Below, piece by piece: positions 1-64,000 of a stretch of 64,000 nt of DNA; the stretch's first letter is position 1, and each line of letters opens with the position of its first letter. Under the pieces are notes generated by a model. That model saw only the letters and a list, made by a program, of their open reading frames with translations. It was not told where the DNA came from and made no database searches. Origin of the DNA: Paludibacteraceae bacterium (GTDB lineage Bacteria > Bacteroidota > Bacteroidia > Bacteroidales > Paludibacteraceae); assembly GCA_017557345.1 (NCBI GenBank), contig JAFYZR010000076.1, positions 62,001 to 126,000 of the forward strand, in the 5' to 3' direction. The translations under genes and the position numbers were made by a program.

Positions 1-432
1 CGGTGCATGATACTTAAGTGCCAAGTCACAAATAATCTCCCCCGCCACGACAAGTGTTTCTTTGTTTGCAAGAGCGATAGTCTTTCCTGCTTTGATGGCT
101 TCGATCGTCGGGCGCAACCCAGCATAACCAACCATCGCGGCCACAACTACATCAATAGAAGGCATTGTAACCAATTCGGTGATAGCATCAGCCCCTGCCC
201 ATACTTTGCAGTTGAGATTGGATAGTTGAGATTTGAGATCTTCGTATAGTGTCTCGTCCGCGATGCATACCACTTCCGGTTTAAACTCTTGCGCCTGGGC
301 AACCAGTTTATCTATACTTCGGTTCGCACACAAAGCATAGACACTATATCGATCCGGATAAGCACGAACTATATCTAATGTTTGCGTACCGATAGAGCCC
401 GTTGAGCCTAATATACAAAGCTGTTTTACCAT
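1..432 (-). CDS. dxr: 1-deoxy-D-xylulose 5-phosphate reductoisomerase, N-terminal part (cut by the window edge)
   Basis: NADPH-dependent enzyme that converts DXP to MEP in the non-mevalonate isoprenoid pathway (cytosol). Only the first 144 residues are inside the window. The Rossmann motif GSTGSIG is at residues 9-15, followed by a conserved LANKETLV segment typical of Dxr. The ATG at 432 overlaps the stop of the upstream M23-like gene by 7 nt, so the two are translationally close. A short array of 7-bp repeats (212-239) lies inside the reading frame and encodes the stretch LKSQLSNLN. The family call is firm; the C-terminal metal and substrate residues cannot be seen. Confidence 0.95.
   Translation of the reverse strand, partial: MVKQLCILGSTGSIGTQTLDIVRAYPDRYSVYALCANRSIDKLVAQAQEFKPEVVCIADETLYEDLKSQLSNLNCKVWAGADAITELVTMPSIDVVVAAMVGYAGLRPTIEAIKAGKTIALANKETLVVAGEIICDLALKYHAP
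212..239. repeat. 7-bp tandem repeat inside dxr
   Basis: Four consecutive heptamers, TTGAGAT, TGGATAG, TTGAGAT, TTGAGAT, lie in phase inside the dxr coding sequence. They resemble the intergenic heptamer arrays elsewhere in the window and are one of the few coding examples. The array is short, so chance is possible. Confidence 0.5.
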
Positions 433-1235
433 ACGATTACCTCTTCCGGATTAATGAATTTACCGGCATCCCATAATTCAACTACCACATCATGTTCGCC
501 ATCTACAAGACCTATTGACTCTCCACTCTCCACCTGCGTTCCTTGCATCTTTAACATTTTAGCCACATGGCGGTAGATAGTAGTAAAGGCACCATTCTGC
601 AACACTACAGCATACGTATTATCCGCTAAATGGTCTACGGAGACGATTGTACCACGAGTTGCCGCCATCACATTCTCATTTTTCGTTGTACGGATAGTCA
701 CTCCATATTGATGATAATCCGGTCGGGCGGATTGAACGATAACTCCCCTTACCGGACGATACAGCTGACGCATTGAGCGCGTTTCGGTATTATCAAAGAG
801 CATTAACCGGTCTCGTTCTTTCTGTTCATATTGAGCCATAAACGCCTCTGTTACCTCATTGCGTTGTTCGGCTATTTGTGCGCGCTCAACTCGCTCCAGA
901 GAATCCAGACTCTGCACCGTTTCCGTAGCAATATCACCAGCTGTCAACTGCTTGATGACATCCAAGTATTGCCGCTGGACGGTAAGACTGGTCTGTAACG
1001 AATCCACACGCGCAGATTCTTGAATCAACTGTTGGCGTAAACTGGCGCTATATCCCGGTAAGATATTACGGAGCGGTGTATATACAATTAGAACCGAAAG
1101 CAAAACGATGAGCGAAATGAGTGTGATGGTAATCACGCTGACGGCACCTAACAGACTTACGCGGAAATGGAATACTTCGCGTAGCGTGATGTCGTCCAAC
1201 ATCGCCAAACGGTATTTATGTTTTGTATCAGCCAT
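426..1235 (-). CDS. M23-like (LytM-fold) membrane protein, probably catalytically inactive
   Basis: 269 residues. A short cytoplasmic N-terminus is followed by one membrane segment (about residues 28-52), a charged helical and probably coiled-coil stretch (about 60-145), and a C-terminal domain resembling the LytM/M23 peptidase fold (about 155-269). In active M23 enzymes zinc is held by HxxxD and HxH motifs. Here the matching positions read YHQYGVT and HDVVVEL, so most ligands are missing. Degenerate LytM proteins such as EnvC act as activators of other cell-wall hydrolases; a similar role here is inference. It sits between fumarase and dxr, 15 bp from the former and overlapping the latter, and is probably co-transcribed with both. 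Confidence 0.75.
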   Translation of the reverse strand: MADTKHKYRLAMLDDITLREVFHFRVSLLGAVSVITITLISLIVLLSVLIVYTPLRNILPGYSASLRQQLIQESARVDSLQTSLTVQRQYLDVIKQLTAGDIATETVQSLDSLERVERAQIAEQRNEVTEAFMAQYEQKERDRLMLFDNTETRSMRQLYRPVRGVIVQSARPDYHQYGVTIRTTKNENVMAATRGTIVSVDHLADNTYAVVLQNGAFTTIYRHVAKMLKMQGTQVESGESIGLVDGEHDVVVELWDAGKFINPEEVIVW

Positions 1236-1250
1236 TAGCTTTTAATTTTT

Positions 1251-2891
1251 TCATTTCAGAATAGTACAACCTTCGCAAGGTTTGAGTTGTTTGAAGAAAT
1301 CGTTTCCTTTATCATCCACTAAGATAAATGCCGGGAAGTTCTCTACTTCGATTTTCCAGATGGCTTCCATGCCTAATTCCGGATATTCGACACACTCAAT
1401 AGATTTAATGTTATTCTGCGCCAGGATAGCAGCCGGTCCTCCAATAGAGCCAAGATAGAATCCGCCATGTTTCTGACAAGCATTCGTCACATCAATCGAG
1501 CGGTTTCCTTTTGCTAACATGATTAGCGAGCCGCCTTTCTCTTGGAATTCATCTACATACGGATCCATACGACCTGCCGTAGTCGGTCCCATTGAGCCAC
1601 ACGCCATTCCTGCCGGCGTTTTAGCCGGACCTGCATAGTAAATCGGGTGATTCTTAAGATAATCCGGCATCGGTTCACCTGCATCCAAACGTGCCTTGAT
1701 TTTTGCATGCGCGATATCACGACCTACGATAATCGTACCATTAAGACTCAAACGCGTACCGATAGGATATTTGGTCAAAATAGCACAAACATCCTTCATC
1801 GGTTGATTGAGATCGATGCGAACTGCATCGCCTTCACCGGCATTTCTCAACTCTGCCGGAATAAGGGAAGCAGGATTATTATCCAGTTTCTCAATCCAAA
1901 TTCCTTCTTTATTGATTTTGCACTTGATGTTACGGTCTGCCGAGCAGGAAACGCCCAAACCAATCGGACAACTTGCGCCATGGCGCGGCAAACGAACGAC
2001 TCGCACGTCATGCGCCATATATTTACCGCCAAATTGCGCGCCGAGACCAATCTTATAAGCCTCTTGGAGCAGTTGCTTTTCCAATTCAACATCACGGAAA
2101 GCACGACCTGTTTCATCGCCAGTAGTAGGCAGACTATCATAGAAATGCGTGCTTGCCAGTTTAACGGTCAGCAAGTTCTTCTCAGCCGATGTACCGCCAA
2201 TAACAATGGCAATGTGATACGGAGGACAAGCGGCAGTACCGAGACTCTTCATCTTTTCAACGAGGAAAGGAATGAGCGTTCCCGGATTTTGGATACGCGC
2301 TTTCGTTTCTTGATAGAGATACGTTTTATTTGCCGAACCGCCACCTTTAGTAACACACAAGAAACGATATTCTGCACCATGGGTAGCCTCAATGTCAATT
2401 TGAGCGGGGAGATTACACTTCGTATTCACCTCATCATACATATTCAGCGGGGCATTCTGGCTATAACGCAAATTGCATTCGGTATATGTATTGAAGACAC
2501 CTTTACTTAAAGCCTCTTCATCCTCAAAACCTGTCCATACCTGCTGACCTTTTTCGCCATGGATAATGGCCGTTCCTGTATCTTGGCATAAAGGCAACTG
2601 ACCTTTGCAAGCCACTTCGGCGTTACGCAAGAAAGTTAATGCCACATATTTATCATTCGCAGAAGCTTCCGGGTCACGCAAAATCTTAGCCACTTGCTCA
2701 TTATGGGCACGGCGAAGCATGAAACTAACGTCATGAAACGCTTGCTGAGCCATCAAAGTTAACGCTTCCGGCTGTACTTTGAGAATCTCGTGTCCTTCAA
2801 ACTCGCTAACCGAGACAAAGTCCTTAGTTAGCAGATAATACTCGGTTTCATCCTTGCCGAGTTGAAACATTGGTGCGTACTTAAATTCCAT
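1251..2891 (-). CDS. fum: Class I fumarate hydratase (iron-sulfur type)
   Basis: 546 residues. It catalyses reversible hydration of fumarate to malate. The N-terminal domain contains LPLCQDTGT and the later part contains [10 protein letters not shown] and the signature [15 protein letters not shown]; the cysteines in these motifs are the expected [4Fe-4S] ligands of the two-domain FumA/FumB class. The start was placed at the ATG at 2891 (MEFKYAPMF). An in-frame ATG at 2963 would add 24 residues, but those codons lie over the promoter, whose -7 box is at 2933-2940. First gene of the minus-strand group running to dxr. Oxygen-labile class I fumarases are usual in gut Bacteroidales. Confidence 0.95.
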
Positions 2892-2932
2892 ATTTTTGTT
2901 TTGATTTTTTTGCAAGCCGTTTAAAACGGCTG

Positions 2933-2963
2933 CAAAGTTACAAAAAAAAATGCACATACACAA
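2933..2963 (-). promoter_or_regulatory. Promoter of the fumarase operon
   Basis: On the minus strand: TTG (2961-2963), exactly 20 bp, then TAACTTTG (2933-2940). This matches the Bacteroidetes consensus of a -33 TTTG-like box and a -7 TAnnTTTG box. It is back to back with the tRNA-Lys promoter. Confidence 0.8.
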
Positions 2964-2980
2964 AAAAAATGCAAAAAAAT

Positions 2981-3011
2981 TTGGTCATGTCAAAAAAAAG
3001 CAGTACCTTTG
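2981..3011 (+). promoter_or_regulatory. Promoter of tRNA-Lys
   Basis: TTG at 2981-2983 (within TTTGG), 20 bp, TACCTTTG at 3004-3011. The 22 bases 2991-3012 (a run of eight A, GCAG, then the -7 box) are identical to the rpmB and tRNA-Leu promoters in this window. Confidence 0.85.
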
Positions 3012-3044
3012 CACCCGCTTTCGTGAAAATGAACGCAAAAATAG

Positions 3045-3117
3045 GTCTTCCTAGCTCAGTTGGTAGAGCAACTGACTCTTAATCAGTGGGTCGAGGGTTC
3101 GAGCCCCTCGGAGGACA
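3045..3117 (+). tRNA. tRNA-Lys (anticodon CTT)
   Basis: A complete cloverleaf can be drawn. The acceptor stem is GTCTTCC with GGAGGAC (one G-U pair). The D arm is GCTC/GAGC. The anticodon stem ACTGA/TCAGT closes the loop CTCTTAA (anticodon CTT, lysine). The T arm is GAGGG/CCCTC with loop TTCGAGC. The discriminator base is A at 3117. No CCA is encoded. It is followed directly by an intrinsic terminator. Confidence 0.95.
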
Positions 3118-3118
3118 C

Positions 3119-3144
3119 AAAAGAGACATAAAGTCTCTTTTTTT
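3119..3144 (+). terminator. Intrinsic terminator of tRNA-Lys
   Basis: Stem AAAGAGAC / GTCTCTTT around the loop ATAAA, running into a T tract. It starts 2 nt after the tRNA. The same hairpin is repeated about 120 bp downstream. Confidence 0.85.
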
Positions 3145-3267
3145 GATGGGCTCTCACCATCGACCTGCGGTCGAGGGTTCTCCGCCGCTTCGCTCTGTCG
3201 ATTATTGGCGAAACAATTCTCGAGCCCCTCGGAGGACACAAAAGAGACGCAAGGTCTCTTTTTTTTG
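3145..3267 (+). pseudogene. Broken second copy of the tRNA-Lys 3' end plus terminator
   Basis: The T-arm sequence GGTCGAGGGTTC recurs at 3169-3180. After an insertion of 40 bp (3181-3220) the rest of the T arm, the acceptor 3' strand GGAGGAC, the following CACAAAAGAGAC and a second terminator hairpin recur at 3221-3261. No matching 5' half of a tRNA is present, so it cannot fold as a tRNA. The terminator copies differ only in the loop (ATAAA against GCAAG). The second hairpin should still terminate transcription. Confidence 0.75.
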
Positions 3268-3275
3268 TGAAAAAA

Positions 3276-3331
3276 ATTGTAAATTGGAAATTGGAAATTG
3301 GAGATTGTAAATTGTAAATTGGAGATTGGAA
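3276..3331. repeat. 7-bp tandem array, ATTGGAA type (8 units)
   Basis: Eight consecutive heptamers: ATTGTAA, ATTGGAA (twice), ATTGGAG, ATTGTAA (twice), ATTGGAG, ATTGGAA. It runs directly into the 18-bp direct repeat that opens the neighbouring 11-bp array. Confidence 0.9.
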
Positions 3332-3441
3332 AAATTGAACATTTTTGACCATTTTTTGAGGCATTTCACATAGGTACTACATAGGTAATGATAAGGTAAT
3401 GATACCGATAAGATACCGAGTAAGGAAAAATTGAACATTTT
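3328..3441. repeat. 11-bp tandem array flanked by 18-bp direct repeats (element A)
   Basis: Five 11-bp units (3369-3423): CATAGGTACTA, CATAGGTAATG, ATAAGGTAATG, ATACCGATAAG, ATACCGAGTAA. On either side lies the direct repeat GGAAAAATTGAACATTTT (3328-3345 and 3424-3441). The same architecture recurs at 43275-43365. It lies between the tRNA-Lys region and the convergent outer-membrane protein gene. Confidence 0.9.
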
Positions 3442-3451
3442 ACAAAAAAAC

Positions 3452-3478
3452 AGGCACCCAAAAGGATGCCTATTTTTC
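3452..3478 (-). terminator. Terminator of the outer-membrane protein gene
   Basis: Inverted repeat at 3452-3459 and 3464-3471. As RNA from the minus strand the stem pairs fully (one G-U pair), while on the plus strand it has a C-A mismatch, so it suits the minus-strand gene ending at 3502. A U tract follows on that strand. Confidence 0.75.
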
Positions 3479-3501
3479 GTTATTTTTCCGTTTCGAAATA
3501 A

Positions 3502-4485
3502 TTACTTAGTTCCGAAATAGAAAGCTAAATAGAGGTTAGCACCAACGTTCTCTGTACCGAAGGTAACACCGCTATAGTTAGCTACGTTACGAAGGTCTGT
3601 GAACGTCTCAACATTGCCAGTAAGGATGTTGTAACCCTCATACTGTTTGCAATTGTTGTTCGACCACTTATAGAGGAGGTCGAGGTTAACGTTCATACCG
3701 AGAGCGATTTTCGGAGCAACGAACCACTCAACACCAACGGTGGTGTAGAGACCGATACGATGCCAGAAAGCCTCACCTGCAGCTGGAGAAACAGCGTCGT
3801 TGATCAGACGAGTAGCAGCGTAAACGCCCGGCTCAGCATTGAAACCGTAAACATTGTCGCCAGCAGCGCCGAGAGCACCAGCAATAGTAGGAACTTGGTT
3901 CAGAGCTGTGATAGCATTACCATAGGAATAGGTGGTTTTGCGAGTTTGGAAAACATACATAGCACCAACACCAAATACACCTTGAACGCGCTTCTTACCG
4001 AGACGATACTCGATACCTGCGCTGAAGCTACCACCATATTGGCCTGCAATCTTAACATCTTGAACGAGTGCGTGCGAGAACGGATTCTCGTATTTAGCAG
4101 CATCATCCTCAACATTATAGATAGTACGTGTATGGTCAATAACAGCACCGATATTGAACTTAACGCCCAGTTGGTCGGTAAGCATATAACTACCCATGAT
4201 CGAAACGATCGGGTTACGCAAGATGTTTGCGCTGTTTTGGTTATAACCTAATCCTTGACCACCGATATTGTACTGGCCACGCGTGTAATTGTTCGGCGTA
4301 GAACCATTGAACATGTTGCCGAGGAAGTTGGCAAACGGGTCTACGGAGAAGCCAATGGAGAACTCGCCTGCCTCAGGCAGCCATGCAGTATAGTCTGCAT
4401 TTGCGCGCTCCTCAATACTTTGCTTCTCAGCAAACATCGGCATAGCCAACGCAGCAACGAGCATTATACTAAGAATCTTTTTCAT
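3502..4485 (-). CDS. Predicted outer-membrane beta-barrel protein
   Basis: 327 residues with a clear signal peptide (MKKILSIMLVAALAMPMFA, cleavage before EKQ). The mature part has alternating, glycine- and aromatic-rich stretches such as GVKFNIGAV and YGGSFSAGIEYRLG, and ends in aromatic-rich LYLAFYFGTK, the pattern of an outer-membrane barrel with an OmpA-like or porin-like fold. I do not recognise the specific family. It lies 54 bp after the lipoprotein gene with no promoter box between, so both are probably one transcript. A terminator follows at 3452-3478. Confidence 0.75.
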   Translation of the reverse strand: MKKILSIMLVAALAMPMFAEKQSIEERANADYTAWLPEAGEFSIGFSVDPFANFLGNMFNGSTPNNYTRGQYNIGGQGLGYNQNSANILRNPIVSIMGSYMLTDQLGVKFNIGAVIDHTRTIYNVEDDAAKYENPFSHALVQDVKIAGQYGGSFSAGIEYRLGKKRVQGVFGVGAMYVFQTRKTTYSYGNAITALNQVPTIAGALGAAGDNVYGFNAEPGVYAATRLINDAVSPAAGEAFWHRIGLYTTVGVEWFVAPKIALGMNVNLDLLYKWSNNNCKQYEGYNILTGNVETFTDLRNVANYSGVTFGTENVGANLYLAFYFGTK

Positions 4486-4539
4486 TGTAATTCTGTTTAA
4501 ATGATTAGATTGTACTTAAATTGGTTGTCTCAGATGAGA

Positions 4540-6051
4540 TTAATAGGTGTGACCACCACCGTAGATTTGATGAGAATCAGCGTCCTCATCAAGGTTCTGA
4601 CCATCAACAACGAGGCCAACACCGAGGAGTTGGGTGTTCTTGAAGTCGCTCGACATTTCGAATGCAGCTTTCTGCGTACCTACGTTAACATCGAAGAAGC
4701 CATCAGCAACAAATGCCGCAGATTTGAGTTCATAAGTACCTTCGCACTTCTGAGAATCGGTGTAGCTGGTTTGATTGGTCTTAGATGTCCAAACATACCA
4801 TACATCCAGGAATGCCTCCCAATCGCCGTTGTTTTTGTACTTAGCAATCTTGTAGTAGTGCGGGAAGTCTTTGGTTACGAATTTCTTGATGATAATGTAA
4901 ATCTTAACATCATCGAGTTTCCAAGCATCATAGATAGCAACCTCTTGGTTGAACTTACCGCTCTTGTCGCTCTCAACATTGCAGTCGTAGATGATAGAGC
5001 TCTCGTCAGCTTTACCCTCGTTGTGAACGAGTTGGATTTGGAATGCACCACCGTTAATTTTGTTGGTGTAAGCAGCAGCACCGTCTTTGGTAATGCTGAC
5101 AATTTCCTCTTCATGATCTTTAGTTGTGCTGTACTTCGGTTCCTCAACAGTAACCTTCAACTCACCCTTAACAACAATCTTGGTGTTCTTGGATGTAGGA
5201 TCTGTAACAGAGATACGATCAGCAACGATGTCGAGAATAGTAACTTCACCGTCTTTCAAGCCAGCGTTTTGAGCAGCGAGCAGACCGAAGATAGCGTCTT
5301 TCGACAAGAGTTTGTTGTTGAACTCTTCTGTGAATTTACCGTTGAATTGAGCGATGTTAACTTCGCAGTTCTTAGCGTCAGCAGCCTGAATTGGGAGTTT
5401 AGCCTCATAGGAACCGTCAGAAGCAGTCTTCGTAACGAAAGCACGGTCACGAGAAGCATCACCAGGAGCATACTTAACGATGATACGAACGGTTACGCCA
5501 GCCGGAGCAGCAACGAGACCATCCTCTTTTACACTACCTTTCTCAACAACACCAGCGTTGTAGGAAATTTTACCCTTAAGGGTAGCAGTTCCTTGGCAAG
5601 CAGTGAGAACCGGGTCAATCGGAGCAACCGTTTTCTTAACCTTAGCGTCGCCAGCATTCAAAGCAATAGCTTCGTCAGTCTCAGCCAAGAAGATACGAGC
5701 GCCTTCCTCACCGATAGCGATGATGTCGGTTTTCAGATTACCGTTGATGGTCTTAGCACCAGTCGGAACGGTGATCGAATAGCTACCATCCTCAGCGGTT
5801 GTAGCCTCGAAGATTTGGTTACCAGCAGCATTGTCAGCATACTTGTCAGCAGCGACGAGGAAATAAACGCGTTGGCCAGCAAGTGCGATCTCTTGCGAAG
5901 CAGCACCAGCCTTGTCAGCTACGTAAACCAGCGTACCGGAAATCTTAGCAGATTGTTTTACATCAGCAAAATCAAGCGAACTTTGATTTTGTTTTTCGCA
6001 GCCTACGAGAGCCATCATGGCTACTGCTGCGAATAAAAAGAATTTCTTCAT
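4540..6051 (-). CDS. Surface lipoprotein with repeated carboxypeptidase-regulatory-like modules
   Basis: 503 residues. The signal peptide ends in the lipobox LVGC with Cys18, followed by EKQNQSS. At least two modules (about residues 35-115 and 150-235) share a beta-sandwich pattern with the turn DGSY (DGSYSITVP and DGSYEAKLP), as in carboxypeptidase regulatory-like domains. The rest is unrecognised. Transcribed first in a two-gene unit with the downstream barrel protein. Its leader carries a 14-bp palindrome (6092-6105) shared with another lipoprotein gene at 52440. A 511-codon open frame on the opposite strand covers almost the whole gene but lacks any protein-like feature. The signal peptide and the promoter identify the minus strand as the coding one. 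Confidence 0.85.
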   Translation of the reverse strand: MKKFFLFAAVAMMALVGCEKQNQSSLDFADVKQSAKISGTLVYVADKAGAASQEIALAGQRVYFLVAADKYADNAAGNQIFEATTAEDGSYSITVPTGAKTINGNLKTDIIAIGEEGARIFLAETDEAIALNAGDAKVKKTVAPIDPVLTACQGTATLKGKISYNAGVVEKGSVKEDGLVAAPAGVTVRIIVKYAPGDASRDRAFVTKTASDGSYEAKLPIQAADAKNCEVNIAQFNGKFTEEFNNKLLSKDAIFGLLAAQNAGLKDGEVTILDIVADRISVTDPTSKNTKIVVKGELKVTVEEPKYSTTKDHEEEIVSITKDGAAAYTNKINGGAFQIQLVHNEGKADESSIIYDCNVESDKSGKFNQEVAIYDAWKLDDVKIYIIIKKFVTKDFPHYYKIAKYKNNGDWEAFLDVWYVWTSKTNQTSYTDSQKCEGTYELKSAAFVADGFFDVNVGTQKAAFEMSSDFKNTQLLGVGLVVDGQNLDEDADSHQIYGGGHTY

Positions 6052-6091
6052 AACTAAAAATTTTTAGTAAATAATGAATTAATTTAAAAAA

Positions 6092-6105
6092 TGTTTATAT
6101 AAACA
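6092..6105. promoter_or_regulatory. 14-bp palindrome TGTTTATATAAACA in lipoprotein leader
   Basis: A perfect palindrome 40 bp before the ATG of the lipoprotein gene and downstream of its promoter. The identical sequence lies 34 bp before the lipoprotein gene at 52440. Both are preceded by AATAAGT. Possible operator or mRNA element; function is inference. Confidence 0.6.
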
Positions 6106-6163
6106 ACCACTTATTTTGGTTTGTTTTCTATATTGGAAATATAGTTTTCCACATATTTCGGCA

Positions 6164-6194
6164 CAAAATTACAACTTTTTTTTCATATATGCAA
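6164..6194 (-). promoter_or_regulatory. Promoter of the lipoprotein-barrel unit
   Basis: Minus strand: TTG (6192-6194) in the extended form TTGCATATAT, 20 bp, TAATTTTG (6164-6171). It leaves a leader of about 110 nt that contains the palindrome at 6092-6105. Confidence 0.8.
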
Positions 6195-6220
6195 GAAAAA
6201 AATGAAAAATACGTAATTTT

Positions 6221-7006
6221 TTACAACTTTTCCGAAAAAAATCGCGCATCTTCCAACTGATTAATCTTCCCAACGTCCATCATTTTGTAGTTCTTAGGCA
6301 CAAAAGCTTTCAACACTTCTTCTTTGCAGATGCTCAGATAAAGATCGATAAGCGAGAACTTAGCGCCTTTTTCGGCAATAACGGCCTCCATATGATCAAA
6401 GATAGCGGGCGAAAGGATTTGCATGCCACTAAAAGCCAAAGGCTTGAGACCGGCTTGCTTATAGTCGAAAGTCGAAAAACCGTCCTTTGGGCTCAAAGAC
6501 TCAGGACGGACTTCGCCAGTAGCGATATTTGTCCAGCCACGGAGAGTATTCTCTTTGTCGAAAAGCAAATACCGTTGGGTTTCGCGAGGAGAGACAACAA
6601 GAAGGCCTAAAGAGGGGGACTTGCTGTATTCTTTGATAAAAGTCTTGATGTTAATATTCGACAGGATATCCACATTGCAAGCGAGAAAAGGAGAAGCGCT
6701 ATCGTTAGTAGGCAACAAGAGTTCCTTCGCTTTGCGAAGGCCTCCTCCTGTATCGAGAAGCGCATCTCGTTCGTCGGAGACAGAGATATTACATCCCCAA
6801 CCGTTATTGACACGAATGGCTTCGATGATTTGGTCCGAGAAATGATGGACGTTGACCACAATATCCTTGATTCCGGCATCACGCAGTTTCTCCACTTGCC
6901 ATTGGAGTAAAGGCTTGCCGTTAATAGGGACAAGCGCTTTGGGCATTGTATCGGTCAAAGGTTTTAACCTTGTGCCCAAGCCTGCGCAAAAGATTATCGC
7001 TTTCAT
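6221..7006 (-). CDS. murU: Nucleotidyltransferase, probable N-acetylmuramate 1-phosphate uridylyltransferase
   Basis: 261 residues. The N-terminal signature AGLGTRLKPLTDTMPKAL (from residue 8) is the nucleoside-triphosphate binding loop of sugar-1-phosphate nucleotidyltransferases. The length and the single catalytic domain match MurU. MurU makes UDP-MurNAc in the peptidoglycan recycling route that bypasses fosfomycin-sensitive de novo synthesis, using the product of the kinase AmgK. The gene directly follows an AmgK-like kinase and overlaps it by 4 nt (ATGA), as an AmgK-MurU pair would. The start was set at the ATG at 7006 because the glycine-rich loop must lie near the N-terminus. A different sugar (for example a heptose or mannose) cannot be excluded. 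Confidence 0.8.
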   Translation of the reverse strand: MKAIIFCAGLGTRLKPLTDTMPKALVPINGKPLLQWQVEKLRDAGIKDIVVNVHHFSDQIIEAIRVNNGWGCNISVSDERDALLDTGGGLRKAKELLLPTNDSASPFLACNVDILSNINIKTFIKEYSKSPSLGLLVVSPRETQRYLLFDKENTLRGWTNIATGEVRPESLSPKDGFSTFDYKQAGLKPLAFSGMQILSPAIFDHMEAVIAEKGAKFSLIDLYLSICKEEVLKAFVPKNYKMMDVGKINQLEDARFFSEKL

Positions 7007-8397
7007 CGTTTTATTCCTTGTTCTCGATGGATCAACTTGATCTGCACGTTGTATTTCTCTTTCAGGTGTTTGGCAAGATGTTCCGCGCAATAGACAGAAC
7101 GATGTTGCCCTCCAGTACAGCCGAAAGCGACTTGCAAGTGCGTGAATCCGCGTTCAATAAAACGCTCCACATGATGATCCACCAAGGCATCCACATGCTC
7201 CAAGAAAGTCAAAATCTCGCCATCTTTCTCGAGGAAATCAATTACCGGCTGATCCAACCCCGTCATCTGCTTAAATTCCTCGTATTTGCCGGGGTTATGG
7301 GTACTGCGGCAATCAAAGACATAACCACCTCCATTGCCCGAATCGTCCGCAGGAATGCCTTTTTTATAAGAGAACGAATAAATGGTTACGACAAGACCGG
7401 CTGCGCCTGAAAGACCGCATTCGCTGAAAGACCGCTCCGCTGAAAGACCGCTCGCCAAACTCGCTGAAAGACTAGTCAGATACGGATATTCGTCTTTTAG
7501 TTGCTCAAGCACTTCACGGAGGTTCTTTAAAGCCATCGGGATAGAGTCCAAGAAATGCTGTTTTCGTTCGAAATAACCGCGATAGCCATAAGCTCCAAGG
7601 ACTTGAAGTGTCCGGAATAGGACAAAATGAGGCAAAGCCGCCTTCCAGACATCTTTATTGAGGCTTTGAGATGTATGACTTAAGATTTGCTCTAGTTCAT
7701 CCAAATATGCATCGATTAGTTCGTTGCGAAGGGTTTGCGGGATATTCGCTTTTGCTTGCCACAAGAACGATGCAACATCATACTGCGTTGGTCCGCGACG
7801 ACCGCCCTGAAAATCGATAAAGTACGGCTGACCGTCCTTAATCATCACATTACGGCTCTGGAAATCGCGATAAAGGAAAGTTGAAAGAGAATTGGAGGAC
7901 GCGGAAAGGATGTTATTCACCAACTTATCAAAGTCATCTTCCAATGCTGGCTCGGAGAACTCTATCTTCGTGCCTTTGAGAAAACAATATTTGAAATAAT
8001 TGAGATCCCATCGAATGGATCGCTCATCCATAGCCGGTACAGGGAAACAAACTGACCAGTCAAAATCCTTTGCTCCTTCGATTTGTATATGCGCGAGCGC
8101 GCGCAATGCGCGTTCTAATAAGGTACGCTCTTCTGGCGTAAAACATCCCGTTTCACGGCCATGCTTAATTGCATCGAAAAGCAGCGTGTCACCCAAATCC
8201 TCTTGCGTGTAACTCATTTCATCTTCGCTGACCCATAGCACACGCGGCACAGGCAGTCCCTGCGAAGTAAAATGACGCGCCATATAAATGAACGCGCGAT
8301 TCTCATCGCGGTTCGTACCCTCGACACGAATAATGGACTGCCCCTGTTCATTCGTCTCGCGCGTATAAGTTCTATTTGATCCTTGCTGTTTTAGCAC
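7003..8397 (-). CDS. amgK: Fusion: AmgK-like sugar kinase plus RapZ C-terminal domain
   Basis: 464 residues. Residues 1-300 are an aminoglycoside-phosphotransferase fold kinase with the catalytic loop YRDFQSRN (176-183) and metal motif IDF (194-196), as in AmgK, which phosphorylates MurNAc and GlcNAc at the anomeric carbon. Residues 335-464 match the C-terminal domain of RapZ, including GCTGGQHRS (426-434); in enterobacteria this part binds glucosamine 6-phosphate. The linker (about 307-333) is made of a short DNA repeat (7407-7474). The gene overlaps the upstream lipid kinase by 7 nt and the downstream murU by 4 nt. The fusion suggests a kinase that senses amino-sugar levels; that role is inference. 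Confidence 0.85.
   Translation of the reverse strand: MLKQQGSNRTYTRETNEQGQSIIRVEGTNRDENRAFIYMARHFTSQGLPVPRVLWVSEDEMSYTQEDLGDTLLFDAIKHGRETGCFTPEERTLLERALRALAHIQIEGAKDFDWSVCFPVPAMDERSIRWDLNYFKYCFLKGTKIEFSEPALEDDFDKLVNNILSASSNSLSTFLYRDFQSRNVMIKDGQPYFIDFQGGRRGPTQYDVASFLWQAKANIPQTLRNELIDAYLDELEQILSHTSQSLNKDVWKAALPHFVLFRTLQVLGAYGYRGYFERKQHFLDSIPMALKNLREVLEQLKDEYPYLTSLSASLASGLSAERSFSECGLSGAAGLVVTIYSFSYKKGIPADDSGNGGGYVFDCRSTHNPGKYEEFKQMTGLDQPVIDFLEKDGEILTFLEHVDALVDHHVERFIERGFTHLQVAFGCTGGQHRSVYCAEHLAKHLKEKYNVQIKLIHREQGIKR
7407..7474. repeat. Degenerate tandem repeat in the kinase-RapZ linker
   Basis: The 11-mer CTGAAAGACCG occurs at 7407, 7424 and 7440, and as CTGAAAGACTA at 7464, so spacing is 17, 16 and 24 bp. 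Because the spacing is not a multiple of three, each copy is read in a different frame. The translated linker is rich in Ser, Gly, Ala and Leu. Confidence 0.8.
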
Positions 8398-9314
8398 CTG
8401 AATTGCAATGCGTTATGAATACAAGTCACCTTACACGGTCCCATGAAATTCTCCAAAATGCCGTCCGCCTCGATCAGTATATGCTTGCGATAACTGATTT
8501 CGATTTCTCTTCCGCAAAGCGGATAAACAAACGGCAGCTCGGTAAGTTTGCCATTATATAGTTTTGGCAACGCTTCGAAGACTTGTTTGAGAGTAGGTTT
8601 CTTAATAAACATCGTATGGAAAACGCCATCCGATGGGTCAGCCGTAGGATTTTGCCGAATACCGCCACCGGAAAATGGACCGTTACCCACATTCATCGTA
8701 AACAACCGATCATCGACAGCCTGCTTGCCATCGACCGTCAGCACCATATGTTGCGCTTTATGTTGCGCGATGGCGCCAATCAAGCCAAAGAGGTAGTTCA
8801 CATGATGCGAACCGATGTAATACTTAAGTCGCTCAGCCTTCTGGCAGCAAAGCGGATCCACGCCAAAACCGACGGAATTAATAAAATAGCGGTGGTGTTC
8901 GATATTATTGCGCCAATACGTGACGCAACCGATGTCGATCGGATGTCCTTCACCTTCGAAGAACCGACGCAGACTTTCCTTGTGATTCTTGGTCAGATTC
9001 CAAAAACGTCCCCAGTCGTTTCCGGTTCCGCGTGGCATCAATCCAACCTGTATCTTCGCCCGTTGATCCGGTTTCAGGTCTGCCCGCATGATGCCGTTAA
9101 TCGCTTCAGAGAGCGTGCCATCGCCGCCGAGGATAAGAATCTCGTCATAGCCTTTCTCCACCAGTTCACGCGCCAATTCGATTGCATGACCTGCAAATTT
9201 CGTCACACGATACGCAAAGGGCATATGTCGCTTGCGCAGCAATTTCCAGAGATAAATTCGCTGTGCGCGGAAGGCTTTTTTGCCCGACTTTGGATTGATG
9301 ATAATACCTAACAT
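8391..9314 (-). CDS. Diacylglycerol kinase-family lipid kinase (YegS-like)
   Basis: 307 residues. It starts with IIINPKSGKK and has the nucleotide-binding motif GGDGT at residues 63-67, then PRGTGNDWGRF, all hallmarks of the DAGK catalytic domain. It phosphorylates a lipid or sphingoid base with ATP at the membrane. In Bacteroidales the substrate could be diacylglycerol or a sphingoid base; this cannot be read from the sequence. First gene of a three-gene overlapping unit with the AmgK-RapZ fusion and murU. Confidence 0.85.
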   Translation of the reverse strand: MLGIIINPKSGKKAFRAQRIYLWKLLRKRHMPFAYRVTKFAGHAIELARELVEKGYDEILILGGDGTLSEAINGIMRADLKPDQRAKIQVGLMPRGTGNDWGRFWNLTKNHKESLRRFFEGEGHPIDIGCVTYWRNNIEHHRYFINSVGFGVDPLCCQKAERLKYYIGSHHVNYLFGLIGAIAQHKAQHMVLTVDGKQAVDDRLFTMNVGNGPFSGGGIRQNPTADPSDGVFHTMFIKKPTLKQVFEALPKLYNGKLTELPFVYPLCGREIEISYRKHILIEADGILENFMGPCKVTCIHNALQFRC

Positions 9315-9343
9315 TAAAATTTAAAGTTTAATGTATAGAAATC

Positions 9344-9376
9344 AACAAAGCGCACCAAAAAATAGTGCGCTTTGTT
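9344..9376. terminator. Strong inverted repeat between DUF4295 and the lipid kinase
   Basis: Perfect 12-bp stem AACAAAGCGCAC / GTGCGCTTTGTT with a 9-nt loop. It starts 7 bp after the stop of the DUF4295 gene in its direction of transcription. The T tract is on the plus-strand side, so it is a weak or bidirectional terminator, or an mRNA 3' stabiliser, for the ribosomal-protein transcript. Confidence 0.65.
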
Positions 9377-9383
9377 AGGTTTT

Positions 9384-9536
9384 TTACTTGAAGAATTCGT
9401 TTACTTTCTCGTTGACAACGATTTCCTCTTGGAAGACGTAAGCCCCTGTTTTAGGCGACTTAACCATCTTGATGCACTTGCTGTGTGCACGTCCGGAATT
9501 ACCGGTTTGAAGGGTTGCGACCGCTTTCTGTGCCAT
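9384..9536 (-). CDS. DUF4295 small protein of the rpmB-rpmG cluster
   Basis: A 50-residue basic protein (MAQKAVATLQTGNSG...; ends NEFFK). Its sequence and its position directly after rpmB and rpmG match the small DUF4295 protein conserved across Bacteroidetes at this locus. It is probably ribosome-associated, but the function is not established. Easily missed because of its length. The gap to rpmG is 30 bp. Confidence 0.85.
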   Translation of the reverse strand: MAQKAVATLQTGNSGRAHSKCIKMVKSPKTGAYVFQEEIVVNEKVNEFFK

Positions 9537-9566
9537 AGTTTTAAGCCTTTCTAAAAATAGGGTTAA

Positions 9567-9755
9567 TTACTTAATCTCCTTATGAACTGTTACTTTCTTC
9601 AAGAAGGGATTGTACTTTTTGAGTTCCAAACGGTCCGGAGTGTTTTTACGGTTCTTGGTGGTGATGTAACGAGACATTCCGGGAACACCGCTGGCTTTTT
9701 GCTCTGTGCACTCAAGGATTACTTGGACACGCGCTTCTTTTACTTTCTTTGCCAT
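9567..9755 (-). CDS. rpmG: 50S ribosomal protein bL33
   Basis: 62 residues, a typical bL33 ([19 protein letters not shown], then [23 protein letters not shown]). Near the E site of the large ribosomal subunit. No CxxC zinc motif is present, so this is the zinc-independent form. It lies 17 bp after rpmB and before the DUF4295 gene in one transcript. Confidence 0.95.
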
Positions 9756-9772
9756 TGTTCAACTCCTTTCGT

Positions 9773-10009
9773 TTAATAGAGATAGCCCTTGTCTGCAGCT
9801 TGTTTCAGCGCTGCATCGAGGCCGATCTTGTTAATTGTTCTCAGACCGGCTGCACTCACGTTCAGCTCGATCCATACATCCTGTTCTACCCAGTAGAACT
9901 TGCGGCGGAAGAGGTTCACATCGAAAGTGCGCTTTGTATGGCGCTTCGAGTGAGAGACATTGCAGCCGCCCATGGCTTTCTTGCCTGTAATTTGACAAAT
10001 CTTTGACAT
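9773..10009 (-). CDS. rpmB: 50S ribosomal protein bL28
   Basis: 78 residues starting [21 protein letters not shown], with the usual [15 protein letters not shown] segment. Component of the large subunit. First gene of the rpmB-rpmG-DUF4295 unit, transcribed from the promoter at 10079-10109 with a leader of about 65 nt. The first leader bases can form a small hairpin (CACG / CGTG). Confidence 0.95.
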
Positions 10010-10078
10010 TGTTGTATATATTTTATATTATTTTTCAAAATTCAGGGCATTTTTCGCATTTCTACACGAAAAAGCGTG

Positions 10079-10109
10079 CAAAGGTACTGCTTTTTTTTGA
10101 CATACGCAA
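10079..10109 (-). promoter_or_regulatory. Promoter of rpmB-rpmG-DUF4295
   Basis: Minus strand: TTG (10107-10109), 20 bp, TACCTTTG (10079-10086). The 22-bp core 10078-10099 is identical to both tRNA promoters. Confidence 0.85.
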
Positions 10110-10137
10110 ATTTTTTTACAAAAAAATGTAAATTTTC

Positions 10138-10168
10138 TTGCATATGTGCGATTTTTGTTGTATCTTTG
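10138..10168 (+). promoter_or_regulatory. Promoter of rubrerythrin
   Basis: TTG (10138-10140) extended as TTGCATATGT, 20 bp, TATCTTTG (10161-10168). The ATG inside the -33 region opens a false N-terminal extension of the rubrerythrin frame. Confidence 0.85.
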
Positions 10169-10212
10169 CACTCGAAAATAGTCAATTAGTATTAACCTTA
10201 AATTATTTTGTT

Positions 10213-10764
10213 ATGGTAAAGAAATTTATATGCCCGATTTGCGGTTATGTTCACGAAGGTACAGAGGCTCCAGAGCGTTGCCCACAATGCAAACAAATCG
10301 TTAAATGGAAAGAGGTTGACGAGAGTGCAGGTATCGCATTTGCATGCGAGCACATCATTGGCGTTGCTAAGGACGAGAAAGATCCGATTATCGCTGAAGG
10401 TCTGCGCGCGCACTTTATGGGTGAGTGCTCCGAAGTAGGTCAGTACCTGGCGATGGCACGTCAAGCCGACCGCGAAGGTTATCCTGAAGTGGCTGAGGCA
10501 TTCCGCCGCTATGCTTTCGAAGAGGCTGATCACGCATCGCGTTTTGCAGAGCTGCTGGGTGAAGTGGTTTGGGACACAAAGACCAACCTTGAGAAACGTA
10601 TGTTAGCCGAGGCTGGTGCTTGCGAAGACAAACTGAAAATCGCCAAACGTGCGAAAGAGCTGAACCTCGATGCTATTCATGACACCGTTCACGAAATGGC
10701 AAAAGACGAAGCTCGTCACGGCAAAGGCTTCGAAGGTCTGTTCAAACGTTACTTCGGAAAATAA
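10213..10764 (+). CDS. rbr: Rubrerythrin with N-terminal rubredoxin domain
   Basis: 183 residues. A rubredoxin-type domain at the N-terminus (CPICG and CPQC) is followed by a ferritin-like four-helix domain carrying the di-iron ligands in [17 protein letters not shown] and KDEARHG. This is the reverse order of classical rubrerythrin, as found in reverse rubrerythrins. It reduces hydrogen peroxide and protects anaerobes from oxygen. Start at the ATG at 10213 ([11 protein letters not shown]), since an upstream in-frame ATG lies over the promoter. Single gene with its own promoter, convergent with mnmA. Confidence 0.93.
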
Positions 10765-10820
10765 ATATCCCCTATCCTCTGTCCGTCCATCCTTTCACTT
10801 TCCTTTTACCATATTAAAGG

Positions 10821-10875
10821 AGGTGATTACTGGGTGATTACAGGGTGGTAAGCGGGTGATTACTGGGTAATAATT
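10821..10875. repeat. 11-bp tandem array overlapping the 3' end of mnmA (element B)
   Basis: Five units on the plus strand: AGGTGATTACT, GGGTGATTACA, GGGTGGTAAGC, GGGTGATTACT, GGGTAATAATT. The last one and a half units code for the final residues (IITQ) and the stop of mnmA. Read on the minus strand the units are of the type ATCACCCAGTA, close to the arrays at 57175 and 23120. Confidence 0.9.
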
Positions 10876-11942
10876 CCTCCTCCAATGACTAAATCGTCTT
10901 GATAGAGGACGACTGATTGTCCCGGAGTAATGCCCCAAACGGGATTTGCGAAAGATAAGCGACATACCCCATTCTCCTCCCTAAAGGGAGGAGTTTTTAT
11001 TTCTATAGGATGGGATCTGTATCTTATTCGAGCAAATACCGGCGCATCATTTACAATCCGAACAGGACGCTCTTCTTGAAAATGCAATTCTGTAGCCAAG
11101 AGATCATCATTGGAACCCAGTGTCACTTGGTTTTTCTCTGCATCAATGTGCGTGACATACGCAGGTTGCCCAAGCGCAATTCCTAATCCTTTGCGCTGAC
11201 CGATAGTATAATTGACAAATCCTTGGTGCAGACCTAGCACTTTGCCGTTTTTATCGATATATTCTCCCGCGCGCACGCGTTCATTATAATCGGGTACGTT
11301 CGCGCGTAAGAAAGAGCGGTAGTCATCATCCGAAATAAAACATATTTCCTGGCTCTCGCGTTTGGTAGCCAATTTCTCATAGCCATGCTCACGCGCGATT
11401 TCACGCACTTGTTCTTTCGTCAAATCACCCAATGGGAAAATAGTTCGCCGCAGTTGCTCTTCGGTCAAGCGCCAGAGAAAATAAGTCTGGTCTTTATGCG
11501 TATCAACAGCCGTGCGCAAATACAAATGTCCGTCTCTTTCTGCAATTCGCGCATAATGACCCGTAGCAATAAAATCACAGCCCATCTCATCTGCTACTCG
11601 CAGCATTTCACCCCATTTGATAGTGCTATTGCAGAGAACACATGGATTAGGCGTTCGACCTGCCATATACTCGTCTATAAAGTTCTGAATAACACATTGC
11701 TTGAAAGATTCGCGAAAATCCACAATGTGATGCTCAAAACCCATTTTCTCTGCGTTGTGCTTTGCTTCCATGATCGATTCGATGGTACAGCAGCCTTTCT
11801 CTTTGGCCATACACGACTCTTTGATGCTATCGTACGTGCGAAAAGTAACACCAATAACTTCATATCCCTGCTCCAAAAGAAGCATGGCACTAACGGTGGA
11901 GTCTATTCCTCCGGACATACCGAGAAGCACACGTTTGGTCAT
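10860..11942 (-). CDS. mnmA: tRNA-specific 2-thiouridylase MnmA
   Basis: 360 residues. It introduces sulfur at C2 of wobble uridine 34 in tRNA Lys, Glu and Gln. The PP-loop motif GMSGGIDST is at residues 8-16. The catalytic cysteine is in NPCVLCN (Cys104), and a second conserved cysteine lies in EICFISDDDYRSFL. Last gene of the tamL-to-mnmA operon; its ATG overlaps the stop of msbA by 4 nt. Its last codons and stop are formed by an 11-bp repeat array. Confidence 0.95.
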   Translation of the reverse strand: MTKRVLLGMSGGIDSTVSAMLLLEQGYEVIGVTFRTYDSIKESCMAKEKGCCTIESIMEAKHNAEKMGFEHHIVDFRESFKQCVIQNFIDEYMAGRTPNPCVLCNSTIKWGEMLRVADEMGCDFIATGHYARIAERDGHLYLRTAVDTHKDQTYFLWRLTEEQLRRTIFPLGDLTKEQVREIAREHGYEKLATKRESQEICFISDDDYRSFLRANVPDYNERVRAGEYIDKNGKVLGLHQGFVNYTIGQRKGLGIALGQPAYVTHIDAEKNQVTLGSNDDLLATELHFQEERPVRIVNDAPVFARIRYRSHPIEIKTPPFREENGVCRLSFANPVWGITPGQSVVLYQDDLVIGGGIITQ

Positions 11943-13804
11943 TGCTGCATATCAACGAGTTTAGTATAATAGCCGCCAAGGGCATACAGTTCATCGTGCG
12001 TTCCGCGCTCGACAATCCGTCCTTCATGCAGCACACAAATCAAGTCAGCATGTTTGATTGTAGACAGGCGATGCGCCACAACAAGTGTTGTACGTTCGCT
12101 CATCAGATGCTCAAGCGCTTCCTGTACCAGTTTTTCGGATTCACTATCCAAGGCTGAAGTTGCCTCATCGAGAATCAATATCGGAGGATTTTTAAGGATT
12201 GCTCGTGCTATGCTGAGCCGTTGCCGTTGACCTCCCGAAAGCCGACTTCCGCGGTCACCAATGATGGTATTGTATCCATCCGGCATATCCGCAATGAAAT
12301 CATGCGCATTAGCGATACGTGCCGCTTGTTCCACCGCCGCTTGCCATGTTCCGCCATTAGGCGCAGGCTGCGATGTATCCACTCCGAACGTGATGTTATT
12401 ATAGACAGTATCGTTAAAAAGAACCGGTTCCTGGCAGACAATACCCATCAATTCGCGCAAGTCATGCGTAGCAAACTGCCGGATATCCGTTCCATCAATT
12501 GTAATATTACCACGCGATGGGTCATAGAAACGCGGCACCAAATCGGTAAGAGTAGTCTTTCCGCTTCCCGACTGCCCGACAAGAGCAATTGTCTGTCCTT
12601 TGGGAACTTGCAGACAGATATCCGTCAGTACCTCCCGTTCCGGATGATAGCGGAAATAAACGTGCTCAAAAGCGATCTGTTTCTCAAAACGCACAGGCTG
12701 CGGTTGCTTCGGTTCTATGATATTGGAGTATGTATTTAGAACAACATCTATTCGCTCCAACGATGCCATTCCTCGGCGAATGCCATATGCGGCTTTGCTT
12801 AAATCCTTCGCAGGATTGATGATGGAATAGAAAATGACCAAATAATAAATGAACGTGGATGCATCGATGGTAGAATGGTCTCCTAAAATAAGCAGTCCAC
12901 CGAACCAAAGAATGATGGCGATAAGCGTTGTGCCGAGAAATTCAGACAGCGGATGCGCCAAATAATACCGTCGGTTAATGCGATTGAAGGTAGCGCGTGT
13001 AGCATTAATAAGAGTGACAAAACGTTCTCTCAGTTTGCTCTGCGCATTAAATCCCTTCACTACTCGCAGTCCCAACAATGTTTCATCAATGGAAGATAAT
13101 ATCTCGGCATTTTGTTCCTGTCCGCGCGTAGAGGCTTTCTTCAGGCTTCGCCCGATTCGCCCGATAAAGAATACCGCAATAGGCATCAAAACCAGTACAA
13201 AGAGCGTCAATTGCCATGAGATAATCAGCAAAGTGGTCAGATACACGAGAATCATGATGGGATCTTTGAAGAGTATATCCAAGGCCGACATGATAGACGC
13301 CTCCACTTCATTCACATCGTTAGTCATTCGTGACATCACATCGCCGCGACGAGCCTCCGTGAAATAGCCCATCGGCAAGGAGAGAATCTTATCGTACAAT
13401 TGTTGTCTGAGATCGCGCAAAACACCCGTTCTGATAGGCACCATATAATAGTTTGCCAGCCATGCTGTACCGCATTTAAGACCGGTCATCACAACAAGGA
13501 AAAGCCCTAACATCAGCAATACATAGCTTGATCCATGTAAGGCAATCTGATCATTCAGAATACAGTAAAGATTGGAGCGAAGCGCCGCAATCATATTCTG
13601 CAATCCGCTCACTTGCGCCAAATCCACCCACTCTACTTCGGCTGCTGTAAGGCCAAAAAGAATTCGCAACACCGGAATAATCGCCGCAAAAGAGAACAAC
13701 GATAAAATTGTAGATAACAGATTGAAGAAGATATTCAAACCCATTTGTACCTTGTATGGCGGTACAAAACGACGAAGGATATGTATTATTTGGTCATTTA
13801 CCAT
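11939..13804 (-). CDS. msbA: ABC exporter, MsbA-type lipid flippase
   Basis: 621 residues: an N-terminal six-helix membrane domain (about residues 20-330) fused to an ATPase domain with Walker A GQSGSGKTT, signature LSGGQRQR and Walker B ILILDEATSALD, plus the H-loop VVAHRLST. This is the homodimeric half-transporter type. Position directly after lpxK (4 bp) supports export of the lipid A core across the inner membrane. Other substrates are possible because the type is broad. Confidence 0.85.
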   Translation of the reverse strand: MVNDQIIHILRRFVPPYKVQMGLNIFFNLLSTILSLFSFAAIIPVLRILFGLTAAEVEWVDLAQVSGLQNMIAALRSNLYCILNDQIALHGSSYVLLMLGLFLVVMTGLKCGTAWLANYYMVPIRTGVLRDLRQQLYDKILSLPMGYFTEARRGDVMSRMTNDVNEVEASIMSALDILFKDPIMILVYLTTLLIISWQLTLFVLVLMPIAVFFIGRIGRSLKKASTRGQEQNAEILSSIDETLLGLRVVKGFNAQSKLRERFVTLINATRATFNRINRRYYLAHPLSEFLGTTLIAIILWFGGLLILGDHSTIDASTFIYYLVIFYSIINPAKDLSKAAYGIRRGMASLERIDVVLNTYSNIIEPKQPQPVRFEKQIAFEHVYFRYHPEREVLTDICLQVPKGQTIALVGQSGSGKTTLTDLVPRFYDPSRGNITIDGTDIRQFATHDLRELMGIVCQEPVLFNDTVYNNITFGVDTSQPAPNGGTWQAAVEQAARIANAHDFIADMPDGYNTIIGDRGSRLSGGQRQRLSIARAILKNPPILILDEATSALDSESEKLVQEALEHLMSERTTLVVAHRLSTIKHADLICVLHEGRIVERGTHDELYALGGYYTKLVDMQQ

Positions 13805-13808
13805 AATG

Positions 13809-14813
13809 TCATTTTCTACTATTCTCGCGAACGTAACTAATTATTTGTTTGTCAAAATTCTCATGAGGTGAATAAAAACACGTTCGAATAGGCAAAGCTA
13901 TTAATCGCTTACCTTGTGCTTGCAAACGCTCTATGAGTGGCGTAGTTCGAAGGCGCTGTATATCTTTCTCCGTAGTCAAAATAAAATCGAAATGTTTGGC
14001 GCGCTCGATGATGGTATCAATATCCTTGGGCGAATAACGATGATGGTCACGGAAAGCCAACAGTTCGGCCTTGGGATACAACGTACACACATAATCGAAC
14101 ATATACTGAGGCTGCGCAATACCGCACAATACTAACGGAACTCCCTCTTGCTCCATACTTGCATATTCTACTCCTGCGAAATGCAGTTGTTGATAGGTGG
14201 GGAGATGGAGACGGTTATCCACCACGCGCATATCAATCGGTCTAATGGTATTCGGACATTTAGTCACCACAATAGCATCCGCCACCAAAGCCCGAGAAGG
14301 CACATCACGCAATGTTCCCCACGGCAACATATGATCATCTATATATAGTTTATCATAAGCCGTGAGAAGGACCGTGAAGCCACATCGTATGGAGCGATGC
14401 TGCATCGCATCATCAAGAATAATCACATCTATTTCCGGCACTTGTCGTTTGAGTTGCCTAGCTCCATGCACACGACTCTCGCACACCGCGATAGGCACTT
14501 CGGGAAAAGCTCGATGTAATTGCATCATTTCATCACCCAAAGTCTCCACAGAAGAATAATCATCTGCCATCACGAAACCACGCGAGGTACGCTTATAGCC
14601 CCTGGAAAGGACCGCAGGACGAAATCCATTCTCCTGCAATAACCGTACGAGATAGGCCGCCATCGGCGTTTTCCCCGTTCCTCCTACCGCCAAGTTTCCC
14701 ACACAAATAGTAGGTGTATCGACAGAGAAAGACGGGAGTAAACGTCGATTAAACATCGAATGTCGGATTACCACGCCTAAGGTATAAAGCCAACTAAGTG
14801 GAATGGTGAGCAT
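13809..14813 (-). CDS. lpxK: Tetraacyldisaccharide 4'-kinase LpxK
   Basis: 334 residues. It phosphorylates the 4' position of the lipid A precursor at the inner face of the cytoplasmic membrane. The P-loop AVGGTGKT lies at residues 42-49 behind a hydrophobic N-terminal helix, followed by VLSRGYKR, a typical LpxK motif. Lies 3 bp after sppA and 4 bp before msbA in the same operon. Confidence 0.95.
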   Translation of the reverse strand: MLTIPLSWLYTLGVVIRHSMFNRRLLPSFSVDTPTICVGNLAVGGTGKTPMAAYLVRLLQENGFRPAVLSRGYKRTSRGFVMADDYSSVETLGDEMMQLHRAFPEVPIAVCESRVHGARQLKRQVPEIDVIILDDAMQHRSIRCGFTVLLTAYDKLYIDDHMLPWGTLRDVPSRALVADAIVVTKCPNTIRPIDMRVVDNRLHLPTYQQLHFAGVEYASMEQEGVPLVLCGIAQPQYMFDYVCTLYPKAELLAFRDHHRYSPKDIDTIIERAKHFDFILTTEKDIQRLRTTPLIERLQAQGKRLIALPIRTCFYSPHENFDKQIISYVRENSRK

Positions 14814-14816
14814 GAA

Positions 14817-16595
14817 TTATTGGATATTTACTTCCGGCATAAGTGCCATAATTCGCGGTTTCGAACAGAAGTCACGCACCTTCATAATTAAGCGTTCCTC
14901 TTCTGTTGAGTTATCTAACATTTTCAGCAGTTCCTCAAATGGATCTTGTTTCTCCGGATAATAAGTCAGTTTATACGACTCCAAGCCTGCCAATTCAACA
15001 GCTTTTGCTATAGCGTCATCAATATTACCCAATTCATCTACGATGCCGATTTCTACACCTTTATTACCGAGCCATACACGTCCTTCACCGATTGACTTGA
15101 TATAATCCTGCTCCACATGACGACCTTCAGCACAACGGGACGTAAACAGGTCATAACCACGTTCAACCATCGTTTGCATCAGGTTGTGTTCCTCTTTATT
15201 CATGCCTTTGTAAATAGCATTTGATTGGAGCGCAGAATTACGGTTGGTAGTAATACCATCAATATCCAGACCGACTTTATTGCGGATTTTCGATACATTA
15301 GGTACTGTACCAAAAATACCTATAGAACCGGTAAGAGTTGTTGGCTCCGCAAAGATATAATCCGCGCCACAAGAGATATAATAACCTCCGGATGCTGCAT
15401 AATCACCCATCGAAACAATTACAGGAATACTATCCGCTTTGATATTCTGAACGGCATGCCAGATTTGCTCACTTGCATCCGCGGATCCGCCAGGACTATT
15501 CACGCGAAGTACAAGAGCCTTAATATCGTCATCCTTGCGGATTTTCTTTAGCGTTTTTACCACATCTTTTCCTACGATTCCATCACCGGAGTCATCGGTA
15601 ATTTCTCCCTCGAGATACAGGACGGCCACTTTGTCTTTTACTTTGGACTCCGGACGTTTCACTTGTGCCAGCTTGTCGGTGGTAAGTGTGTTATAATCTT
15701 TCGTACCGGTATAAACACGAAGCAATGAATCCATATCCTGCATGTAAACAATCGTATCTACCAGACCAGCTTTAACTTGATCTTCTGCCGTTTGAAGACC
15801 CATATAATTGTCAGCCAAGACATCTAGCTGATCTTCGGCAATATGACGCGAAGCGCTGACTGCACTCTTATACTCAGCCCAAATACCATCGATATACTCC
15901 TTGGTTTGTTTGCGGTCTGCGTCAGACATCGAAGTACGGAAGAAAGGCTCAACGGCCGATTTGAACGTACCCACTTTGAGAATCTGCATTTCCACACCGA
16001 TTTTCTCCAGTACACGAGTAAAATACATCTTTTGTGCCGAGAGTCCGTTCCAATTAACTGCTCCTGTCGGATCTATACAAATACGATCTGCAACAGAAAC
16101 AATATAATAATTTGTTTGGCTATAGTTCTTCGCCGAGGCAATAATCCACTTACCGCTGGTTTTGAAATCTAATAAAGCATCACGAATAACCTTCGCATTA
16201 GCAGGAGCTACCGATAATGAGGCATCATCAAGCCAAATACCTAAGATTTTGTCGTCATTTTTGGCCAGACGAATATTTGAAAGAATATTATCAAGTCCTA
16301 CCGATTCCTCTGCTGCATAATTGCCGTAAGGCATTGAACCCATCAAACCTGCAAAAGGATTTGCTTCCTTTGCTTGCTCTACCAGAGTTCCTTTCAATTG
16401 CAAACGATAAACGGTTTTGTCTTTCAATTCCACTGTTGACGAAGAGAACATATCACCCATCAGCCAGCCTAAGATACCACAGCATAAGAAATAAACAACT
16501 AAGAAGATAAGGCAGCCGCCTAAACATCCCACTTTACGACGAGGACGAGCATCCTCACCATACACATTGTTTGATCTACGATTAAAAAAGTTCAT
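14817..16595 (-). CDS. sppA: Signal peptide peptidase SppA, 67-kDa type
   Basis: 592 residues. One membrane segment (about 28-52) anchors a double S49 peptidase. The N-terminal half provides the general-base lysine (near ASAKNYSQ) and the C-terminal half the nucleophilic serine in GDYAASGGYYIS, as in E. coli SppA. It degrades cleaved signal peptides. It lies 26 bp after rnhB in the envelope operon. Confidence 0.93.
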   Translation of the reverse strand: MNFFNRRSNNVYGEDARPRRKVGCLGGCLIFLVVYFLCCGILGWLMGDMFSSSTVELKDKTVYRLQLKGTLVEQAKEANPFAGLMGSMPYGNYAAEESVGLDNILSNIRLAKNDDKILGIWLDDASLSVAPANAKVIRDALLDFKTSGKWIIASAKNYSQTNYYIVSVADRICIDPTGAVNWNGLSAQKMYFTRVLEKIGVEMQILKVGTFKSAVEPFFRTSMSDADRKQTKEYIDGIWAEYKSAVSASRHIAEDQLDVLADNYMGLQTAEDQVKAGLVDTIVYMQDMDSLLRVYTGTKDYNTLTTDKLAQVKRPESKVKDKVAVLYLEGEITDDSGDGIVGKDVVKTLKKIRKDDDIKALVLRVNSPGGSADASEQIWHAVQNIKADSIPVIVSMGDYAASGGYYISCGADYIFAEPTTLTGSIGIFGTVPNVSKIRNKVGLDIDGITTNRNSALQSNAIYKGMNKEEHNLMQTMVERGYDLFTSRCAEGRHVEQDYIKSIGEGRVWLGNKGVEIGIVDELGNIDDAIAKAVELAGLESYKLTYYPEKQDPFEELLKMLDNSTEEERLIMKVRDFCSKPRIMALMPEVNIQ

Positions 16596-16621
16596 AAAGC
16601 ATAAAATTTTAGTTAAACAAT

Positions 16622-17233
16622 TTATATTTTGAGATTAAATGTTATTCGATGATAAGGTGTAACACCATATTTTTTCAAAGCCTCATAATGTTCCGCAGTC
16701 GGGTAACCTTTGTTTGTATCCCAACCATATTGCGGATATTCCTCATGCAATCGCAACATATATTCGTCTCTATAAGTCTTTGCCAGCACACTTGCCGCCG
16801 CAATTGACATATAGGTTGCATCGCCATGCACAACTGTATGAGCAGGTATCTCTAATAATTCTCCTTCCGGCACATAGGGTTTCCATTTATTGCCGTCCAC
16901 CAAAATATGTTGCGGGCGTACAGACAATTGTGCTAATGCGCGTTGCATTCCGATTATCGAACATTGTAATATATTTCGTTCGTCTATTTCTTTGGCGGTC
17001 ACTTCCACTACAGCCCAACTAACTGCCTCACGTTCGATGACCGGTCGCAATGCTTCTCGTTGTTTCTCGGTCAATTGTTTCGAGTCGTTCAGCCACGCAA
17101 ACTCCGGAATCTGCTCCACCCGATTGGGATCAAGGATAACAGCCGCAGCAAACACACTTCCCGCCAACGGTCCCCGTCCCGCTTCGTCACAACCGGCTTC
17201 TATGAGCCCCGATATCATACAAGTTTTCAGCAT
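16622..17233 (-). CDS. rnhB: Ribonuclease HII
   Basis: 203 residues. It removes ribonucleotides from DNA duplexes. The start motif GCDEAGRGPLAG carries the first two acidic active-site residues (Asp16, Glu17). A third lies in HILVDGNK. Second gene of the operon, 15 bp after tamL. Confidence 0.95.
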   Translation of the reverse strand: MLKTCMISGLIEAGCDEAGRGPLAGSVFAAAVILDPNRVEQIPEFAWLNDSKQLTEKQREALRPVIEREAVSWAVVEVTAKEIDERNILQCSIIGMQRALAQLSVRPQHILVDGNKWKPYVPEGELLEIPAHTVVHGDATYMSIAAASVLAKTYRDEYMLRLHEEYPQYGWDTNKGYPTAEHYEALKKYGVTPYHRITFNLKI

Positions 17234-17248
17234 TCCAGTTTCAATCTT

Positions 17249-19444
17249 TTAGAACGGATATCCGATAGCGAAATGAAAAGTCATGTCATCGTGCCATCCA
17301 AGGCCATTAGAGGCGGTACGCCATTGCTTGCCCTGCGATATACGACTCGGGTCATGCAGTTTGACACCAAAATCAACACGGAATATAAATATCGACAAGT
17401 CAAAACGCACACCTACGCCATAACTCCACGCAATTTGTTTATAGAACTGATCGAAACGGAATACGCCGCCCGGTTGAGTCTCATAATCTCGTATAGTCCA
17501 TATATTTCCTGCATCTGTAAAGGCCGCTAATTCAAGGAAGCTAAGCACTTTGAAACGATATTCGAGGTTCATATCCAATTTAATATCACCCACTTGCAAG
17601 TCATAGAACAAACCCGTTCCTTTCCCTTGAAATGCTCCCGGACCCAATGTGCGTGCTTGCCAACCGCGGACACTATTTGCGCCACCGCCGAAATAGCGTT
17701 TCTCAAACGGCAGAACATTAGCATTCAAATATGGGATCGCCACACCAAGGCCAACATGGCCCAATAAATGATGTTTCGGAGTTATGACACCATGGTAAGT
17801 GAAGTTAATATCTCCCTTGGCATATTGTGCAAATGGTATTTTCCATAACATATACGCGCCATTGGCGTCTTGTTGCAGGTTAGCAACCTTCGCTATACCA
17901 TACAAGAAATTACCTGCCGTTTCCGCACGAATTGCAAATTGCAGATAAGAGCGGTCCGGATGACGCGAATCGTATGTAGTATAAGATCCCAAATAACTCC
18001 AATCCAATATGAAATGATCCTCATAACTAGCTAATAACATCGATGAACGATCCACAAAATTATGCCGGAACTCATCGGACATCCATGGCACATAAATATA
18101 GTTAATATCTATCAAATTGAACTGATGTGTCCATTTCGCCCCCGGTTTGCGAGGAATCATGTACCCTAAACCGGCGTTAGCTATAGTACGGGTGTATTCG
18201 TCTGGCCGCTGTTGATAATTATACGCAAGATTGAATTTTACGTTTGATGGGAAAAGGAGTCCCATTTCTGCTTTGGCCTCAATAGCTCGACCGCCGTTAG
18301 CACGCCATTCATAGGAAGCCCGGCCTCCAATGGAGAACACTTCCGCACCTTTAAAGATATTCTTATTGCTATAGTTAAGTCCTGCAGCAACGCCCCAGTC
18401 TCCGGCACTATATGTTCCTTCCACTTCCGCAGCGATTGAGTTCAAACGTCCTTTGGAAATGGTAATCGAGCAATCGAGCAATGTATCCCCAACAGGAGTA
18501 AAGGCAATATCTACATATTTGACCGGAGGTAGCGCATTCATGCGTGCATAAGTGCGTTCTACGCGCCACTCGGCATATCGGTCGCCTTCATGCAAACGAG
18601 TCGCACGACGGATAGCGCTCTTACGCAAGAAAGGTTTATCCAATTTATATTCCACATCGCGAATATAATATTGCGTTCCGATACGCTCCAGAGTTGCAGA
18701 ATCGAGATGGAGAACATAAGGCGCCAGATGAATACGGACATCCACCTGATGGCTGTCAAGCGCACTATCTGCCGTAAACTCCAGCATCGATTTCTCGAAA
18801 TAGAAATAACCTTGATTACGCAAAGCTGTAGCTATTCGTTCGCGTTCTTCATCAAGCGTCGAAGCAGAGAATTGTTGGCCTTCCTTCACTTTGCAACGTT
18901 CATCTACAGCTATCTCATAAACCGCTCTATGCGGAATATCCACCGTGTAATGCCGCACTTTATATGCCTGATTAGCCGTCACAATATAAGTCAAATCCAC
19001 CTTGCGGTTCTTAATCACTTTCTGCGTATCTACCTCTGCATGGAAATAACCCATATTATTCATCTGCTGGCGCAACTGCTGCATGCTTATACCTGTCAGC
19101 TCTTCATCATAGATAACAGGAGCCTCGCCCATTTTAAAGGCATTTCGTGCCAGGCGCTTTTTGGATTTGGTCGTAGTATCGGTCGGAGCTGTATTATAAA
19201 CATGCAGCTGCATTTTCCAGAAGCCCAAAATCTCCGTATTCTGTTTCTGGCGCAGATAATTGCGCAACTGGCCGGTAGAAATGGTCTTGTCATCCTCACA
19301 TTTGACCTTCGCCTTATTGAGCAAATACTGGTCTTGCGGCACGAATTTCGTCGTGTTGCAAGAGGAGCAAAGAATAAGGAACACGGAGCAAAGACCTATT
19401 GCCCAGTTCAACTTTTTTCCATATGTGCACAATATACGCAACAT
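17249..19444 (-). CDS. tamL: TamL: lipidated TamA/BamA-family outer-membrane protein
   Basis: 731 residues. The signal peptide ends in the lipobox CSSC (Cys29), followed by NTTKFVPQDQYLLN, so the protein is lipid-anchored, as known for Bacteroidetes TamL. POTRA-like repeats (about 45-330) precede a 16-strand-type barrel with the conserved loop motif GGGANSVRGWQ. In Bacteroidetes TamL works with TamB in envelope biogenesis. First gene of a six-gene operon with rnhB, sppA, lpxK, msbA and mnmA, divergent from the SpoU methyltransferase with which it shares a promoter palindrome. Confidence 0.88.
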   Translation of the reverse strand: MLRILCTYGKKLNWAIGLCSVFLILCSSCNTTKFVPQDQYLLNKAKVKCEDDKTISTGQLRNYLRQKQNTEILGFWKMQLHVYNTAPTDTTTKSKKRLARNAFKMGEAPVIYDEELTGISMQQLRQQMNNMGYFHAEVDTQKVIKNRKVDLTYIVTANQAYKVRHYTVDIPHRAVYEIAVDERCKVKEGQQFSASTLDEERERIATALRNQGYFYFEKSMLEFTADSALDSHQVDVRIHLAPYVLHLDSATLERIGTQYYIRDVEYKLDKPFLRKSAIRRATRLHEGDRYAEWRVERTYARMNALPPVKYVDIAFTPVGDTLLDCSITISKGRLNSIAAEVEGTYSAGDWGVAAGLNYSNKNIFKGAEVFSIGGRASYEWRANGGRAIEAKAEMGLLFPSNVKFNLAYNYQQRPDEYTRTIANAGLGYMIPRKPGAKWTHQFNLIDINYIYVPWMSDEFRHNFVDRSSMLLASYEDHFILDWSYLGSYTTYDSRHPDRSYLQFAIRAETAGNFLYGIAKVANLQQDANGAYMLWKIPFAQYAKGDINFTYHGVITPKHHLLGHVGLGVAIPYLNANVLPFEKRYFGGGANSVRGWQARTLGPGAFQGKGTGLFYDLQVGDIKLDMNLEYRFKVLSFLELAAFTDAGNIWTIRDYETQPGGVFRFDQFYKQIAWSYGVGVRFDLSIFIFRVDFGVKLHDPSRISQGKQWRTASNGLGWHDDMTFHFAIGYPF

Positions 19445-19454
19445 AATTAGCGTG

Positions 19455-19485
19455 CAAAATTACAAAAAAACTTGCACATGTGCAA
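19455..19485 (-). promoter_or_regulatory. Promoter of the tamL operon
   Basis: Minus strand: TTG (19483-19485), 20 bp, TAATTTTG (19455-19462). Its -33 region is one arm of the palindrome TTGCACATGTGCAA (19472-19485), whose other arm serves the plus-strand promoter. Confidence 0.85.
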
Positions 19486-19502
19486 ATTTTTTACTACTTT
19501 TG
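19472..19502 (+). promoter_or_regulatory. Promoter of the SpoU-family methyltransferase
   Basis: TTG (19472-19474), 20 bp, TACTTTTG (19495-19502). Overlaps the tamL promoter; the two -33 boxes are the arms of one 14-bp palindrome. Confidence 0.85.
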
Positions 19503-19522
19503 TAGCCGATTTGGGAATTATT

Positions 19523-20287
19523 ATGGAAAAAATCAGTAAATCACAGGTCAAACTTGTAAAAAGTTTGCAGTTGAAGAAATTCCGCGATGAGTTAGGACTC
19601 TTTGTCGCTGAAGGCGAGAAATGCGTGGAAGAGTTGCGTAATGGATTTGAACTCGTCTCGCTTTATCGCGAAGGAGAAAATGCCACCAGAACCGAAATTG
19701 AGCAGATGTCCGGACTTCGTACGCCTCAAGGCGTAATAGGCGTGTTTAAGAAACGTACTGTGAGCAACGAAATGCTGAAAGAACCCATTAAAAAGCATCT
19801 TACCCTTGCGTTAGACGGCATTCAAGATCCCGGCAACTTAGGAACGATTATCCGCACTTGCAACTGGTTTGGTGTGGATCATATTTTATGCTCGCTGGAC
19901 ACGGCTGATTGTTACAATCCGAAAGTAGTTCAGGCAACCATGGGAGCCATGGCGCAAGTAAACATAGAATATGTCAACTTGCCGGAACTCTTGCATGCAA
20001 ACCAACTGTTATGGGATTTACTGCCCAAAAGCGAAAAACGTCCGCCTATTTATGGAACGCTCCTGAACGGGAAAAACATGTACGAGAAAGGAGCCATTCC
20101 TTCCAAAGAAAGCGGAATTATCATTATGGGCAATGAGGGTAACGGCATTTCGCCCGAAGTGCGCAAATTTATCACCCATCCCCTTCTTATTCCGAGTTTC
20201 TCAAACAAAAAGGCCTCCGAAGTAATCGAAAGCCTCAATGTTTCTATTGCTACCGCGATTGTTCTCGCAGAGTTTAGGAGAATTTAA
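19523..20287 (+). CDS. SpoU/TrmH-family RNA 2'-O-methyltransferase
   Basis: 254 residues. The C-terminal SPOUT domain has the three motifs [26 protein letters not shown] and [15 protein letters not shown]. It transfers a methyl group from SAM to the 2'-hydroxyl of a nucleotide in rRNA or tRNA; the exact target is not evident. Start at 19523 ([10 protein letters not shown]), since the upstream in-frame ATG lies in the promoter. Divergent from tamL and overlapping the 3' end of thrS by 4 nt. Confidence 0.9.
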
Positions 20288-22089
20288 TATTCTGCCATTT
20301 GTTCGTTTACCGTCTTATTGATAAAGTCGGCGAACTCTTGAATGGTCATCGTGCCTTTCACTTCCGCGCCTTGCTGACGAACGGAAACAAGTCCTTCTTC
20401 AGCCTCTTTCTCTCCGACAATCAGCATGTACGGAATACGTTTCATTTCGTTGTCACGAATCTTACGTCCGAGCTTCTCGTTACGGTCATCTACGATGACA
20501 CGTACATCTTGCGCTTCGAGTAATTCTTTCACTTTCCAAGCATATTCGTTCGATTTCTCTGAAATCGGCAGAACAACGGCTTGGTCAGGCGTAAGCCACA
20601 ACGGGAATTTGCCTGCTGTGTGCTCTATGAGCACAGCCACAAAGCGTTCCATCGAACCAAACGGTGCACGGTGGATCATTACCGGACGATGTTTCTGGTT
20701 ATCTTCGCCTGTATATTCGAGTTCAAAACGCTCAGGCAGGTTATAATCGACTTGAATGGTACCAAGTTGCCAACGACGGCCGAGCGCATCCTTAACCATA
20801 AAGTCAAGTTTCGGACCATAGAAAGCGGCTTCTCCGGTCTCTTCACGAGCCGGCAGGTTCATTTCCTTACAAGCCTCGCGAATTGCATTTTCTGCATGCT
20901 CCCAGACTTCGTCTGAGCCAACATATTTCTCGTGATTATTCGGGTCGCGAAGCGAAATCTGTGCCTCGTAATTCTCGAAATTCAGCGCCTTGAAGATAAT
21001 ATTGATAATCTCCATCACACGGATGAACTCCTGTTTTACTTGATCTTGACGGCAGAAGATATGCGCATCGTCCTGCGTGAACGAACGGACACGTGTCAAA
21101 CCGTGCAACTCGCCGCTTTGCTCATAGCGATAAACAGTACCGAATTCCGCGCAGCGGAAAGGCAGATCTTTGTACGAACGCGGACTATTCTTATAAATCG
21201 CACAGTGGTGCGGGCAGTTCATCGGTTTGAGCAGATAAACCTCACCTTCCTCGGGCGTTGTGATCGGCTGGAACGAATCCTTGCCATAATGATCCCAGTG
21301 GCCGGAAGTCATATAAAGGTTCTTTGAACCTATATGAGGCGTGATAACTTGCTGATAACCATAGCGTTTCTGGATCTTCTTCAGGAAATCCTCGAGACGC
21401 AGACGGAGAGCCGTTCCTTTCGGTAGCCAGATCGGCAGACCTTTTCCGACCATGTCGGAGAACATGAATAGCTCCAGGTCTTTTCCTATGCGGCGGTGGT
21501 CACGTTTCTTCGCTTCTTCGAGCAATGCCAGATATTCATCGAGCATCGAGCGTTTCGGGAAAGAAATACCGTAGATACGCGTCATCATCGGACGTTTCTC
21601 ATCGCCACGCCAGTATGCCGCAGCACACGAAAGCACCTTGACTGCCTTGATATCGCTCGTACTCATCAAGTGCGGGCCTTTACAAAGGTCGGTAAAGTTG
21701 CCTTGGGTATAAGTGGTAATCGTACCATCCTCCAATTCGGAGATTAATTCGCATTTGTACGTTTGCCCTTTCTCGCCGAAAGCCTTGAGTGCATCAGCTT
21801 TGCTGATTTCTGCGCGAACGATAGGCTCTTTGCGTTTCTGAATCTCCATGATTTTCTCCTCAATGGCGGGAAAATCGGATTCTTTAATCACCTGGCCTTC
21901 TGCGGGCATCACGTCGTAATAAAAACCATTCTCAATAGCCGGACCGATACCGAATTGAATGCCCGGATAGAGTTCTTGCAGCGCTTCTGCCATCAAGTGC
22001 GAGCTGGAATGCCAAAACGCATGTTTCGCTTGTTCCTCTTCCCACTCAAACAGCTGCGTGCTGCCATCTTGATATTGAACTTTGATCAT
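20284..22089 (-). CDS. thrS: Threonyl-tRNA synthetase with a truncated TGS domain
   Basis: 601 residues. The editing domain starts with [10 protein letters not shown], the class II catalytic core carries KPMNCPHHC and the tRNA-contacting [13 protein letters not shown], and an anticodon-binding domain ends the protein. The N-terminus is unusual. After the first TGS strand ([15 protein letters not shown]) the sequence goes straight to [14 protein letters not shown]. From memory of Bacteroides orthologues, about 45 residues of TGS core are absent between these points. The start at 22089 is the only suitable ATG downstream of the promoter. Catalysis and editing domains look intact. Confidence 0.95.
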
Positions 22090-22120
22090 ATGTTTGTGTT
22101 GTTTATTTCGAAAAAACGTG

Positions 22121-22151
22121 CAAAGGTACAATAATTTTCGCACATATGCAA
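22121..22151 (-). promoter_or_regulatory. Promoter of thrS
   Basis: Minus strand: TTG (22149-22151) as TTGCATATGTGC, 20 bp, TACCTTTG (22121-22128). The leader is about 30 nt, too short for a T-box. Confidence 0.85.
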
Positions 22152-22167
22152 ATAAATTTGCAAAAAA

Positions 22168-22974
22168 TTAATCAAAACACCATTTTATGCCCAGACACGG
22201 ATTGCACATAAATCCTGCGCCGGTGAAGTTGTAACTGAACTCAATTTCCGTGCCCACATGCAAATTCGGGCACTTGAACCATTGTCCCACACAATACCAT
22301 AATTGCGGTTCGGAAATGAAGACAAACGACTGCTTTTCATTTTGCCGAACGCCCCAGATGTCCGCAAAGCCCGAAAATGTCAAACCCGGCGCCTTGCAGA
22401 AGTCAAGACACGTCCAGACAAAAGTGAACTGCAGCGGCACTTGATTTCCCGTTTGACGAATCCATTTCCCGTCTCTCTTCACGCGCCACATATTTTCGTC
22501 ATCCGCCACATATTTGAACAATAGTTCAAAATTGAAGATATTCTTGTAATCCGCCGTGTGCAGACAGTAGTTGAGTCCAAACAATGCAGCATGGTTAATT
22601 CCGTACCCGAAAAGCGATCCGTCGCCTTGTCTTCCAACGCCTAATCCGCCATCATATTCAACCTGCAGACTCAAGTCTTTCACCACGCTGTTTTGCCAGA
22701 AATTCAAACAACGCGCAATCTCCCAGTACGCCATAAATGGCGTATTTCTCGGATCCAACTCCGAACGAAGACTGTAATCGATATCCATGAAAGCGAACGT
22801 ATTGCCCCAGTTATCCGGATAGAACAGTTCAACCGTCGTTGTCACACGATTCGAACGCTGATTTGGGCACAAAGTGCCCAGGCTTCCGAAATCATAAAAC
22901 ACCTGCAAGTTCGTTCCCGCCTGCGCAGATAGCGCGAGAAACCATATAAGGAATAGCAGAATACTCTTTTTCAT
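22168..22974 (-). CDS. DUF5020-like secreted or outer-membrane protein
   Basis: 268 residues. Signal peptide MKKSILLFLIWFLALSAQA, then TNLQVFYDFG. The body has repeated aromatic beta-strand segments (TTTVELFYPDNWGNTFAFMDIDY, YWEIARCLNFW) and ends in an aromatic residue pattern (IKWCFD), which suggests a small barrel. The opening and the TVELF..DNWG segment match what I recall of the Bacteroidetes DUF5020 family; function unknown. Single gene with its own promoter. Confidence 0.7.
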   Translation of the reverse strand: MKKSILLFLIWFLALSAQAGTNLQVFYDFGSLGTLCPNQRSNRVTTTVELFYPDNWGNTFAFMDIDYSLRSELDPRNTPFMAYWEIARCLNFWQNSVVKDLSLQVEYDGGLGVGRQGDGSLFGYGINHAALFGLNYCLHTADYKNIFNFELLFKYVADDENMWRVKRDGKWIRQTGNQVPLQFTFVWTCLDFCKAPGLTFSGFADIWGVRQNEKQSFVFISEPQLWYCVGQWFKCPNLHVGTEIEFSYNFTGAGFMCNPCLGIKWCFD

Positions 22975-22997
22975 GGTTGCAATTGCTTAATTGGGTG

Positions 22998-23028
22998 CAA
23001 AGGTACGAAAAATTCTGCAATTGTGCAA
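22998..23028 (-). promoter_or_regulatory. Promoter of the DUF5020-like gene
   Basis: Minus strand: TTG (23026-23028), 20 bp, TACCTTTG (22998-23005). Confidence 0.8.
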
Positions 23029-23112
23029 ATTTTTTATGCATTTTTGAGCAAAAAGAAGCACTAGAAGCGTAGAAGTCCAGATTACCAGAAGTCTAGAAGA
23101 GTATAAGATGAC

Positions 23113-23222
23113 ACCGAGAATAACGCACTTATCGCGCACTAATAGCGCACTTATCACGCACTAATCACGCACTAAATTTAACACATATCAATGATATAGT
23201 ATATATACATAGTATATATACT
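23113..23222. repeat. 11-bp tandem array with AT-rich hairpin (element C, copy 1)
   Basis: A 63-bp core (23113-23175) appears identical to 31523-31585. It holds five units: ATAACGCACTT, ATCGCGCACTA, ATAGCGCACTT, ATCACGCACTA (twice). After 22 bp comes a perfect inverted repeat: AGTATATATAC, loop ATA, GTATATATACT (23198-23222). It lies in the divergent spacer 22975-23384. Apart from the two promoters, nothing else is recognised in that spacer. Confidence 0.92.
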
Positions 23223-23303
23223 GTTTTTGTAGATGATTTTTGGTAAAAAAGCAAGGATTTTTCAGGTGAAAAGAGGCAAAAATATCAAAAATTGCAAATT
23301 TAT

Positions 23304-23334
23304 TTGCATATATCAATTTTTTGTTGTATCTTTG
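23304..23334 (+). promoter_or_regulatory. Promoter of the large secreted protein gene
   Basis: TTG (23304-23306) as TTGCATATAT, 20 bp, TATCTTTG (23327-23334). Confidence 0.82.
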
Positions 23335-23384
23335 CACGGAATTTGGAGTGTAATCTTTTTATTAACCCAAAAATACTATCACTT

Positions 23385-25502
23385 ATGAAGAAAATTTTAC
23401 TCTCTCTTGTTGCGCTGACAATGGCGGTAGCAGCAAATGCATTCACTTTAACCTTGCGGAATTCTGACTTGGGCAAGGCTGAAACTGTCACAGCCGACAA
23501 CAATGACGTTTTGGGAGACGGCAAAGTAGCTGTTCATTTCAATTCAGAGGGCAAGACTATTGAAGTCTCGCTCGATGGAGCTACGCTCACAGACGGAGCA
23601 AACCCGGTATTTGTGTTTACAGGCGATGCAAATTACACAACCTGCAATTTGCTCATCAAAGGTCAATGTGCCATAGCAGCTACAGGCCTGTATAACAACG
23701 CCATAAGAGTAGAAGAAGGCAGTTTGTGTATTGTGCCGGACGATCCTGCTACCGCAAAATTGGATATTAGCGGTAATGCTGTGCTATTCCATTTCCAAAA
23801 CAATTCTCAAATTTGGTTTAACATCATTTCCGAACTGGAAGCTTTTGATATCAATATCACTTCGGGTAGCACCAATCAGCCTGTTTTCCTCGGCAATGGC
23901 GGATCGGGAACCACCAAGGGCTTATATATCGCTGTAGCGAATGTAACAATCACTTCCGCTTCCTCATCAGCGCTGGCTGTAGATATGGACGCTATAGCTT
24001 GTGCAGGCAAATTATCGAATGGTGTTGAAATAAGTAGCGGCGAATTTGTTAAAGATGGCAATCCGTATGCCGGCAACTTGACTATCATGGCGCCACTACC
24101 TATTAGTATTGGTACAACTCTACTTTTCCCGGATGAAGTGGATGATTTCCAGCCTACTGCTCTATCAACAGGCAAGATCAGTTACGATATAGATACGCGC
24201 ACACTTACATTCGAAGATGTTACTATCGATGGTAACGTTATCATTAGTTGCGATAATGTCACCATTTATCTGAAAGGTAAAAATGAAATTAATAATAACC
24301 CGTATGACACAAACCCACGTATAAGGTTTGCAAAGAACGCAAAGATAGATGGTGATGTGGATGCAGAATTGTGGATTGACGGTGGCAATAAATCAGTAGG
24401 TATTTGGGCAGAAGACGGTTTGGAAATCGGCGATTTTAATATACTTGTCGTTCGATTTACCACTGTTGCTATCGCAGGACAAGCAGGCTCGACTTCTGAG
24501 AACAATGTGCTGACACTAAATACCGCTGACCTGCCGCAAATCAGAGGAACAGAGGCCGCTATCAAGGACTTTAATGATTTAATCATTAACTCTCCGGAGA
24601 TGACTGAGGTATTTGATGAAGATTTCATATACAACAAGGCTCTTAAAGCCTTAGTAGAAAAGAACGATGAAGAATATGTTGTGAAGAATGTTTCGCTGAC
24701 ATTACCGCAATACTTGTGGTTCTGTAATGTACCTGTAACAGTTAGAAATGCGAGTGACATCAAGGTTTTTGACGCAGAAGGCAAGGCAAGTTACGACAAG
24801 AATACCAAAACATTGACGCTCAACGGATTCAAGAATAACATTACAGAACAAGTAATCAAAGCTCCGCTGGAAGCCTTAACCGTTAAATTAATAGGAACGA
24901 ATATTGTTGAAGGTAGCGATATGGGGGCTACCATTGAAACGAATTTCGATTTGACGATTGAAGGCCCGGGAAGCCTGCAAATAACGGCTGACCCGTCTCA
25001 GGCAGGTATAGAGATTGCTACTTCTTCTGTCTTGACAATCCAAAAGGATGCTTCCGTTGAAATAACCGGCGGTTTAGAAGGTATCAAGACGAACGCATCC
25101 ATCTCTTGTATGAGTCTGGGAATGGATCCGGAAGCTCCTATAGAGCCGGATGGCAATGCGGCTGGTGTTCTTAACATTAATCACGCAGATCTTCATATTA
25201 CTGCAGTTAATGCTGCTGTTATCGGCTTCAAAGAGCTAAATCTCAAAAACGCAGAAATCACAACAACAGGCGTTTACTTCGAGTTTGGCTGCCTGAACGG
25301 AAGCGGGATGGAAGCAACTTATGGCATTTACGAAGAAGCCTTTTCCGACTATGCTACAGAAGTTACGATTGCCAAGACCGCAGCTACAGCAATCAGCAAT
25401 ACCTCAATCTACGAGAATGGTCAGAAACGGATTATTGACGGTAAACTCTTCATCATTTGCGGTGAGCACATGTATGATGCTCAAGGACAAATGGTAAAAT
25501 AA
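23385..25502 (+). CDS. Large secreted protein of unknown function
   Basis: 705 residues. Signal peptide MKKILLSLVALTMAVAANA. The mature protein is acidic and made of short beta-rich stretches with recurring patterns such as ISYDIDTRTLTFEDVTIDG and ASYDKNTKTLTLNGFKNNI, and LTIEGPGSLQITA, suggesting a parallel beta-helix or repeat solenoid. The C-terminus, with NGQKRIIDGKLFIICGEHMYDAQGQMVK in two parts, resembles the short tails (YDAQGQ type) found on many Bacteroidales exported proteins. No enzyme motif seen. Start at 23385; an earlier in-frame ATG at 23292 lies upstream of the promoter -7 box. Confidence 0.75.
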   Translation: MKKILLSLVALTMAVAANAFTLTLRNSDLGKAETVTADNNDVLGDGKVAVHFNSEGKTIEVSLDGATLTDGANPVFVFTGDANYTTCNLLIKGQCAIAATGLYNNAIRVEEGSLCIVPDDPATAKLDISGNAVLFHFQNNSQIWFNIISELEAFDINITSGSTNQPVFLGNGGSGTTKGLYIAVANVTITSASSSALAVDMDAIACAGKLSNGVEISSGEFVKDGNPYAGNLTIMAPLPISIGTTLLFPDEVDDFQPTALSTGKISYDIDTRTLTFEDVTIDGNVIISCDNVTIYLKGKNEINNNPYDTNPRIRFAKNAKIDGDVDAELWIDGGNKSVGIWAEDGLEIGDFNILVVRFTTVAIAGQAGSTSENNVLTLNTADLPQIRGTEAAIKDFNDLIINSPEMTEVFDEDFIYNKALKALVEKNDEEYVVKNVSLTLPQYLWFCNVPVTVRNASDIKVFDAEGKASYDKNTKTLTLNGFKNNITEQVIKAPLEALTVKLIGTNIVEGSDMGATIETNFDLTIEGPGSLQITADPSQAGIEIATSSVLTIQKDASVEITGGLEGIKTNASISCMSLGMDPEAPIEPDGNAAGVLNINHADLHITAVNAAVIGFKELNLKNAEITTTGVYFEFGCLNGSGMEATYGIYEEAFSDYATEVTIAKTAATAISNTSIYENGQKRIIDGKLFIICGEHMYDAQGQMVK

Positions 25503-25542
25503 ATTATAAATTTGAAATTATAAATCATAAATAATTGAAATT
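25501..25542. repeat. 7-bp tandem array, AAATTAT type (6 units)
   Basis: AAATTAT, AAATTTG, AAATTAT, AAATCAT, AAATAAT, TGAAATT. It fills the whole gap from the stop of the secreted-protein gene to the ATG at 25543. Confidence 0.85.
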
Positions 25543-25782
25543 ATGCGAACAACATTTAATCGCCTTCGTGCAGTAAAAGACAGCCTTCCTCATGGTAGTA
25601 TGGACGCAATCGCCGCAGAACTGGGCATCCCCGGTGATGAGGTAAGAGCCTATTTCAACGGGGAGGGAACAGCAGATTATCATTTGGAGCCGGGTTACGA
25701 CGGCGGTATAGTTGATTTTAGCAACACACGCATCCTCGAGGTGGCTTTACGCCGAGCTTGGGAAGCACAAAATGCGTTATAA
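25543..25782 (+). CDS. Small HTH-type conserved protein
   Basis: 79 residues. Residues about 3-40 (RLRAVKDSLPHGSMDAIAAE, then LGIPGDEVRAYFNG) look like a helix-turn-helix. The rest (YDGGIVDFSNTRILEVALRRA) fits small conserved Bacteroidales DNA-binding proteins I recall, but no named family. Possible regulator; its targets are unknown. Linked by heptamer arrays on both sides to its neighbours, in one transcription direction with them. Confidence 0.65.
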   Translation: MRTTFNRLRAVKDSLPHGSMDAIAAELGIPGDEVRAYFNGEGTADYHLEPGYDGGIVDFSNTRILEVALRRAWEAQNAL

Positions 25783-25804
25783 GTTAAAAGTTGAAAATTA
25801 AAAA
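25777..25804. repeat. 7-bp tandem array, TTAAAAG type (4 units)
   Basis: TTATAAG, TTAAAAG, TTGAAAA, TTAAAAA. It contains the stop codon of the HTH gene (25780-25782) and the proposed TTG start of the next gene (25791). Confidence 0.75.
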
Positions 25805-26627
25805 ACGCACGGTATTAAAAAGAGTAATGGCTCTGGCGCTTTGCGTCGGAGCGTTACCCTTTATATTTAACGCAGGCGTGCGTGCGGAAGAGATTACAAG
25901 CCAAGAAACCCAAACGGGAAGCAAATGGCTGGACGATCCGCATCAGCACGTTGGACTGACTTATAGTGCCTCGGCTAAGTTCCAAACGGCTTATCTCTGG
26001 CGAGGTATTTATGTCGGTGCGTTAAATACCCAATTAGACGCAAGTATAGGTTACGGCGGACTGTATTTCGAGGCTTGGTGGAATATAGGCGCAGAGGACT
26101 GGACTTTCAAAACCTTCCAGCCGGAAGTGGACCTTATTCTCGGATTCAGCCGTTGGGGATTGAATGCGTCGGCTGTGTTTATTCATAGTTTCAACTGTCC
26201 GTTCTTTGACTTCGGCTTGCATCCCGGAACGCCTGGAAATGCCTTAGAAATAGACCTGCGTTATACCGTTAGCAGCAAACTGCCGCTCAGTTTTCTCTGG
26301 GCAACGCGTGTGGCTGCCAATGACGGTTACTTAAACGATGCAGGCGAGGCAGTCAGAGCTTTCTCCAGCTATGCCGAAGTGAGTTATACACAGCAGCTGC
26401 GCGACGGATTTAGTCTCTATTATGCCTTTGGCATAACGCCATGGCGCAGTATGTACACGGGCTTTGAGCGTGGCTTTGCCGTACAAAACATCGAAATGCG
26501 ATTAAGCAAAGCATGGTCACTTAGCGAACATTGCGGCTTGTCGCTCACAGGCCAATTGAGTGTAAGTCCAATGGCAAAGATAAATATGATTAATCCCAAT
26601 ATCGCACTTTGTATCTTCTTGAAATAA
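25791..26627 (+). CDS. Porin-like outer-membrane protein 1 (TorF/Gcw_chp-like)
   Basis: 278 residues with a signal peptide (positive KIKKRTVLKR, hydrophobic MALALCVGALPFIF). The mature part shows an amphipathic barrel pattern and the segment AYLWRGIYVGALNTQ, close to the YxWRGx motif of TorF-family putative porins. It is paralogous to the next gene: both share a WRG motif near the N-terminus, a W(T/K)F segment and a TPWRS or SPWQS turn. The start is uncertain. TTG at 25791 gives a good signal peptide but lies in a repeat; ATG at 25827 would lose the positively charged region. Confidence 0.7.
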   Translation: MKIKKRTVLKRVMALALCVGALPFIFNAGVRAEEITSQETQTGSKWLDDPHQHVGLTYSASAKFQTAYLWRGIYVGALNTQLDASIGYGGLYFEAWWNIGAEDWTFKTFQPEVDLILGFSRWGLNASAVFIHSFNCPFFDFGLHPGTPGNALEIDLRYTVSSKLPLSFLWATRVAANDGYLNDAGEAVRAFSSYAEVSYTQQLRDGFSLYYAFGITPWRSMYTGFERGFAVQNIEMRLSKAWSLSEHCGLSLTGQLSVSPMAKINMINPNIALCIFLK

Positions 26628-26648
26628 ATTATAAATAACAAATAGTAA
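26626..26648. repeat. 7-bp tandem array, AAATTAT type (3 units)
   Basis: AAATTAT, AAATAAC, AAATAGT, then AAATG with the ATG of the next gene. Fills the stop-to-start gap. Confidence 0.65.
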
Positions 26649-27500
26649 ATGAAAAGAGTATTAGCTTTGTTTACTGCCGTGATGGCAGTTGTTTTTTCTG
26701 CTAAAGCAGAAGTAGAATTTGCTTACGAAGCAGGTGCCGAATTAGTGAGCGCTTATATCTGGCGTGGCATGAATAACGGCGGTTTGAGTATTCAACCCGA
26801 AGGGTTGGTTGGTTTCGATGCCTTGGATGAGGCTATTCAGTTCCGCGCAGGTATTTGGGGCAGTTTTGGTGCCACAGACTGGAAGTTCGAGAAAAATCAA
26901 CCTGTTCTCTTCGAGGATTATAATCCCAACACCTATTTTATGCCCGAGATTGACTTCATCGCCTCTCTCTCGGCTTACGGCGCAAGTATCGGTTTCAACG
27001 AATATTACTACTGCGATGACGGCGAAAGTCATCAATCGGAAATCTGGTTCGGTTATAACTTTGACTACTTCTTTGGCCAAAGCGCTTACTTTAACTGGTA
27101 TACCGTTGTTGCCGGAGCGGACATGAATATTGACCCATCAATCGTATTTCCTGCTCCTGAACGCCGCGCATACTCAACCTATATTGAGTTAGGTTACGAT
27201 TACACTTTCGAGGACTGGGGCCTGACGCTCGGAGCACAGATTGGTATGTCGCCATGGCAAAGCCAGATGATGTATTATAACGATAAGTTCGCAGTAGTCA
27301 ATCTTTCTCTCAAAGCAGACAAGGAATTCGACCTCGGCGTTTGTACGCTTAATATCTGGGCTACCGGCAGTCTTAATCCGGATGGAATGAATACGGACAA
27401 AGATCATCCGGGATATAACGTATTTGTTAACGCAGCCGGTGACGACAAGCTGTACATGCAGAAACTCAACGGCGCGATTGGTTTAGGCGTTTGGTTCTAA
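26649..27500 (+). CDS. Porin-like outer-membrane protein 2 (TorF/Gcw_chp-like)
   Basis: 283 residues. Signal peptide MKRVLALFTAVMAVVFSAKA. The motif SAYIWRGMNNGGLSIQP matches the TorF-like porin group. The sequence is a run of aromatic beta strands ending in GLGVWF, a C-terminal phenylalanine as expected for barrel assembly. It follows its paralogue by 21 bp and shares one base with apbE (TAATG). A link to a flavin-dependent pathway via apbE is inference. Confidence 0.75.
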   Translation: MKRVLALFTAVMAVVFSAKAEVEFAYEAGAELVSAYIWRGMNNGGLSIQPEGLVGFDALDEAIQFRAGIWGSFGATDWKFEKNQPVLFEDYNPNTYFMPEIDFIASLSAYGASIGFNEYYYCDDGESHQSEIWFGYNFDYFFGQSAYFNWYTVVAGADMNIDPSIVFPAPERRAYSTYIELGYDYTFEDWGLTLGAQIGMSPWQSQMMYYNDKFAVVNLSLKADKEFDLGVCTLNIWATGSLNPDGMNTDKDHPGYNVFVNAAGDDKLYMQKLNGAIGLGVWF

Positions 27501-28525
27501 TGATTCGTCCGAATAAAAAACATACCATTGGTGCGTTGCTGGGCTTAGGCTTGGCTGTGCTGTTGATTTGGGGCGTAGATAACGATCCCAAACCGCAGTA
27601 TTGGCATAACGAAGGGCACGTTTTCGGAACATACTATAACATCCGTTACGAGGCTACGGCGGACTTGGAGGACAGTATTCAGGCGGCGTTTAAGGATTTT
27701 GACAACAGCCTGAGCATGTTCAATCCCCACTCTATTCTCTCGGCCGTCAATGCGAACCGCGACACGACGACTAATGCAGCCTTCGAGACTATGTTTGACG
27801 AAGCCGCACGTGTCTATGCGCTCTCTAATGGCGCGTTTGACATTACCGTGGCTCCGCTGGTGAAAGCCTTTGGCTTTGGCAAAAAGAGCGATCAGTTTTC
27901 AGAAATCAGTATTCAGACAATTGACAGTCTCCGTGAGTTCGTGGGCTTTGACAAAGTGCAACTGGTTAATCACAAAGTGATCAAATTCGACCAACGAGTG
28001 CAGTTAGATGCAGGGGCAGTAGCCAAAGGACAAGCGTGCGACATGATAGCAGATGTGCTACGCAAGAACGGATGTGAGAACTATCTGGTGGATATAGGCG
28101 GAGAAGTGGTAGCACACGGAGTGAATGCGAAAGGCGAGCCGTGGCACGTTGGCATCACCAAGCCCAATCTCAATAACGAAGGAGCGCAAGAGGACCTGCA
28201 AGAAATCCTCGCTGTAAGCGATATTTGTATGGCCACGAGCGGCAATTACCGTAATTATTACTACGCAGACGGCGAGCGTCGCAGCCATACCATTGACCCG
28301 CGGACGGGTTATCCTGTGCAGCACTCGGTTCTAAGCGCTACGGTGGTTAGTAGCAGTTGCATGCGTGCGGATGCATTGGCTACGGCATGTATGGTGTTAG
28401 GAGCAGACAAAGCGATGGAAATGATTGAGCGTGCTCAAGACGCAGCTTGTTATCTTATCGTAGCGCAAAACGACAGTTTAGTCGTTCTTCAGTCGCAAAA
28501 ATGGAGCGATTTCGTGCAAAAATAA
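27500..28525 (+). CDS. apbE: FAD:protein FMN transferase ApbE
   Basis: 341 residues. It attaches FMN covalently to Thr or Ser in target proteins such as Rnf and Nqr subunits, on the periplasmic side. An N-terminal membrane anchor or signal (about 10-28) is followed by FGTYYNIRY, NPHSILSAVN, GAVAKGQACD, DIGGEVVAHG and SHTIDPRTGYPV, all family motifs. The ATG at 27500 overlaps the preceding stop by one base. Whether the neighbouring barrel genes are functionally linked is unknown; ApbE targets often lie elsewhere. Confidence 0.92.
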   Translation: MIRPNKKHTIGALLGLGLAVLLIWGVDNDPKPQYWHNEGHVFGTYYNIRYEATADLEDSIQAAFKDFDNSLSMFNPHSILSAVNANRDTTTNAAFETMFDEAARVYALSNGAFDITVAPLVKAFGFGKKSDQFSEISIQTIDSLREFVGFDKVQLVNHKVIKFDQRVQLDAGAVAKGQACDMIADVLRKNGCENYLVDIGGEVVAHGVNAKGEPWHVGITKPNLNNEGAQEDLQEILAVSDICMATSGNYRNYYYADGERRSHTIDPRTGYPVQHSVLSATVVSSSCMRADALATACMVLGADKAMEMIERAQDAACYLIVAQNDSLVVLQSQKWSDFVQK

Positions 28526-28533
28526 AGAAAAAT

Positions 28534-28564
28534 TTGGTCAATTAAAAAAAAAGCAGTAATTTTG
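28534..28564 (+). promoter_or_regulatory. Promoter of bamD-rpoZ-coaBC
   Basis: TTG (28534-28536, in TTTGG), 20 bp, TAATTTTG (28557-28564). The spacer ends in A-rich sequence then GCAG, as in the tRNA and rpmB promoters. The leader is very short (TSS would be about 10 nt before the ATG). Confidence 0.8.
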
Positions 28565-28581
28565 TAGGCTAATTTGGATTA

Positions 28582-29388
28582 ATGCGCACAAAAAGTTACA
28601 TACTACTGTTGCTATTAACGGTATTTCTCACGAGTTGTGGGGAGTACCAGAAGTTGTTAAAATCGCGTGATCCGGAGGAGAAATATCAGGCGGCATTGCG
28701 CTATTTCAACGACCAGCAGTATGTAAAGTCGCAAACATTGCTGGACGACGTAAGCAATTACTACAAAGGCACGGAGCGTTCAGAAGACGTTTTGGCTTAT
28801 CTGGCACGCAGTTATATGGGACAGAAAGCATATGAGTCCGCGACCGATTATTACCAAGCTTACGTGCGCAATTACCCAAAGGGTAAGTATGCCACAGAGG
28901 CCTATTTTCAGATTGGCCATTGCCAGTATCTAGACTCGCCGGATGCCCGCTTAGACCAAGACATTACGCGTAAAGCGATAGAGGCCTTCACGCTCTTCGT
29001 TGAGTTATATCCGGAGAGCCCATATGCCGAACAGGCGTACACCGAGATGGCGGAGCTGTTTGACAAACTGGCATTGAAAGAGCTCAAGAGTGCACAGCTG
29101 TATTATAATCTCGGCACATATCTAGGCAACAACTACCAGAGTTGCGAGATTGTAGCGAAGAATGCGCTGAAGAACTATCCGAGTAACAGTTATCAAGAAG
29201 ACCTGAATTGGTTGATTTTACAGGCGAAGTACCAGCAGATGGTTAACTCGTTTGAGGAACTGAAGGCAGATCGAGCACGAGACACACAAGATGAATATTA
29301 TAATTTTGTGACAGAGTATCCCACTTCCAAGCACCGCAAGGAAGCAGATAAAATGCTCACACAAATTAAGAAAATACTGAAAGAGTAA
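28582..29388 (+). CDS. bamD: Outer-membrane assembly lipoprotein BamD
   Basis: 268 residues. Lipobox LTSC at residues 16-19, then tetratricopeptide-like repeats (YLARSYMGQKAYESATDYYQ, AYFQIGHCQYL and so on). BamD is the essential periplasmic lipoprotein of the BAM complex. The fit in length, lipid anchor and TPR pattern, plus the following rpoZ and coaBC genes, agrees with the order I recall for Bacteroidetes. Confidence 0.9.
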   Translation: MRTKSYILLLLLTVFLTSCGEYQKLLKSRDPEEKYQAALRYFNDQQYVKSQTLLDDVSNYYKGTERSEDVLAYLARSYMGQKAYESATDYYQAYVRNYPKGKYATEAYFQIGHCQYLDSPDARLDQDITRKAIEAFTLFVELYPESPYAEQAYTEMAELFDKLALKELKSAQLYYNLGTYLGNNYQSCEIVAKNALKNYPSNSYQEDLNWLILQAKYQQMVNSFEELKADRARDTQDEYYNFVTEYPTSKHRKEADKMLTQIKKILKE

Positions 29389-29407
29389 AGTTTAAAGTTT
29401 AAAGATA
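29387..29407. repeat. 7-bp tandem array, AAAGTTT type (3 units)
   Basis: AAAGTTT, AAAGTTT, AAAGATA between the bamD stop and the ATG at 29409. Confidence 0.65.
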
Positions 29408-29408
29408 T

Positions 29409-29741
29409 ATGGATTACAAAAATTCGAAAGCACCGAAGAATACGGTGACACGTGACATCAACAAACTAATTGAACCGGTTGGTAACGTATATCAAACGGT
29501 AGCCATTATCGCTAAGCGCGCTAACCAGATTAGTGCCGGCATTAAGAAAGAACTGGACGCAAAACTGCAGGATTTCTCTATTCCGCAGGATAACCTCGAA
29601 GAGACCTTTGAGAACAAAGAGCAGATTGAGATCAGCCGCCAGTATGAGCGTCTGCCTAAACCATCGCTGATGGCAACTCAGGAATTCATCGACGGAGAAC
29701 TCGTTTACCGTGTAGGTAACCGTGTTGATCAGCGGAAATAA
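29409..29741 (+). CDS. rpoZ: RNA polymerase omega-like subunit (Rpb6 type)
   Basis: 110 residues. The segment NVYQTVAIIAKRANQISAGIKKELDAKL fits the omega/Rpb6 fold (the Rpb6-type form of Bacteroidetes). It stabilises the beta-prime subunit. It lies between bamD and coaBC, the arrangement I recall in this phylum. Junctions on both sides are heptamer arrays. Confidence 0.85.
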   Translation: MDYKNSKAPKNTVTRDINKLIEPVGNVYQTVAIIAKRANQISAGIKKELDAKLQDFSIPQDNLEETFENKEQIEISRQYERLPKPSLMATQEFIDGELVYRVGNRVDQRK

Positions 29742-29783
29742 GAGTTAGAGGGTAGAGGTTAGAGGTTAGTGATTCGAGGTTAA
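29742..29783. repeat. 7-bp tandem array, AGGTTAG type (6 units)
   Basis: GAGTTAG, AGGGTAG, AGGTTAG (twice), TGATTCG, AGGTTAA. It starts one base after the rpoZ stop and ends on the A of the coaBC ATG. Confidence 0.85.
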
Positions 29784-30997
29784 TGGCATTAACCGGCAAG
29801 CACATATTAATTGGCATTAGCGGGGGGATTGCGGCGTATAAGATTCCTGAACTCATCCGTTTGCTGGTCAAAGACGGCGCGGAAGTACGGGTAGCTACAA
29901 CCCGAAATGCCCTGCAATTTGTTACCGAGACAACGCTGCAGACCCTTTGCGGTCACAGCGTTTATTCGGATGTGTTTGCTGCAATCAACGAGCATGCCAC
30001 GGAACATATCTCGCTGCCCGAATGGTGCGATGCGATGATTGTTGCGCCGGCCACGGCAAATGTGCTGGCAAAAATGGCTGCCGGCATAGCGGACGATGCA
30101 CTCACCACTACCATCTGCTCGTGCGTAGCACGAAAACCGATGATTATCGCCCCGGCGATGAACGATAAGATGTGGGAGAACCCTGCTACGCAGAAAGCCA
30201 TTGAGACCATCCGTTCATGGCAGAATATTTGCGTCATTGAGCCGACCGAAGGTCCATTGGCTTGCGGTACCGTAGGAAAAGGACGAATGCCTGAAGTGGA
30301 AGAACTCCACGAAGCGCTCGAATATGCTTTCACGCCACAGACGATGGCCGGTGAGAAAGTTCTTATCACAGCCGGCGGCACACAGGAACAGATTGATCCT
30401 GTGCGGTTTATCAGCAATTACTCGACGGGAAAGATGGGCATTGCTTTAGCGCATGCGTGTGCGCGAAGAGGCGCACAAGTGACGTTGGTCTGCGGAGCAG
30501 TCAGCGTGCCTGTCTATAATCCTTTCGGACATATCCAGCGCGTCGATGCGCTTTCTGCGCAGGAGATGTACGAAGCATGTATGGCCCAATGGCCGAAGAT
30601 GGACAAAGCTATTCTCTGTGCAGCAGTAGCGGATTTTGCGCCTACTCAAACGGCAGCGGAGAAGATAAAGAAACAGGCCGGACAGACGGAGATGACGATC
30701 CAGTTATCCACCACTCCGGACATAGCCCGTGCTCTCGGAGAGAGCAAGAAAGCCTGTCAGATGCTAATCGGTTTTGCTCTGGAAACCGAGAATGAGAAAG
30801 AAAATGCGCTCCAGAAACTGGAACGCAAACATTTCGATGCCATAGTGCTTAACTCGCTGCGGGATAAAGGTGCCGGTTTTGGAACCGATACCAATCGCGT
30901 GACAATCCTTAAGGCGGATGGCAGCGTTATCGAACTGCCCTTACAAAGTAAGGCTGCTATAGCGGACGGCATTATCGATGCAGTCGCTAAGCGTTAA
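29783..30997 (+). CDS. coaBC: Bifunctional CoaBC (PPC decarboxylase / phosphopantothenoylcysteine synthetase)
   Basis: 404 residues. The N-terminal flavoprotein domain (CoaC) opens with GKHILIGISGGIAAYK and contains APAMNDKMWENPATQ and PLACGTVGKGRM. The C-terminal CoaB domain starts near ITAGGTQEQIDPVRFISNYSTG, the usual substrate motif, and has NRVTIL near the end. Makes 4'-phosphopantetheine for coenzyme A. Last gene of the bamD-rpoZ-coaBC unit, convergent with the PUR-type gene. Confidence 0.95.
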   Translation: MALTGKHILIGISGGIAAYKIPELIRLLVKDGAEVRVATTRNALQFVTETTLQTLCGHSVYSDVFAAINEHATEHISLPEWCDAMIVAPATANVLAKMAAGIADDALTTTICSCVARKPMIIAPAMNDKMWENPATQKAIETIRSWQNICVIEPTEGPLACGTVGKGRMPEVEELHEALEYAFTPQTMAGEKVLITAGGTQEQIDPVRFISNYSTGKMGIALAHACARRGAQVTLVCGAVSVPVYNPFGHIQRVDALSAQEMYEACMAQWPKMDKAILCAAVADFAPTQTAAEKIKKQAGQTEMTIQLSTTPDIARALGESKKACQMLIGFALETENEKENALQKLERKHFDAIVLNSLRDKGAGFGTDTNRVTILKADGSVIELPLQSKAAIADGIIDAVAKR

Positions 30998-31017
30998 ACT
31001 ATTAAGCTGTTAAATTG

Positions 31018-31386
31018 TTATTTAAACATTCCGAAGAGCCCTTTTTTCTTGGGTTCTTCTTCATTTTCAGGCTCTGCTTCTTTGGCCTCCGGAGTCCATT
31101 CCGGGCGCTCTTCGATAGTGCCTAACTGTTTCTGTACAAATGCGATAACATCCTGCAACCCTTCAGTGAAGTGCGCGAAATCTTCTTTGTACAAGAATAC
31201 TTTGTGTTTCTCGAACGACGGTGCCTCTTCTCCTTCTACCTGACGGCGTTTGCTCTCCGTGATACAGAGATACAAATCCTCATTGCGCGCTTTCCGTACA
31301 TCCAAGTAATAAATACGCTTCCCTGCTTTGACTGACCGGCTGTAAACGATTTCCTGGTCACGTCTTTCTTCCTGATTCTTCTCCAT
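31018..31386 (-). CDS. PUR-family (DUF3276) nucleic-acid binding protein
   Basis: 122 residues. Residues about 10-90 contain IVYSRSVKAGKRIYYLDVRKA, then DLYLCITESKRR and FLYKEDFAHFTEGL, the beta-sheet/helix layout of bacterial PUR-alpha-like proteins (DUF3276). They bind single-stranded DNA or RNA. The C-terminus is acidic then basic (EEEPKKKGLFGMFK). Start at the ATG at 31386 (MEKNQEERR); an ATG 4 codons upstream is possible. It has its own promoter. Confidence 0.85.
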   Translation of the reverse strand: MEKNQEERRDQEIVYSRSVKAGKRIYYLDVRKARNEDLYLCITESKRRQVEGEEAPSFEKHKVFLYKEDFAHFTEGLQDVIAFVQKQLGTIEERPEWTPEAKEAEPENEEEPKKKGLFGMFK

Positions 31387-31438
31387 TTTTCTGTGCATTT
31401 TTGTGCCTTTTATGGCACGTTACATTCTAAATCCGCCG

Positions 31439-31469
31439 CAAAGATACGAAAAAAATCTCATATATGCAA
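31439..31469 (-). promoter_or_regulatory. Promoter of the PUR-family gene
   Basis: Minus strand: TTG (31467-31469) as TTGCATATAT, 20 bp, TATCTTTG (31439-31446). Confidence 0.82.
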
Positions 31470-31522
31470 ATTTTAGTGTATTTTTTTGCATGCTAAGGAA
31501 ATGCTGATGAGAGTCTGTTAAT

Positions 31523-31632
31523 ACCGAGAATAACGCACTTATCGCGCACTAATAGCGCACTTATCACGCACTAATCACGCACTAATTTTTGCATGTAATT
31601 TCGTTGGTATTATATACTATGTATATAATACT
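31523..31632. repeat. 11-bp tandem array with AT-rich hairpin (element C, copy 2)
   Basis: The 63-bp core (31523-31585) appears identical to that at 23113-23175. After 22 bp comes a perfect inverted repeat: TATTATATAC, loop TAT, GTATATAATA (31608-31630), different in sequence but equal in form and place to copy 1. Lies in the divergent spacer between the PUR gene and nusB (31387-31810), which otherwise holds only the two promoters. Confidence 0.92.
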
Positions 31633-31745
31633 GTACATTTGGTATAAAAGGAACAGAAATAAGTAAAATTATTAGCAAGCTACAAGCTTTTCTACAAAAA
31701 AATACGCTTATACAAACACAGACGATATTTTTTTTCGTCAAATAT

Positions 31746-31776
31746 TTGCATATTTGATTTTTTTTTAGTAACTTTG
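31746..31776 (+). promoter_or_regulatory. Promoter of nusB-yajC-ybbR
   Basis: TTG (31746-31748) as TTGCATATTT, 20 bp, TAACTTTG (31769-31776). Confidence 0.82.
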
Positions 31777-31810
31777 CACGATTTTTGATAATACAGTCAT
31801 AAGATAGTCT

Positions 31811-32764
31811 ATGATCAATAGAACGATGGTACGGACACGCGTGATACAAACGCTGTTCGCATATTACAAGGACAATGACAAGACACTTCATACGTTGCAC
31901 AAAGAGTTGCGCAAAAGTTTTGCCGACACGTATGATTTATATTTTGTATTGCTGGACTTTGCCAATGAGTTAACGGCTTATGCCCAACGTCAGTTGGAGG
32001 AGCAGTTGAGTCGTGCTCGTGCGACACATTCCGATTGGCAGCCGAACCGGCGTTTTGTGAATAACCGTTTGGCGAAGCAACTGTTTGAGAACCGCGCTCT
32101 GCGTGCCCGCATAACGGAACAGCACCTGGAATGGGATAGCGGCATGACGGCCATCATCGAGATATACCGGCAGTTGCAGGAGAGCGATTTCTTCCGCAAG
32201 TACATGGAGGCAGAGGAGTGCACTTATGATGACGACAAGCGTCTGTGGCGGCAGATTTACCAACATCTGCTGACCGGCAGCGAGGCGTTGGTTGAGGCGC
32301 TGGACGAGATGGAGATTGTGTTGGACAAAGCCAACTGGACTGTCGATGCCGATGTGATCCTCAGTTATGTAATCAAGACCGTGAAGCGTTTCAAGGCCGA
32401 CAGCACTCCTGAGACACCTCTGCTGGAGATGTTCGATAACAACGAGGAAGAGCAGTTCGCGCTGGAGTTGGCCGATAAAGTAGTGGAACATCATGAGCAG
32501 TTCGAGTCGCTCATCAACAGCCATCTGAAAGGCTGGGAGGCAGATCGAATAGCGGATATGGACCGCGTGCTTGTAGAGACCGCTCTGGCGGAGATCTTGA
32601 ACTTTGAGGATATACCGCTAACCATCTCGCTGAACGAATATATCGAGTTGGCCAAGACCTATTCAGGCGACAAGAGCTTTATGTTCGTCAATGGCATCCT
32701 GACCGAGATCTTGCGGGACATGAAGAGCGATGGAAACTTCTTGAAAGCATTAACACTTAAATAA
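31811..32764 (+). CDS. nusB: Transcription antitermination factor NusB
   Basis: 317 residues, much longer than the about 140-residue E. coli protein because Bacteroidetes NusB carries an N-terminal helical extension. It starts with MINRTMVRTRVIQTLFAYY, and the C-terminal core has the NusB pattern WEADRIADMDRVLVETALAE and IPLTISLNEYIELAKTYSGDK. Binds boxA RNA with S10. First gene of a run that continues to ybbR. Confidence 0.92.
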   Translation: MINRTMVRTRVIQTLFAYYKDNDKTLHTLHKELRKSFADTYDLYFVLLDFANELTAYAQRQLEEQLSRARATHSDWQPNRRFVNNRLAKQLFENRALRARITEQHLEWDSGMTAIIEIYRQLQESDFFRKYMEAEECTYDDDKRLWRQIYQHLLTGSEALVEALDEMEIVLDKANWTVDADVILSYVIKTVKRFKADSTPETPLLEMFDNNEEEQFALELADKVVEHHEQFESLINSHLKGWEADRIADMDRVLVETALAEILNFEDIPLTISLNEYIELAKTYSGDKSFMFVNGILTEILRDMKSDGNFLKALTLK

Positions 32765-32772
32765 TTATAATT

Positions 32773-33114
32773 ATGTTAGATTTGATTTTATTGCAGGCCA
32801 CAGAGGGCGCTGCCAAACAAGGTAACCAATGGACATTCTGGATCATGATGATCCTCATCTTCGTCGTATTCTACTTCTTTATGATTCGTCCTCAGACGAA
32901 AAAACAAAAAGAGTTGCAGAAACAACGCGAGAGCATGAAGAAAGGCGATAAAGTAGTGACCGCAGGCGGCATCTACGGTGAGATTAAAGAAGTGCAAGAC
33001 AACGCCTTCATCATCACCATCGCGAAAGACGTGACCATCAAGGTGAGCAAAGATAGCGTGTTTGCTGACGTGAGCGATGCAGTAGCCCAACAACAGCAGG
33101 CAGAGAAGAAGTGA
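32773..33114 (+). CDS. yajC: Preprotein translocase subunit YajC
   Basis: 113 residues. One membrane helix (about 20-42: WTFWIMMILIFVVFYFFMI) followed by RPQTKKQKELQKQRESM and the cytoplasmic motif GDKVVTAGGIYGEIKEV, typical for YajC. Auxiliary part of the Sec translocon. It lies 8 bp after nusB and overlaps the GTG of ybbR by 4 nt. Confidence 0.95.
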   Translation: MLDLILLQATEGAAKQGNQWTFWIMMILIFVVFYFFMIRPQTKKQKELQKQRESMKKGDKVVTAGGIYGEIKEVQDNAFIITIAKDVTIKVSKDSVFADVSDAVAQQQQAEKK

Positions 33115-34049
33115 GTAAATTCTGGAAAAATATCCGCTGGACAGACGTCTTGTCGTTCCTGTTCTTCGTCTTTCTGGCCACGGCGATGTGGTACGGTCAT
33201 GCTATGCAGTCCGTTCGTAACACGCGTGTGCCGGTGCTGATATCGTACACGGGCAAACCCGGTGCTATCGGTTTGGGCGAGAAAGGGTTGCCCGACACGG
33301 TGATGATTGAGGTTCGCGATGCCGGTTCACGGCTGAACGTTTACCATCGTGATCCGTTACGGCTGACCATCGACTTGAGGCCTTATATCCACGGAGAAAA
33401 AGGCACGATAAACATCCCTTCCGATGTGCTCAGGCGCAGCATAAGCGATATTCTGCAAGGTACCAGCAAGCTTGTAGAGACACGCCCTGAGTCAATCACT
33501 TGCCCCTATTTTACGGAGCAAGAGAAGAGCGTGGTGGTGGCGTTTGCTGGCGAACTGAGCACGGCAGACGAGTACCAGATTATTGCCGGTCCTAAACTGA
33601 GTCAGCGTCGTGCGAAGCTGTTCGGCGAAGAGAAAGCGTTGAGCGTTATCGACACGATATACACCGCAGAGGCAGACTGGACAGAACTGAGCGACACTAT
33701 CGTTCGCCGCGTGGCTGTGTCCGTTCCACAAGGAATGCGTGCCGACTTGGACAGCGTAGATGTGACCATCATCGCCGAGCGTTTCACAGAGAAGAAACTG
33801 ATCGTTCCTCTGCACGTGAAGAACGCGCCGGAGGGCTATAAGATCCGCCTCTTTCCAAAGGAAGTGGAAGTGAACGTGCGTGTAGGCATGACGCATTTTG
33901 CCCAAGTACAGGTTTCAGACATCACCGCCACCTGCACCTACTCTCCCGACCGCAAAGAGACAATGGACGTGGAGTTGTACTATACTAACCCTTACATCAC
34001 TTTTGCCTGGACTTATCCGGGCGTGGTGGAATATCTGTTAGAGCAATGA
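33111..34049 (+). CDS. YbbR-domain membrane protein
   Basis: 312 residues. A cytoplasmic start (SKFWKNIRWTDVLSFLFFV) leads to one membrane helix, then extracytoplasmic beta-rich YbbR-like repeats (VMIEVRDAGSRLNVYH; VVVAFAGELSTADEYQI; LIVPLHVKNAPEGYKI). YbbR/CdaR proteins regulate diadenylate cyclase in Firmicutes; the role in Bacteroidetes is not established. The start is GTG at 33111, overlapping yajC (GTGA). Follows nusB-yajC as is usual in this phylum. Confidence 0.85.
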   Translation: MSKFWKNIRWTDVLSFLFFVFLATAMWYGHAMQSVRNTRVPVLISYTGKPGAIGLGEKGLPDTVMIEVRDAGSRLNVYHRDPLRLTIDLRPYIHGEKGTINIPSDVLRRSISDILQGTSKLVETRPESITCPYFTEQEKSVVVAFAGELSTADEYQIIAGPKLSQRRAKLFGEEKALSVIDTIYTAEADWTELSDTIVRRVAVSVPQGMRADLDSVDVTIIAERFTEKKLIVPLHVKNAPEGYKIRLFPKEVEVNVRVGMTHFAQVQVSDITATCTYSPDRKETMDVELYYTNPYITFAWTYPGVVEYLLEQ

Positions 34050-35173
34050 GAAAGATTCAGATGGTTGACCTGCAGGCGCAGTACCAGCGCATCAAGCACG
34101 ACATAGATGCCGGCATCCAAGAGGTGATCGACAGCGCTGCATTTGTGAAAGGTGCCAAAGTGACCGAATTTCAGGAGCACCTAGAAGCCTACACCGGCGC
34201 GAAGCACGTGATCAACGTAGGTAACGGCACAGACGCCCTGCAGATAGCTCTCATGGCTCTCGGTCTCAAACCAGGGGACGAGGTGATAACACCGACTTTC
34301 ACTTTCATTGCCACGGCAGAAGTGGTGGCTTTGCTCGGTTTGACGCCTGTGGTGGTGGATGTAGACTGGGAAACGATGAACATGGATGTGGAATCCGTTC
34401 GACGTGCCATCACGCCTCGCACCAGAGCCATCGTTCCCGTTCATCTGTTCGGCCAGTGTGCCGATATGGAAGCACTTATGGCACTTGCCCAAGAGCACAG
34501 GTTATACGTAATAGAGGACGCCTGTCAGGCCATCGGTGCGAAGTTTACTTTCAGTAACGGCGAGACCAAACAGGCCGGTACGATTGGCCATATAGGGTGT
34601 ACTTCTTTTTTCCCATCGAAGAACTTAGGTTGCTACGGAGATGGCGGTGCTATCTTCACCAACGATGACGATTTGGCCGCCAAGATGCGCGCCATCGCAA
34701 ACCACGGCATGGTGGTTCGTTATCATCACGACATGATTGGCGTCAACAGCCGTCTGGATAGCATTCAAGCGGCGGTGCTGGACGCTAAGTTACCGCATTT
34801 GGACGAATATATAGCGGCCCGCCAGAAAGCAGCAGCCTATTACGACCATGCTTTCAAGGACTGTCCGGTGTTGCTGATTCCAGGTCGTCAAGCACACTCG
34901 ACGCATGTCTTCCATCAATACACGCTACGCGTGACCGGTGCTAATCGGGATGCGCTGCGTGAAGGTCTAGCAGAAAAAGGCATTCCTGCGATGATCTATT
35001 ATCCTGTTCCTTTGCACCAGCAGAAAGCCTATCTCGACCCACGCTATAAAGACGGCGATTTCCCCATAGCAGAACGGCTGGCTTCGTGCGTGCTCTCGCT
35101 GCCTATGCACACGGAACTGGACGAAGAGCAGTTGTCGTACATTACAAGTAATGTACTCCGATTGGTAAATTGA
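34046..35173 (+). CDS. DegT/DnrJ/EryC1/StrS-family sugar aminotransferase
   Basis: 375 residues. PLP-dependent fold I enzyme. The motif GNGTDALQIALMAL, then DEVITPTFTFIATAEVV, DACQAIGA and the PLP lysine in FFPSKNLGCYGDGGA are all as in nucleotide-sugar aminotransferases (WecE, DesV, WlaRG type). It would convert a keto-sugar nucleotide into an amino sugar for surface polysaccharide. It overlaps ybbR by 4 nt. From memory, coaE often follows ybbR in related genomes; here this aminotransferase does. Confidence 0.88.
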   Translation: MRKIQMVDLQAQYQRIKHDIDAGIQEVIDSAAFVKGAKVTEFQEHLEAYTGAKHVINVGNGTDALQIALMALGLKPGDEVITPTFTFIATAEVVALLGLTPVVVDVDWETMNMDVESVRRAITPRTRAIVPVHLFGQCADMEALMALAQEHRLYVIEDACQAIGAKFTFSNGETKQAGTIGHIGCTSFFPSKNLGCYGDGGAIFTNDDDLAAKMRAIANHGMVVRYHHDMIGVNSRLDSIQAAVLDAKLPHLDEYIAARQKAAAYYDHAFKDCPVLLIPGRQAHSTHVFHQYTLRVTGANRDALREGLAEKGIPAMIYYPVPLHQQKAYLDPRYKDGDFPIAERLASCVLSLPMHTELDEEQLSYITSNVLRLVN

Positions 35174-35184
35174 TAATTGGTAAT
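35164..35184. repeat. 7-bp tandem array, GGTAAT type (3 units)
   Basis: GGTAAAT, TGATAAT, TGGTAAT around the stop of the aminotransferase and just before the rpoN ATG. Short, so less certain. Confidence 0.5.
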
Positions 35185-35187
35185 TTT

Positions 35188-36690
35188 ATGCAGAAAGTAG
35201 GTCTTCAACAGAGCTTATCGCAGACAACAAAGTTGTCTCCCACTCAGATTCAAGTCATTCGCATGCTTGAATTGCCTTCCATTGAGTTAAATCAACGCAT
35301 AAACGAGGAGCTGCAAGAGAACCCCGCGCTGGAAGAAGGCCGCGAGGAGCCAGAGGAATGGACGAATAACGACTTTGCGGAAGAAGACTACATGCCGGAT
35401 GACGGTTACGATGACGGTCGTCAACGCGACCCGCTACAGAACGAAGACTTCAACTACGAGCAGTATGTTTCCGATGACGAGACGCCGAGTTATATGATGC
35501 GTCAGGAATATAACCCTGCCGATGACGACCGGCGTGAAGTGCCAATTATCGGCGGGAGCAGTCTGCTGGAAGAGTTGAAATCGCAGATTTACCTGACCAA
35601 CATGACAAAGCCGCAGCGGCACATTGCCAAGTGGGTTCTAGGCAACATAGACGATGACGGTTATTTGAGACGCACCACAGAGCAGTTAGTAGATGACCTA
35701 ATGTTCCAAGAGCAGATAAGCATTTCGGATGAAGAAATGGAGGAGATCGTCAAGCAGATCAAGCAGTTCGACCCACCAGGCATTGCGTCTTCTAACTTAC
35801 AAGAATGCCTGCTTAGACAATTGGACTGCAAATTAGAGGAAGACCCCGATTCCGAGAGTTTAGGTTTGGCTCACGCCATTATAGAGTATTATTTTGAGGC
35901 GTTCTCCAAGCACCACGCAGATAAGATCAAGCAGCGTTTGGACTGCAGCGATGAGGATTTTCAGGCGGCTGTGCAGGAGATAGTGCGCCTTAACCAGAAA
36001 CCAGCGAACGCTTTCACGGGCAACGTGTATGAGACGCAACGTGAGACGATTATTCCGGACTTCACCATTGAGGAGCGTGACGATGAGTTGTTCGTAGTAC
36101 TGAACACCGGTGATATTCCAGAGTTGCACGTCAGTCGAGACTACCGTGAGATGCTGGACGAATACAGTAAGATGCCAAAGAACAAAGACTCGCGTGAAGC
36201 GGCTTCGTTCATCAAGCAGAAACTCAATGCCGCGCAGTATTTCATTGATGCCATCAAACAACGCAATGAGACGCTGATGAAGACCATGACTGCCATTCTC
36301 AAAGCGCAGTATGACTTCTTTCTGGACGGTGAAGAGACCAGCCTCAAACCGATGCGACTGCAAGATATTGCGGACCGCACAGGCTATGATGTTTCTACCA
36401 TCTCCCGCGTAAGTAACAGCAAGCACGTGCAGACACGTTTCGGCATTTACCCACTCAAGTATTTCTTCTCTGACTCCATGACCAACATCGAGGGCGACGA
36501 GATATCGACTCGAGAGATAAAGAAAATATTACAAGAACTGATTGACGAAGAGGACAAGCAAAATCCGCTGACAGACGAACAATTAGTAAACCTAATGAAC
36601 GAACATGGTTACGCAATCGCACGGCGTACTATCGCCAAATATCGTGACCTGCTCGGCATTCCTGTAGCAAGGATGCGGAAACAACTTTGA
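35188..36690 (+). CDS. rpoN: RNA polymerase sigma-54 factor
   Basis: 500 residues. The N-terminal activator region is rich in Gln/Leu (LQQSLSQTTKLSPTQIQVIRMLELPSIEL split here by residue), followed by an acidic linker (about 55-110), a core-binding domain, and a C-terminal HTH and RpoN box region reading ARRTIAKYRDLLGIPVARMR (the canonical RpoN box is ARRTVAKYRE). It needs an AAA+ enhancer-binding protein for open-complex formation. The start was placed at 35188 (MQKVGLQQ). Its stop overlaps the following TTG start. Confidence 0.95.
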   Translation: MQKVGLQQSLSQTTKLSPTQIQVIRMLELPSIELNQRINEELQENPALEEGREEPEEWTNNDFAEEDYMPDDGYDDGRQRDPLQNEDFNYEQYVSDDETPSYMMRQEYNPADDDRREVPIIGGSSLLEELKSQIYLTNMTKPQRHIAKWVLGNIDDDGYLRRTTEQLVDDLMFQEQISISDEEMEEIVKQIKQFDPPGIASSNLQECLLRQLDCKLEEDPDSESLGLAHAIIEYYFEAFSKHHADKIKQRLDCSDEDFQAAVQEIVRLNQKPANAFTGNVYETQRETIIPDFTIEERDDELFVVLNTGDIPELHVSRDYREMLDEYSKMPKNKDSREAASFIKQKLNAAQYFIDAIKQRNETLMKTMTAILKAQYDFFLDGEETSLKPMRLQDIADRTGYDVSTISRVSNSKHVQTRFGIYPLKYFFSDSMTNIEGDEISTREIKKILQELIDEEDKQNPLTDEQLVNLMNEHGYAIARRTIAKYRDLLGIPVARMRKQL

Positions 36691-37325
36691 AGCGACTTTT
36701 AGACATACTCTCAAACGCGCTGAGTATCATACTCTACCCGCTTTTTGTGCCCACGTATGGCGTGGCACTTTTCTGTTATTTATATTCCCTTCAAGTGGTT
36801 CCGCTAGCTACGGTGTGGATGACCGTGGCGATTATCGGTACGTTTGTGCTGACTTGCGCCATTCCACTCTCTGCCATCTGGATATTGATGCGTTTAGGCA
36901 AAGTCTCCAACCTACACATTGATGATGCGCAGGAACGCACTATGCCTTTTGTATACGCCATACTGGGGTTTGCCGCTTGGTGCTACTTGATTATTGCTAT
37001 CTTGCATGCCCCGCTTTTCATCGCCTTTACAGCTGTCGGCGCCACCACGTCCATCGCCATTGTGGCTCTAATAAACTCTCGCTGGAAGATTAGCGCACAC
37101 TTAACGGGTTTGGGCGGCCTTGTCGGCGGTGTGATGTGTTATTGCCTTGGGATTGGAGCCATTCCTACCTGGAGCACTTTGGCGATTTGGATGGGTCTTT
37201 CGCTAGTTCTTATGTACGCACGTTTGGGCCTAAACGCTCACACGCCCGCACAAGTATGCGCGGGTTGGCTGCTTGGTTTGGCTTGCACCTTCCTACCCTA
37301 TTGTATTTACAGTTATGTTGGATAA
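36687..37325 (+). CDS. Integral membrane protein, PAP2-like C-terminal half
   Basis: 212 residues with about six membrane helices. The C-terminal part, SRWKISAHLTGLGGLVGGV and LGLNAHTPAQVCAGWLLG, recalls phosphatidic acid phosphatase type 2 motifs (SxH and RxxxxxH-D), but the canonical KxxxxxxRP motif is not evident, so activity is doubtful. The TTG start (36687) overlaps the rpoN stop (TTGA). The next gene starts 11 nt before its end, so the two are tightly coupled. Confidence 0.7.
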   Translation: MKRLLDILSNALSIILYPLFVPTYGVALFCYLYSLQVVPLATVWMTVAIIGTFVLTCAIPLSAIWILMRLGKVSNLHIDDAQERTMPFVYAILGFAAWCYLIIAILHAPLFIAFTAVGATTSIAIVALINSRWKISAHLTGLGGLVGGVMCYCLGIGAIPTWSTLAIWMGLSLVLMYARLGLNAHTPAQVCAGWLLGLACTFLPYCIYSYVG

Positions 37326-38307
37326 ACTTCGCACATATTTTCTTGGCTGCCTACTTATACTGTGTATAGGTTTGCAAGCCGCCAGTTTGAGCGACCAAGC
37401 ACAGGTGTCGATCATGAGCTGTACGCCCGGCAAAGAGCTTTACGCGCTTTACGGGCACACCGCTGTGCGTGTATGCGATCCAATGCAACATCTCGACGTC
37501 ACTTTCAATTATGGCATTTTTGAATTCGACACAGACCATTTCTACTGGAAGTTTGTGCGCGGCGAGACTTGGTATCGTTTGGGCGCGATGCCAACGAAAT
37601 GGTTTTTACTGGAATACCAAGAAGACCATCGGACTGTTTATGAGCAGATTCTTAATCTGACAGCCGAACAAAAAGAGGCCGTATGGAGAGCGCTGTTAGA
37701 GAACTATCAGCCGGACAACCGATATTATCTTTATAATTTCGTTTTTGACAACTGCGCCACTCGCCCTTATGGGTTAGTAGAGAAAGCGTTAGGCGAACCG
37801 ATCCTGTCCGATTTTACAGGTCATACCGGTACTACATACCGCGATTTTATCCGTCACTATACCGGTGCACTTACGTGGGCAAACGCAGGCATTAACTTGC
37901 TTTTCGGTCCTCGAGCAGACCAGCCGATGACGTCCGAACAACGACTCTTTTTGCCGGAAGAGTTGATGTATTATCTGCAAGCGGCTCATCTGGAGGATGG
38001 CACACCGCTAGTGAAAGAGAGCAATATTGAGCCCTTTGTCATCGCCAAAACGCCTTGGTTCGCTTCATGGCCGTTAGGCTTGGCACTTTATTTTATTATT
38101 GTGGCCGTTGTAAGTTGGATAGACCGTCGTCGCGGAAAATGGTCGTGGGGACTGGAATTGGCCGCAGGTATTCCGTATGTATTACTACTCATCATAGTAA
38201 CCTTTTTAACATTTTTCTCCTGTCATCCGCTGGTAGGTTTCGGATGGCGCTTACTGATTATTCCTTTGACACATTTATGCGCAAGACTAATTTATATATT
38301 ACGCTGA
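37315..38307 (+). CDS. DUF4105 (Lnb N-terminal-like) envelope protein
   Basis: 330 residues. An N-terminal signal or anchor (LGCLLILCIGLQAAS) is followed by a domain with the conserved segments LYALYGHTAVRVCD, FNYGIFEFDTDHFYWKFVRG and NFVFDNCATRPYG. The His and Cys residues in these motifs suggest a papain/NlpC-like active site, as proposed for DUF4105. Two to three helices close the protein. Start at 37315 (MLDKLRTYFLGC), overlapping the preceding gene by 11 nt. Confidence 0.75.
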   Translation: MLDKLRTYFLGCLLILCIGLQAASLSDQAQVSIMSCTPGKELYALYGHTAVRVCDPMQHLDVTFNYGIFEFDTDHFYWKFVRGETWYRLGAMPTKWFLLEYQEDHRTVYEQILNLTAEQKEAVWRALLENYQPDNRYYLYNFVFDNCATRPYGLVEKALGEPILSDFTGHTGTTYRDFIRHYTGALTWANAGINLLFGPRADQPMTSEQRLFLPEELMYYLQAAHLEDGTPLVKESNIEPFVIAKTPWFASWPLGLALYFIIVAVVSWIDRRRGKWSWGLELAAGIPYVLLLIIVTFLTFFSCHPLVGFGWRLLIIPLTHLCARLIYILR

Positions 38308-39737
38308 TTTTCAGCCTTTTGGCATCTTCATTAATTGCCATGCCACGATTAACCGTTGTGGCTGTAGTAGATGGCATGACGGCAGAGGATTTGAATTCTT
38401 TACGTCCGTACTGGTTACAGGGAGGCATGCGAACCTTGAGTGAAGAGGCTTTTCAGACAACTGTGACCTATCCGCATTTAGTGTACGGAGGAAATGAGAC
38501 GACAGCTACGCTAGTAACCGGTGTAACGCCTGACCGGCATGGTTATACCATGGATACTTATTATCTGCGTCGAGACCGCAAGACACATGCCATGCTGGAA
38601 GATGAATCCGTTCATGGCATTGGCACGGACTTGCAGTTATCGCCTAAGGCGTTGCTTTCACAGACGATGACAGACCGTTTGCGTTTACGTTATCCAGAGG
38701 CAAAGATTTATGCAATAGGTATATATCCAGAGACAACTGTTTTATTAGCAGGTCACGCCGCAAACGCGTGTTGCTGGATAGATACCGAGGAACAGCAGTG
38801 GGTAGCTACCGCTGCCTACACAGAGGGTTTGCCTACGGCGGCGTTCGAACAAAACAACGCAGAGCGCATCCCTACTCTGGCGGCACGTCAATGGACACCG
38901 CGAATGGACATTCCCGCTTACCTGTCTCCTACGCCACAAGAGCGAAAGAAAGGTTTTTCGTATAATGTAAGTGAGGTCTTACGCCGTTCTCCGGAAGCGA
39001 ACACTTTAGTCATTGAGTTAGCATTAGCTATGCAGCAAACAGAGCGACTGGGAATGGATGCCATTCCGGACTTGTTAATGCTTCAACTGAACACATTGAG
39101 CCCGATGGCCACTTCAGACCACATTGCCAGCGCAGAGCATGAAGACATGTATCTCCGGCTTAACCAGGATTTAGGTTTCTTAATGGAACAACTAGATAAA
39201 CGTATTGGTCGGGCCAATTATCAGATTTTGGTAGTAGGAAGACCTATTTTAGGAACAGCGGCACAAACATTGAATGACATTCACATGCCCGTTCAACAGT
39301 TCAATGCCGATCGCGCGGCAGCTCTCACCGGTACGTATTTAATGGCTTTATACGGGCACGAACGATGGATTGACGGCAGTTATGGGCAATCGATTTACCT
39401 CAACCGCACACTAATCGAGCAGAAACGGCTTAGCCTGGAGACCTTACAGCGGCAAGTGGCTAATTTCTTAATGGATTTTGAGGGCATTCAAATAGCCATG
39501 CCCGGGCATGAAGCCATGAGCTATCCTCTCCTAAACACGACGATGAACAAGAAACACATCGGCGATGTAGTCTTTCTGCTGCAACCGGGTTGGCAACTAA
39601 TGCAAGATAACCGACAGCCTATTGATGGAGTTATTGATGAAATGCCAGCTTCTCCGTTGCTACTATGGTCTGGAACATTACGTCCTATGCCACAAGGAAA
39701 ACTAGACGCTACCGATGTAGCCGAACTGATTTTTTAG
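38277..39737 (+). CDS. Alkaline-phosphatase-superfamily protein, probably inactive
   Basis: 486 residues. Signal peptide MRKTNLYITLIFSLLASSLIA. The start of the catalytic domain, VVAVVDGMTAEDLNSL and YPHLVYGGNETTATLVTG-VTPDRHGY, follows PafA-type phosphatases. However, the metal-binding motifs of active members (STDYVGH and TADHG) correspond here to NTLSPMATSDH and VVGRPILG. Two or more zinc ligands are therefore missing. The remaining fold seems complete, so a binding or structural role is more likely than hydrolysis. Start at the ATG at 38277, overlapping DUF4105 by 31 nt. Confidence 0.75.
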   Translation: MRKTNLYITLIFSLLASSLIAMPRLTVVAVVDGMTAEDLNSLRPYWLQGGMRTLSEEAFQTTVTYPHLVYGGNETTATLVTGVTPDRHGYTMDTYYLRRDRKTHAMLEDESVHGIGTDLQLSPKALLSQTMTDRLRLRYPEAKIYAIGIYPETTVLLAGHAANACCWIDTEEQQWVATAAYTEGLPTAAFEQNNAERIPTLAARQWTPRMDIPAYLSPTPQERKKGFSYNVSEVLRRSPEANTLVIELALAMQQTERLGMDAIPDLLMLQLNTLSPMATSDHIASAEHEDMYLRLNQDLGFLMEQLDKRIGRANYQILVVGRPILGTAAQTLNDIHMPVQQFNADRAAALTGTYLMALYGHERWIDGSYGQSIYLNRTLIEQKRLSLETLQRQVANFLMDFEGIQIAMPGHEAMSYPLLNTTMNKKHIGDVVFLLQPGWQLMQDNRQPIDGVIDEMPASPLLLWSGTLRPMPQGKLDATDVAELIF

Positions 39738-39762
39738 ATTTGAAGATTTAAAATTATAGACT
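39735..39762. repeat. Possible 7-bp repeat array at the gene junction
   Basis: TAGATTT, GAAGATT, TAAAATT, ATAGACT, from the stop codon to just before the ATG at 39764. Heptamer periodicity is weaker than elsewhere. Confidence 0.4.
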
Positions 39763-39763
39763 T

Positions 39764-40180
39764 ATGATATATCACGAGATTAAAGTTAAGTACGACCGCC
39801 AAACGGGCGAAGACAACCCTGGCAAAGTAAAAGAGATTTATCTCATCAACGGCGCTGTTAGTTTTGCGGACGCAGAGAACTGCCTTTTGGATGAGATCAA
39901 ACCGTTCATTTTCGGAGACTGTGAAGTGCAGAATTGCAAACGCTCACAGTTCTTTGAGATTTTTCCCAATGAAGGTGGTGCTTTCTGGTATAAAGCGCGT
40001 GTGGAGATGATCACCATTGACGGAGAAAAAGAGACTCGTCGAAATGTGGCAGTCCTTGTACAAGCTAACCAACTTGACGATGCCGCTTTTGCGCTCAAGC
40101 AAGCCATGAAGTCGTATGACTACGAGTTGATATCGATGGCAAAAACGCAGATTGTAGATATCTTGAACGCTGTTCATTAA
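39764..40180 (+). CDS. DUF4494-family protein
   Basis: 138 residues, no signal peptide, no membrane segment. It begins with IYHEIKVKYDRQTGEDNPGKVKE and has two beta-rich halves, then NQLDDAAFALKQAMKSYDYE. Matches a small Bacteroidetes family (DUF4494) of unknown function that I recall next to lipid and YggS genes. The stop overlaps the ATG of the acyltransferase by one base (TAATG). Confidence 0.75.
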   Translation: MIYHEIKVKYDRQTGEDNPGKVKEIYLINGAVSFADAENCLLDEIKPFIFGDCEVQNCKRSQFFEIFPNEGGAFWYKARVEMITIDGEKETRRNVAVLVQANQLDDAAFALKQAMKSYDYELISMAKTQIVDILNAVH

Positions 40181-41028
40181 TGCCATTACAACTGGACATA
40201 CGGGCCGTTTTGAAACGGAAGGCGCCAAAGGCACATGTGCCGAATTTTATCATTCGCTATTTGGAGCGAATTACGCATGTAGAGCAGATGAATGCTTTTC
40301 TGCGTGTACATACGACCGAACGCGACTATGATTTCATGCGACTGGTTATTTCCGAAGAGTTAGGCTGTTCTGCATCGATTGAAGGAACGGAAAATATTCC
40401 GACAGACGGGAAACCGGTAATTTTTGTCAGTAACCATCCCCTCGGCGGATTGGACGGAATGATTATCGCTCTTATGATCCATGACAGCCGCCAACAATCT
40501 TCCGAAAAGCGTCAGCTTAAAGTCATTGTTAATGACCTATTGATGCACATGGAACCGATTAACGGCTTATGGGCGCCAGTAAGCAAAGTGGGCAAGTTGA
40601 GTAAAGAACAAGCCAAGGAACAACAAAAAATGTGGGAGTCGGGAGTAGATGTGCTTACTTTCCCTGCCGGTATCTGCAGCCGATTGCAACGGATAGACGG
40701 AAAATGGCAAATCCGCGATTTGGAATGGCAGAAAAACTTTATCCAACGAGCGAAAGAATACCAGCGAGATATCGTACCTATTTATTTTGAAGGGCGAAAC
40801 AGCCGATTCTTCTATACATTGGCGTTCATCCGTAAAATGCTGCATATCAAACTAAATATAGAGATGTTATATCTAGTCGATGAGATGTACGGGGCACATG
40901 GCAAGCATTTCAAAGTCCATGTATTGCCACCGATTTCCTACACCACTTTCGACAATTCCAAGACGCCCAAAGAATGGGCACAATATGTCAAATCCATAGT
41001 ATATGAAACCAATCATACCTCCCGTTGA
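40180..41028 (+). CDS. glsA: PlsC-type O-acyltransferase, probable GlsA (glycine lipid synthesis)
   Basis: 282 residues. The acyltransferase core carries VSNHPLGGLDGM (the HxxxxD motif), FPAGICSR and IVPIYFEGRNS, typical of lysophosphatidate/O-acyltransferases. It is followed, with 26 nt overlap, by a GNAT-type N-acyltransferase. This pair matches GlsA and GlsB, which make glycine lipids in Bacteroides: GlsB forms the N-acyl amide and GlsA adds the second chain. Ornithine-lipid synthesis (OlsA/OlsB) is the alternative. Confidence 0.8.
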   Translation: MPLQLDIRAVLKRKAPKAHVPNFIIRYLERITHVEQMNAFLRVHTTERDYDFMRLVISEELGCSASIEGTENIPTDGKPVIFVSNHPLGGLDGMIIALMIHDSRQQSSEKRQLKVIVNDLLMHMEPINGLWAPVSKVGKLSKEQAKEQQKMWESGVDVLTFPAGICSRLQRIDGKWQIRDLEWQKNFIQRAKEYQRDIVPIYFEGRNSRFFYTLAFIRKMLHIKLNIEMLYLVDEMYGAHGKHFKVHVLPPISYTTFDNSKTPKEWAQYVKSIVYETNHTSR

Positions 41029-41944
41029 AACTTCCATTTTGCTGAGCGAATTGGAAGGTCATCTGTTGCGGCCGTCAAACAAGGCAGGCAATCTTATCTT
41101 CGATATCACGGCACATGAATGCCCGAATGTGATGCGCGAGATAGGCCGTTTGCGTGAGATCAGTTATCGTGACGGAGGAGGTGGAACCGGCAAAGAGATT
41201 GATATTGATGATTTGGATATAATGGAAAAACCATACCATCAATTAATCGTTTGGGATCCAGATAATCAACAAATTATCGGAGGATATCGCTATTTATTGG
41301 GCCATGAGATTGCGATTGATGAATCAGGTCAACCAAGAATTGCTTCCGCGCATCTTTTTCAATTCAGTCCACGGTTTGTATCCGATTTTCTGCCTTATAC
41401 TATTGAATTTGGCCGAGCATTTGTGCAGCCCGCTTATCAAGCTCGAGAAATGGGTGTAAAAGCACTTTTTGCATTGGATAATATATGGGATGGCATAGGA
41501 GCGTTAGTATATAAATATCCACAATTACAATGGATGATTGGCAAAGTAACCCTTTATCCTTCTTTCGATCCGATGGTGCGCGATCTTTTGTATTCGTTCC
41601 TATATCGCTATCATCCAGATACAGAGGGATTGCTGATTCCTTATCATCCATTGGCCATCAGCGAAGAAGCGCAGAAATGGGCGAATGAAGTTTTTGAAGG
41701 AGATGATCCGACTGCAAACCTGCATGCTTTGCAACTGGCAGCCCGTCAACGCGGATTAGTTGTTCCAGCCATGTTTGCGGCCTATCTAAATCTTACAAAA
41801 CACATGCGTACCTTTGGTACGTCGATTAACGATGAGTTTGGAGATGTTTTGGAAACAGGTATCATGGTGGCCATAAAAGATATCCTTCCAGAGAAGAAAG
41901 AGCGTTACATGCAACCGTATATTGAATGGCTTAATAACAAATGA
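41003..41944 (+). CDS. glsB: GNAT-type N-acyltransferase, probable GlsB (glycine lipid synthesis)
   Basis: 313 residues. The segment MREIGRLREISYRDGGGGTG, IIGGYRYLLGHEI and IEFGRAFVQPAYQ are typical of the hemolysin/OlsB-type acyltransferase family. It would attach a 3-hydroxy fatty acid to glycine (or ornithine). It overlaps glsA (26 nt) and the YggS-HAD fusion (4 nt). Confidence 0.82.
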   Translation: MKPIIPPVETSILLSELEGHLLRPSNKAGNLIFDITAHECPNVMREIGRLREISYRDGGGGTGKEIDIDDLDIMEKPYHQLIVWDPDNQQIIGGYRYLLGHEIAIDESGQPRIASAHLFQFSPRFVSDFLPYTIEFGRAFVQPAYQAREMGVKALFALDNIWDGIGALVYKYPQLQWMIGKVTLYPSFDPMVRDLLYSFLYRYHPDTEGLLIPYHPLAISEEAQKWANEVFEGDDPTANLHALQLAARQRGLVVPAMFAAYLNLTKHMRTFGTSINDEFGDVLETGIMVAIKDILPEKKERYMQPYIEWLNNK

Positions 41945-43284
41945 CGAAATTCAAAACACAAATAGCAAATAATTTAACGGAGATTCGGAAAAATATTCCC
42001 GAATCCGTTACTCTTGTATGCGTCAGTAAGTTTCAGCCTATTGCAGCCATTCAAGCGGCGCATGAATTCGGAGAACGCCATTTTGGAGAAAGCCGCGTAC
42101 AAGAACTACTACAAAAAGTGCCACTCTTGCCTGCAAATATCCATTGGCATTTTATCGGACATTTACAGACCAATAAAGTACGGGATTTGCTTAAAATACG
42201 GCCTTATTTGATTCAGTCGGTAGATTCCGAGCGACTGCTCAAAACCATTAATGACGAAGCAGGCAGATTAGGGATTATTCAAGATGTATTGCTGGAAGTT
42301 CACGTGGCACGCGAAGAGACGAAAACCGGTTTAAGTATCGATGAATTACAAGCAATTCAATCACAAATAGCCCAACATCAATATCCTAACGTCAACGTAA
42401 AAGGTTTGATGACTATGGCAACCAATACCGATGATGAAGAAGAGATTCGCCGTTGCTTCAAAGAAGCAAAACAGCTCAATACTCTTCCTATTCTATCCAT
42501 GGGTATGAGTGATGATTACAAAATTGCGATTGATTGCGGCTCCACGATGGTACGAATCGGTTCTTCCATTTTCGGCCAAAGGAATGATCAAAAAGCGGAA
42601 ACATCCGATAAAGTTTGCCACATCCAATTGCCCAAAGCCGTATTTTTTGACCAAGACGGGGTTTTATATAATTCCATGCCTTATCATGCGATTTCCTGGG
42701 CATGGGCAATGACCAAACACGGTTTGCCTTATACTGCCGAAGAGACTTATCGCAACGAAGGTCGAACCAGCACAGGTGTCATTCAAGAACATCATCAAAA
42801 AATGTTCGGAACAGACGCCACGCCAGAATTGATTGAAACCATTTATGCCGATAAATCCGCTTATTTTAATAAGTTGACAGGCGGTTTCCCAGGAATTATT
42901 CCCGGAGTGAGCGAGGTTTTGAAGTATTTGCACCAGCAAGGCGTAAAATGCTGGGTAGTAACCGGTTCCGGCCAACATAATCTCATCGACGCTCTCAACG
43001 ACATTTTCGAGCATGTGTTTACCGGCATTATCTCCTCTTTTGACTGCAAGTACGGCAAGCCGAATCCTGAGCCATACCTCAAAGCTTTGGAGCGATCGGG
43101 TTTCAAGAAAGAAGAATGTATGGTTGTGGAAAATGCGCCATTGGGTGTGCGTGCCGCCAAAGCAGCAGGTTTGTTTACCGTGGCCGTAAATACCGGTCCA
43201 TTGGATGATGAACTGCTGTGGGCAGAAAAAGCCGATGTTGTTTTGCCGAACATGGCGGCCTTGTTAGAAGCGTTGGAAAAATAG
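41941..43284 (+). CDS. Fusion: YggS-type PLP-homeostasis protein plus HAD hydrolase
   Basis: 447 residues. Residues 1-222 are a YggS/PROSC protein: CVSKFQPIAAI with the PLP lysine, FGESRVQEL, IHWHFIGHLQTNKV, and IDCGSTMVRIGSSIFG near the end. Residues about 228-447 are a HAD hydrolase of the beta-phosphoglucomutase type with the nucleophile motif FFDQDGVLYNS, then VVTGSGQ and KPNPEPYLKALE and VVENAPLGVRAA. The reading frame is open throughout. In most bacteria these are separate genes. The stop codon lies in a direct repeat of element D (43275-43365). Confidence 0.9.
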   Translation: MTKFKTQIANNLTEIRKNIPESVTLVCVSKFQPIAAIQAAHEFGERHFGESRVQELLQKVPLLPANIHWHFIGHLQTNKVRDLLKIRPYLIQSVDSERLLKTINDEAGRLGIIQDVLLEVHVAREETKTGLSIDELQAIQSQIAQHQYPNVNVKGLMTMATNTDDEEEIRRCFKEAKQLNTLPILSMGMSDDYKIAIDCGSTMVRIGSSIFGQRNDQKAETSDKVCHIQLPKAVFFDQDGVLYNSMPYHAISWAWAMTKHGLPYTAEETYRNEGRTSTGVIQEHHQKMFGTDATPELIETIYADKSAYFNKLTGGFPGIIPGVSEVLKYLHQQGVKCWVVTGSGQHNLIDALNDIFEHVFTGIISSFDCKYGKPNPEPYLKALERSGFKKEECMVVENAPLGVRAAKAAGLFTVAVNTGPLDDELLWAEKADVVLPNMAALLEALEK

Positions 43285-43365
43285 AACATTTTTGCATAGG
43301 TGTTACATAGGTAATAACCTCGACATAATACCGATGAGATACCGATAGGAAAAATTGAACATTTT
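43275..43365. repeat. 11-bp tandem array flanked by direct repeats (element D)
   Basis: Five units (43295-43349): CATAGGTGTTA, CATAGGTAATA, ACCTCGACATA, ATACCGATGAG, ATACCGATAGG. The left direct repeat at 43275-43292 differs from the right one at 43348-43365 (GGAAAAATTGAACATTTT) by one base, and that difference creates the TAG stop of the YggS-HAD gene. The same layout is seen at 3328-3441. It fills most of the spacer before the DUF59 gene. Confidence 0.9.
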
Positions 43366-43373
43366 CAGAATAA

Positions 43374-43688
43374 ATGAACGAATTTTTAGAGAAAGAAGAA
43401 TCGATATTAAAGATGCTCAAGACCGTTTTTGATCCAGAAATTCCGGTTAATGTGTATGATTTGGGTCTGATTTACGGGATTGAGATGAAAGAAGACGGAG
43501 TATGCGAGATTACAATGACTCTCACGGCTCCATCATGCCCAGCCGGCGATTTTATCGTTGAAGATATTCGTCAGAAAGTGGGCAGCATAGAAGGAATAAA
43601 AGATGTGAATGTGACTATTGTTTTTGAGCCACAATGGACCAAAGACATGATGTCCGAAGAAGCCAAGCTTGAACTTGGTTTTCTATAA
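43374..43688 (+). CDS. DUF59/MIP18-family iron-sulfur assembly protein (SufT-like)
   Basis: 104 residues. FDPEIPVNVYDLGLIYGIEM, LTLTAPSCPAGDF and FEPQWTKDMM match the MIP18/SufT domain; Cys in SCPAGD is the conserved one. It helps mature iron-sulfur proteins. It follows a repeat element by 9 bp; no promoter box was identified upstream. Confidence 0.88.
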   Translation: MNEFLEKEESILKMLKTVFDPEIPVNVYDLGLIYGIEMKEDGVCEITMTLTAPSCPAGDFIVEDIRQKVGSIEGIKDVNVTIVFEPQWTKDMMSEEAKLELGFL

Positions 43689-43709
43689 AAAATCGCGTAA
43701 ATTGTTGAT

Positions 43710-44498
43710 ATGATTTATTTTTTAAGTGATGCCCATTTAGGAAGTTTGGCCATCGAACGAAGCTGGGCCAAACAAAAGAAACTCATCGAGATGCTGGAAA
43801 TGATGAGTAAGGATGCAGCGTCGATTTATATGCTGGGTGACATGTTCGATTTTTGGCTGGAGTATTTTATCCATGATCCAAAGAAACGCGAGTTTTCTCC
43901 TTTATGCAAGAAACTCCGCGAACTAACAAAGCGCGGCATCCACATTCATTTTTTCACAGGAAATCATGACATGTGGACTTTTGGCGGTTTGGCCCAAATG
44001 ACAGGTGCAGAGATTCATTATGAGCCTTGTACCATCATTCGCTATGGCAAGACGCTTTATTTGGCGCATGGTGACGGCTTATTGCCGAGCGATTGGCAAC
44101 AATTGTATCCCAAATCCGTTCAGAAACAGATTAAGCGCTTCATACGACTTCGCAAGATTTTCCAGAATCCGACCTGCCAACTGCTATACCGCTGTTTGCC
44201 ACCGAAATTAGGCAATAAATTCGGTTACGCATGGGCAAAACGAAGCCGTCTCAAAGAATTTGCTCATCCATGCCCGTATAAAGGCGAAGATAAAGAAGAA
44301 CTGGTGCTTTTTGCCAAAGATCAAGAAAAACAACGCAACCATCGTGATTTCTATATATTTGGCCATCGTCACATTGAATTGGATCTTCAGATTGCTTCGG
44401 GCAGCCGTGTTATCATTCTGGGCGACTGTTTCAAACAATGGACTTATGCCAAACTGGACCATCATGGCAATTTAACGATGCATAACTATGAGCAGTAG
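43710..44498 (+). CDS. lpxH: UDP-2,3-diacylglucosamine hydrolase (LpxH-like metallophosphoesterase)
   Basis: 262 residues. Metallophosphoesterase motifs in order: SDAHLG, GDMFDFW, GNHDMW, LAHGDG and FGHRHIELD. This order and the FDFW and insertion length match LpxH, which forms lipid X in lipid A synthesis. LpxH is a peripheral membrane enzyme. It overlaps mazG by 11 nt. Confidence 0.88.
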   Translation: MIYFLSDAHLGSLAIERSWAKQKKLIEMLEMMSKDAASIYMLGDMFDFWLEYFIHDPKKREFSPLCKKLRELTKRGIHIHFFTGNHDMWTFGGLAQMTGAEIHYEPCTIIRYGKTLYLAHGDGLLPSDWQQLYPKSVQKQIKRFIRLRKIFQNPTCQLLYRCLPPKLGNKFGYAWAKRSRLKEFAHPCPYKGEDKEELVLFAKDQEKQRNHRDFYIFGHRHIELDLQIASGSRVIILGDCFKQWTYAKLDHHGNLTMHNYEQ

Positions 44499-45252
44499 AG
44501 AAGAGAAGTTAGCCGCCTTCGGGCGACTTTTAGATATCATGGACGATCTTCGGGAGAAATGTCCATGGGACAGGAAACAGACATTCGACAGTATTCGTCA
44601 AAACACCATCGAAGAGACCTACGAATTGACGACCGCTATCAGCCGGCATGATATGAATGAGATATGCAAAGAGCTGGGCGATGTATTATTGCATGTCGTT
44701 TTTTATGCCAAGATGGGCTCGGAAACCGGAGAATTCGATATCGCGGATGTATGCAACCGAATTAGCGACAAGCTGATTTTCCGCCATCCTCATGTTTATG
44801 GAGACGCGGCAGCCAAGAGCGCTGAAGAGGTCAGCCATCTATGGGAACAAGTCAAACTAAAAGAGAAAGACGGGAATAAGACTGTGCTAGGCGGAATTCC
44901 GGACAGTTTGCCGAGTTTGGTGAAGGCTTATCGTATTCAAGATAAAGTAGCGAATGTAGGTTTTGACTGGGAGAAACGCGAAGATGTTTGGGCAAAAGTT
45001 AAAGAAGAGATCGGAGAATTTGAAGAAGATCCATCAGAGGCTGAATTAGGCGATGTTCTCTTTGCTTTGATAAATGCGGCTCGTTTGTATAAGCTAAAGC
45101 CAGATAACGCCCTCGAGCAAACGAATCTGAAGTTTATCCGCCGATTCAATTATATTGAAACGAAAGCCAAAGAACAAGGCCGCGACCTAAAAGATATGTC
45201 GCTAGACGAGATGGAAGCGTTGTGGCAAGAGGCGAAAACGATTAACAATTAG
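44488..45252 (+). CDS. mazG: Nucleoside triphosphate pyrophosphohydrolase MazG
   Basis: 254 residues, two MazG domains. The first contains LREKCPWDRKQTFDSIRQNTIEETYEL and ELGDVLLHVVFYAKM; the second has EEIGEFEEDPSEAELGDVLFALINAARL. It hydrolyses NTPs to NMPs as house cleaning. Overlaps lpxH and is the last plus-strand gene before the convergent lipoprotein. Confidence 0.93.
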   Translation: MSSREEKLAAFGRLLDIMDDLREKCPWDRKQTFDSIRQNTIEETYELTTAISRHDMNEICKELGDVLLHVVFYAKMGSETGEFDIADVCNRISDKLIFRHPHVYGDAAAKSAEEVSHLWEQVKLKEKDGNKTVLGGIPDSLPSLVKAYRIQDKVANVGFDWEKREDVWAKVKEEIGEFEEDPSEAELGDVLFALINAARLYKLKPDNALEQTNLKFIRRFNYIETKAKEQGRDLKDMSLDEMEALWQEAKTINN

Positions 45253-45258
45253 AAATTG

Positions 45259-45744
45259 TTATTTCACGCCGATAAGGAAAAAGCCCGACCAATTCGAATA
45301 GTTTAATTCCGCCGAAGAATTGAGCGACATGTCAATTCTGTGTGTACCGGACTGAGTGGGCACATAAACAAGCGTTGTGACGCACGCATAAACGCTATCT
45401 GCCTTGAAAACTAACACGCCATGTTCGGGAGCAGCATTCGGCATCAGGCAAGAATTAAACTCATCGTCCCAAGCAAACCAGAGATCCACTTTTGCAGTAT
45501 CTGCACTTGCGACAAAAGACGTGAGATAGTCATAATATCCATTAAGGATTACAGGCATGCGAACCGTGTCACCCACGGACAAAGAATCGCGAAGCGTGAT
45601 CGTATCCTGAACTCCTTCAATCGAAGTGCGATATAACCAAGAGGACACCTGAACAGATGGTGAAATAACAGCTTTCGTATCACAGGAAGCCAATAAAAGA
45701 GAGAATACAAAAACCGTTAGCGAGAGCAGAAGTTTGCGTTTCAT
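45259..45744 (-). CDS. Small lipoprotein of unknown function
   Basis: 161 residues. MKRKLLLSLTVFVFSLLLASC carries a lipobox (LASC). The rest has DTITLRDSLSVGDTVRMPVILNG and a beta-sandwich-like pattern; no family recognised. Start at 45744; in-frame codons upstream run through tRNA-Leu and are not coding. No separate promoter seen, so it may be expressed by read-through of the tRNA-Leu terminator. Confidence 0.75.
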   Translation of the reverse strand: MKRKLLLSLTVFVFSLLLASCDTKAVISPSVQVSSWLYRTSIEGVQDTITLRDSLSVGDTVRMPVILNGYYDYLTSFVASADTAKVDLWFAWDDEFNSCLMPNAAPEHGVLVFKADSVYACVTTLVYVPTQSGTHRIDMSLNSSAELNYSNWSGFFLIGVK

Positions 45745-45764
45745 AATTGTACGTATTAAAAATA

Positions 45765-45781
45765 AACGGACAATGTCCGTT
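45765..45781 (-). terminator. Terminator after tRNA-Leu
   Basis: On the minus strand AACGGAC, loop ATT, GTCCGTT, then a U-rich tail. Directly adjacent to the tRNA 3' end (45783). Confidence 0.75.
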
Positions 45782-45782
45782 G

Positions 45783-45864
45783 TGCGGCATAAAAGACTCG
45801 AACTTTCACTCCTCTCGGAACCAGATCCTAAGTCTGGCGCGTCTACCAATTCCGCCAATGCCGC
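45783..45864 (-). tRNA. tRNA-Leu (anticodon TAG)
   Basis: 82 nt. Acceptor stem GCGGCAT/ATGCCGC, D arm region TGGCGGAATTGGTAGACGC, anticodon stem CCAGA/TCTGG with loop CTTAGGA (anticodon TAG), a long variable arm as expected for leucine (about TTCCGAGAGGAG), and T loop TTCGAGT. No encoded CCA. Confidence 0.95.
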
Positions 45865-45870
45865 TAGCCA

Positions 45871-45905
45871 TTTACGATTTGACGATTTACGATGTACGAT
45901 TTTGT
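45871..45905. repeat. 7-bp tandem array, CGATTTA type, in the tRNA-Leu leader
   Basis: CGATTTG, (A)CGATTTA, CGATGTA, CGATTTT, one 8-bp step then 7-bp steps, between the tRNA-Leu promoter and the tRNA. Confidence 0.7.
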
Positions 45906-45924
45906 CATTTCGCAAAAACGGCGG

Positions 45925-45955
45925 CAAAGGTACTGCTTTTTTTTGAATTATGCAA
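45925..45955 (-). promoter_or_regulatory. Promoter of tRNA-Leu
   Basis: Minus strand: TTG (45953-45955), 20 bp, TACCTTTG (45925-45932). Core 45924-45945 identical to tRNA-Lys and rpmB promoters. The -33 box lies within the first codons of the divergent M16 peptidase gene. Confidence 0.85.
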
Positions 45956-47206
45956 GAAAAATCGCAAACTTTTTATCATATTTTAGCAAATGGCGTCAAA
46001 ATAGTTCATCGTTTGACGTCCTCTCCTGTTGCGTATATCGGTGTAATGGTTGGCGCCGGCACAAGAGATGAAACGCCAGACATTAATGGCATGGCGCATT
46101 ATATCGAACATTGCGTTTTCAAGGGCACACATCATCATTCCGCGCGGCAAATCATCCATGCCATCGAAGGAATCGGCGGAGAAATAAATGCTTATACCAC
46201 CAAAGAAGAGACGACTTTCTATGCCGCCATACTTTGCGAACATGTGCAACTAACCTTGCATCTTATTGCGGAAATGTTACTTGAACCGACTTTCAAGAAA
46301 GAAGAGACAGATAAAGAGCGCATGGTTATTCTGGATGAGATAGAAAGCTATAACGACCAGCCAAGCGAACTGATTTATGATGACTTTGAGAGTCTTGTTT
46401 TTTCGGGAAGCAGTCTGGCTTTGCCGATTTTAGGCACAAAAAAGACACTCAAACATATCAGTTCAAAGCCTGAATATCCGCTCAACTGGATGAAACAGCA
46501 TTATCTTCCTGAACGGATGGTTGTTTTTTGTCAAGGAAATATCAAACCCGAAAAAATCTTCAAATTAGCGGAGAAAGAGTTTGGCGGACTTTCTGTATTA
46601 TCTGCCGATAAAACCTCGATAAAACCTCGACATAATACCGATGAAATACCGATCAATAACCGAGAGGTAAGTTACAAACGCCATACGCATCAAATTCATG
46701 CCATGTTAGGCGGTAGAGCTTATCGAATCGGCGATACGAATCAACCTGCGATGTTTCTTCTTAATAACATTTTAGGCGGCGGAAGTCTCAACAGCCGTTT
46801 GAATTTACGACTTCGCGAAGCGAAAGGTTTGGTTTATACCGTTGAATCGACTTATACTCCTCTCAGCGATACCGGATACTGGTGTGTTTATTGGGCATGC
46901 GATCCGGAAGATTACGAACAAAGTCTAGGATTAGTACGTTCCGAACTGGATAAACTCAGGGAAACGCCCTTAAGCGAGTCGGCTTTTTGCAAAGCGCTTG
47001 TGCAATTGCGCGGTCAATTGGCGATTTCTGCGCAAAATCAAGAGAATAGCGCGTTAGCGATGGCAAAATCGATGTTGTATCGAGGCGTTGCACCTTCTTG
47101 GGAAGAAAGTATGGAACGCATCGAACGCACGAGCATCGCACAACTTCAACAAGTAGCCCAAGAGATATTTTCTCCCTCAAATATATACATTTTGACATAC
47201 GAATAA
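45950..47206 (+). CDS. M16-family zinc metallopeptidase
   Basis: 418 residues. The inverted zinc motif HYIEH is near residue 50 (MAHYIEHCVFKGT), followed by the third ligand region EETDKERMVILDE. The second half is the M16 C-terminal domain (LGGGSLNSRLNLRLREAKGLVYTVES). Processing-peptidase type. The only suitable start is the ATG at 45950. An 11-bp repeat array (46607-46661) is translated inside the linker between the two domains. No clear plus-strand promoter lies upstream; the tRNA-Leu promoter occupies that region. Confidence 0.9.
   Translation: MQEKSQTFYHILANGVKIVHRLTSSPVAYIGVMVGAGTRDETPDINGMAHYIEHCVFKGTHHHSARQIIHAIEGIGGEINAYTTKEETTFYAAILCEHVQLTLHLIAEMLLEPTFKKEETDKERMVILDEIESYNDQPSELIYDDFESLVFSGSSLALPILGTKKTLKHISSKPEYPLNWMKQHYLPERMVVFCQGNIKPEKIFKLAEKEFGGLSVLSADKTSIKPRHNTDEIPINNREVSYKRHTHQIHAMLGGRAYRIGDTNQPAMFLLNNILGGGSLNSRLNLRLREAKGLVYTVESTYTPLSDTGYWCVYWACDPEDYEQSLGLVRSELDKLRETPLSESAFCKALVQLRGQLAISAQNQENSALAMAKSMLYRGVAPSWEESMERIERTSIAQLQQVAQEIFSPSNIYILTYE
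46607..46661. repeat. 11-bp tandem array inside the M16 peptidase gene (element E)
   Basis: Five units: GATAAAACCTC (twice), GACATAATACC, GATGAAATACC, GATCAATAACC. The 30 bases 46624-46653 match 43317-43346 of element D at 29 positions. The units are translated as DKTSIKPRHNTDEIPINN. Confidence 0.88.
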
Positions 47207-47268
47207 AGGCAAAACGGCATAGAAAAGCTAAAAAATGTGCTCAAAAAGTCATTTTTTTGCAAAAAAAT

Positions 47269-47299
47269 TTGCGCAAATGAAATAAATGTAGTAATTTTG
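47269..47299 (+). promoter_or_regulatory. Promoter of the susC-susD operon
   Basis: TTG (47269-47271), 20 bp, TAATTTTG (47292-47299). The leader is about 80 nt. Confidence 0.82.
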
Positions 47300-47314
47300 C
47301 GCGATTTTTTTGTA

Positions 47315-47340
47315 CTCCGCGCGTAATATCACCCGCGGAG
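47315..47340 (+). promoter_or_regulatory. GC-rich hairpin in the susC leader
   Basis: CTCCGCG and CGCGGAG pair around a 12-nt loop early in the transcript. No T tract follows. Could protect the mRNA or be a target for RNA or protein regulators; function unknown. Confidence 0.55.
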
Positions 47341-47385
47341 ACACACGCGAGACAAATCATATTTAATAAATAAAAATAACAAACA

Positions 47386-50300
47386 ATGAAGAAAGTATTG
47401 ACAATCTTGTTGGCGGCGATGCTCAGTATCAGCATTTACGCAGAGAAACAAGTGAGCGGTGTGGTAGTGGATACCAAAGGCGAACCGGTCATCGGCGCAA
47501 GTATCCAGGCCAAAGGAACTACTCAAGGTACAATCTCCGATTACGATGGTAAGTTCGAGATGGACGTTCCAGAGTCTGTGAAGACTTTGGTAGTAAGTTT
47601 TGTGGGAATGGCAACTCAAGAAGTTGCAGCAGGCCAAAACCTCCGCGTGGTAATGAATGAGAACAGCGAAGTAATTCAAGAAGTTGTTGTAACGGGTTAC
47701 GGAACTGTAGCGAAAGGTGCTTATGCGGGTTCCGCTCAAGCCGTAAAGGCAGAGGACATCGAGAAGAAGAACCCGTCTGACATCACAAAAGCCTTGGCCG
47801 GAGAGGTAGCAGGTGTGCAAGTAGCCACCACAAGCGGCCAGCCAGGAACAATCGGCTCGATTCGTATCCGTGGTATCGGTTCTATCTCGGCAAGCAGCAG
47901 CCCTCTGTATGTAGTTGACGGTATTCCATTGGACGCAGGTTCCATCAGTTCTATCGACCCGGGTGATATCGCAAGCACAACCATTCTGAAAGATGCAACA
48001 GCAACCTCTCTGTATGGTAGCCGTGGCGCGAATGGTGTTATATTGATTACGACGAAGAAAGGTAGTTCCAACGGTGACGAAGGAAAGATCGAGATCGACA
48101 TCAAGGGCGGTGCCAACATGCGTTTGCTGCCGATGTATGATGTTATTGATAGTCCAGAAGATTACGTAGTAATGGCATGGCAAAGCTTGTACAATGAGGC
48201 TCGTTTAGCGAAAGGCCAAAAAGAAGATAAATCTGTTAAATATGCCAACGAACACCTCTTTGTAAAGAAAGGTACGGGTCTTCCTGTTACCTATAACATC
48301 TGGGATCAACCGGGAAGCGTGCTGATCAATGCCTATGATGCAGCAGGTAACGTTAATCCGACATTTGACTACTCGGGAGCTCACCGTCGCGGAACATACG
48401 AAAACATGGAGAGCTGGTACAACACGTTGTTCCACAACGGTTTGAAACTTGAGGCAACAGCAAAGATAAGCGGCGGTAACGAGAAACTGAACTATTACAC
48501 CAGTTTCGGATACCTGAAAGATGAAGGTTATTATACCGCTTCAGACTTCCAGCGTTTCAACACTCGTGCCAACATCAATTATCAGGCAAAGAAATGGCTG
48601 AAAGGCGGTCTCAACATACAATATTCGTATGCACGCATAAACAACCCTGTTCAGGATGACGAGGCAGCCAACAACGGTTTCTTGTTCGTACAACAAATTC
48701 CGGCAATCTATCCGGTATTCCGTCGTGACGCAGACGGCAACATCGTAACCGATCCTAAAACCGGCGGTCAAATGTATGACTACGGAGATCCGTTAGTAGC
48801 AGGTCAAAAAGGTCGTCCATACAGTTATGGTATCAACCCCGCAGGTGCGTTGGCATGGGATAAGCAGCAAACAGTTCGTCACCAGACAGTTGCTAATGCT
48901 TTCTTGGAGTTCAAACTTTATGAGGGTTTGAAATTTACAGTAAACGCAGGTGTTCAATATTTGAACAACCGTATTAATAGTTTGACAAACAAATTCTACG
49001 GTGATGCTGCCGGTATCGGTCGTGTAAGCAACACTCAATACAACTATTTTGCTTTTACAAGCAACCAGTTGTTAGAATACAACAAGACCTTCAATGAGCA
49101 TACTATTCGTGTAATGGCAGGTCATGAGGTAACATACTTCAACTATAATATGCAATACGGCTACAAGAAGAACATTGTTGAAGACAATGTAGTTGAGTTG
49201 AGCAACGGTGTAAGCATGGACGGAGTTGAAGGTTATGCTCGTACAAGCACGCTAGAGTCAGCTCTTGCAACAGCAACTTATGAATACGACAACCGCTATT
49301 TGATTACTGGAAACTATCGTGCCGATGGTTCGAGTAAGTTTGCAAAAGGTCACCGCTGGGGCCACTTCGGTTCTGTAGGTGCCGCATGGAACTTCACGAA
49401 CGAGCATTTCTTCGAAGGCACAACGGCTGCAGACTGGATCAAGAACGGAAAGTTGCGTCTGAGCTGGGGTGTTCTTGGTAACCAAGATATCGGTGACATG
49501 TTGTTCACGGACCAATATAGCGTGACTAACGTAGATGGTAGCAAAGCATACGTTTGGGATTATAAAGGTAACCCTGAATTGACCTGGGAGCGTACCTCCA
49601 CCATTGACCTCGGTCTTGAATTTGCACTGAGTAAATATCTGGACGTAGAAATAGATTATTTCTACAAGAAGACAGATAACATGTTGTTCCCGCGCTATGT
49701 AGCTCCTTCTTTGGGTTACAGTGGCTACTATGTAAACGACGCTGCGATGGAAAACCAAGGTGTTGAGTTTGAATTTAAAGCTCACGCATTGGATATGCGT
49801 AACATCAAATTAGATGTTCGTTTCAACGGAGGTTATTATCGCAACAAGATGCTCCAGATGCCGATCGATGGCTACGATGAGAATGGAGATCCAGTCCGCA
49901 TGGTTATGTCCGGCGGTATGGCAGTAGGTCATTCAACAGCAGACTGGTACATGCGTCATTATGAGGGTGTTGATGAGAACGGTGTAGCATGCTACACGGC
50001 ATATTATGATGCCAACAAAGGTGAGTTTGGAACTACTTCCGCCGACCTGATTGAGGATGGTAAAACAGGTGATAACTATATCAGTTCTGTATATGAATAT
50101 CGTCTGAAGAACCCGAATGCAAACATTAAGACTACAACCGTAAGTGGAACCAAGACCACTTATGCCGGTTATGACTATGTAGGCAAGAGTTACATGCCTG
50201 ATTTGGATGGCGGTTTCGGAATCGATTTTGAGGCATATGGTATCACACTGAGTGTAAGTTGCAGCTATCGTATCGGCGGTTATGGTTACGATAACAACTA

Positions 50301-50685
50301 TGCATTGCTGATGCACAATGAAATTATCGGTTCCCGTAACTGGCACAAGGATATTAAGAATGCATGGAGCGAAAACAATACCAGCAGCAACATTCCTCGT
50401 CTATCGAATGGAGCTGATGACTATGCAAACGCTGCTTCTGACCGTTTCTTAACGAGCAATTCATTCTTGAGTTTGAACAACATTAACTTGGGTTACAAGT
50501 TCCCGAAGAAGTTGATTGAGAAAGCAAAACTGAATGTATTGCAATTATGGGTAGCAGCCGACAATTTGGCTATTGCATCTGCCCGCCGTGGCTACAACCC
50601 GATGATGTCTTTCAGTGGAACCAATGCATATGCAGATTATTCTCCGCAGTCAACCGTTATGGGTGGTGTTAAGATTCAATTCTAA
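47386..50685 (+). CDS. susC: SusC/RagA-family TonB-dependent outer-membrane transporter
   Basis: 1099 residues. Signal peptide MKKVLTILLAAMLSISIYA. A carboxypeptidase-like N-terminal domain (VSGVVVDTKGEPVIGASIQAKG, about 24-95), the TonB-box-like segment EVVVTGYGT, a plug (about 115-235, with SPLYVVDGIPL and SRGANGVILITTKKG) and a 22-strand barrel. It imports a nutrient together with the SusD lipoprotein encoded next. The substrate is not evident: no glycoside hydrolase lies nearby, only a lipoprotein and a protease. Confidence 0.95.
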   Translation: MKKVLTILLAAMLSISIYAEKQVSGVVVDTKGEPVIGASIQAKGTTQGTISDYDGKFEMDVPESVKTLVVSFVGMATQEVAAGQNLRVVMNENSEVIQEVVVTGYGTVAKGAYAGSAQAVKAEDIEKKNPSDITKALAGEVAGVQVATTSGQPGTIGSIRIRGIGSISASSSPLYVVDGIPLDAGSISSIDPGDIASTTILKDATATSLYGSRGANGVILITTKKGSSNGDEGKIEIDIKGGANMRLLPMYDVIDSPEDYVVMAWQSLYNEARLAKGQKEDKSVKYANEHLFVKKGTGLPVTYNIWDQPGSVLINAYDAAGNVNPTFDYSGAHRRGTYENMESWYNTLFHNGLKLEATAKISGGNEKLNYYTSFGYLKDEGYYTASDFQRFNTRANINYQAKKWLKGGLNIQYSYARINNPVQDDEAANNGFLFVQQIPAIYPVFRRDADGNIVTDPKTGGQMYDYGDPLVAGQKGRPYSYGINPAGALAWDKQQTVRHQTVANAFLEFKLYEGLKFTVNAGVQYLNNRINSLTNKFYGDAAGIGRVSNTQYNYFAFTSNQLLEYNKTFNEHTIRVMAGHEVTYFNYNMQYGYKKNIVEDNVVELSNGVSMDGVEGYARTSTLESALATATYEYDNRYLITGNYRADGSSKFAKGHRWGHFGSVGAAWNFTNEHFFEGTTAADWIKNGKLRLSWGVLGNQDIGDMLFTDQYSVTNVDGSKAYVWDYKGNPELTWERTSTIDLGLEFALSKYLDVEIDYFYKKTDNMLFPRYVAPSLGYSGYYVNDAAMENQGVEFEFKAHALDMRNIKLDVRFNGGYYRNKMLQMPIDGYDENGDPVRMVMSGGMAVGHSTADWYMRHYEGVDENGVACYTAYYDANKGEFGTTSADLIEDGKTGDNYISSVYEYRLKNPNANIKTTTVSGTKTTYAGYDYVGKSYMPDLDGGFGIDFEAYGITLSVSCSYRIGGYGYDNNYALLMHNEIIGSRNWHKDIKNAWSENNTSSNIPRLSNGADDYANAASDRFLTSNSFLSLNNINLGYKFPKKLIEKAKLNVLQLWVAADNLAIASARRGYNPMMSFSGTNAYADYSPQSTVMGGVKIQF

Positions 50686-50739
50686 GAATTGAAATTTATG
50701 ATTTGTAATTTATGATTTCAACTTTGATATTTTAGAATT
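50686..50739. repeat. 7-bp tandem array, AATTTAT type (about 8 units)
   Basis: GAATTGA, AATTTAT, GATTTGT, AATTTAT, GATTTCA, ACTTTGA, TATTTTA, GAATTAT, filling the susC-susD gap up to the ATG at 50740. Confidence 0.7.
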
Positions 50740-52353
50740 ATGAAAAAGATACAATATTTATTTGCAACGATTATATTGGGCTTTGCACTCACCTCTTGCG
50801 GTGACAGTTTCTTGACTCAATACCCGGAAGGCGGCACGCTCTTACAAGATCAATTTGAGAAACTGCCCGATAATCTTCAAGGCTCCATCATGGGAATCTA
50901 TTCAAAAATGTATGAATATGGTGGTGATCACGATGAGTTTGGTCAGCGTGCTATTGATATGTACGGAGACATTCAGTCTGGAGATATGGCCATGGCAAGT
51001 TCCTCCTACGGCTGGTTTGAGGTATACGAGCGCGGCTATTTCTATGCCTATGCACCAAGTTACATATGGTCTTACTACTATGACATGCTGAACCTGATAA
51101 ATATCAGCGCCATCGCAGTAGAGGACAATGTTCCTGCCATTATCGACGGAATGTCGGGTGGTGAATTAAGTGAAGCCACCAAACTTTGGGGTTATTATTA
51201 TGGCCAGATTTTGGCACTTCGTGGCTGGGCATATGCCGGTTTGCTGCGTTATTTCTGTGATCCAATGGACATGCTAAGCAATCCGATGGATGAGGAATTA
51301 TCTATTCCTGTTTACACAGAGACCGAAGTTAAAAGCGGCCAGATGGGTGCGCCTCGCGCAACTGTTTCTGAAGTCTACGATCGCATATATGAGGATTTAT
51401 CCTTGGCTATTGAGTTATTGGATTTCTATGGCCAGATTAACTCTCGCGGTTCAAAATTGGAAGTTGATGCTGATGTCGCACGCATTATTTTGGCATACGC
51501 CATGTTGAACCATGGTGATAAGAGTGCCAAGATTTTTGACAAAAACACCAAGAACGCATACGAAGTAGCCATTGAATTAGCATCTACAGTTATCGCCGGA
51601 GGTAGATATCCTATGATGAAACAAGCTGACTTGACTACTACCGGTTTCTCCGATGTATCAGCCAACAACTGGATGTGGGGAGAAAACGTAACTGTTGAGA
51701 ATACGACAGCTTTGGCATCATTCTTCGGCCAAGTAGATATTCACACTTATAGTTATGCAGCCGCAGGTGATACGAAAGCCATCGATAGCAAATTGTATGA
51801 CGAGATTGCTGCAACCGGTTGGGACGCACGCGTTAATTGGTTTAATGACGGTACAGGCGACTTCCCATATTGTCCAGAGGGTAAGTTCTATAACCCAGGC
51901 ACAAAAGATATAACTGATTTGGACAATGTAGATCGTAACTGGTTGTGCGACAACGTATTTATGCGTGTTGAGGTTGCTTATCTAATTGCCGCAGAAGCCG
52001 CTTGGGCCAACGGAGACCCGACGACCGCTGTACTTTATCTAAAACAACTATGCGACGAGCGCGTTATCCCAGGCAAAGAAGCAGCTTATGCAACATGGTT
52101 AGCAGGTTTGTCGGGCGATGCTCTCAAACAAGCGCTTATCTACAACTGGCGTGTAGAGATGTGGGGCGAAGGTTACGGTTTGCAGACCTTGCGTCGTTTG
52201 AGCAAGACAATGACTTTGGGTTCAAATCACTTGAGTCGTGCTGATGCAGAAATCAGTATCGCTTCTGAAAAAGTAGCATACCAATGTGAGATTCCATCCA
52301 CCGAGACTCGCTACAACCCATATCTCAACAACCGCAATTTAACACACAAATAA
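50740..52353 (+). CDS. susD: SusD/RagB-family surface lipoprotein
   Basis: 537 residues. Lipobox LTSC (Cys20) after MKKIQYLFATIILGFA. The RagB/SusD pattern: LTQYPEGG near the N-terminus, TPR-like helices, ALRGWAYAGLLRYFCDPM, and the C-terminal LIYNWRVEMWGEGYGLQTLRR, with NPYLNNRNL at the end. It caps the SusC barrel and binds substrate. Follows susC by 54 bp. Confidence 0.95.
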   Translation: MKKIQYLFATIILGFALTSCGDSFLTQYPEGGTLLQDQFEKLPDNLQGSIMGIYSKMYEYGGDHDEFGQRAIDMYGDIQSGDMAMASSSYGWFEVYERGYFYAYAPSYIWSYYYDMLNLINISAIAVEDNVPAIIDGMSGGELSEATKLWGYYYGQILALRGWAYAGLLRYFCDPMDMLSNPMDEELSIPVYTETEVKSGQMGAPRATVSEVYDRIYEDLSLAIELLDFYGQINSRGSKLEVDADVARIILAYAMLNHGDKSAKIFDKNTKNAYEVAIELASTVIAGGRYPMMKQADLTTTGFSDVSANNWMWGENVTVENTTALASFFGQVDIHTYSYAAAGDTKAIDSKLYDEIAATGWDARVNWFNDGTGDFPYCPEGKFYNPGTKDITDLDNVDRNWLCDNVFMRVEVAYLIAAEAAWANGDPTTAVLYLKQLCDERVIPGKEAAYATWLAGLSGDALKQALIYNWRVEMWGEGYGLQTLRRLSKTMTLGSNHLSRADAEISIASEKVAYQCEIPSTETRYNPYLNNRNLTHK

Positions 52354-52391
52354 AAATAAGAAAAAACGACAGTTTCCGAAAGGAATAAGTC

Positions 52392-52405
52392 TGTTTATAT
52401 AAACA
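52392..52405. promoter_or_regulatory. 14-bp palindrome TGTTTATATAAACA before a lipoprotein gene
   Basis: Identical to 6092-6105 and 34 bp before the ATG at 52440. Preceded by AATAAGT in both cases. Between susD and the third gene of the operon. Confidence 0.6.
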
Positions 52406-52439
52406 CTTTATTAATCAATTAAAAACAAAAACAATCATT

Positions 52440-53567
52440 ATGAAAAAATCTCTGATTGTATTGGCAGCTGCCCTTGTAGCATTGGTAGGCTGCAAAAAAG
52501 ATCCAGGTAGTGCTTATACCAAGCTTGAGATCAAACAAGCTCCCGAAATTTCTATCGAGGTAGGTGAGACAGCAAAACTGAATCTTGTTTACGCACCAAC
52601 CGAATTGCCGGCTCCTGTATGCGAGTGGTCTTCCAGCGACTCCACCAAGGTTAAAGTTGACCAGAACGGTAACGTAACCGGTATTGCTCTTGGTGAGGCA
52701 AACGTAACTGCACAAATCGGCGAGAAGAAAGCCGTTTGCAAAGTTAACGTAAAAGACATGTATGACATGATCGAATGGGGTGCAGCAACATGGTGGAGCA
52801 TCAGCAAAACTCCGCTTAGCAACGACACCGTAGTTCGTGAGTCTACAAGCAATCCTGGCAACTTCTTCCACTGTGTTCCAATTCTGGCAACCTTCCGTAT
52901 TTGGGACACCAATGTTGTTTACGATGAAGGTCTGACCGGTGTAGGTTTCATCGCAATGGGTACCGGTTGTGTTCTTTTGATCACCGACTCCCTTGATCAG
53001 AATGGTCCTAACTACTACTATCTCGGCCGTGACTCGATTCGCTTCGTGGCTCCTGAGAAATGGAATCCTTACAGCGCAGAGTTTGCATACTCCGCTCCTG
53101 CAGGTTTGATCACTGGCGAGGCTGAGGCAAACTACCAGTACTGGTTCAAGGGTGTAGGTGACGGCGCAACTTATGGAACTGAAATCTGCATCATCAACTG
53201 GGATGACGAGGAAGGTCCTTCATACGAAGATCCTCTCGTAGGTTTCATGGGTGAAGGTTTGTTCGTTGGTGACGAGACATTCTGCAAAGAATATGACGTA
53301 GATGCAACATGGTTTGACGGTCCATTTAACGAAGAGCATCCGAGCTACTGCGGTTTGGCCCTGACATGGGTTGAAGGTGCAACTGAAGAAGAAAGCGGTT
53401 GGGATCTTGCAGTTCCACATGCATGGGCTCCGACTATCAAAAAGCACTACACCTTGGCTCCTGCAAACGATGCAAGCAGATTTGGCAACGAAGTTCGCGA
53501 ATTTGCGAAACCGATTCAAATGCCGAAGCGTGAACTCAAAGACACTAAAGTTCTTGTTAAAAAATAA
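52440..53567 (+). CDS. Surface lipoprotein with Ig-like (BIG2) domain
   Basis: 375 residues. Lipobox LVGC (Cys18), then KKDPGS. Residues about 28-100 are a bacterial Ig-like group 2 domain (ISIEVGETAKLNLVY, VCEWSSSDSTKVKVDQNGNVTG, GEANVTAQIG). The remainder is unrecognised, tryptophan- and glycine-rich. As the third gene after susC-susD, it probably is a SusE/F-like surface glycan- or protein-binding lipoprotein; that is inference. A hairpin terminator follows (53584-53619). Confidence 0.8.
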   Translation: MKKSLIVLAAALVALVGCKKDPGSAYTKLEIKQAPEISIEVGETAKLNLVYAPTELPAPVCEWSSSDSTKVKVDQNGNVTGIALGEANVTAQIGEKKAVCKVNVKDMYDMIEWGAATWWSISKTPLSNDTVVRESTSNPGNFFHCVPILATFRIWDTNVVYDEGLTGVGFIAMGTGCVLLITDSLDQNGPNYYYLGRDSIRFVAPEKWNPYSAEFAYSAPAGLITGEAEANYQYWFKGVGDGATYGTEICIINWDDEEGPSYEDPLVGFMGEGLFVGDETFCKEYDVDATWFDGPFNEEHPSYCGLALTWVEGATEEESGWDLAVPHAWAPTIKKHYTLAPANDASRFGNEVREFAKPIQMPKRELKDTKVLVKK

Positions 53568-53583
53568 ACTTTAGTTTTTCGAC

Positions 53584-53619
53584 AAAAAATGGCATGTGCA
53601 TTTGCATATGTCATTTTTT
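53584..53619 (+). terminator. Terminator after the BIG2 lipoprotein, overlapping the next promoter
   Basis: 17-nt arms AAAAAATGGCATGTGCA and TGCATATGTCATTTTTT pair with two G-U pairs, then U-rich sequence. The 3' arm contains the -33 box of the M6 promoter. Confidence 0.75.
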
Positions 53620-53632
53620 ATTTGTACCTTTG
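53602..53632 (+). promoter_or_regulatory. Promoter of the M6 protease
   Basis: TTG (53602-53604) as TTGCATATGT, 20 bp, TACCTTTG (53625-53632). Confidence 0.85.
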
Positions 53633-53658
53633 CAATCGATTTTGGAAATGCACTGGTT

Positions 53659-56487
53659 ATGAATAAGATACTTTCCGTTATATTGGGATGCCTTGTTAGT
53701 CTGAATTTGTTTGCAGTAATGGCATCTCCAGAACCGATTGAGGTCACTCAACCGGATGGCAGTATTTTGCATGTTCGATTAGTGGGTGATGAGTTTCACA
53801 ATTACTATACATTGTTAGATGGTACGCCTATTTGCCAAAACGGTAAAGGCGAATGGATAACTGATTTCTCTGTAACTAAAGAGTCTGCAAGTATTCAGAA
53901 AGTGCGTCGCGGTTTCCAAGAAAAACAAGTATCCTCCACCTTCCCTTTGACCGGTTCGCCCAAAAGCGTTGTGATTCTTGTTAATTTTGCTGATTTGGAA
54001 TTCAATCACACATTGGATGATTTCCAAAAGATGCTCAATGAGTCGGGTTATAGCGCAAATGGCGGTGTGGGTTCTGCTCGCGATTATTTTATTGCATGTT
54101 CGGATAGCGTTTTCTCTCCTATATTTGATTGTTACGGTCCTGTAACGTTAAGTAAAGGTTATGCCTACTACGGAGGTAATAGTGGCGACAACAGCAGTGT
54201 TCATGCATCACAAATGGTTATTGAGGCTTGTACCTTAGTGGCAGATGAACTGGGTGTTGATATGTCTCAATATGACACGAACAATGATGGCCGTTTGGAC
54301 AATGTATTCATCTATTATGCCGGACATAACGAGGCAGAGCATGGCGGAGAAAATACGATTTGGCCACATCGCAGCTATATTACCAGCGGGGATCGTGTGA
54401 GCGGTAAGTTGATTTATGACTATGCATGTTCGTCGGAATTGCGTGGTCCGAGCGGTAATGCAATGTGCGGTATCGGTACTTTCTGCCATGAATTTGGTCA
54501 TGTGTTAGGTTTACCGGATTATTATGACACAGGTTATAATTATTATACCGTTGGCGCATGGGATATAATGTGTTCAGGCAGTTACAACGGAAACGGCAAG
54601 ATGCCACCAAGTTATTCTGCCGGCGAACGTTTTCAATTAGGATGGCTGACTCCTATTCAACTGAAAGAGGCTGGTCCCTATACATTGGAGCCCTTGGAGA
54701 CAAGCAATAAAGCATATCTTATAGCAACAACCGACCATAATTTAAGTTGGGAGGATGCTTCACCAAGCGAGTACTGGCTTTTGGAAAATCGTCAGGCTCT
54801 TGGCTGGGATGCCGCAAGCGAAGCATTGCCAGGAACCGGTATGTTAATCTGGCATATCGATTATAATGCCGCTGCTTGGGGCAGGAATCAGCCCAACAAC
54901 AGTCTTCCTTTACGCTATGATATAGAAGAAGCCGGAGGCAAGAAAGGCTATGCTGCAGCCAGCGATCCTTTTCCGGGCACATTCAATGTAATGCAATTTA
55001 CTCCTGTTTTGCACAATAATACCATTGTTGAGCAACCATTATTAAACATCGGTCAAGACGGGGAAAATATTACCTTTATCTTCAAATCCAGCGGAACGGA
55101 CAATTTCATGATTCTACCGACAGAATTGCCTATACTTCAAAGCACCTATAATTCGTCCAACAAAGAAGCAGAAACTCCGGCAGAGAAGTTGAAAATCATT
55201 GGCAGTCATCTTGATCCGAATGAACAAGTCACTATCAGCATATCCGGTAACGGATTTTATCTCTCTGTGGATAGTTCTGCATGGAAAAACAGTATAAGCG
55301 TTTCCGTAGAAGCCGATTCGACGATGGAACAAGTGTTGTATGTACATTATGCTCCAAAGAAACAAATATGCGATGTACAACGCGGAACTATCACCATGCG
55401 CCAAACGAAAGCTGTTGGATCATACATTGTTCTTGGCACAAGTCCACGGCCTATTCTTATCGATGCTCCTTCTGTAGATTCGCTCTATGAAGTGACTCCC
55501 ACATCATTTAAGGTACATTGGGAGCCAGAGAAAGATGCAGAGTTTTACTATGTGACTCTTTATCACATGGAAGATGGCAGCGAGACGACCATGGAAAGCT
55601 TCGAAGGTTTTGATGACGAGGCAATCGTTCATGAAGCCGGCTGGTACAGTTCTTTCTTCCGAACGACAACCAAGGCGAAAGAGGAAGGATTAGTATCTAT
55701 GTGGTTTAAAGAAGACGGAGAACGAATGCTCAGTCCAATATATAATATGCCAGTAATCGAGGTTTCTATGTGGCTAAACGCTCCCGCAACAACCGACAAT
55801 GAAGTGGGTTGGATTATTTTATCCGGCATAGGAGAAAACTCGACATATGTATTAGATACAATAGAAATCAAAAAGAGCACCAAAAAATATACCTATCAAC
55901 GCTCGCTGGACGAGAATATGGGTATAAGACGCTTTGAGATTCGATATGCATCGTTTGGCGGCGAAGGCGTTTGTGTAGATGCATTCACAACCACTTTCAA
56001 TCAAAAAACGGTATATACATATAAAGGTCGCGAGCGTACCATTGAGGCGCAAGAAGGCAAACAAGCGGCACATTATACCGCATTCTATGCATACGATTTG
56101 ATTCCGGAAACAGCTTATTACCTGCAATTACAATGTTCAGAAGACAAAGGCTGTCAGGAACATTTGAGTGATTTGAGCATGCCGATGGTTATTTTTACCA
56201 AGAAAGGAGAAGATGCCGATTCTAAGCGCTTGACGATAGATTGCGATTCTTTATCCTATGATTACAAAACACATGTGGTTTATATTCCTCAATCGTTATC
56301 CACCGGTAGTGTTGCGATTTATAGCGTAGAGGGTGAATTGGTAAAGACCATTCCTGTTGATCCGACCCAAAATGTTGTTATTTTGCCCGAGAATGAACTT
56401 CGTCGCGGTATGGTTTATATTATTAAATATATGCCAGGAAATAGACTGAGACGTAAGAATCCATGGATTAAAATTCTATTCAGATAG
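53659..56487 (+). CDS. Secreted M6-family (immune inhibitor A type) metalloprotease
   Basis: 942 residues. Signal peptide (MNKILSVILGCLVSLNLFAVMA). Catalytic domain with the zinc motif HEFGHVLGLPDYYD (His277, Glu278, His281) and the Met-turn region AWDIMCSGSYNG. C-terminal half: beta-sandwich and fibronectin-like modules (about 600-850), then a tail VAIYSVEGELVKTI, ILPENELRRGMVYIIKY that resembles a type IX secretion sorting domain but ends in the unusual basic RLRRKNPWIKILFR. A secreted protease likely feeding peptides to the SusCD system (inference). Start at 53659; the upstream in-frame ATG lies in the promoter. Confidence 0.9.
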   Translation: MNKILSVILGCLVSLNLFAVMASPEPIEVTQPDGSILHVRLVGDEFHNYYTLLDGTPICQNGKGEWITDFSVTKESASIQKVRRGFQEKQVSSTFPLTGSPKSVVILVNFADLEFNHTLDDFQKMLNESGYSANGGVGSARDYFIACSDSVFSPIFDCYGPVTLSKGYAYYGGNSGDNSSVHASQMVIEACTLVADELGVDMSQYDTNNDGRLDNVFIYYAGHNEAEHGGENTIWPHRSYITSGDRVSGKLIYDYACSSELRGPSGNAMCGIGTFCHEFGHVLGLPDYYDTGYNYYTVGAWDIMCSGSYNGNGKMPPSYSAGERFQLGWLTPIQLKEAGPYTLEPLETSNKAYLIATTDHNLSWEDASPSEYWLLENRQALGWDAASEALPGTGMLIWHIDYNAAAWGRNQPNNSLPLRYDIEEAGGKKGYAAASDPFPGTFNVMQFTPVLHNNTIVEQPLLNIGQDGENITFIFKSSGTDNFMILPTELPILQSTYNSSNKEAETPAEKLKIIGSHLDPNEQVTISISGNGFYLSVDSSAWKNSISVSVEADSTMEQVLYVHYAPKKQICDVQRGTITMRQTKAVGSYIVLGTSPRPILIDAPSVDSLYEVTPTSFKVHWEPEKDAEFYYVTLYHMEDGSETTMESFEGFDDEAIVHEAGWYSSFFRTTTKAKEEGLVSMWFKEDGERMLSPIYNMPVIEVSMWLNAPATTDNEVGWIILSGIGENSTYVLDTIEIKKSTKKYTYQRSLDENMGIRRFEIRYASFGGEGVCVDAFTTTFNQKTVYTYKGRERTIEAQEGKQAAHYTAFYAYDLIPETAYYLQLQCSEDKGCQEHLSDLSMPMVIFTKKGEDADSKRLTIDCDSLSYDYKTHVVYIPQSLSTGSVAIYSVEGELVKTIPVDPTQNVVILPENELRRGMVYIIKYMPGNRLRRKNPWIKILFR

Positions 56488-56528
56488 GGAATCCTCCATT
56501 TTGCCCCACTTTTTGCAAAATTGTTAAA

Positions 56529-56565
56529 AACCCGTATAATTCATTGAAATTGTGCGGGTTTCTTT
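56529..56565 (+). terminator. Terminator of the M6 protease gene
   Basis: 13-bp stem 56529-56541 / 56548-56560 (two G-U pairs), loop CATTGA or close, followed by TTTCTTT. Confidence 0.85.
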
Positions 56566-56617
56566 ATGTCAATTCTTGTCGAAAACATGTTAACAAAACA
56601 ATTAATAATTTTTTTTG

Positions 56618-56658
56618 TGGGGAAATGTGGTGAATATCAATTTTTTTTTGTATCTTTG
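56618..56658 (+). promoter_or_regulatory. mraZ promoter with possible MraZ operator
   Basis: The -7 box TATCTTTG is at 56651-56658. The -33 region does not have TTG but two direct repeats TGGGG (56618-56622) and TGGTG (56628-56632), 10 bp apart. MraZ binds TGGGN repeats with this spacing in other bacteria and represses its own operon, so this is a plausible autoregulatory site. Confidence 0.65.
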
Positions 56659-56708
56659 CACCCGATTTTAAAAGTATTCAGAATTTAGGGATTAAAATTC
56701 AGAATTAT

Positions 56709-57173
56709 ATGGGAACATTTGTAGGTAATATAGAGGGACGTTTGGATGAAAAAGGACGAATCTTCGTTCCTGCCAATTATCGTAAGATTCTTGCAGAGAC
56801 GGGTTCTAAATTCATGGTTATGCGCCGTGATACGGATAACGAATGTCTGATGTTCTATCCAGAGCATGTGTGGAATGAGAAAGTAGAGCAGTTGCGTCAG
56901 ACCTTAGACGAATGGGATCCGGAAGATCAGTTAATCCTTATGCAATTTATGGCAGATGCTGAGTATTTGGAGATGGATGGTCAGGGACGCATCTTACTTC
57001 AACGCAAGAATTTAGAGACGATTAATGCCCAACAAGATGTTTTATTTGTTGGTATGCTCAATCGTTTTGCTCTCTGGGCACCAGAGACTTTTGCTGCAAA
57101 ACGGTTAAGTCAAACGGAACTGGCGGCAAGATTGCGGGCAAAAATGGCTAAAGGAGGTCCTAAAGAGTACTAA
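56709..57173 (+). CDS. mraZ: Transcriptional regulator MraZ
   Basis: 154 residues. Two SpoVT/AbrB-like MraZ modules: GNIEGRLDEKGRIFVPANYRK and YLEMDGQGRILLQRKNLE. DNA-binding repressor of the dcw cluster. First gene of the cluster; followed by an 11-bp repeat array and rsmH. Confidence 0.95.
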   Translation: MGTFVGNIEGRLDEKGRIFVPANYRKILAETGSKFMVMRRDTDNECLMFYPEHVWNEKVEQLRQTLDEWDPEDQLILMQFMADAEYLEMDGQGRILLQRKNLETINAQQDVLFVGMLNRFALWAPETFAAKRLSQTELAARLRAKMAKGGPKEY

Positions 57174-57174
57174 T

Positions 57175-57240
57175 ATAACTTACTAATCACCTACGAATAA
57201 CCTACTAATAACCTACTAATCACCTACTAATCACCTACTA
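57175..57240. repeat. 11-bp tandem array between mraZ and rsmH (element F)
   Basis: Six units: ATAACTTACTA, ATCACCTACGA, ATAACCTACTA (twice), ATCACCTACTA (twice), followed by GAGTAAGG, also seen at the end of element A. The unit ATCACCTACTA differs from ATCACGCACTA (element C) at two positions. Confidence 0.92.
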
Positions 57241-57267
57241 GAGTAAGGTAAAAAACTAATAAAAAAG

Positions 57268-58260
57268 ATGGATGCTGTTTATCACATTCCGGCAATGCTG
57301 CGAGAGACTATCGAAGGCTTGGCTATCAAGCCCGGTGGTATTTATGTGGATGTGACATTCGGTGGCGGCGGACACAGTCGCGCCATTCTTGAAGGATTAG
57401 CCTCATCCGGGAATGGAAAAACGGCACAGAAAAAAGAAGATAACGGATGTCTTTATTCTTTCGATCAAGATGCCGACGCATTGAAGAATGCATTGAATGA
57501 GGATTTCTGGCATAATGCGCAAGAGGAAGGAAGTTGGACATTTGTGCATAGCAATTTTCGGTATCTGCGGAATTGGATGGATTATTATGGCGTTGAGCAG
57601 ATTGATGGTGTGTTAGCCGATTTGGGTGTTAGTTTTCATCATTTCGATTGTCCTGAACGCGGTTTCAGTTTCCGCTTTAGCGCACCATTGGATATGCGCA
57701 TGAATCAATCGGCAAAACGAACCGCAGCAGATATTATCAATTCATATAGCGAGGAAGAACTGGCGCGAGTGCTGTGGCTTTACGGCGAGATGAAGAATAG
57801 CCGTGCAGCAGCCAAAGCCATCTGCAAAGCGCGTACAGCAAAGCCTATTGAGAGCACGGAGGATTTAGTACAAGCAGTCTACCCTATCCCGTTTCTTGAA
57901 GGGAAAGACGAAATTGATGTGCCTCCACAATACAAGAAAGATCTGGCGCGGATGTTCCAAGCTCTGCGAATTGAAGTGAATGATGAATTAGGGGCGTTGC
58001 GTGAGATGTTAGTTGCAGCACGTGATCTATTGAAGCCAGGCGGCAGAATTGCCATTCTAACGTATCATTCGCTTGAAGACCGATTAGTGAAGAATTTCTT
58101 GCGTAGCGGGAATCTTGAAGGGACAATAGAGAAAGATTTTTACGGGAACATCCTAACACCTTTCTTGCTGATAGAGAAAGGCCGCGAGGCGAGTGAAGAA
58201 GAAATAGAGCGCAATCCTCGCAGCCGCAGCGCCAAGTTACGTGTAGCGGAGAAGAAGTAG
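57268..58260 (+). CDS. rsmH: 16S rRNA m4C1402 methyltransferase RsmH
   Basis: 330 residues. VDVTFGGGGHSRAIL is the SAM-binding motif; VLADLGVSFHHFD, PERGFSFR and LDMRMNQ and ILTYHSLEDRLVKNFL are conserved RsmH segments. Second gene of the dcw cluster. Confidence 0.96.
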   Translation: MDAVYHIPAMLRETIEGLAIKPGGIYVDVTFGGGGHSRAILEGLASSGNGKTAQKKEDNGCLYSFDQDADALKNALNEDFWHNAQEEGSWTFVHSNFRYLRNWMDYYGVEQIDGVLADLGVSFHHFDCPERGFSFRFSAPLDMRMNQSAKRTAADIINSYSEEELARVLWLYGEMKNSRAAAKAICKARTAKPIESTEDLVQAVYPIPFLEGKDEIDVPPQYKKDLARMFQALRIEVNDELGALREMLVAARDLLKPGGRIAILTYHSLEDRLVKNFLRSGNLEGTIEKDFYGNILTPFLLIEKGREASEEEIERNPRSRSAKLRVAEKK

Positions 58261-58263
58261 ATA

Positions 58264-58319
58264 GTCGAAAGTAGAAAGTCGAAAGATAAAAGCAGAAAGA
58301 GGAAAGTGGAAAGTTAAAA
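58264..58319. repeat. 7-bp tandem array, GTCGAAA type (8 units)
   Basis: GTCGAAA, GTAGAAA, GTCGAAA, GATAAAA, GCAGAAA, GAGGAAA, GTGGAAA, GTTAAAA. It occupies the spacer between the rsmH stop and the ftsL ATG at 58321 almost completely. All units fit GNNRAAA. Confidence 0.92.
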
Positions 58320-58320
58320 G

Positions 58321-58644
58321 ATGGCAGACGCACATACCATACAAAGCTGGCTGAACGGAGACAAACTTCGCAGCAAGAAGATCAGAGAACAATATCCGCT
58401 GATCGGCTTAATTGTTGTGCTCGTTTTTCTCTATATCCTGACCGGTTACCAGTCCGCCAAGCAACAACACCGTCTGACTGACACAAAGAAAGAGATGCTG
58501 GATGCCAAATTCCGCTACATGACGATTAGCGCCCAACTGACAAACACTACGCGCCAATCGCAGATTATAGAAGCCTTGCGTGCCAATGGCAGCGCATTGC
58601 AAGAAAATACTAAACCACCAACCAAAATCCTTAACTTGAAATGA
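58321..58644 (+). CDS. ftsL: FtsL-like cell division protein
   Basis: 107 residues. Cytoplasmic N-terminus, one membrane helix (about 27-44: PLIGLIVVLVFLYILTGY) and a periplasmic coiled-coil stretch. Position between rsmH and ftsI identifies it as the FtsL-type protein; the sequence itself is poorly conserved. Overlaps ftsI by 4 nt (ATGA). Confidence 0.82.
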   Translation: MADAHTIQSWLNGDKLRSKKIREQYPLIGLIVVLVFLYILTGYQSAKQQHRLTDTKKEMLDAKFRYMTISAQLTNTTRQSQIIEALRANGSALQENTKPPTKILNLK

Positions 58645-60434
58645 GCGACGAGCAAAGAAACACTGTATGGCGATTTGCCATCATCTTTATCATTATCCTA
58701 CTCGGCTTTGGGGCTGTATTAGGAAAGATTATTTACATTCAAACTGTAGAACGTGACAACTGGCTCAAAGTGGCAGAAAAACAAGTACCGACCAACAAGC
58801 CAATTGCTGCCTCTCGCGGAAATATCCTTGACTGCAACGGTCGTCTTCTCGCATCCAGTATGCCTCAATATTATGTATATATGGATACGCGTGTGCCTGC
58901 GCTACACGAGAAAAACGGAGCACTCTTTACTGCAAACATTGACACATTGGCGCTTGATTTGGCGAATATTGTAGGCGACAAAAGCCAGGCGGATTACAAA
59001 GCGCGCATCGTTAATGCATACCGTCGCGGCGAGAAACGTCTCAAAGTATGCGACCATCGCATCAATTATCTTCAGCGGCAAGAACTGGAGAAAAATATGC
59101 TTATCAAAAAAGGCAAGTATAAAAGCGGCATTTTCTTCGAAGATCAGCATCGCCGCATTAAGCCTTATGGCATTCTTGCCAGCCGTACAATCGGAGGTAT
59201 TTACGGCGAAGGCGGAGGCGGAAACTCCGGTTTAGAGAAGCGTTTTGACAAAGAACTGCGTGGCATAGACGGCATGAGTAGCATTCAGAAAATCGGCGGC
59301 CGGTATGAGTCCGTGACCATAGAAGAGGCGCAAGATGGCTTGGACGTTATGACAACCATCGATGCCAATCTGCAGGATATTGTTGAAAATGCCTTATTGA
59401 CCAAAACCGCAGAGCGACAAGCCAAATGGGGCTGCTGTATTTTGATGGAAACACAGACAGGCGCTATCCGTGCGATTGCAAACATTGATCGCGGGGAAGA
59501 CGGCAAGTATTATGAAGCACAAAACCATGCTGTTCAGCGTGTAGAGCCAGGTTCGACGTTTAAGACCATCGCTTTGACAGCAGCACTTGATGATGGCAAA
59601 ATCGGTATCAACGATACCGTTAGTGTTACACGGCATCCCTGGAAATATTTCACGGTTCAACATACCGATGCTCACCCGATGGATACCGTTTTAACTGTGC
59701 GTTCAGCTTTGGCGGTTTCCAGTAACATTGCTTTAGCCAAACTCATCACACGGAGTTACGAAGGTTCAGCAAAGAAATTCGTCCGCCGAATAGAGAAAAT
59801 GGGACTTATGGATAGCGTTTATTGCGAGATTCCCGGTGCAGACAAAGTACGCATTGACGTGCCAAAAGACACCGTAACGCTCAGTAAAATGTCATATGGC
59901 TACTCGGTTGAGTTGAGTCCGATACAACTGTTGATGTTCTACAACGCGATAGCGAATGACGGTCGAATGGTTCGCCCGATGTTAGTCAGTTCCATTCAAC
60001 AAAACGGCGAGATTGTGAAGTCTTTCCATCCAGAAGTGGTCAAGTCCTCCATTTGCGGAAATCGCACATTACGGGACATTCAAAGTGCGTTGCACGATGT
60101 AGTCTGGGACGATCATCTTGGTACAGCTGCCAAGAAACAATGGAGCAAAAAAGCGCAATCGAACTTAGTCAGCATAGCCGGAAAAACAGGAACTGCACAA
60201 TTGTTTGTGCGTGGGCATGGCTATTCGGCAAGAAGGCACAGGATAACCTTTGTGGGCTATTTCCCCGAAGAAAACCCGCGCTACACATGTATTTGTATGA
60301 TTGAAGACCCGCAATATCCATACGATGCAGGAATGGACTGCGGTAGCACAGTACGCGTCATCGCCGAAAAGACGATGGCTTATACAGGATGCTACCTTTA
60401 TGAAGATGGAGACATGCATCTAGAAAAACGCTAA
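58641..60434 (+). CDS. ftsI: Division-specific penicillin-binding protein (FtsI/PBP3)
   Basis: 597 residues. One N-terminal membrane helix, dimerisation domain (ASRGNILDCNGRLLASS), and a transpeptidase domain with the active-site motif STFK (in VEPGSTFKTIAL), SSN (AVSSNIALAK) and KTGT (SIAGKTGTAQLF). It cross-links septal peptidoglycan. No PASTA domain follows, whereas longer homologues of this phylum often have one. Confidence 0.95.
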   Translation: MSDEQRNTVWRFAIIFIIILLGFGAVLGKIIYIQTVERDNWLKVAEKQVPTNKPIAASRGNILDCNGRLLASSMPQYYVYMDTRVPALHEKNGALFTANIDTLALDLANIVGDKSQADYKARIVNAYRRGEKRLKVCDHRINYLQRQELEKNMLIKKGKYKSGIFFEDQHRRIKPYGILASRTIGGIYGEGGGGNSGLEKRFDKELRGIDGMSSIQKIGGRYESVTIEEAQDGLDVMTTIDANLQDIVENALLTKTAERQAKWGCCILMETQTGAIRAIANIDRGEDGKYYEAQNHAVQRVEPGSTFKTIALTAALDDGKIGINDTVSVTRHPWKYFTVQHTDAHPMDTVLTVRSALAVSSNIALAKLITRSYEGSAKKFVRRIEKMGLMDSVYCEIPGADKVRIDVPKDTVTLSKMSYGYSVELSPIQLLMFYNAIANDGRMVRPMLVSSIQQNGEIVKSFHPEVVKSSICGNRTLRDIQSALHDVVWDDHLGTAAKKQWSKKAQSNLVSIAGKTGTAQLFVRGHGYSARRHRITFVGYFPEENPRYTCICMIEDPQYPYDAGMDCGSTVRVIAEKTMAYTGCYLYEDGDMHLEKR

Positions 60435-60446
60435 ATTATAAATGCT

Positions 60447-61904
60447 ATGATATTAAGCGAATTATTAAGTGTCATTAAGCCTATTGAGGTAGTCGGTTCC
60501 ACAGACCGCGAGATTAATGGTATGCATTTTGACAGCCGCAGAATAGGCAAAGGAGATCTATTTGTTGCGCAAGTCGGTACTTCAGTAGATGGCCACACAT
60601 TCATTGATGGTTGTATCGACAAAGGCGCAAGTGCGGTAGTATTGAGCGACAGGAGCTATCTGCCGCAAAAAGCAAGCGAAACCACATTTGTGCTCGTTGA
60701 AAACACAGACAAAGCCTTGGGTCTGCTAGCCAGCAAATGGTTCGGCGAACCGAGTAAACAACTGACTTTAGTAGGTGTTACGGGAACAAACGGGAAGACC
60801 ACTATTGCCACCTTATTATATAAACTCGTGCGCGCGTTAGGTCATAAAGCGGGACTTCTATCGACCGTCGTTAATTATATCGAAGACGAATCCGTAGAAG
60901 CCACCCATACCACACCCGATGCGATTGAGTTAAACGGTCTTTTGCGTAGGATGGTTGATGCCGGATGTGAATATGCGTTTATGGAAGTCAGCAGCCATGC
61001 TATTGCTCAAGAGAGAATAGCAGGACTGGATTTTGATGGAGCACTTTTCACTAACCTCACACGCGATCATATCGATTATCACAAGACTTTTGACAACTAC
61101 CGCGACACCAAAAAACGTCTTTTTGACGGATTGAAGAAAACTGCTTTTGCGGTAACCAACAAAGACGACAAAAACGGTCTTGTGATGACCCAGAATTGCA
61201 AGGCAGCAGTACACACCTACTCCACTCGTTCGCTGGCAGATTATAAAGCACAGATATTGGAAGAAGGATTTGATGGCATGCTGTTGAACATCAACGGCAA
61301 AGAGGTGTTTGTTCCACTTGTAGGACGGTTTAATGTTAGTAACTTGCTATGTATCTATGGCGCAGCTCTCAACTTAGGGTTTGATGAATTGGATGTTCTG
61401 CGTGTTTTGAGTACGCTGAAGCCTGTTAACGGCCGATTTGAGACTATTCACAGTCCAAAAGGATGGACGGCGATTGTCGACTACGCTCACACGCCAGATG
61501 CGGTAGATAATGTCATCCAAACGATTCGTGAGATCAAGTGCGAAAATGCCAAACTGATTACTGTTGTAGGTTGCGGAGGAAACAGAGATAAAGGCAAACG
61601 ACCGATGATGGCACAAATAGCCAAACATGGTAGCGAACAGCTCATCCTCACATCCGATAATCCTCGTGATGAAGAACCAATGGATATCTTAAAAGACATG
61701 ACCGATGGTTTGACCGAAGAGGAGTTAAAAAGCACGCTCGTCATCGAAGACCGCGCTGCTGCTATTCAAACAGCATGTACCCTTGCACAAAGCGGCGATG
61801 TGATTTTAGTTGCCGGAAAAGGTCATGAGAACTACCAGATCATCAAGGGCGTTAAGCATCATTTTGACGATCATGAAGTAGTTCGTAAGTTTGCAAACAT
61901 TTAA
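60447..61904 (+). CDS. murE: UDP-MurNAc-tripeptide synthetase MurE
   Basis: 485 residues. ATP-binding GVTGTNGKTTIATLL, then HTTPDA, FTNLTRDHIDYH with the carbamylated-lysine region, and LTSDNPRDEEP. The motif DNPR indicates addition of meso-diaminopimelate as the third residue. Fifth gene of the cluster; 12 bp after ftsI. Confidence 0.96.
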   Translation: MILSELLSVIKPIEVVGSTDREINGMHFDSRRIGKGDLFVAQVGTSVDGHTFIDGCIDKGASAVVLSDRSYLPQKASETTFVLVENTDKALGLLASKWFGEPSKQLTLVGVTGTNGKTTIATLLYKLVRALGHKAGLLSTVVNYIEDESVEATHTTPDAIELNGLLRRMVDAGCEYAFMEVSSHAIAQERIAGLDFDGALFTNLTRDHIDYHKTFDNYRDTKKRLFDGLKKTAFAVTNKDDKNGLVMTQNCKAAVHTYSTRSLADYKAQILEEGFDGMLLNINGKEVFVPLVGRFNVSNLLCIYGAALNLGFDELDVLRVLSTLKPVNGRFETIHSPKGWTAIVDYAHTPDAVDNVIQTIREIKCENAKLITVVGCGGNRDKGKRPMMAQIAKHGSEQLILTSDNPRDEEPMDILKDMTDGLTEEELKSTLVIEDRAAAIQTACTLAQSGDVILVAGKGHENYQIIKGVKHHFDDHEVVRKFANI

Positions 61905-61930
61905 AATTTGAGATTTAAGATTTTAGTTCT
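61903..61930. repeat. 7-bp tandem array, AAGATTT type (4 units)
   Basis: AAAATTT, GAGATTT, AAGATTT, TAGTTCT from the murE stop to the mraY ATG. Confidence 0.7.
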
Positions 61931-63214
61931 ATGTTATATCATCTATTTGACTGGTTACAAAGCACTTACGGTCATTTTGTAGGTGCACGTCTATTCACTT
62001 ACATCTCGTTCCGCGCCATCACAGCCGGCATAATTGCCCTGCTTGTCAGCATATGGTTCGGAAACTGGTTCATTGATTTCATGAAGCGTCATAACATCTC
62101 CGAAACTCAACGGGATGCCGCCATTGATCCCTTTAATGTAGCAAAAAAAGGTGTGCCAACAATGGGTGGTTTGATTGTTATTGCAGCCATCTTGATTCCC
62201 TGTCTGCTTCTCGGCAAGTTGACCAATGTCTATATGATTCTAATGCTTGTCACCACCCTTTTAATGGGTGCTCTGGGCTTTGCTGACGATTATATCAAGA
62301 CCTTCAAGAAAAACAAAGAGGGCCTGAACGGATGGGTAAAGATCGGCGGCCAAGTGGCATTGGGTCTCATTGTAGGTCTGACACTCCGTTTCTGTCCTGC
62401 AGTATCGATGAACGAAGTGGTGACAAGTCATATAGAAAACAATGTTGTGGTGGTAGAAAAAACTCCCGAGATTAAGTCCACACAAACCACTATTCCCTTC
62501 GTAAAGCATCATAACTTCAATTACGCCGACCTATTCACTTGGACAGGGGAGAACAACAAATACCGCTTTGGATGGATTTTCTTCGTTCTTTTGACGGTTT
62601 TCGTTGTAGCCGCTGTAAGCAATGGCGCCAACCTGAACGATGGAATGGATGGCATGTGTGCAGGAAACTCGGCCATTGTGGGTATTGCCTTGCTTGTTCT
62701 AGCCTATACAAGCGGTAGCGTTGTATGGGCAGAATATTTCGATGTGATGTATATCCCCGGCAGTGAGGAATTGGTTGTCTTTTTAGCATCATTCGTCGGT
62801 GCACTCGTCGGCTATTTATGGTTTAACTGTTTTCCAGCACAAGTATTTATGGGAGACACCGGCAGTTTAGCAGTTGGAGGAATCATTGGTGTTTGCGCGA
62901 TGGTTATTCATAAAGAGTTGATGATTCCAGTTCTTTGCGGCGTTTTCCTGATGGAGAGTATCAGTGTTATTCTACAAACACAAGTGTATAAATTTTACAA
63001 GAAACGCGGGCAACATGTGCGTGTATGGAAGCGTGCTCCGCTACACGATCATTTCCGCACTTCCGTTGATCAAGTACTAAAGATTGATCCAACGTGTGTC
63101 ATTCGATTCAAAGGCAGCAAGAATCTACATCATGAGTCGAAAATTGTGCTCCGTTTCTGCATCGTCACGCTTATTTTAGCAGCCATAACAATCCTAACCC
63201 TTAAAATACGTTAA
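61931..63214 (+). CDS. mraY: Phospho-MurNAc-pentapeptide transferase MraY
   Basis: 427 residues, about ten membrane helices. GVPTMGGL, the catalytic aspartates in GFADDYIKTFKKNKEG, NLNDGMDGMCAG, and the loop with MGDTGSLAVGG and HDHFR (in APLHDHFRTS) are characteristic. Makes lipid I. An extra segment of about 40 residues after the third helix is common in Bacteroidetes MraY. Confidence 0.95.
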   Translation: MLYHLFDWLQSTYGHFVGARLFTYISFRAITAGIIALLVSIWFGNWFIDFMKRHNISETQRDAAIDPFNVAKKGVPTMGGLIVIAAILIPCLLLGKLTNVYMILMLVTTLLMGALGFADDYIKTFKKNKEGLNGWVKIGGQVALGLIVGLTLRFCPAVSMNEVVTSHIENNVVVVEKTPEIKSTQTTIPFVKHHNFNYADLFTWTGENNKYRFGWIFFVLLTVFVVAAVSNGANLNDGMDGMCAGNSAIVGIALLVLAYTSGSVVWAEYFDVMYIPGSEELVVFLASFVGALVGYLWFNCFPAQVFMGDTGSLAVGGIIGVCAMVIHKELMIPVLCGVFLMESISVILQTQVYKFYKKRGQHVRVWKRAPLHDHFRTSVDQVLKIDPTCVIRFKGSKNLHHESKIVLRFCIVTLILAAITILTLKIR

Positions 63215-63218
63215 AAAA

Positions 63219-64000
63219 ATGAACAAAAGAATTGTTGTCCTCGGAGCAGGCGAATCAGGCACAGGAGCCGCTATCCTTGCTAAAGAGAAAGGCTTTGATG
63301 TTTTTGTTTCGGATTACGGAACAATCACGGATCCATACCGTGCTTTACTTGACCAGAATGGGGTTAAATGGGAAGACGGCAAACACTCGGAAGAATTGAT
63401 TCTCAATGCCGATGAGGTAGTAAAGTCGCCCGGTATTCCATTGAATGCTCCGCTTATACAAAAACTGCAAGCGCAAGGTACGCCGATCATTTCGGAAATT
63501 GAGTTTGCGGCGCGTTATACAAATGCCAAGATGATTTGTATTACGGGATCCAACGGCAAAACAACGACTACGTCGTTAATCTTTTATATTCTCAAACAGG
63601 CAGGTCTAAATGTCGGTTTGGCGGGAAACATCGGTAATTCTCTGGCGCTTCAAGTGGCCCATGAAGATCATGACTATTATGTGATTGAACTGAGTTCATT
63701 CCAGTTGGATAATATGTATGATTTCAAGGCAGATATTGCCATCTTATTGAACATCACTCCTGATCATCTCGACCGTTACGATTTTAAGTTCCAGAATTAT
63801 ATTGACGCCAAATTCCGCATTACGCGTAATCAGACGAAAGAAGATTCGTTCATTTACTGGGCAGAAGATCCGATTATTGACCGTGAGATGAAACGCTTAC
63901 AATTGGGCGCGACACTTTATCCATACGGTTTCAATATGCCTAATCCATTACCTATCGGCGAAGATGAATTGGCGCTCAAAGGCCGACACAATGTGCTCAA
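63219..64000 (+). CDS. murD: UDP-MurNAc-L-alanine:D-glutamate ligase MurD (cut by window edge)
   Basis: The first 260 residues are visible. VVLGAGESGTGAAILAKEKG begins the UDP-binding domain, SPGIPLNAPL follows, and the ATP motif is CITGSNGKTTTTS. SSFQLD and LNITPDHLDRY are conserved in MurD. It adds D-glutamate. Starts 4 bp after mraY. Confidence 0.95.
   Translation, partial: MNKRIVVLGAGESGTGAAILAKEKGFDVFVSDYGTITDPYRALLDQNGVKWEDGKHSEELILNADEVVKSPGIPLNAPLIQKLQAQGTPIISEIEFAARYTNAKMICITGSNGKTTTTSLIFYILKQAGLNVGLAGNIGNSLALQVAHEDHDYYVIELSSFQLDNMYDFKADIAILLNITPDHLDRYDFKFQNYIDAKFRITRNQTKEDSFIYWAEDPIIDREMKRLQLGATLYPYGFNMPNPLPIGEDELALKGRHNVL

What the first reader, a model, noticed from the sequence alone, without database searches (positions are those of the whole stretch)
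3328..57240. A dispersed family of 11-bp-period tandem arrays, usually five units long
Seven loci carry tandem units of exactly 11 bp: 3369-3423, 10821-10875, 23120-23174, 31530-31584, 43295-43349, 46607-46661 and 57175-57240. Six have five units (55 bp), one has six. Several unit types are clearly related when read on one strand: ATCACCCAGTA, ATCACCTACTA, ATCACGCACTA, with ATACCGAGTAA as a shared variant. The period is close to one DNA helical turn, so the conserved bases would lie on one face of the helix. The near-constant unit number argues against simple drift of slippage repeats. I know of no described family like this in Bacteroidales. Possible roles: binding sites of a nucleoid or regulatory protein, or mobile/repair-derived elements.
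Basis: seen in the sequence. Interest (0 to 1): 0.85.

Follow-up and report, generated by a model that had tools for sequence, protein, structure and literature searches.

The report
Five-repeat DNA docking site near promoters
Bacteria of one genus, many of them sampled from ruminant guts, carry a DNA element of (usually five) 11-base repeats that is often followed by a palindrome at a nearly fixed distance and mostly lies between genes; it is likely a docking site for a DNA-binding protein that has yet to be found.

Summary
In detail: all seven arrays are there. The window alone holds 5 scored arrays at lag 11, against 0 at lags 8-10, 12 and 13 and 2 at lag 7.

The arrays are two things. Family A (23120, 31530) is a composite element: 11-bp units, about 22 bp of free sequence, then a palindrome. 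In this genome 23 of 23 copies have both. Of 62 loci from other species chosen by a three-unit pattern, 48 have exactly five units. Where a dyad with arms of at least 9 bp lies within 70 bp (69 of 89 loci), its centre is 33.5-35.5 bp from the array in 59 and about one helical turn further in 8. The dyad sequence varies but keeps the plan arm-N3-arm. I read this as a DNA-level docking site for a cooperatively binding protein plus a dimer, working like plasmid R1 parC. No protein was found.

The other five arrays (families B, C, D) are looser: unit number varies, and units are shared between loci of a genome but often differ between species, even inside one peptidase gene.

Against it: some copies are recent, 25 of 89 loci lack the two main dyads, and nusB loci of 29 relatives have no array. 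Mobile-repeat, RNA and Rho readings rank lower.

The parts
23120..23174 (+). Family A array, five 11-bp units (ATMRCGCACTW)
23198..23222 (.). Type-2 dyad AGTATATATAC-N3-GTATATATACT of the array at 23120
31530..31584 (+). Family A array, identical five units, between the divergent promoter motifs of the nusB-like gene and the 31018-31398 gene
31607..31631 (.). Type-1 dyad GTATTATATAC-N3-GTATATAATAC of the array at 31530
57175..57240 (+). Family C array (ATMACCTACTA, six units) in the gap between the gene at 56709-57173 (mraZ, named by recall from its sequence and position) and rsmH (57268-58260); no dyad
10821..10875 (-). Family D array (ATCACCCAGTA on the minus strand); supplies the stop codon of mnmA (10860-11942, minus)
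3369..3423 (.). Family B array of two half-arrays (GGTAATGATAA and ATACCGATAAG)
43295..43349 (.). Family B array, broken, between two co-directional genes; below the scan threshold
46607..46661 (+). Family B array in frame inside an M16-like peptidase gene (45950-47206), in a variable linker
31811..32764 (+). NusB-family gene downstream of the element at 31530

Best explanation
The constrained part of the finding, family A, is likely a DNA-level docking site in which copies of an unknown DNA-binding protein would load side by side on usually five 11-bp repeats and would contact a dimer predicted to sit on the palindrome about two or three helical turns away. Shown: the architecture, the usual unit number, the near-constant spacing, the invariant T1 arms, and the position near promoter motifs of many copies. 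Inferred: that a protein binds, that it binds cooperatively on one face of the helix, and that the complex regulates a neighbouring promoter or organises the chromosome there. The other families (B, C, D and the species-specific ones) are read as looser arrays of the same kind without the dyad, which turn over quickly and are copied or converted between loci of a genome by an unknown route.
For: (1) Unit number: 48 of 62 named loci, chosen by a three-unit pattern, have exactly five units (3 units 2, 4 units 4, 6 units 6, 7 units 2); 22 of 23 in this genome, though these were found with a five-unit query; 2 of 4 in other genomes (72 of 89 in all). (2) Length without sequence: of 69 loci (of 89) with a dyad of 9-bp arms or more within 70 bp, the centre lies 33.5-35.5 bp from the array end in 59 and 43.5-44.5 in 8, about one turn further; one each at 41 and 52.5. 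In 35 same-position pairs with diverged flanks the linker is 49% identical, against 27% and 30% in the flanks and 94% in the dyad. (3) T1, T2 and T4 dyads differ in sequence but share arm-N3-arm at about the same place. (4) T1 arms are invariant: of 87 loci examined, 51 have 0 mismatches, 1 has 2 (one on each arm, dyad kept), 35 have 7 or more and none has 3-6. T1 occurs in 23 of 81 genomes of the genus, 18 times in this one, with a reversed-pattern control of 0. (5) No palindrome of type 1 or 2 was seen without an array in the sampled stretches of this genome (23 of 23) or of G022 and G033 (3 of 3). (6) Position: 46 of 89 loci have an orthologous neighbour gene on the same side and strand as another locus. 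Where the right-hand gene points away, a promoter motif for it lies beyond the array's right end in 54 of 63, before the array in 2, not found in 7. [quoted passage not shown]
Against: No binding protein was identified or searched for. The array identity (92%) is largely built in: named loci were chosen by an exact pattern over three units, and only the last 33 bp were compared. The dyad identity there is limited to loci with an exact T1 or T2, and the pairs are not independent. Non-orthologous copies give nearly the same profile (26, 90, 50, 94, 36, 28), so recent spread or gene conversion could explain the likeness without function. 25 of 89 loci have neither T1 nor T2; two of them have a dyad centred about 84-85 bp away, off the pattern (L049, L083). 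T1 is missing from 58 of 81 genomes of the genus. Of 52 left-hand genes pointing away, 18 have a promoter motif on the far side of the element, so the element would be transcribed. The promoter motif is recalled and its chance rate was not measured. Downstream genes are mixed, not an obvious regulon. The nusB copy was seen in this species only, and 29 nusB loci of relatives hold no 11-bp array at all.
Confidence: 0.45

Rival explanations
1. A selfish dispersed repeat (MITE- or REP-like): array plus palindrome are the body of a small non-autonomous mobile element with no host function.
For: 23 matches in this genome, six of them 100% identical over 61 bases. The nusB copy not seen in 29 loci of other species. 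Copies at different positions are as alike as copies at the same position. Family A is found more often than expected in divergent gaps, where insertion would do least harm (8 of 20 in this genome, 31 of 56 elsewhere, not independent; such gaps are 22-23% of intergenic bases).
Against: 46 of 89 loci share a neighbour gene with another locus; linker of near-constant length but drifting sequence; different dyad sequences at about the same spot. Y1 transposase matched in 6 of 17 genomes (5 over the cut-off) and reverse transcriptase in 5 of 17; other transposases were not searched. No empty site was found by blast (0 of 83 queries).
Confidence: 0.28
2. A transcribed RNA element: array and hairpin act in a leader or small RNA.
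For: 21 of 80 loci have a promoter motif pointing through the array from its right side: at 69-71 bp in 11, 73 in 2, 80-82 in 4, 91 in 1, 8-9 in 2, 113 in 1; 6 of the 21 are T1 loci. The 75 bp right of the array fold better than shuffles (mean z -3.4 in 63 T1/T2 loci, -2.1 in 24 others; flank controls -0.6 and -0.9).
Against: 59 of 80 loci show no such motif. A dyad folds by construction. No Rfam match except two tRNAs in the 11 sources searched. No excess pairing outside the T1 stem (51 distinct loci).
Confidence: 0.13
3. Rho-dependent terminators: a C-rich, G-poor rut array with a pyrimidine-C site per 11 nt, then a pause hairpin.
For: The anatomy fits the RhoTermPredict motif (C>G, C every 11-13 nt, hairpin within 150 nt; PMC6407284 passages). 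In co-directional gaps the C-rich strand follows the genes in 41 and opposes them in 22.
Against: Family A favours divergent gaps, and convergent gaps are not favoured (1 of 20, 3 of 56). Several copies lie behind an intrinsic terminator-like hairpin (by eye). In one shared-position group 7 of 8 loci would transcribe the G-rich strand. RhoTermPredict scores GC-rich stems; the T1 stem is AT-rich.
Confidence: 0.06
4. Ordinary slippage minisatellites that inherited an 11-bp period from a founder array.
For: Non-A arrays range from 3 to 11 units. Units often differ between species at the same site and are alike inside each array.
Against: Does not explain unit number, linker and dyad of family A, nor the same unit at unlinked loci of one genome (G022, G006).
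Confidence: 0.08

Closest known systems
parC iterons of plasmid R1 (ParR, parMRC)
   Same: Direct repeats of 11 bp (22-bp fragment for two) in sets of five; the parC oligonucleotide is A/C-rich and G-poor (PMC4949242, passages)
   Different: Plasmid centromere with two sets of five; here one set per site, 23 copies in this genome, plus a dyad; linked par genes were not searched for
parS heptads of pSM19035 (Omega, ribbon-helix-helix)
   Same: Contiguous repeats bound one dimer per unit, overlapping promoters; ATCAC also occurs in family A, C and D units (PMC9499535, passages)
   Different: 7-bp units, 7-10 per site, on a plasmid
TAACTGA heptamer repeats of Beggiatoaceae, some Cyanobacteria and five Bacteroidetes; cyanobacterial STRR repeats (STRR seen only in a search listing)
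   Same: Many short intergenic direct-repeat arrays with no pattern in gene function (PMC4679880, abstract and passages)
   Different: 7-bp period, one fixed sequence, mostly just before start codons; no dyad mentioned in what I saw
Tandem repeats of archaeal Borgs
   Same: Pervasive arrays in intergenic DNA and in disordered protein regions, fast evolving (PMC9879509, abstract and passages)
   Different: Perfect repeats, units essentially unique to each region, unit length a multiple of 3 inside genes
REP/RAYT palindromic repeats (recalled)
   Same: Dispersed intergenic palindromes
   Different: Y1 transposase matched in only 6 of 17 genomes; here an 11-bp array accompanies the palindrome

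Membership tests
parMRC centromere (R1 parC) | 11-bp direct repeats, five per set | tested here: met
   22 of 23 here, 48 of 62 named loci
parMRC centromere (R1 parC) | two sets at one site | tested here: not met
   one set, mostly with a dyad
parMRC centromere (R1 parC) | linked parM/parR genes, ParR binding | not tested
   no gene search made; binding cannot be tested here
pSM19035 parS | contiguous 7-bp WATCACW units | tested here: not met
   family A period is 11
REP/RAYT elements | a Y1 transposase in the host | tested here: inconclusive
   PF01797 matches in 6 of 17 genomes of the genus, one in this genome
Rho-dependent terminator | C>G tract with C every 11-13 nt and a hairpin downstream | tested here: met
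   by reading units and dyads against the motif; RhoTermPredict itself was not run
Rho-dependent terminator | lies in the sense RNA downstream of a gene | tested here: not met
   divergent gaps favoured by family A; 22 of 63 co-directional gaps antisense
TAACTGA/STRR heptamer repeats | 7-bp unit | tested here: not met
   11-bp unit; separate 7-bp arrays exist in the same genomes
Borg tandem repeats | unit sequence essentially unique to each site | tested here: not met
   same units at many loci

The most novel reading that the evidence does not exclude
A genus-specific chromosomal system, new to biology: a protein filament nucleates on five-site arrays and docks on a dimer bound whole helical turns away, at up to tens of intergenic stations per genome, acting as dispersed centromere-like or insulator-like stations that set local chromosome structure.
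Probability: 0.3. Interest if true: 0.85.

Novelty: new variant of a known kind. Interest (0 to 1): 0.68.

Why it matters
Evenly spaced site arrays are familiar from plasmid centromeres. A chromosome-wide version with a usual number of sites and a spaced dyad would point to an undescribed global DNA-binding system in a little-studied gut lineage. The looser arrays also offer a natural test of how arrays change unit sequence yet keep their period.

Tried and rejected
Telomerase-like writer (reverse transcriptase in 5 of 17 genomes) and Y1/REP mobilisation (6 of 17): not general in this sample of partly incomplete genomes. Phage or plasmid origin: a 122-base family-A query has no match in phages or plasmids, and three patterns have none in viral contigs. 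Known RNA family: none beyond two tRNAs in 11 sources. Outer stem around the T1 hairpin: no excess pairing in 51 loci. Clean empty sites by blast among fetched loci: 0 of 83 queries. Replication bias: the C-rich strand lies on the positive-skew strand in 35 of 47 arrays, confounded with gene direction and not used. Regulon: downstream genes are mixed. Literature: searches listed no 11-bp array family in Bacteroidales; only listings were seen, and only the held library was searched.
Full report
Observation. The window is G000:C67:62001-126000 of a 2.84-Mb, 155-contig assembly with 6.8% estimated contamination. All seven arrays exist; six pass 28 of 44 lag-11 matches. The window alone gives 5 arrays at lag 11, 0 at lags 8, 9, 10, 12 and 13, and 2 at lag 7. 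Over 642,345 bp of this genome the scan gives 39 at lag 11, 1 each at lags 9, 10, 12 and 13, 11 at lag 8 and 27 at lag 7, but many of these stretches were fetched because they hold family A or C. In four other species of the genus the counts at lag 11 and lag 7 are 9 and 10 (G022), 16 and 35 (G033), 7 and 43 (G006), 10 and 63 (G015): 11 stands above most of its neighbours (lag 8 is 12 in G015), yet 7-bp arrays are as common or commoner there.

Restriction to the genus. At rsmH: 23 arrays in 32 loci of the genus, 2 in 26 loci of other genera of the family, 0 in 28 loci of other families. rsmH was picked because it has an array here, which favours the first number; at nusB 29 loci of other species of the genus have none. 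The family-A query matches 14 of 36 other genomes of the genus and 0 of 24 from other families. The T1 dyad occurs in 23 of 81 genomes of the genus and, in a sample of 395 genomes of the phylum, only in this one; that sample held no other member of the genus or family. A scan of one genome per species for a 28-base family-A pattern gave 69 stretches, 66 in records titled Bacteroidales or Paludibacteraceae and 3 elsewhere (L042, L078, L085), which show no dyad by eye. Several titles name goat, sheep, yak or roe deer gut.

Two kinds of array. Family A (ATMRCGCACTW) has 23 matches in this genome, six 100% identical over 61 bases. All 23 have a palindrome to the right: T1 in 18, T2 in 5. Families B, C and D showed none by eye. 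They lie in tight gaps, often starting at a stop codon, and one is in frame inside an M16-like peptidase gene.

Looser arrays. Arrays pass the scan in the M16 linker in 8 of 29 loci of other species, and in the gap upstream of rsmH in 8 of 29 (my count of the rows); unit sequences often differ, though G004 and G022 share one. The linker is variable in relatives generally. The M16 unit recurs elsewhere in the genome in this species (family B), in G022 and in G006 (two other arrays clearly, a third loosely, of six others); in G015 no other copy was seen in 398 kb. Unit numbers of non-A arrays in five genomes: 3 units 2, 4 units 21, 5 units 10, 6 units 11, 7 units 6, 11 units 1. These behave like concertedly evolving minisatellites whose units also spread between loci.

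Family A, unit number. 89 distinct loci: 72 with five units, 7 six, 6 four, 2 three, 2 seven. By source: this genome 22 of 23 (found with a five-unit query), named loci 48 of 62 (found with a three-unit pattern), other stretches 2 of 4. In 60 named loci the first unit outside the selecting pattern matches the core at 4.77 of 6 positions on average and the second at 4.28.

Family A, conservation. 46 of 89 loci have an orthologous neighbour gene on the same side and strand as another locus; some groups rest on one gene or on close relatives. In 35 of 43 same-position pairs (flank identity at most 70%) identity is 27% left of the array, 92% in the last 33 bp of the array, 49% in the linker, 94% in the dyad, 42% in the tail, 30% further right. 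The array figure is largely built in by selection, and only exact T1 or T2 loci entered. Non-orthologous pairs between this species and others give 26, 90, 50, 94, 36 and 28, so the likeness is not tied to position; selection, conversion and recent spread are all possible. The T1 arms are cleaner evidence: of 87 loci, 51 have no mismatch, one has two, one on each arm, and 35 have seven or more. Of 89 loci, 52 have T1, 12 T2 and 25 neither.

Helical geometry. Of 69 loci with a dyad of 9-bp arms or more within 70 bp, the centre lies 33.5-35.5 bp from the array end in 59 and 43.5-44.5 in 8; one each at 41 and 52.5. Two further loci have dyads centred about 84-85 bp away (L049, L083). T1, T2 and T4 differ in sequence but share arm-N3-arm; weaker hairpins with other loops occur in some loci without them. 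A linker of near-constant length and drifting sequence, with a second class about one turn further, is what a complex on double-stranded DNA would need. That step is inference.

Context. Of 80 loci with both neighbours called, 39 are divergent, 24 and 13 co-directional, 4 convergent. For right-hand genes pointing away (63), a promoter motif (recalled consensus TAnnTTTG with an upstream TTG) lies beyond the array's right end in 54, before the array in 2, not found in 7. For left-hand genes pointing away (52) it lies left of the element in 28, right of it in 18 (element transcribed), not found in 6. Divergent gaps hold 8 of 20 family-A arrays here and 31 of 56 elsewhere, against 22-23% of intergenic bases (loci at shared positions are not independent). 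The nusB copy lies between two divergent promoter motifs and was not seen in 600 bp upstream of nusB in 29 loci of other species. Downstream genes are mixed: nusB by hmmscan, others such as rho-, ileS- and murF-like by eye.

Rho reading. One strand is C-rich and G-poor with a C every 11 nt and a hairpin downstream, as in the motif of RhoTermPredict (PMC6407284 passages). Orientation is 41 to 22 in co-directional gaps; the preference of family A for divergent gaps speaks against it.

RNA reading. In 21 of 80 loci a promoter motif points through the array from the right, at 69-71 bp in 11. This is unexplained and keeps an RNA role open for that subclass.

Mobility. Identical copies and the nusB case indicate that family A has spread within this lineage. 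The route is unknown.

Comparison. [quoted passage not shown] pSM19035 parS has 7-10 heptads (PMC9499535 passages). In my reading family A works like these but is not shown to be a member: one set plus a dyad, on the chromosome. TAACTGA repeats (PMC4679880, abstract and passages) and Borg repeats (PMC9879509, abstract and passages) are the nearest dispersed arrays that I saw in print.

Noticed in passing
window 3274-3332 and 58255-58314; all sampled genomes of the genus: 7-bp arrays are as common as 11-bp arrays or commoner in four other species (63 in 398 kb of G015) and lie mostly in the opposite orientation relative to genes (17 with, 41 against).
   Followed up: partly
L047, L051, L058, L064, L072, L076, L080, L095, L103, L106, L259: A promoter motif pointing through the array lies 69-71 bp from its right end, in several loci although the left gene has its own motif or points the other way.
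   Followed up: partly
window 46607-46661; loci L142, L143, L145, L146, L147, L149, L151, L152: The same variable linker of an M16-like peptidase holds 11-bp arrays, often of a different unit, in relatives.
   Followed up: yes
L044, L090, L100: These carry other perfect 9-3-9 dyads; L044 and L100 do so at positions where other species have T1 or T2.
   Followed up: partly
L004: A family-A element lies upstream of a gene that looks by eye like the transcription terminator rho.
   Followed up: no
family A and C arrays: Units at the 5' end tend to be degenerate and those at the 3' end near-perfect, in the same direction in both families (by eye).
   Followed up: no
window 3045-3117 and 45783-45864: Two tRNA genes.
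   Followed up: no
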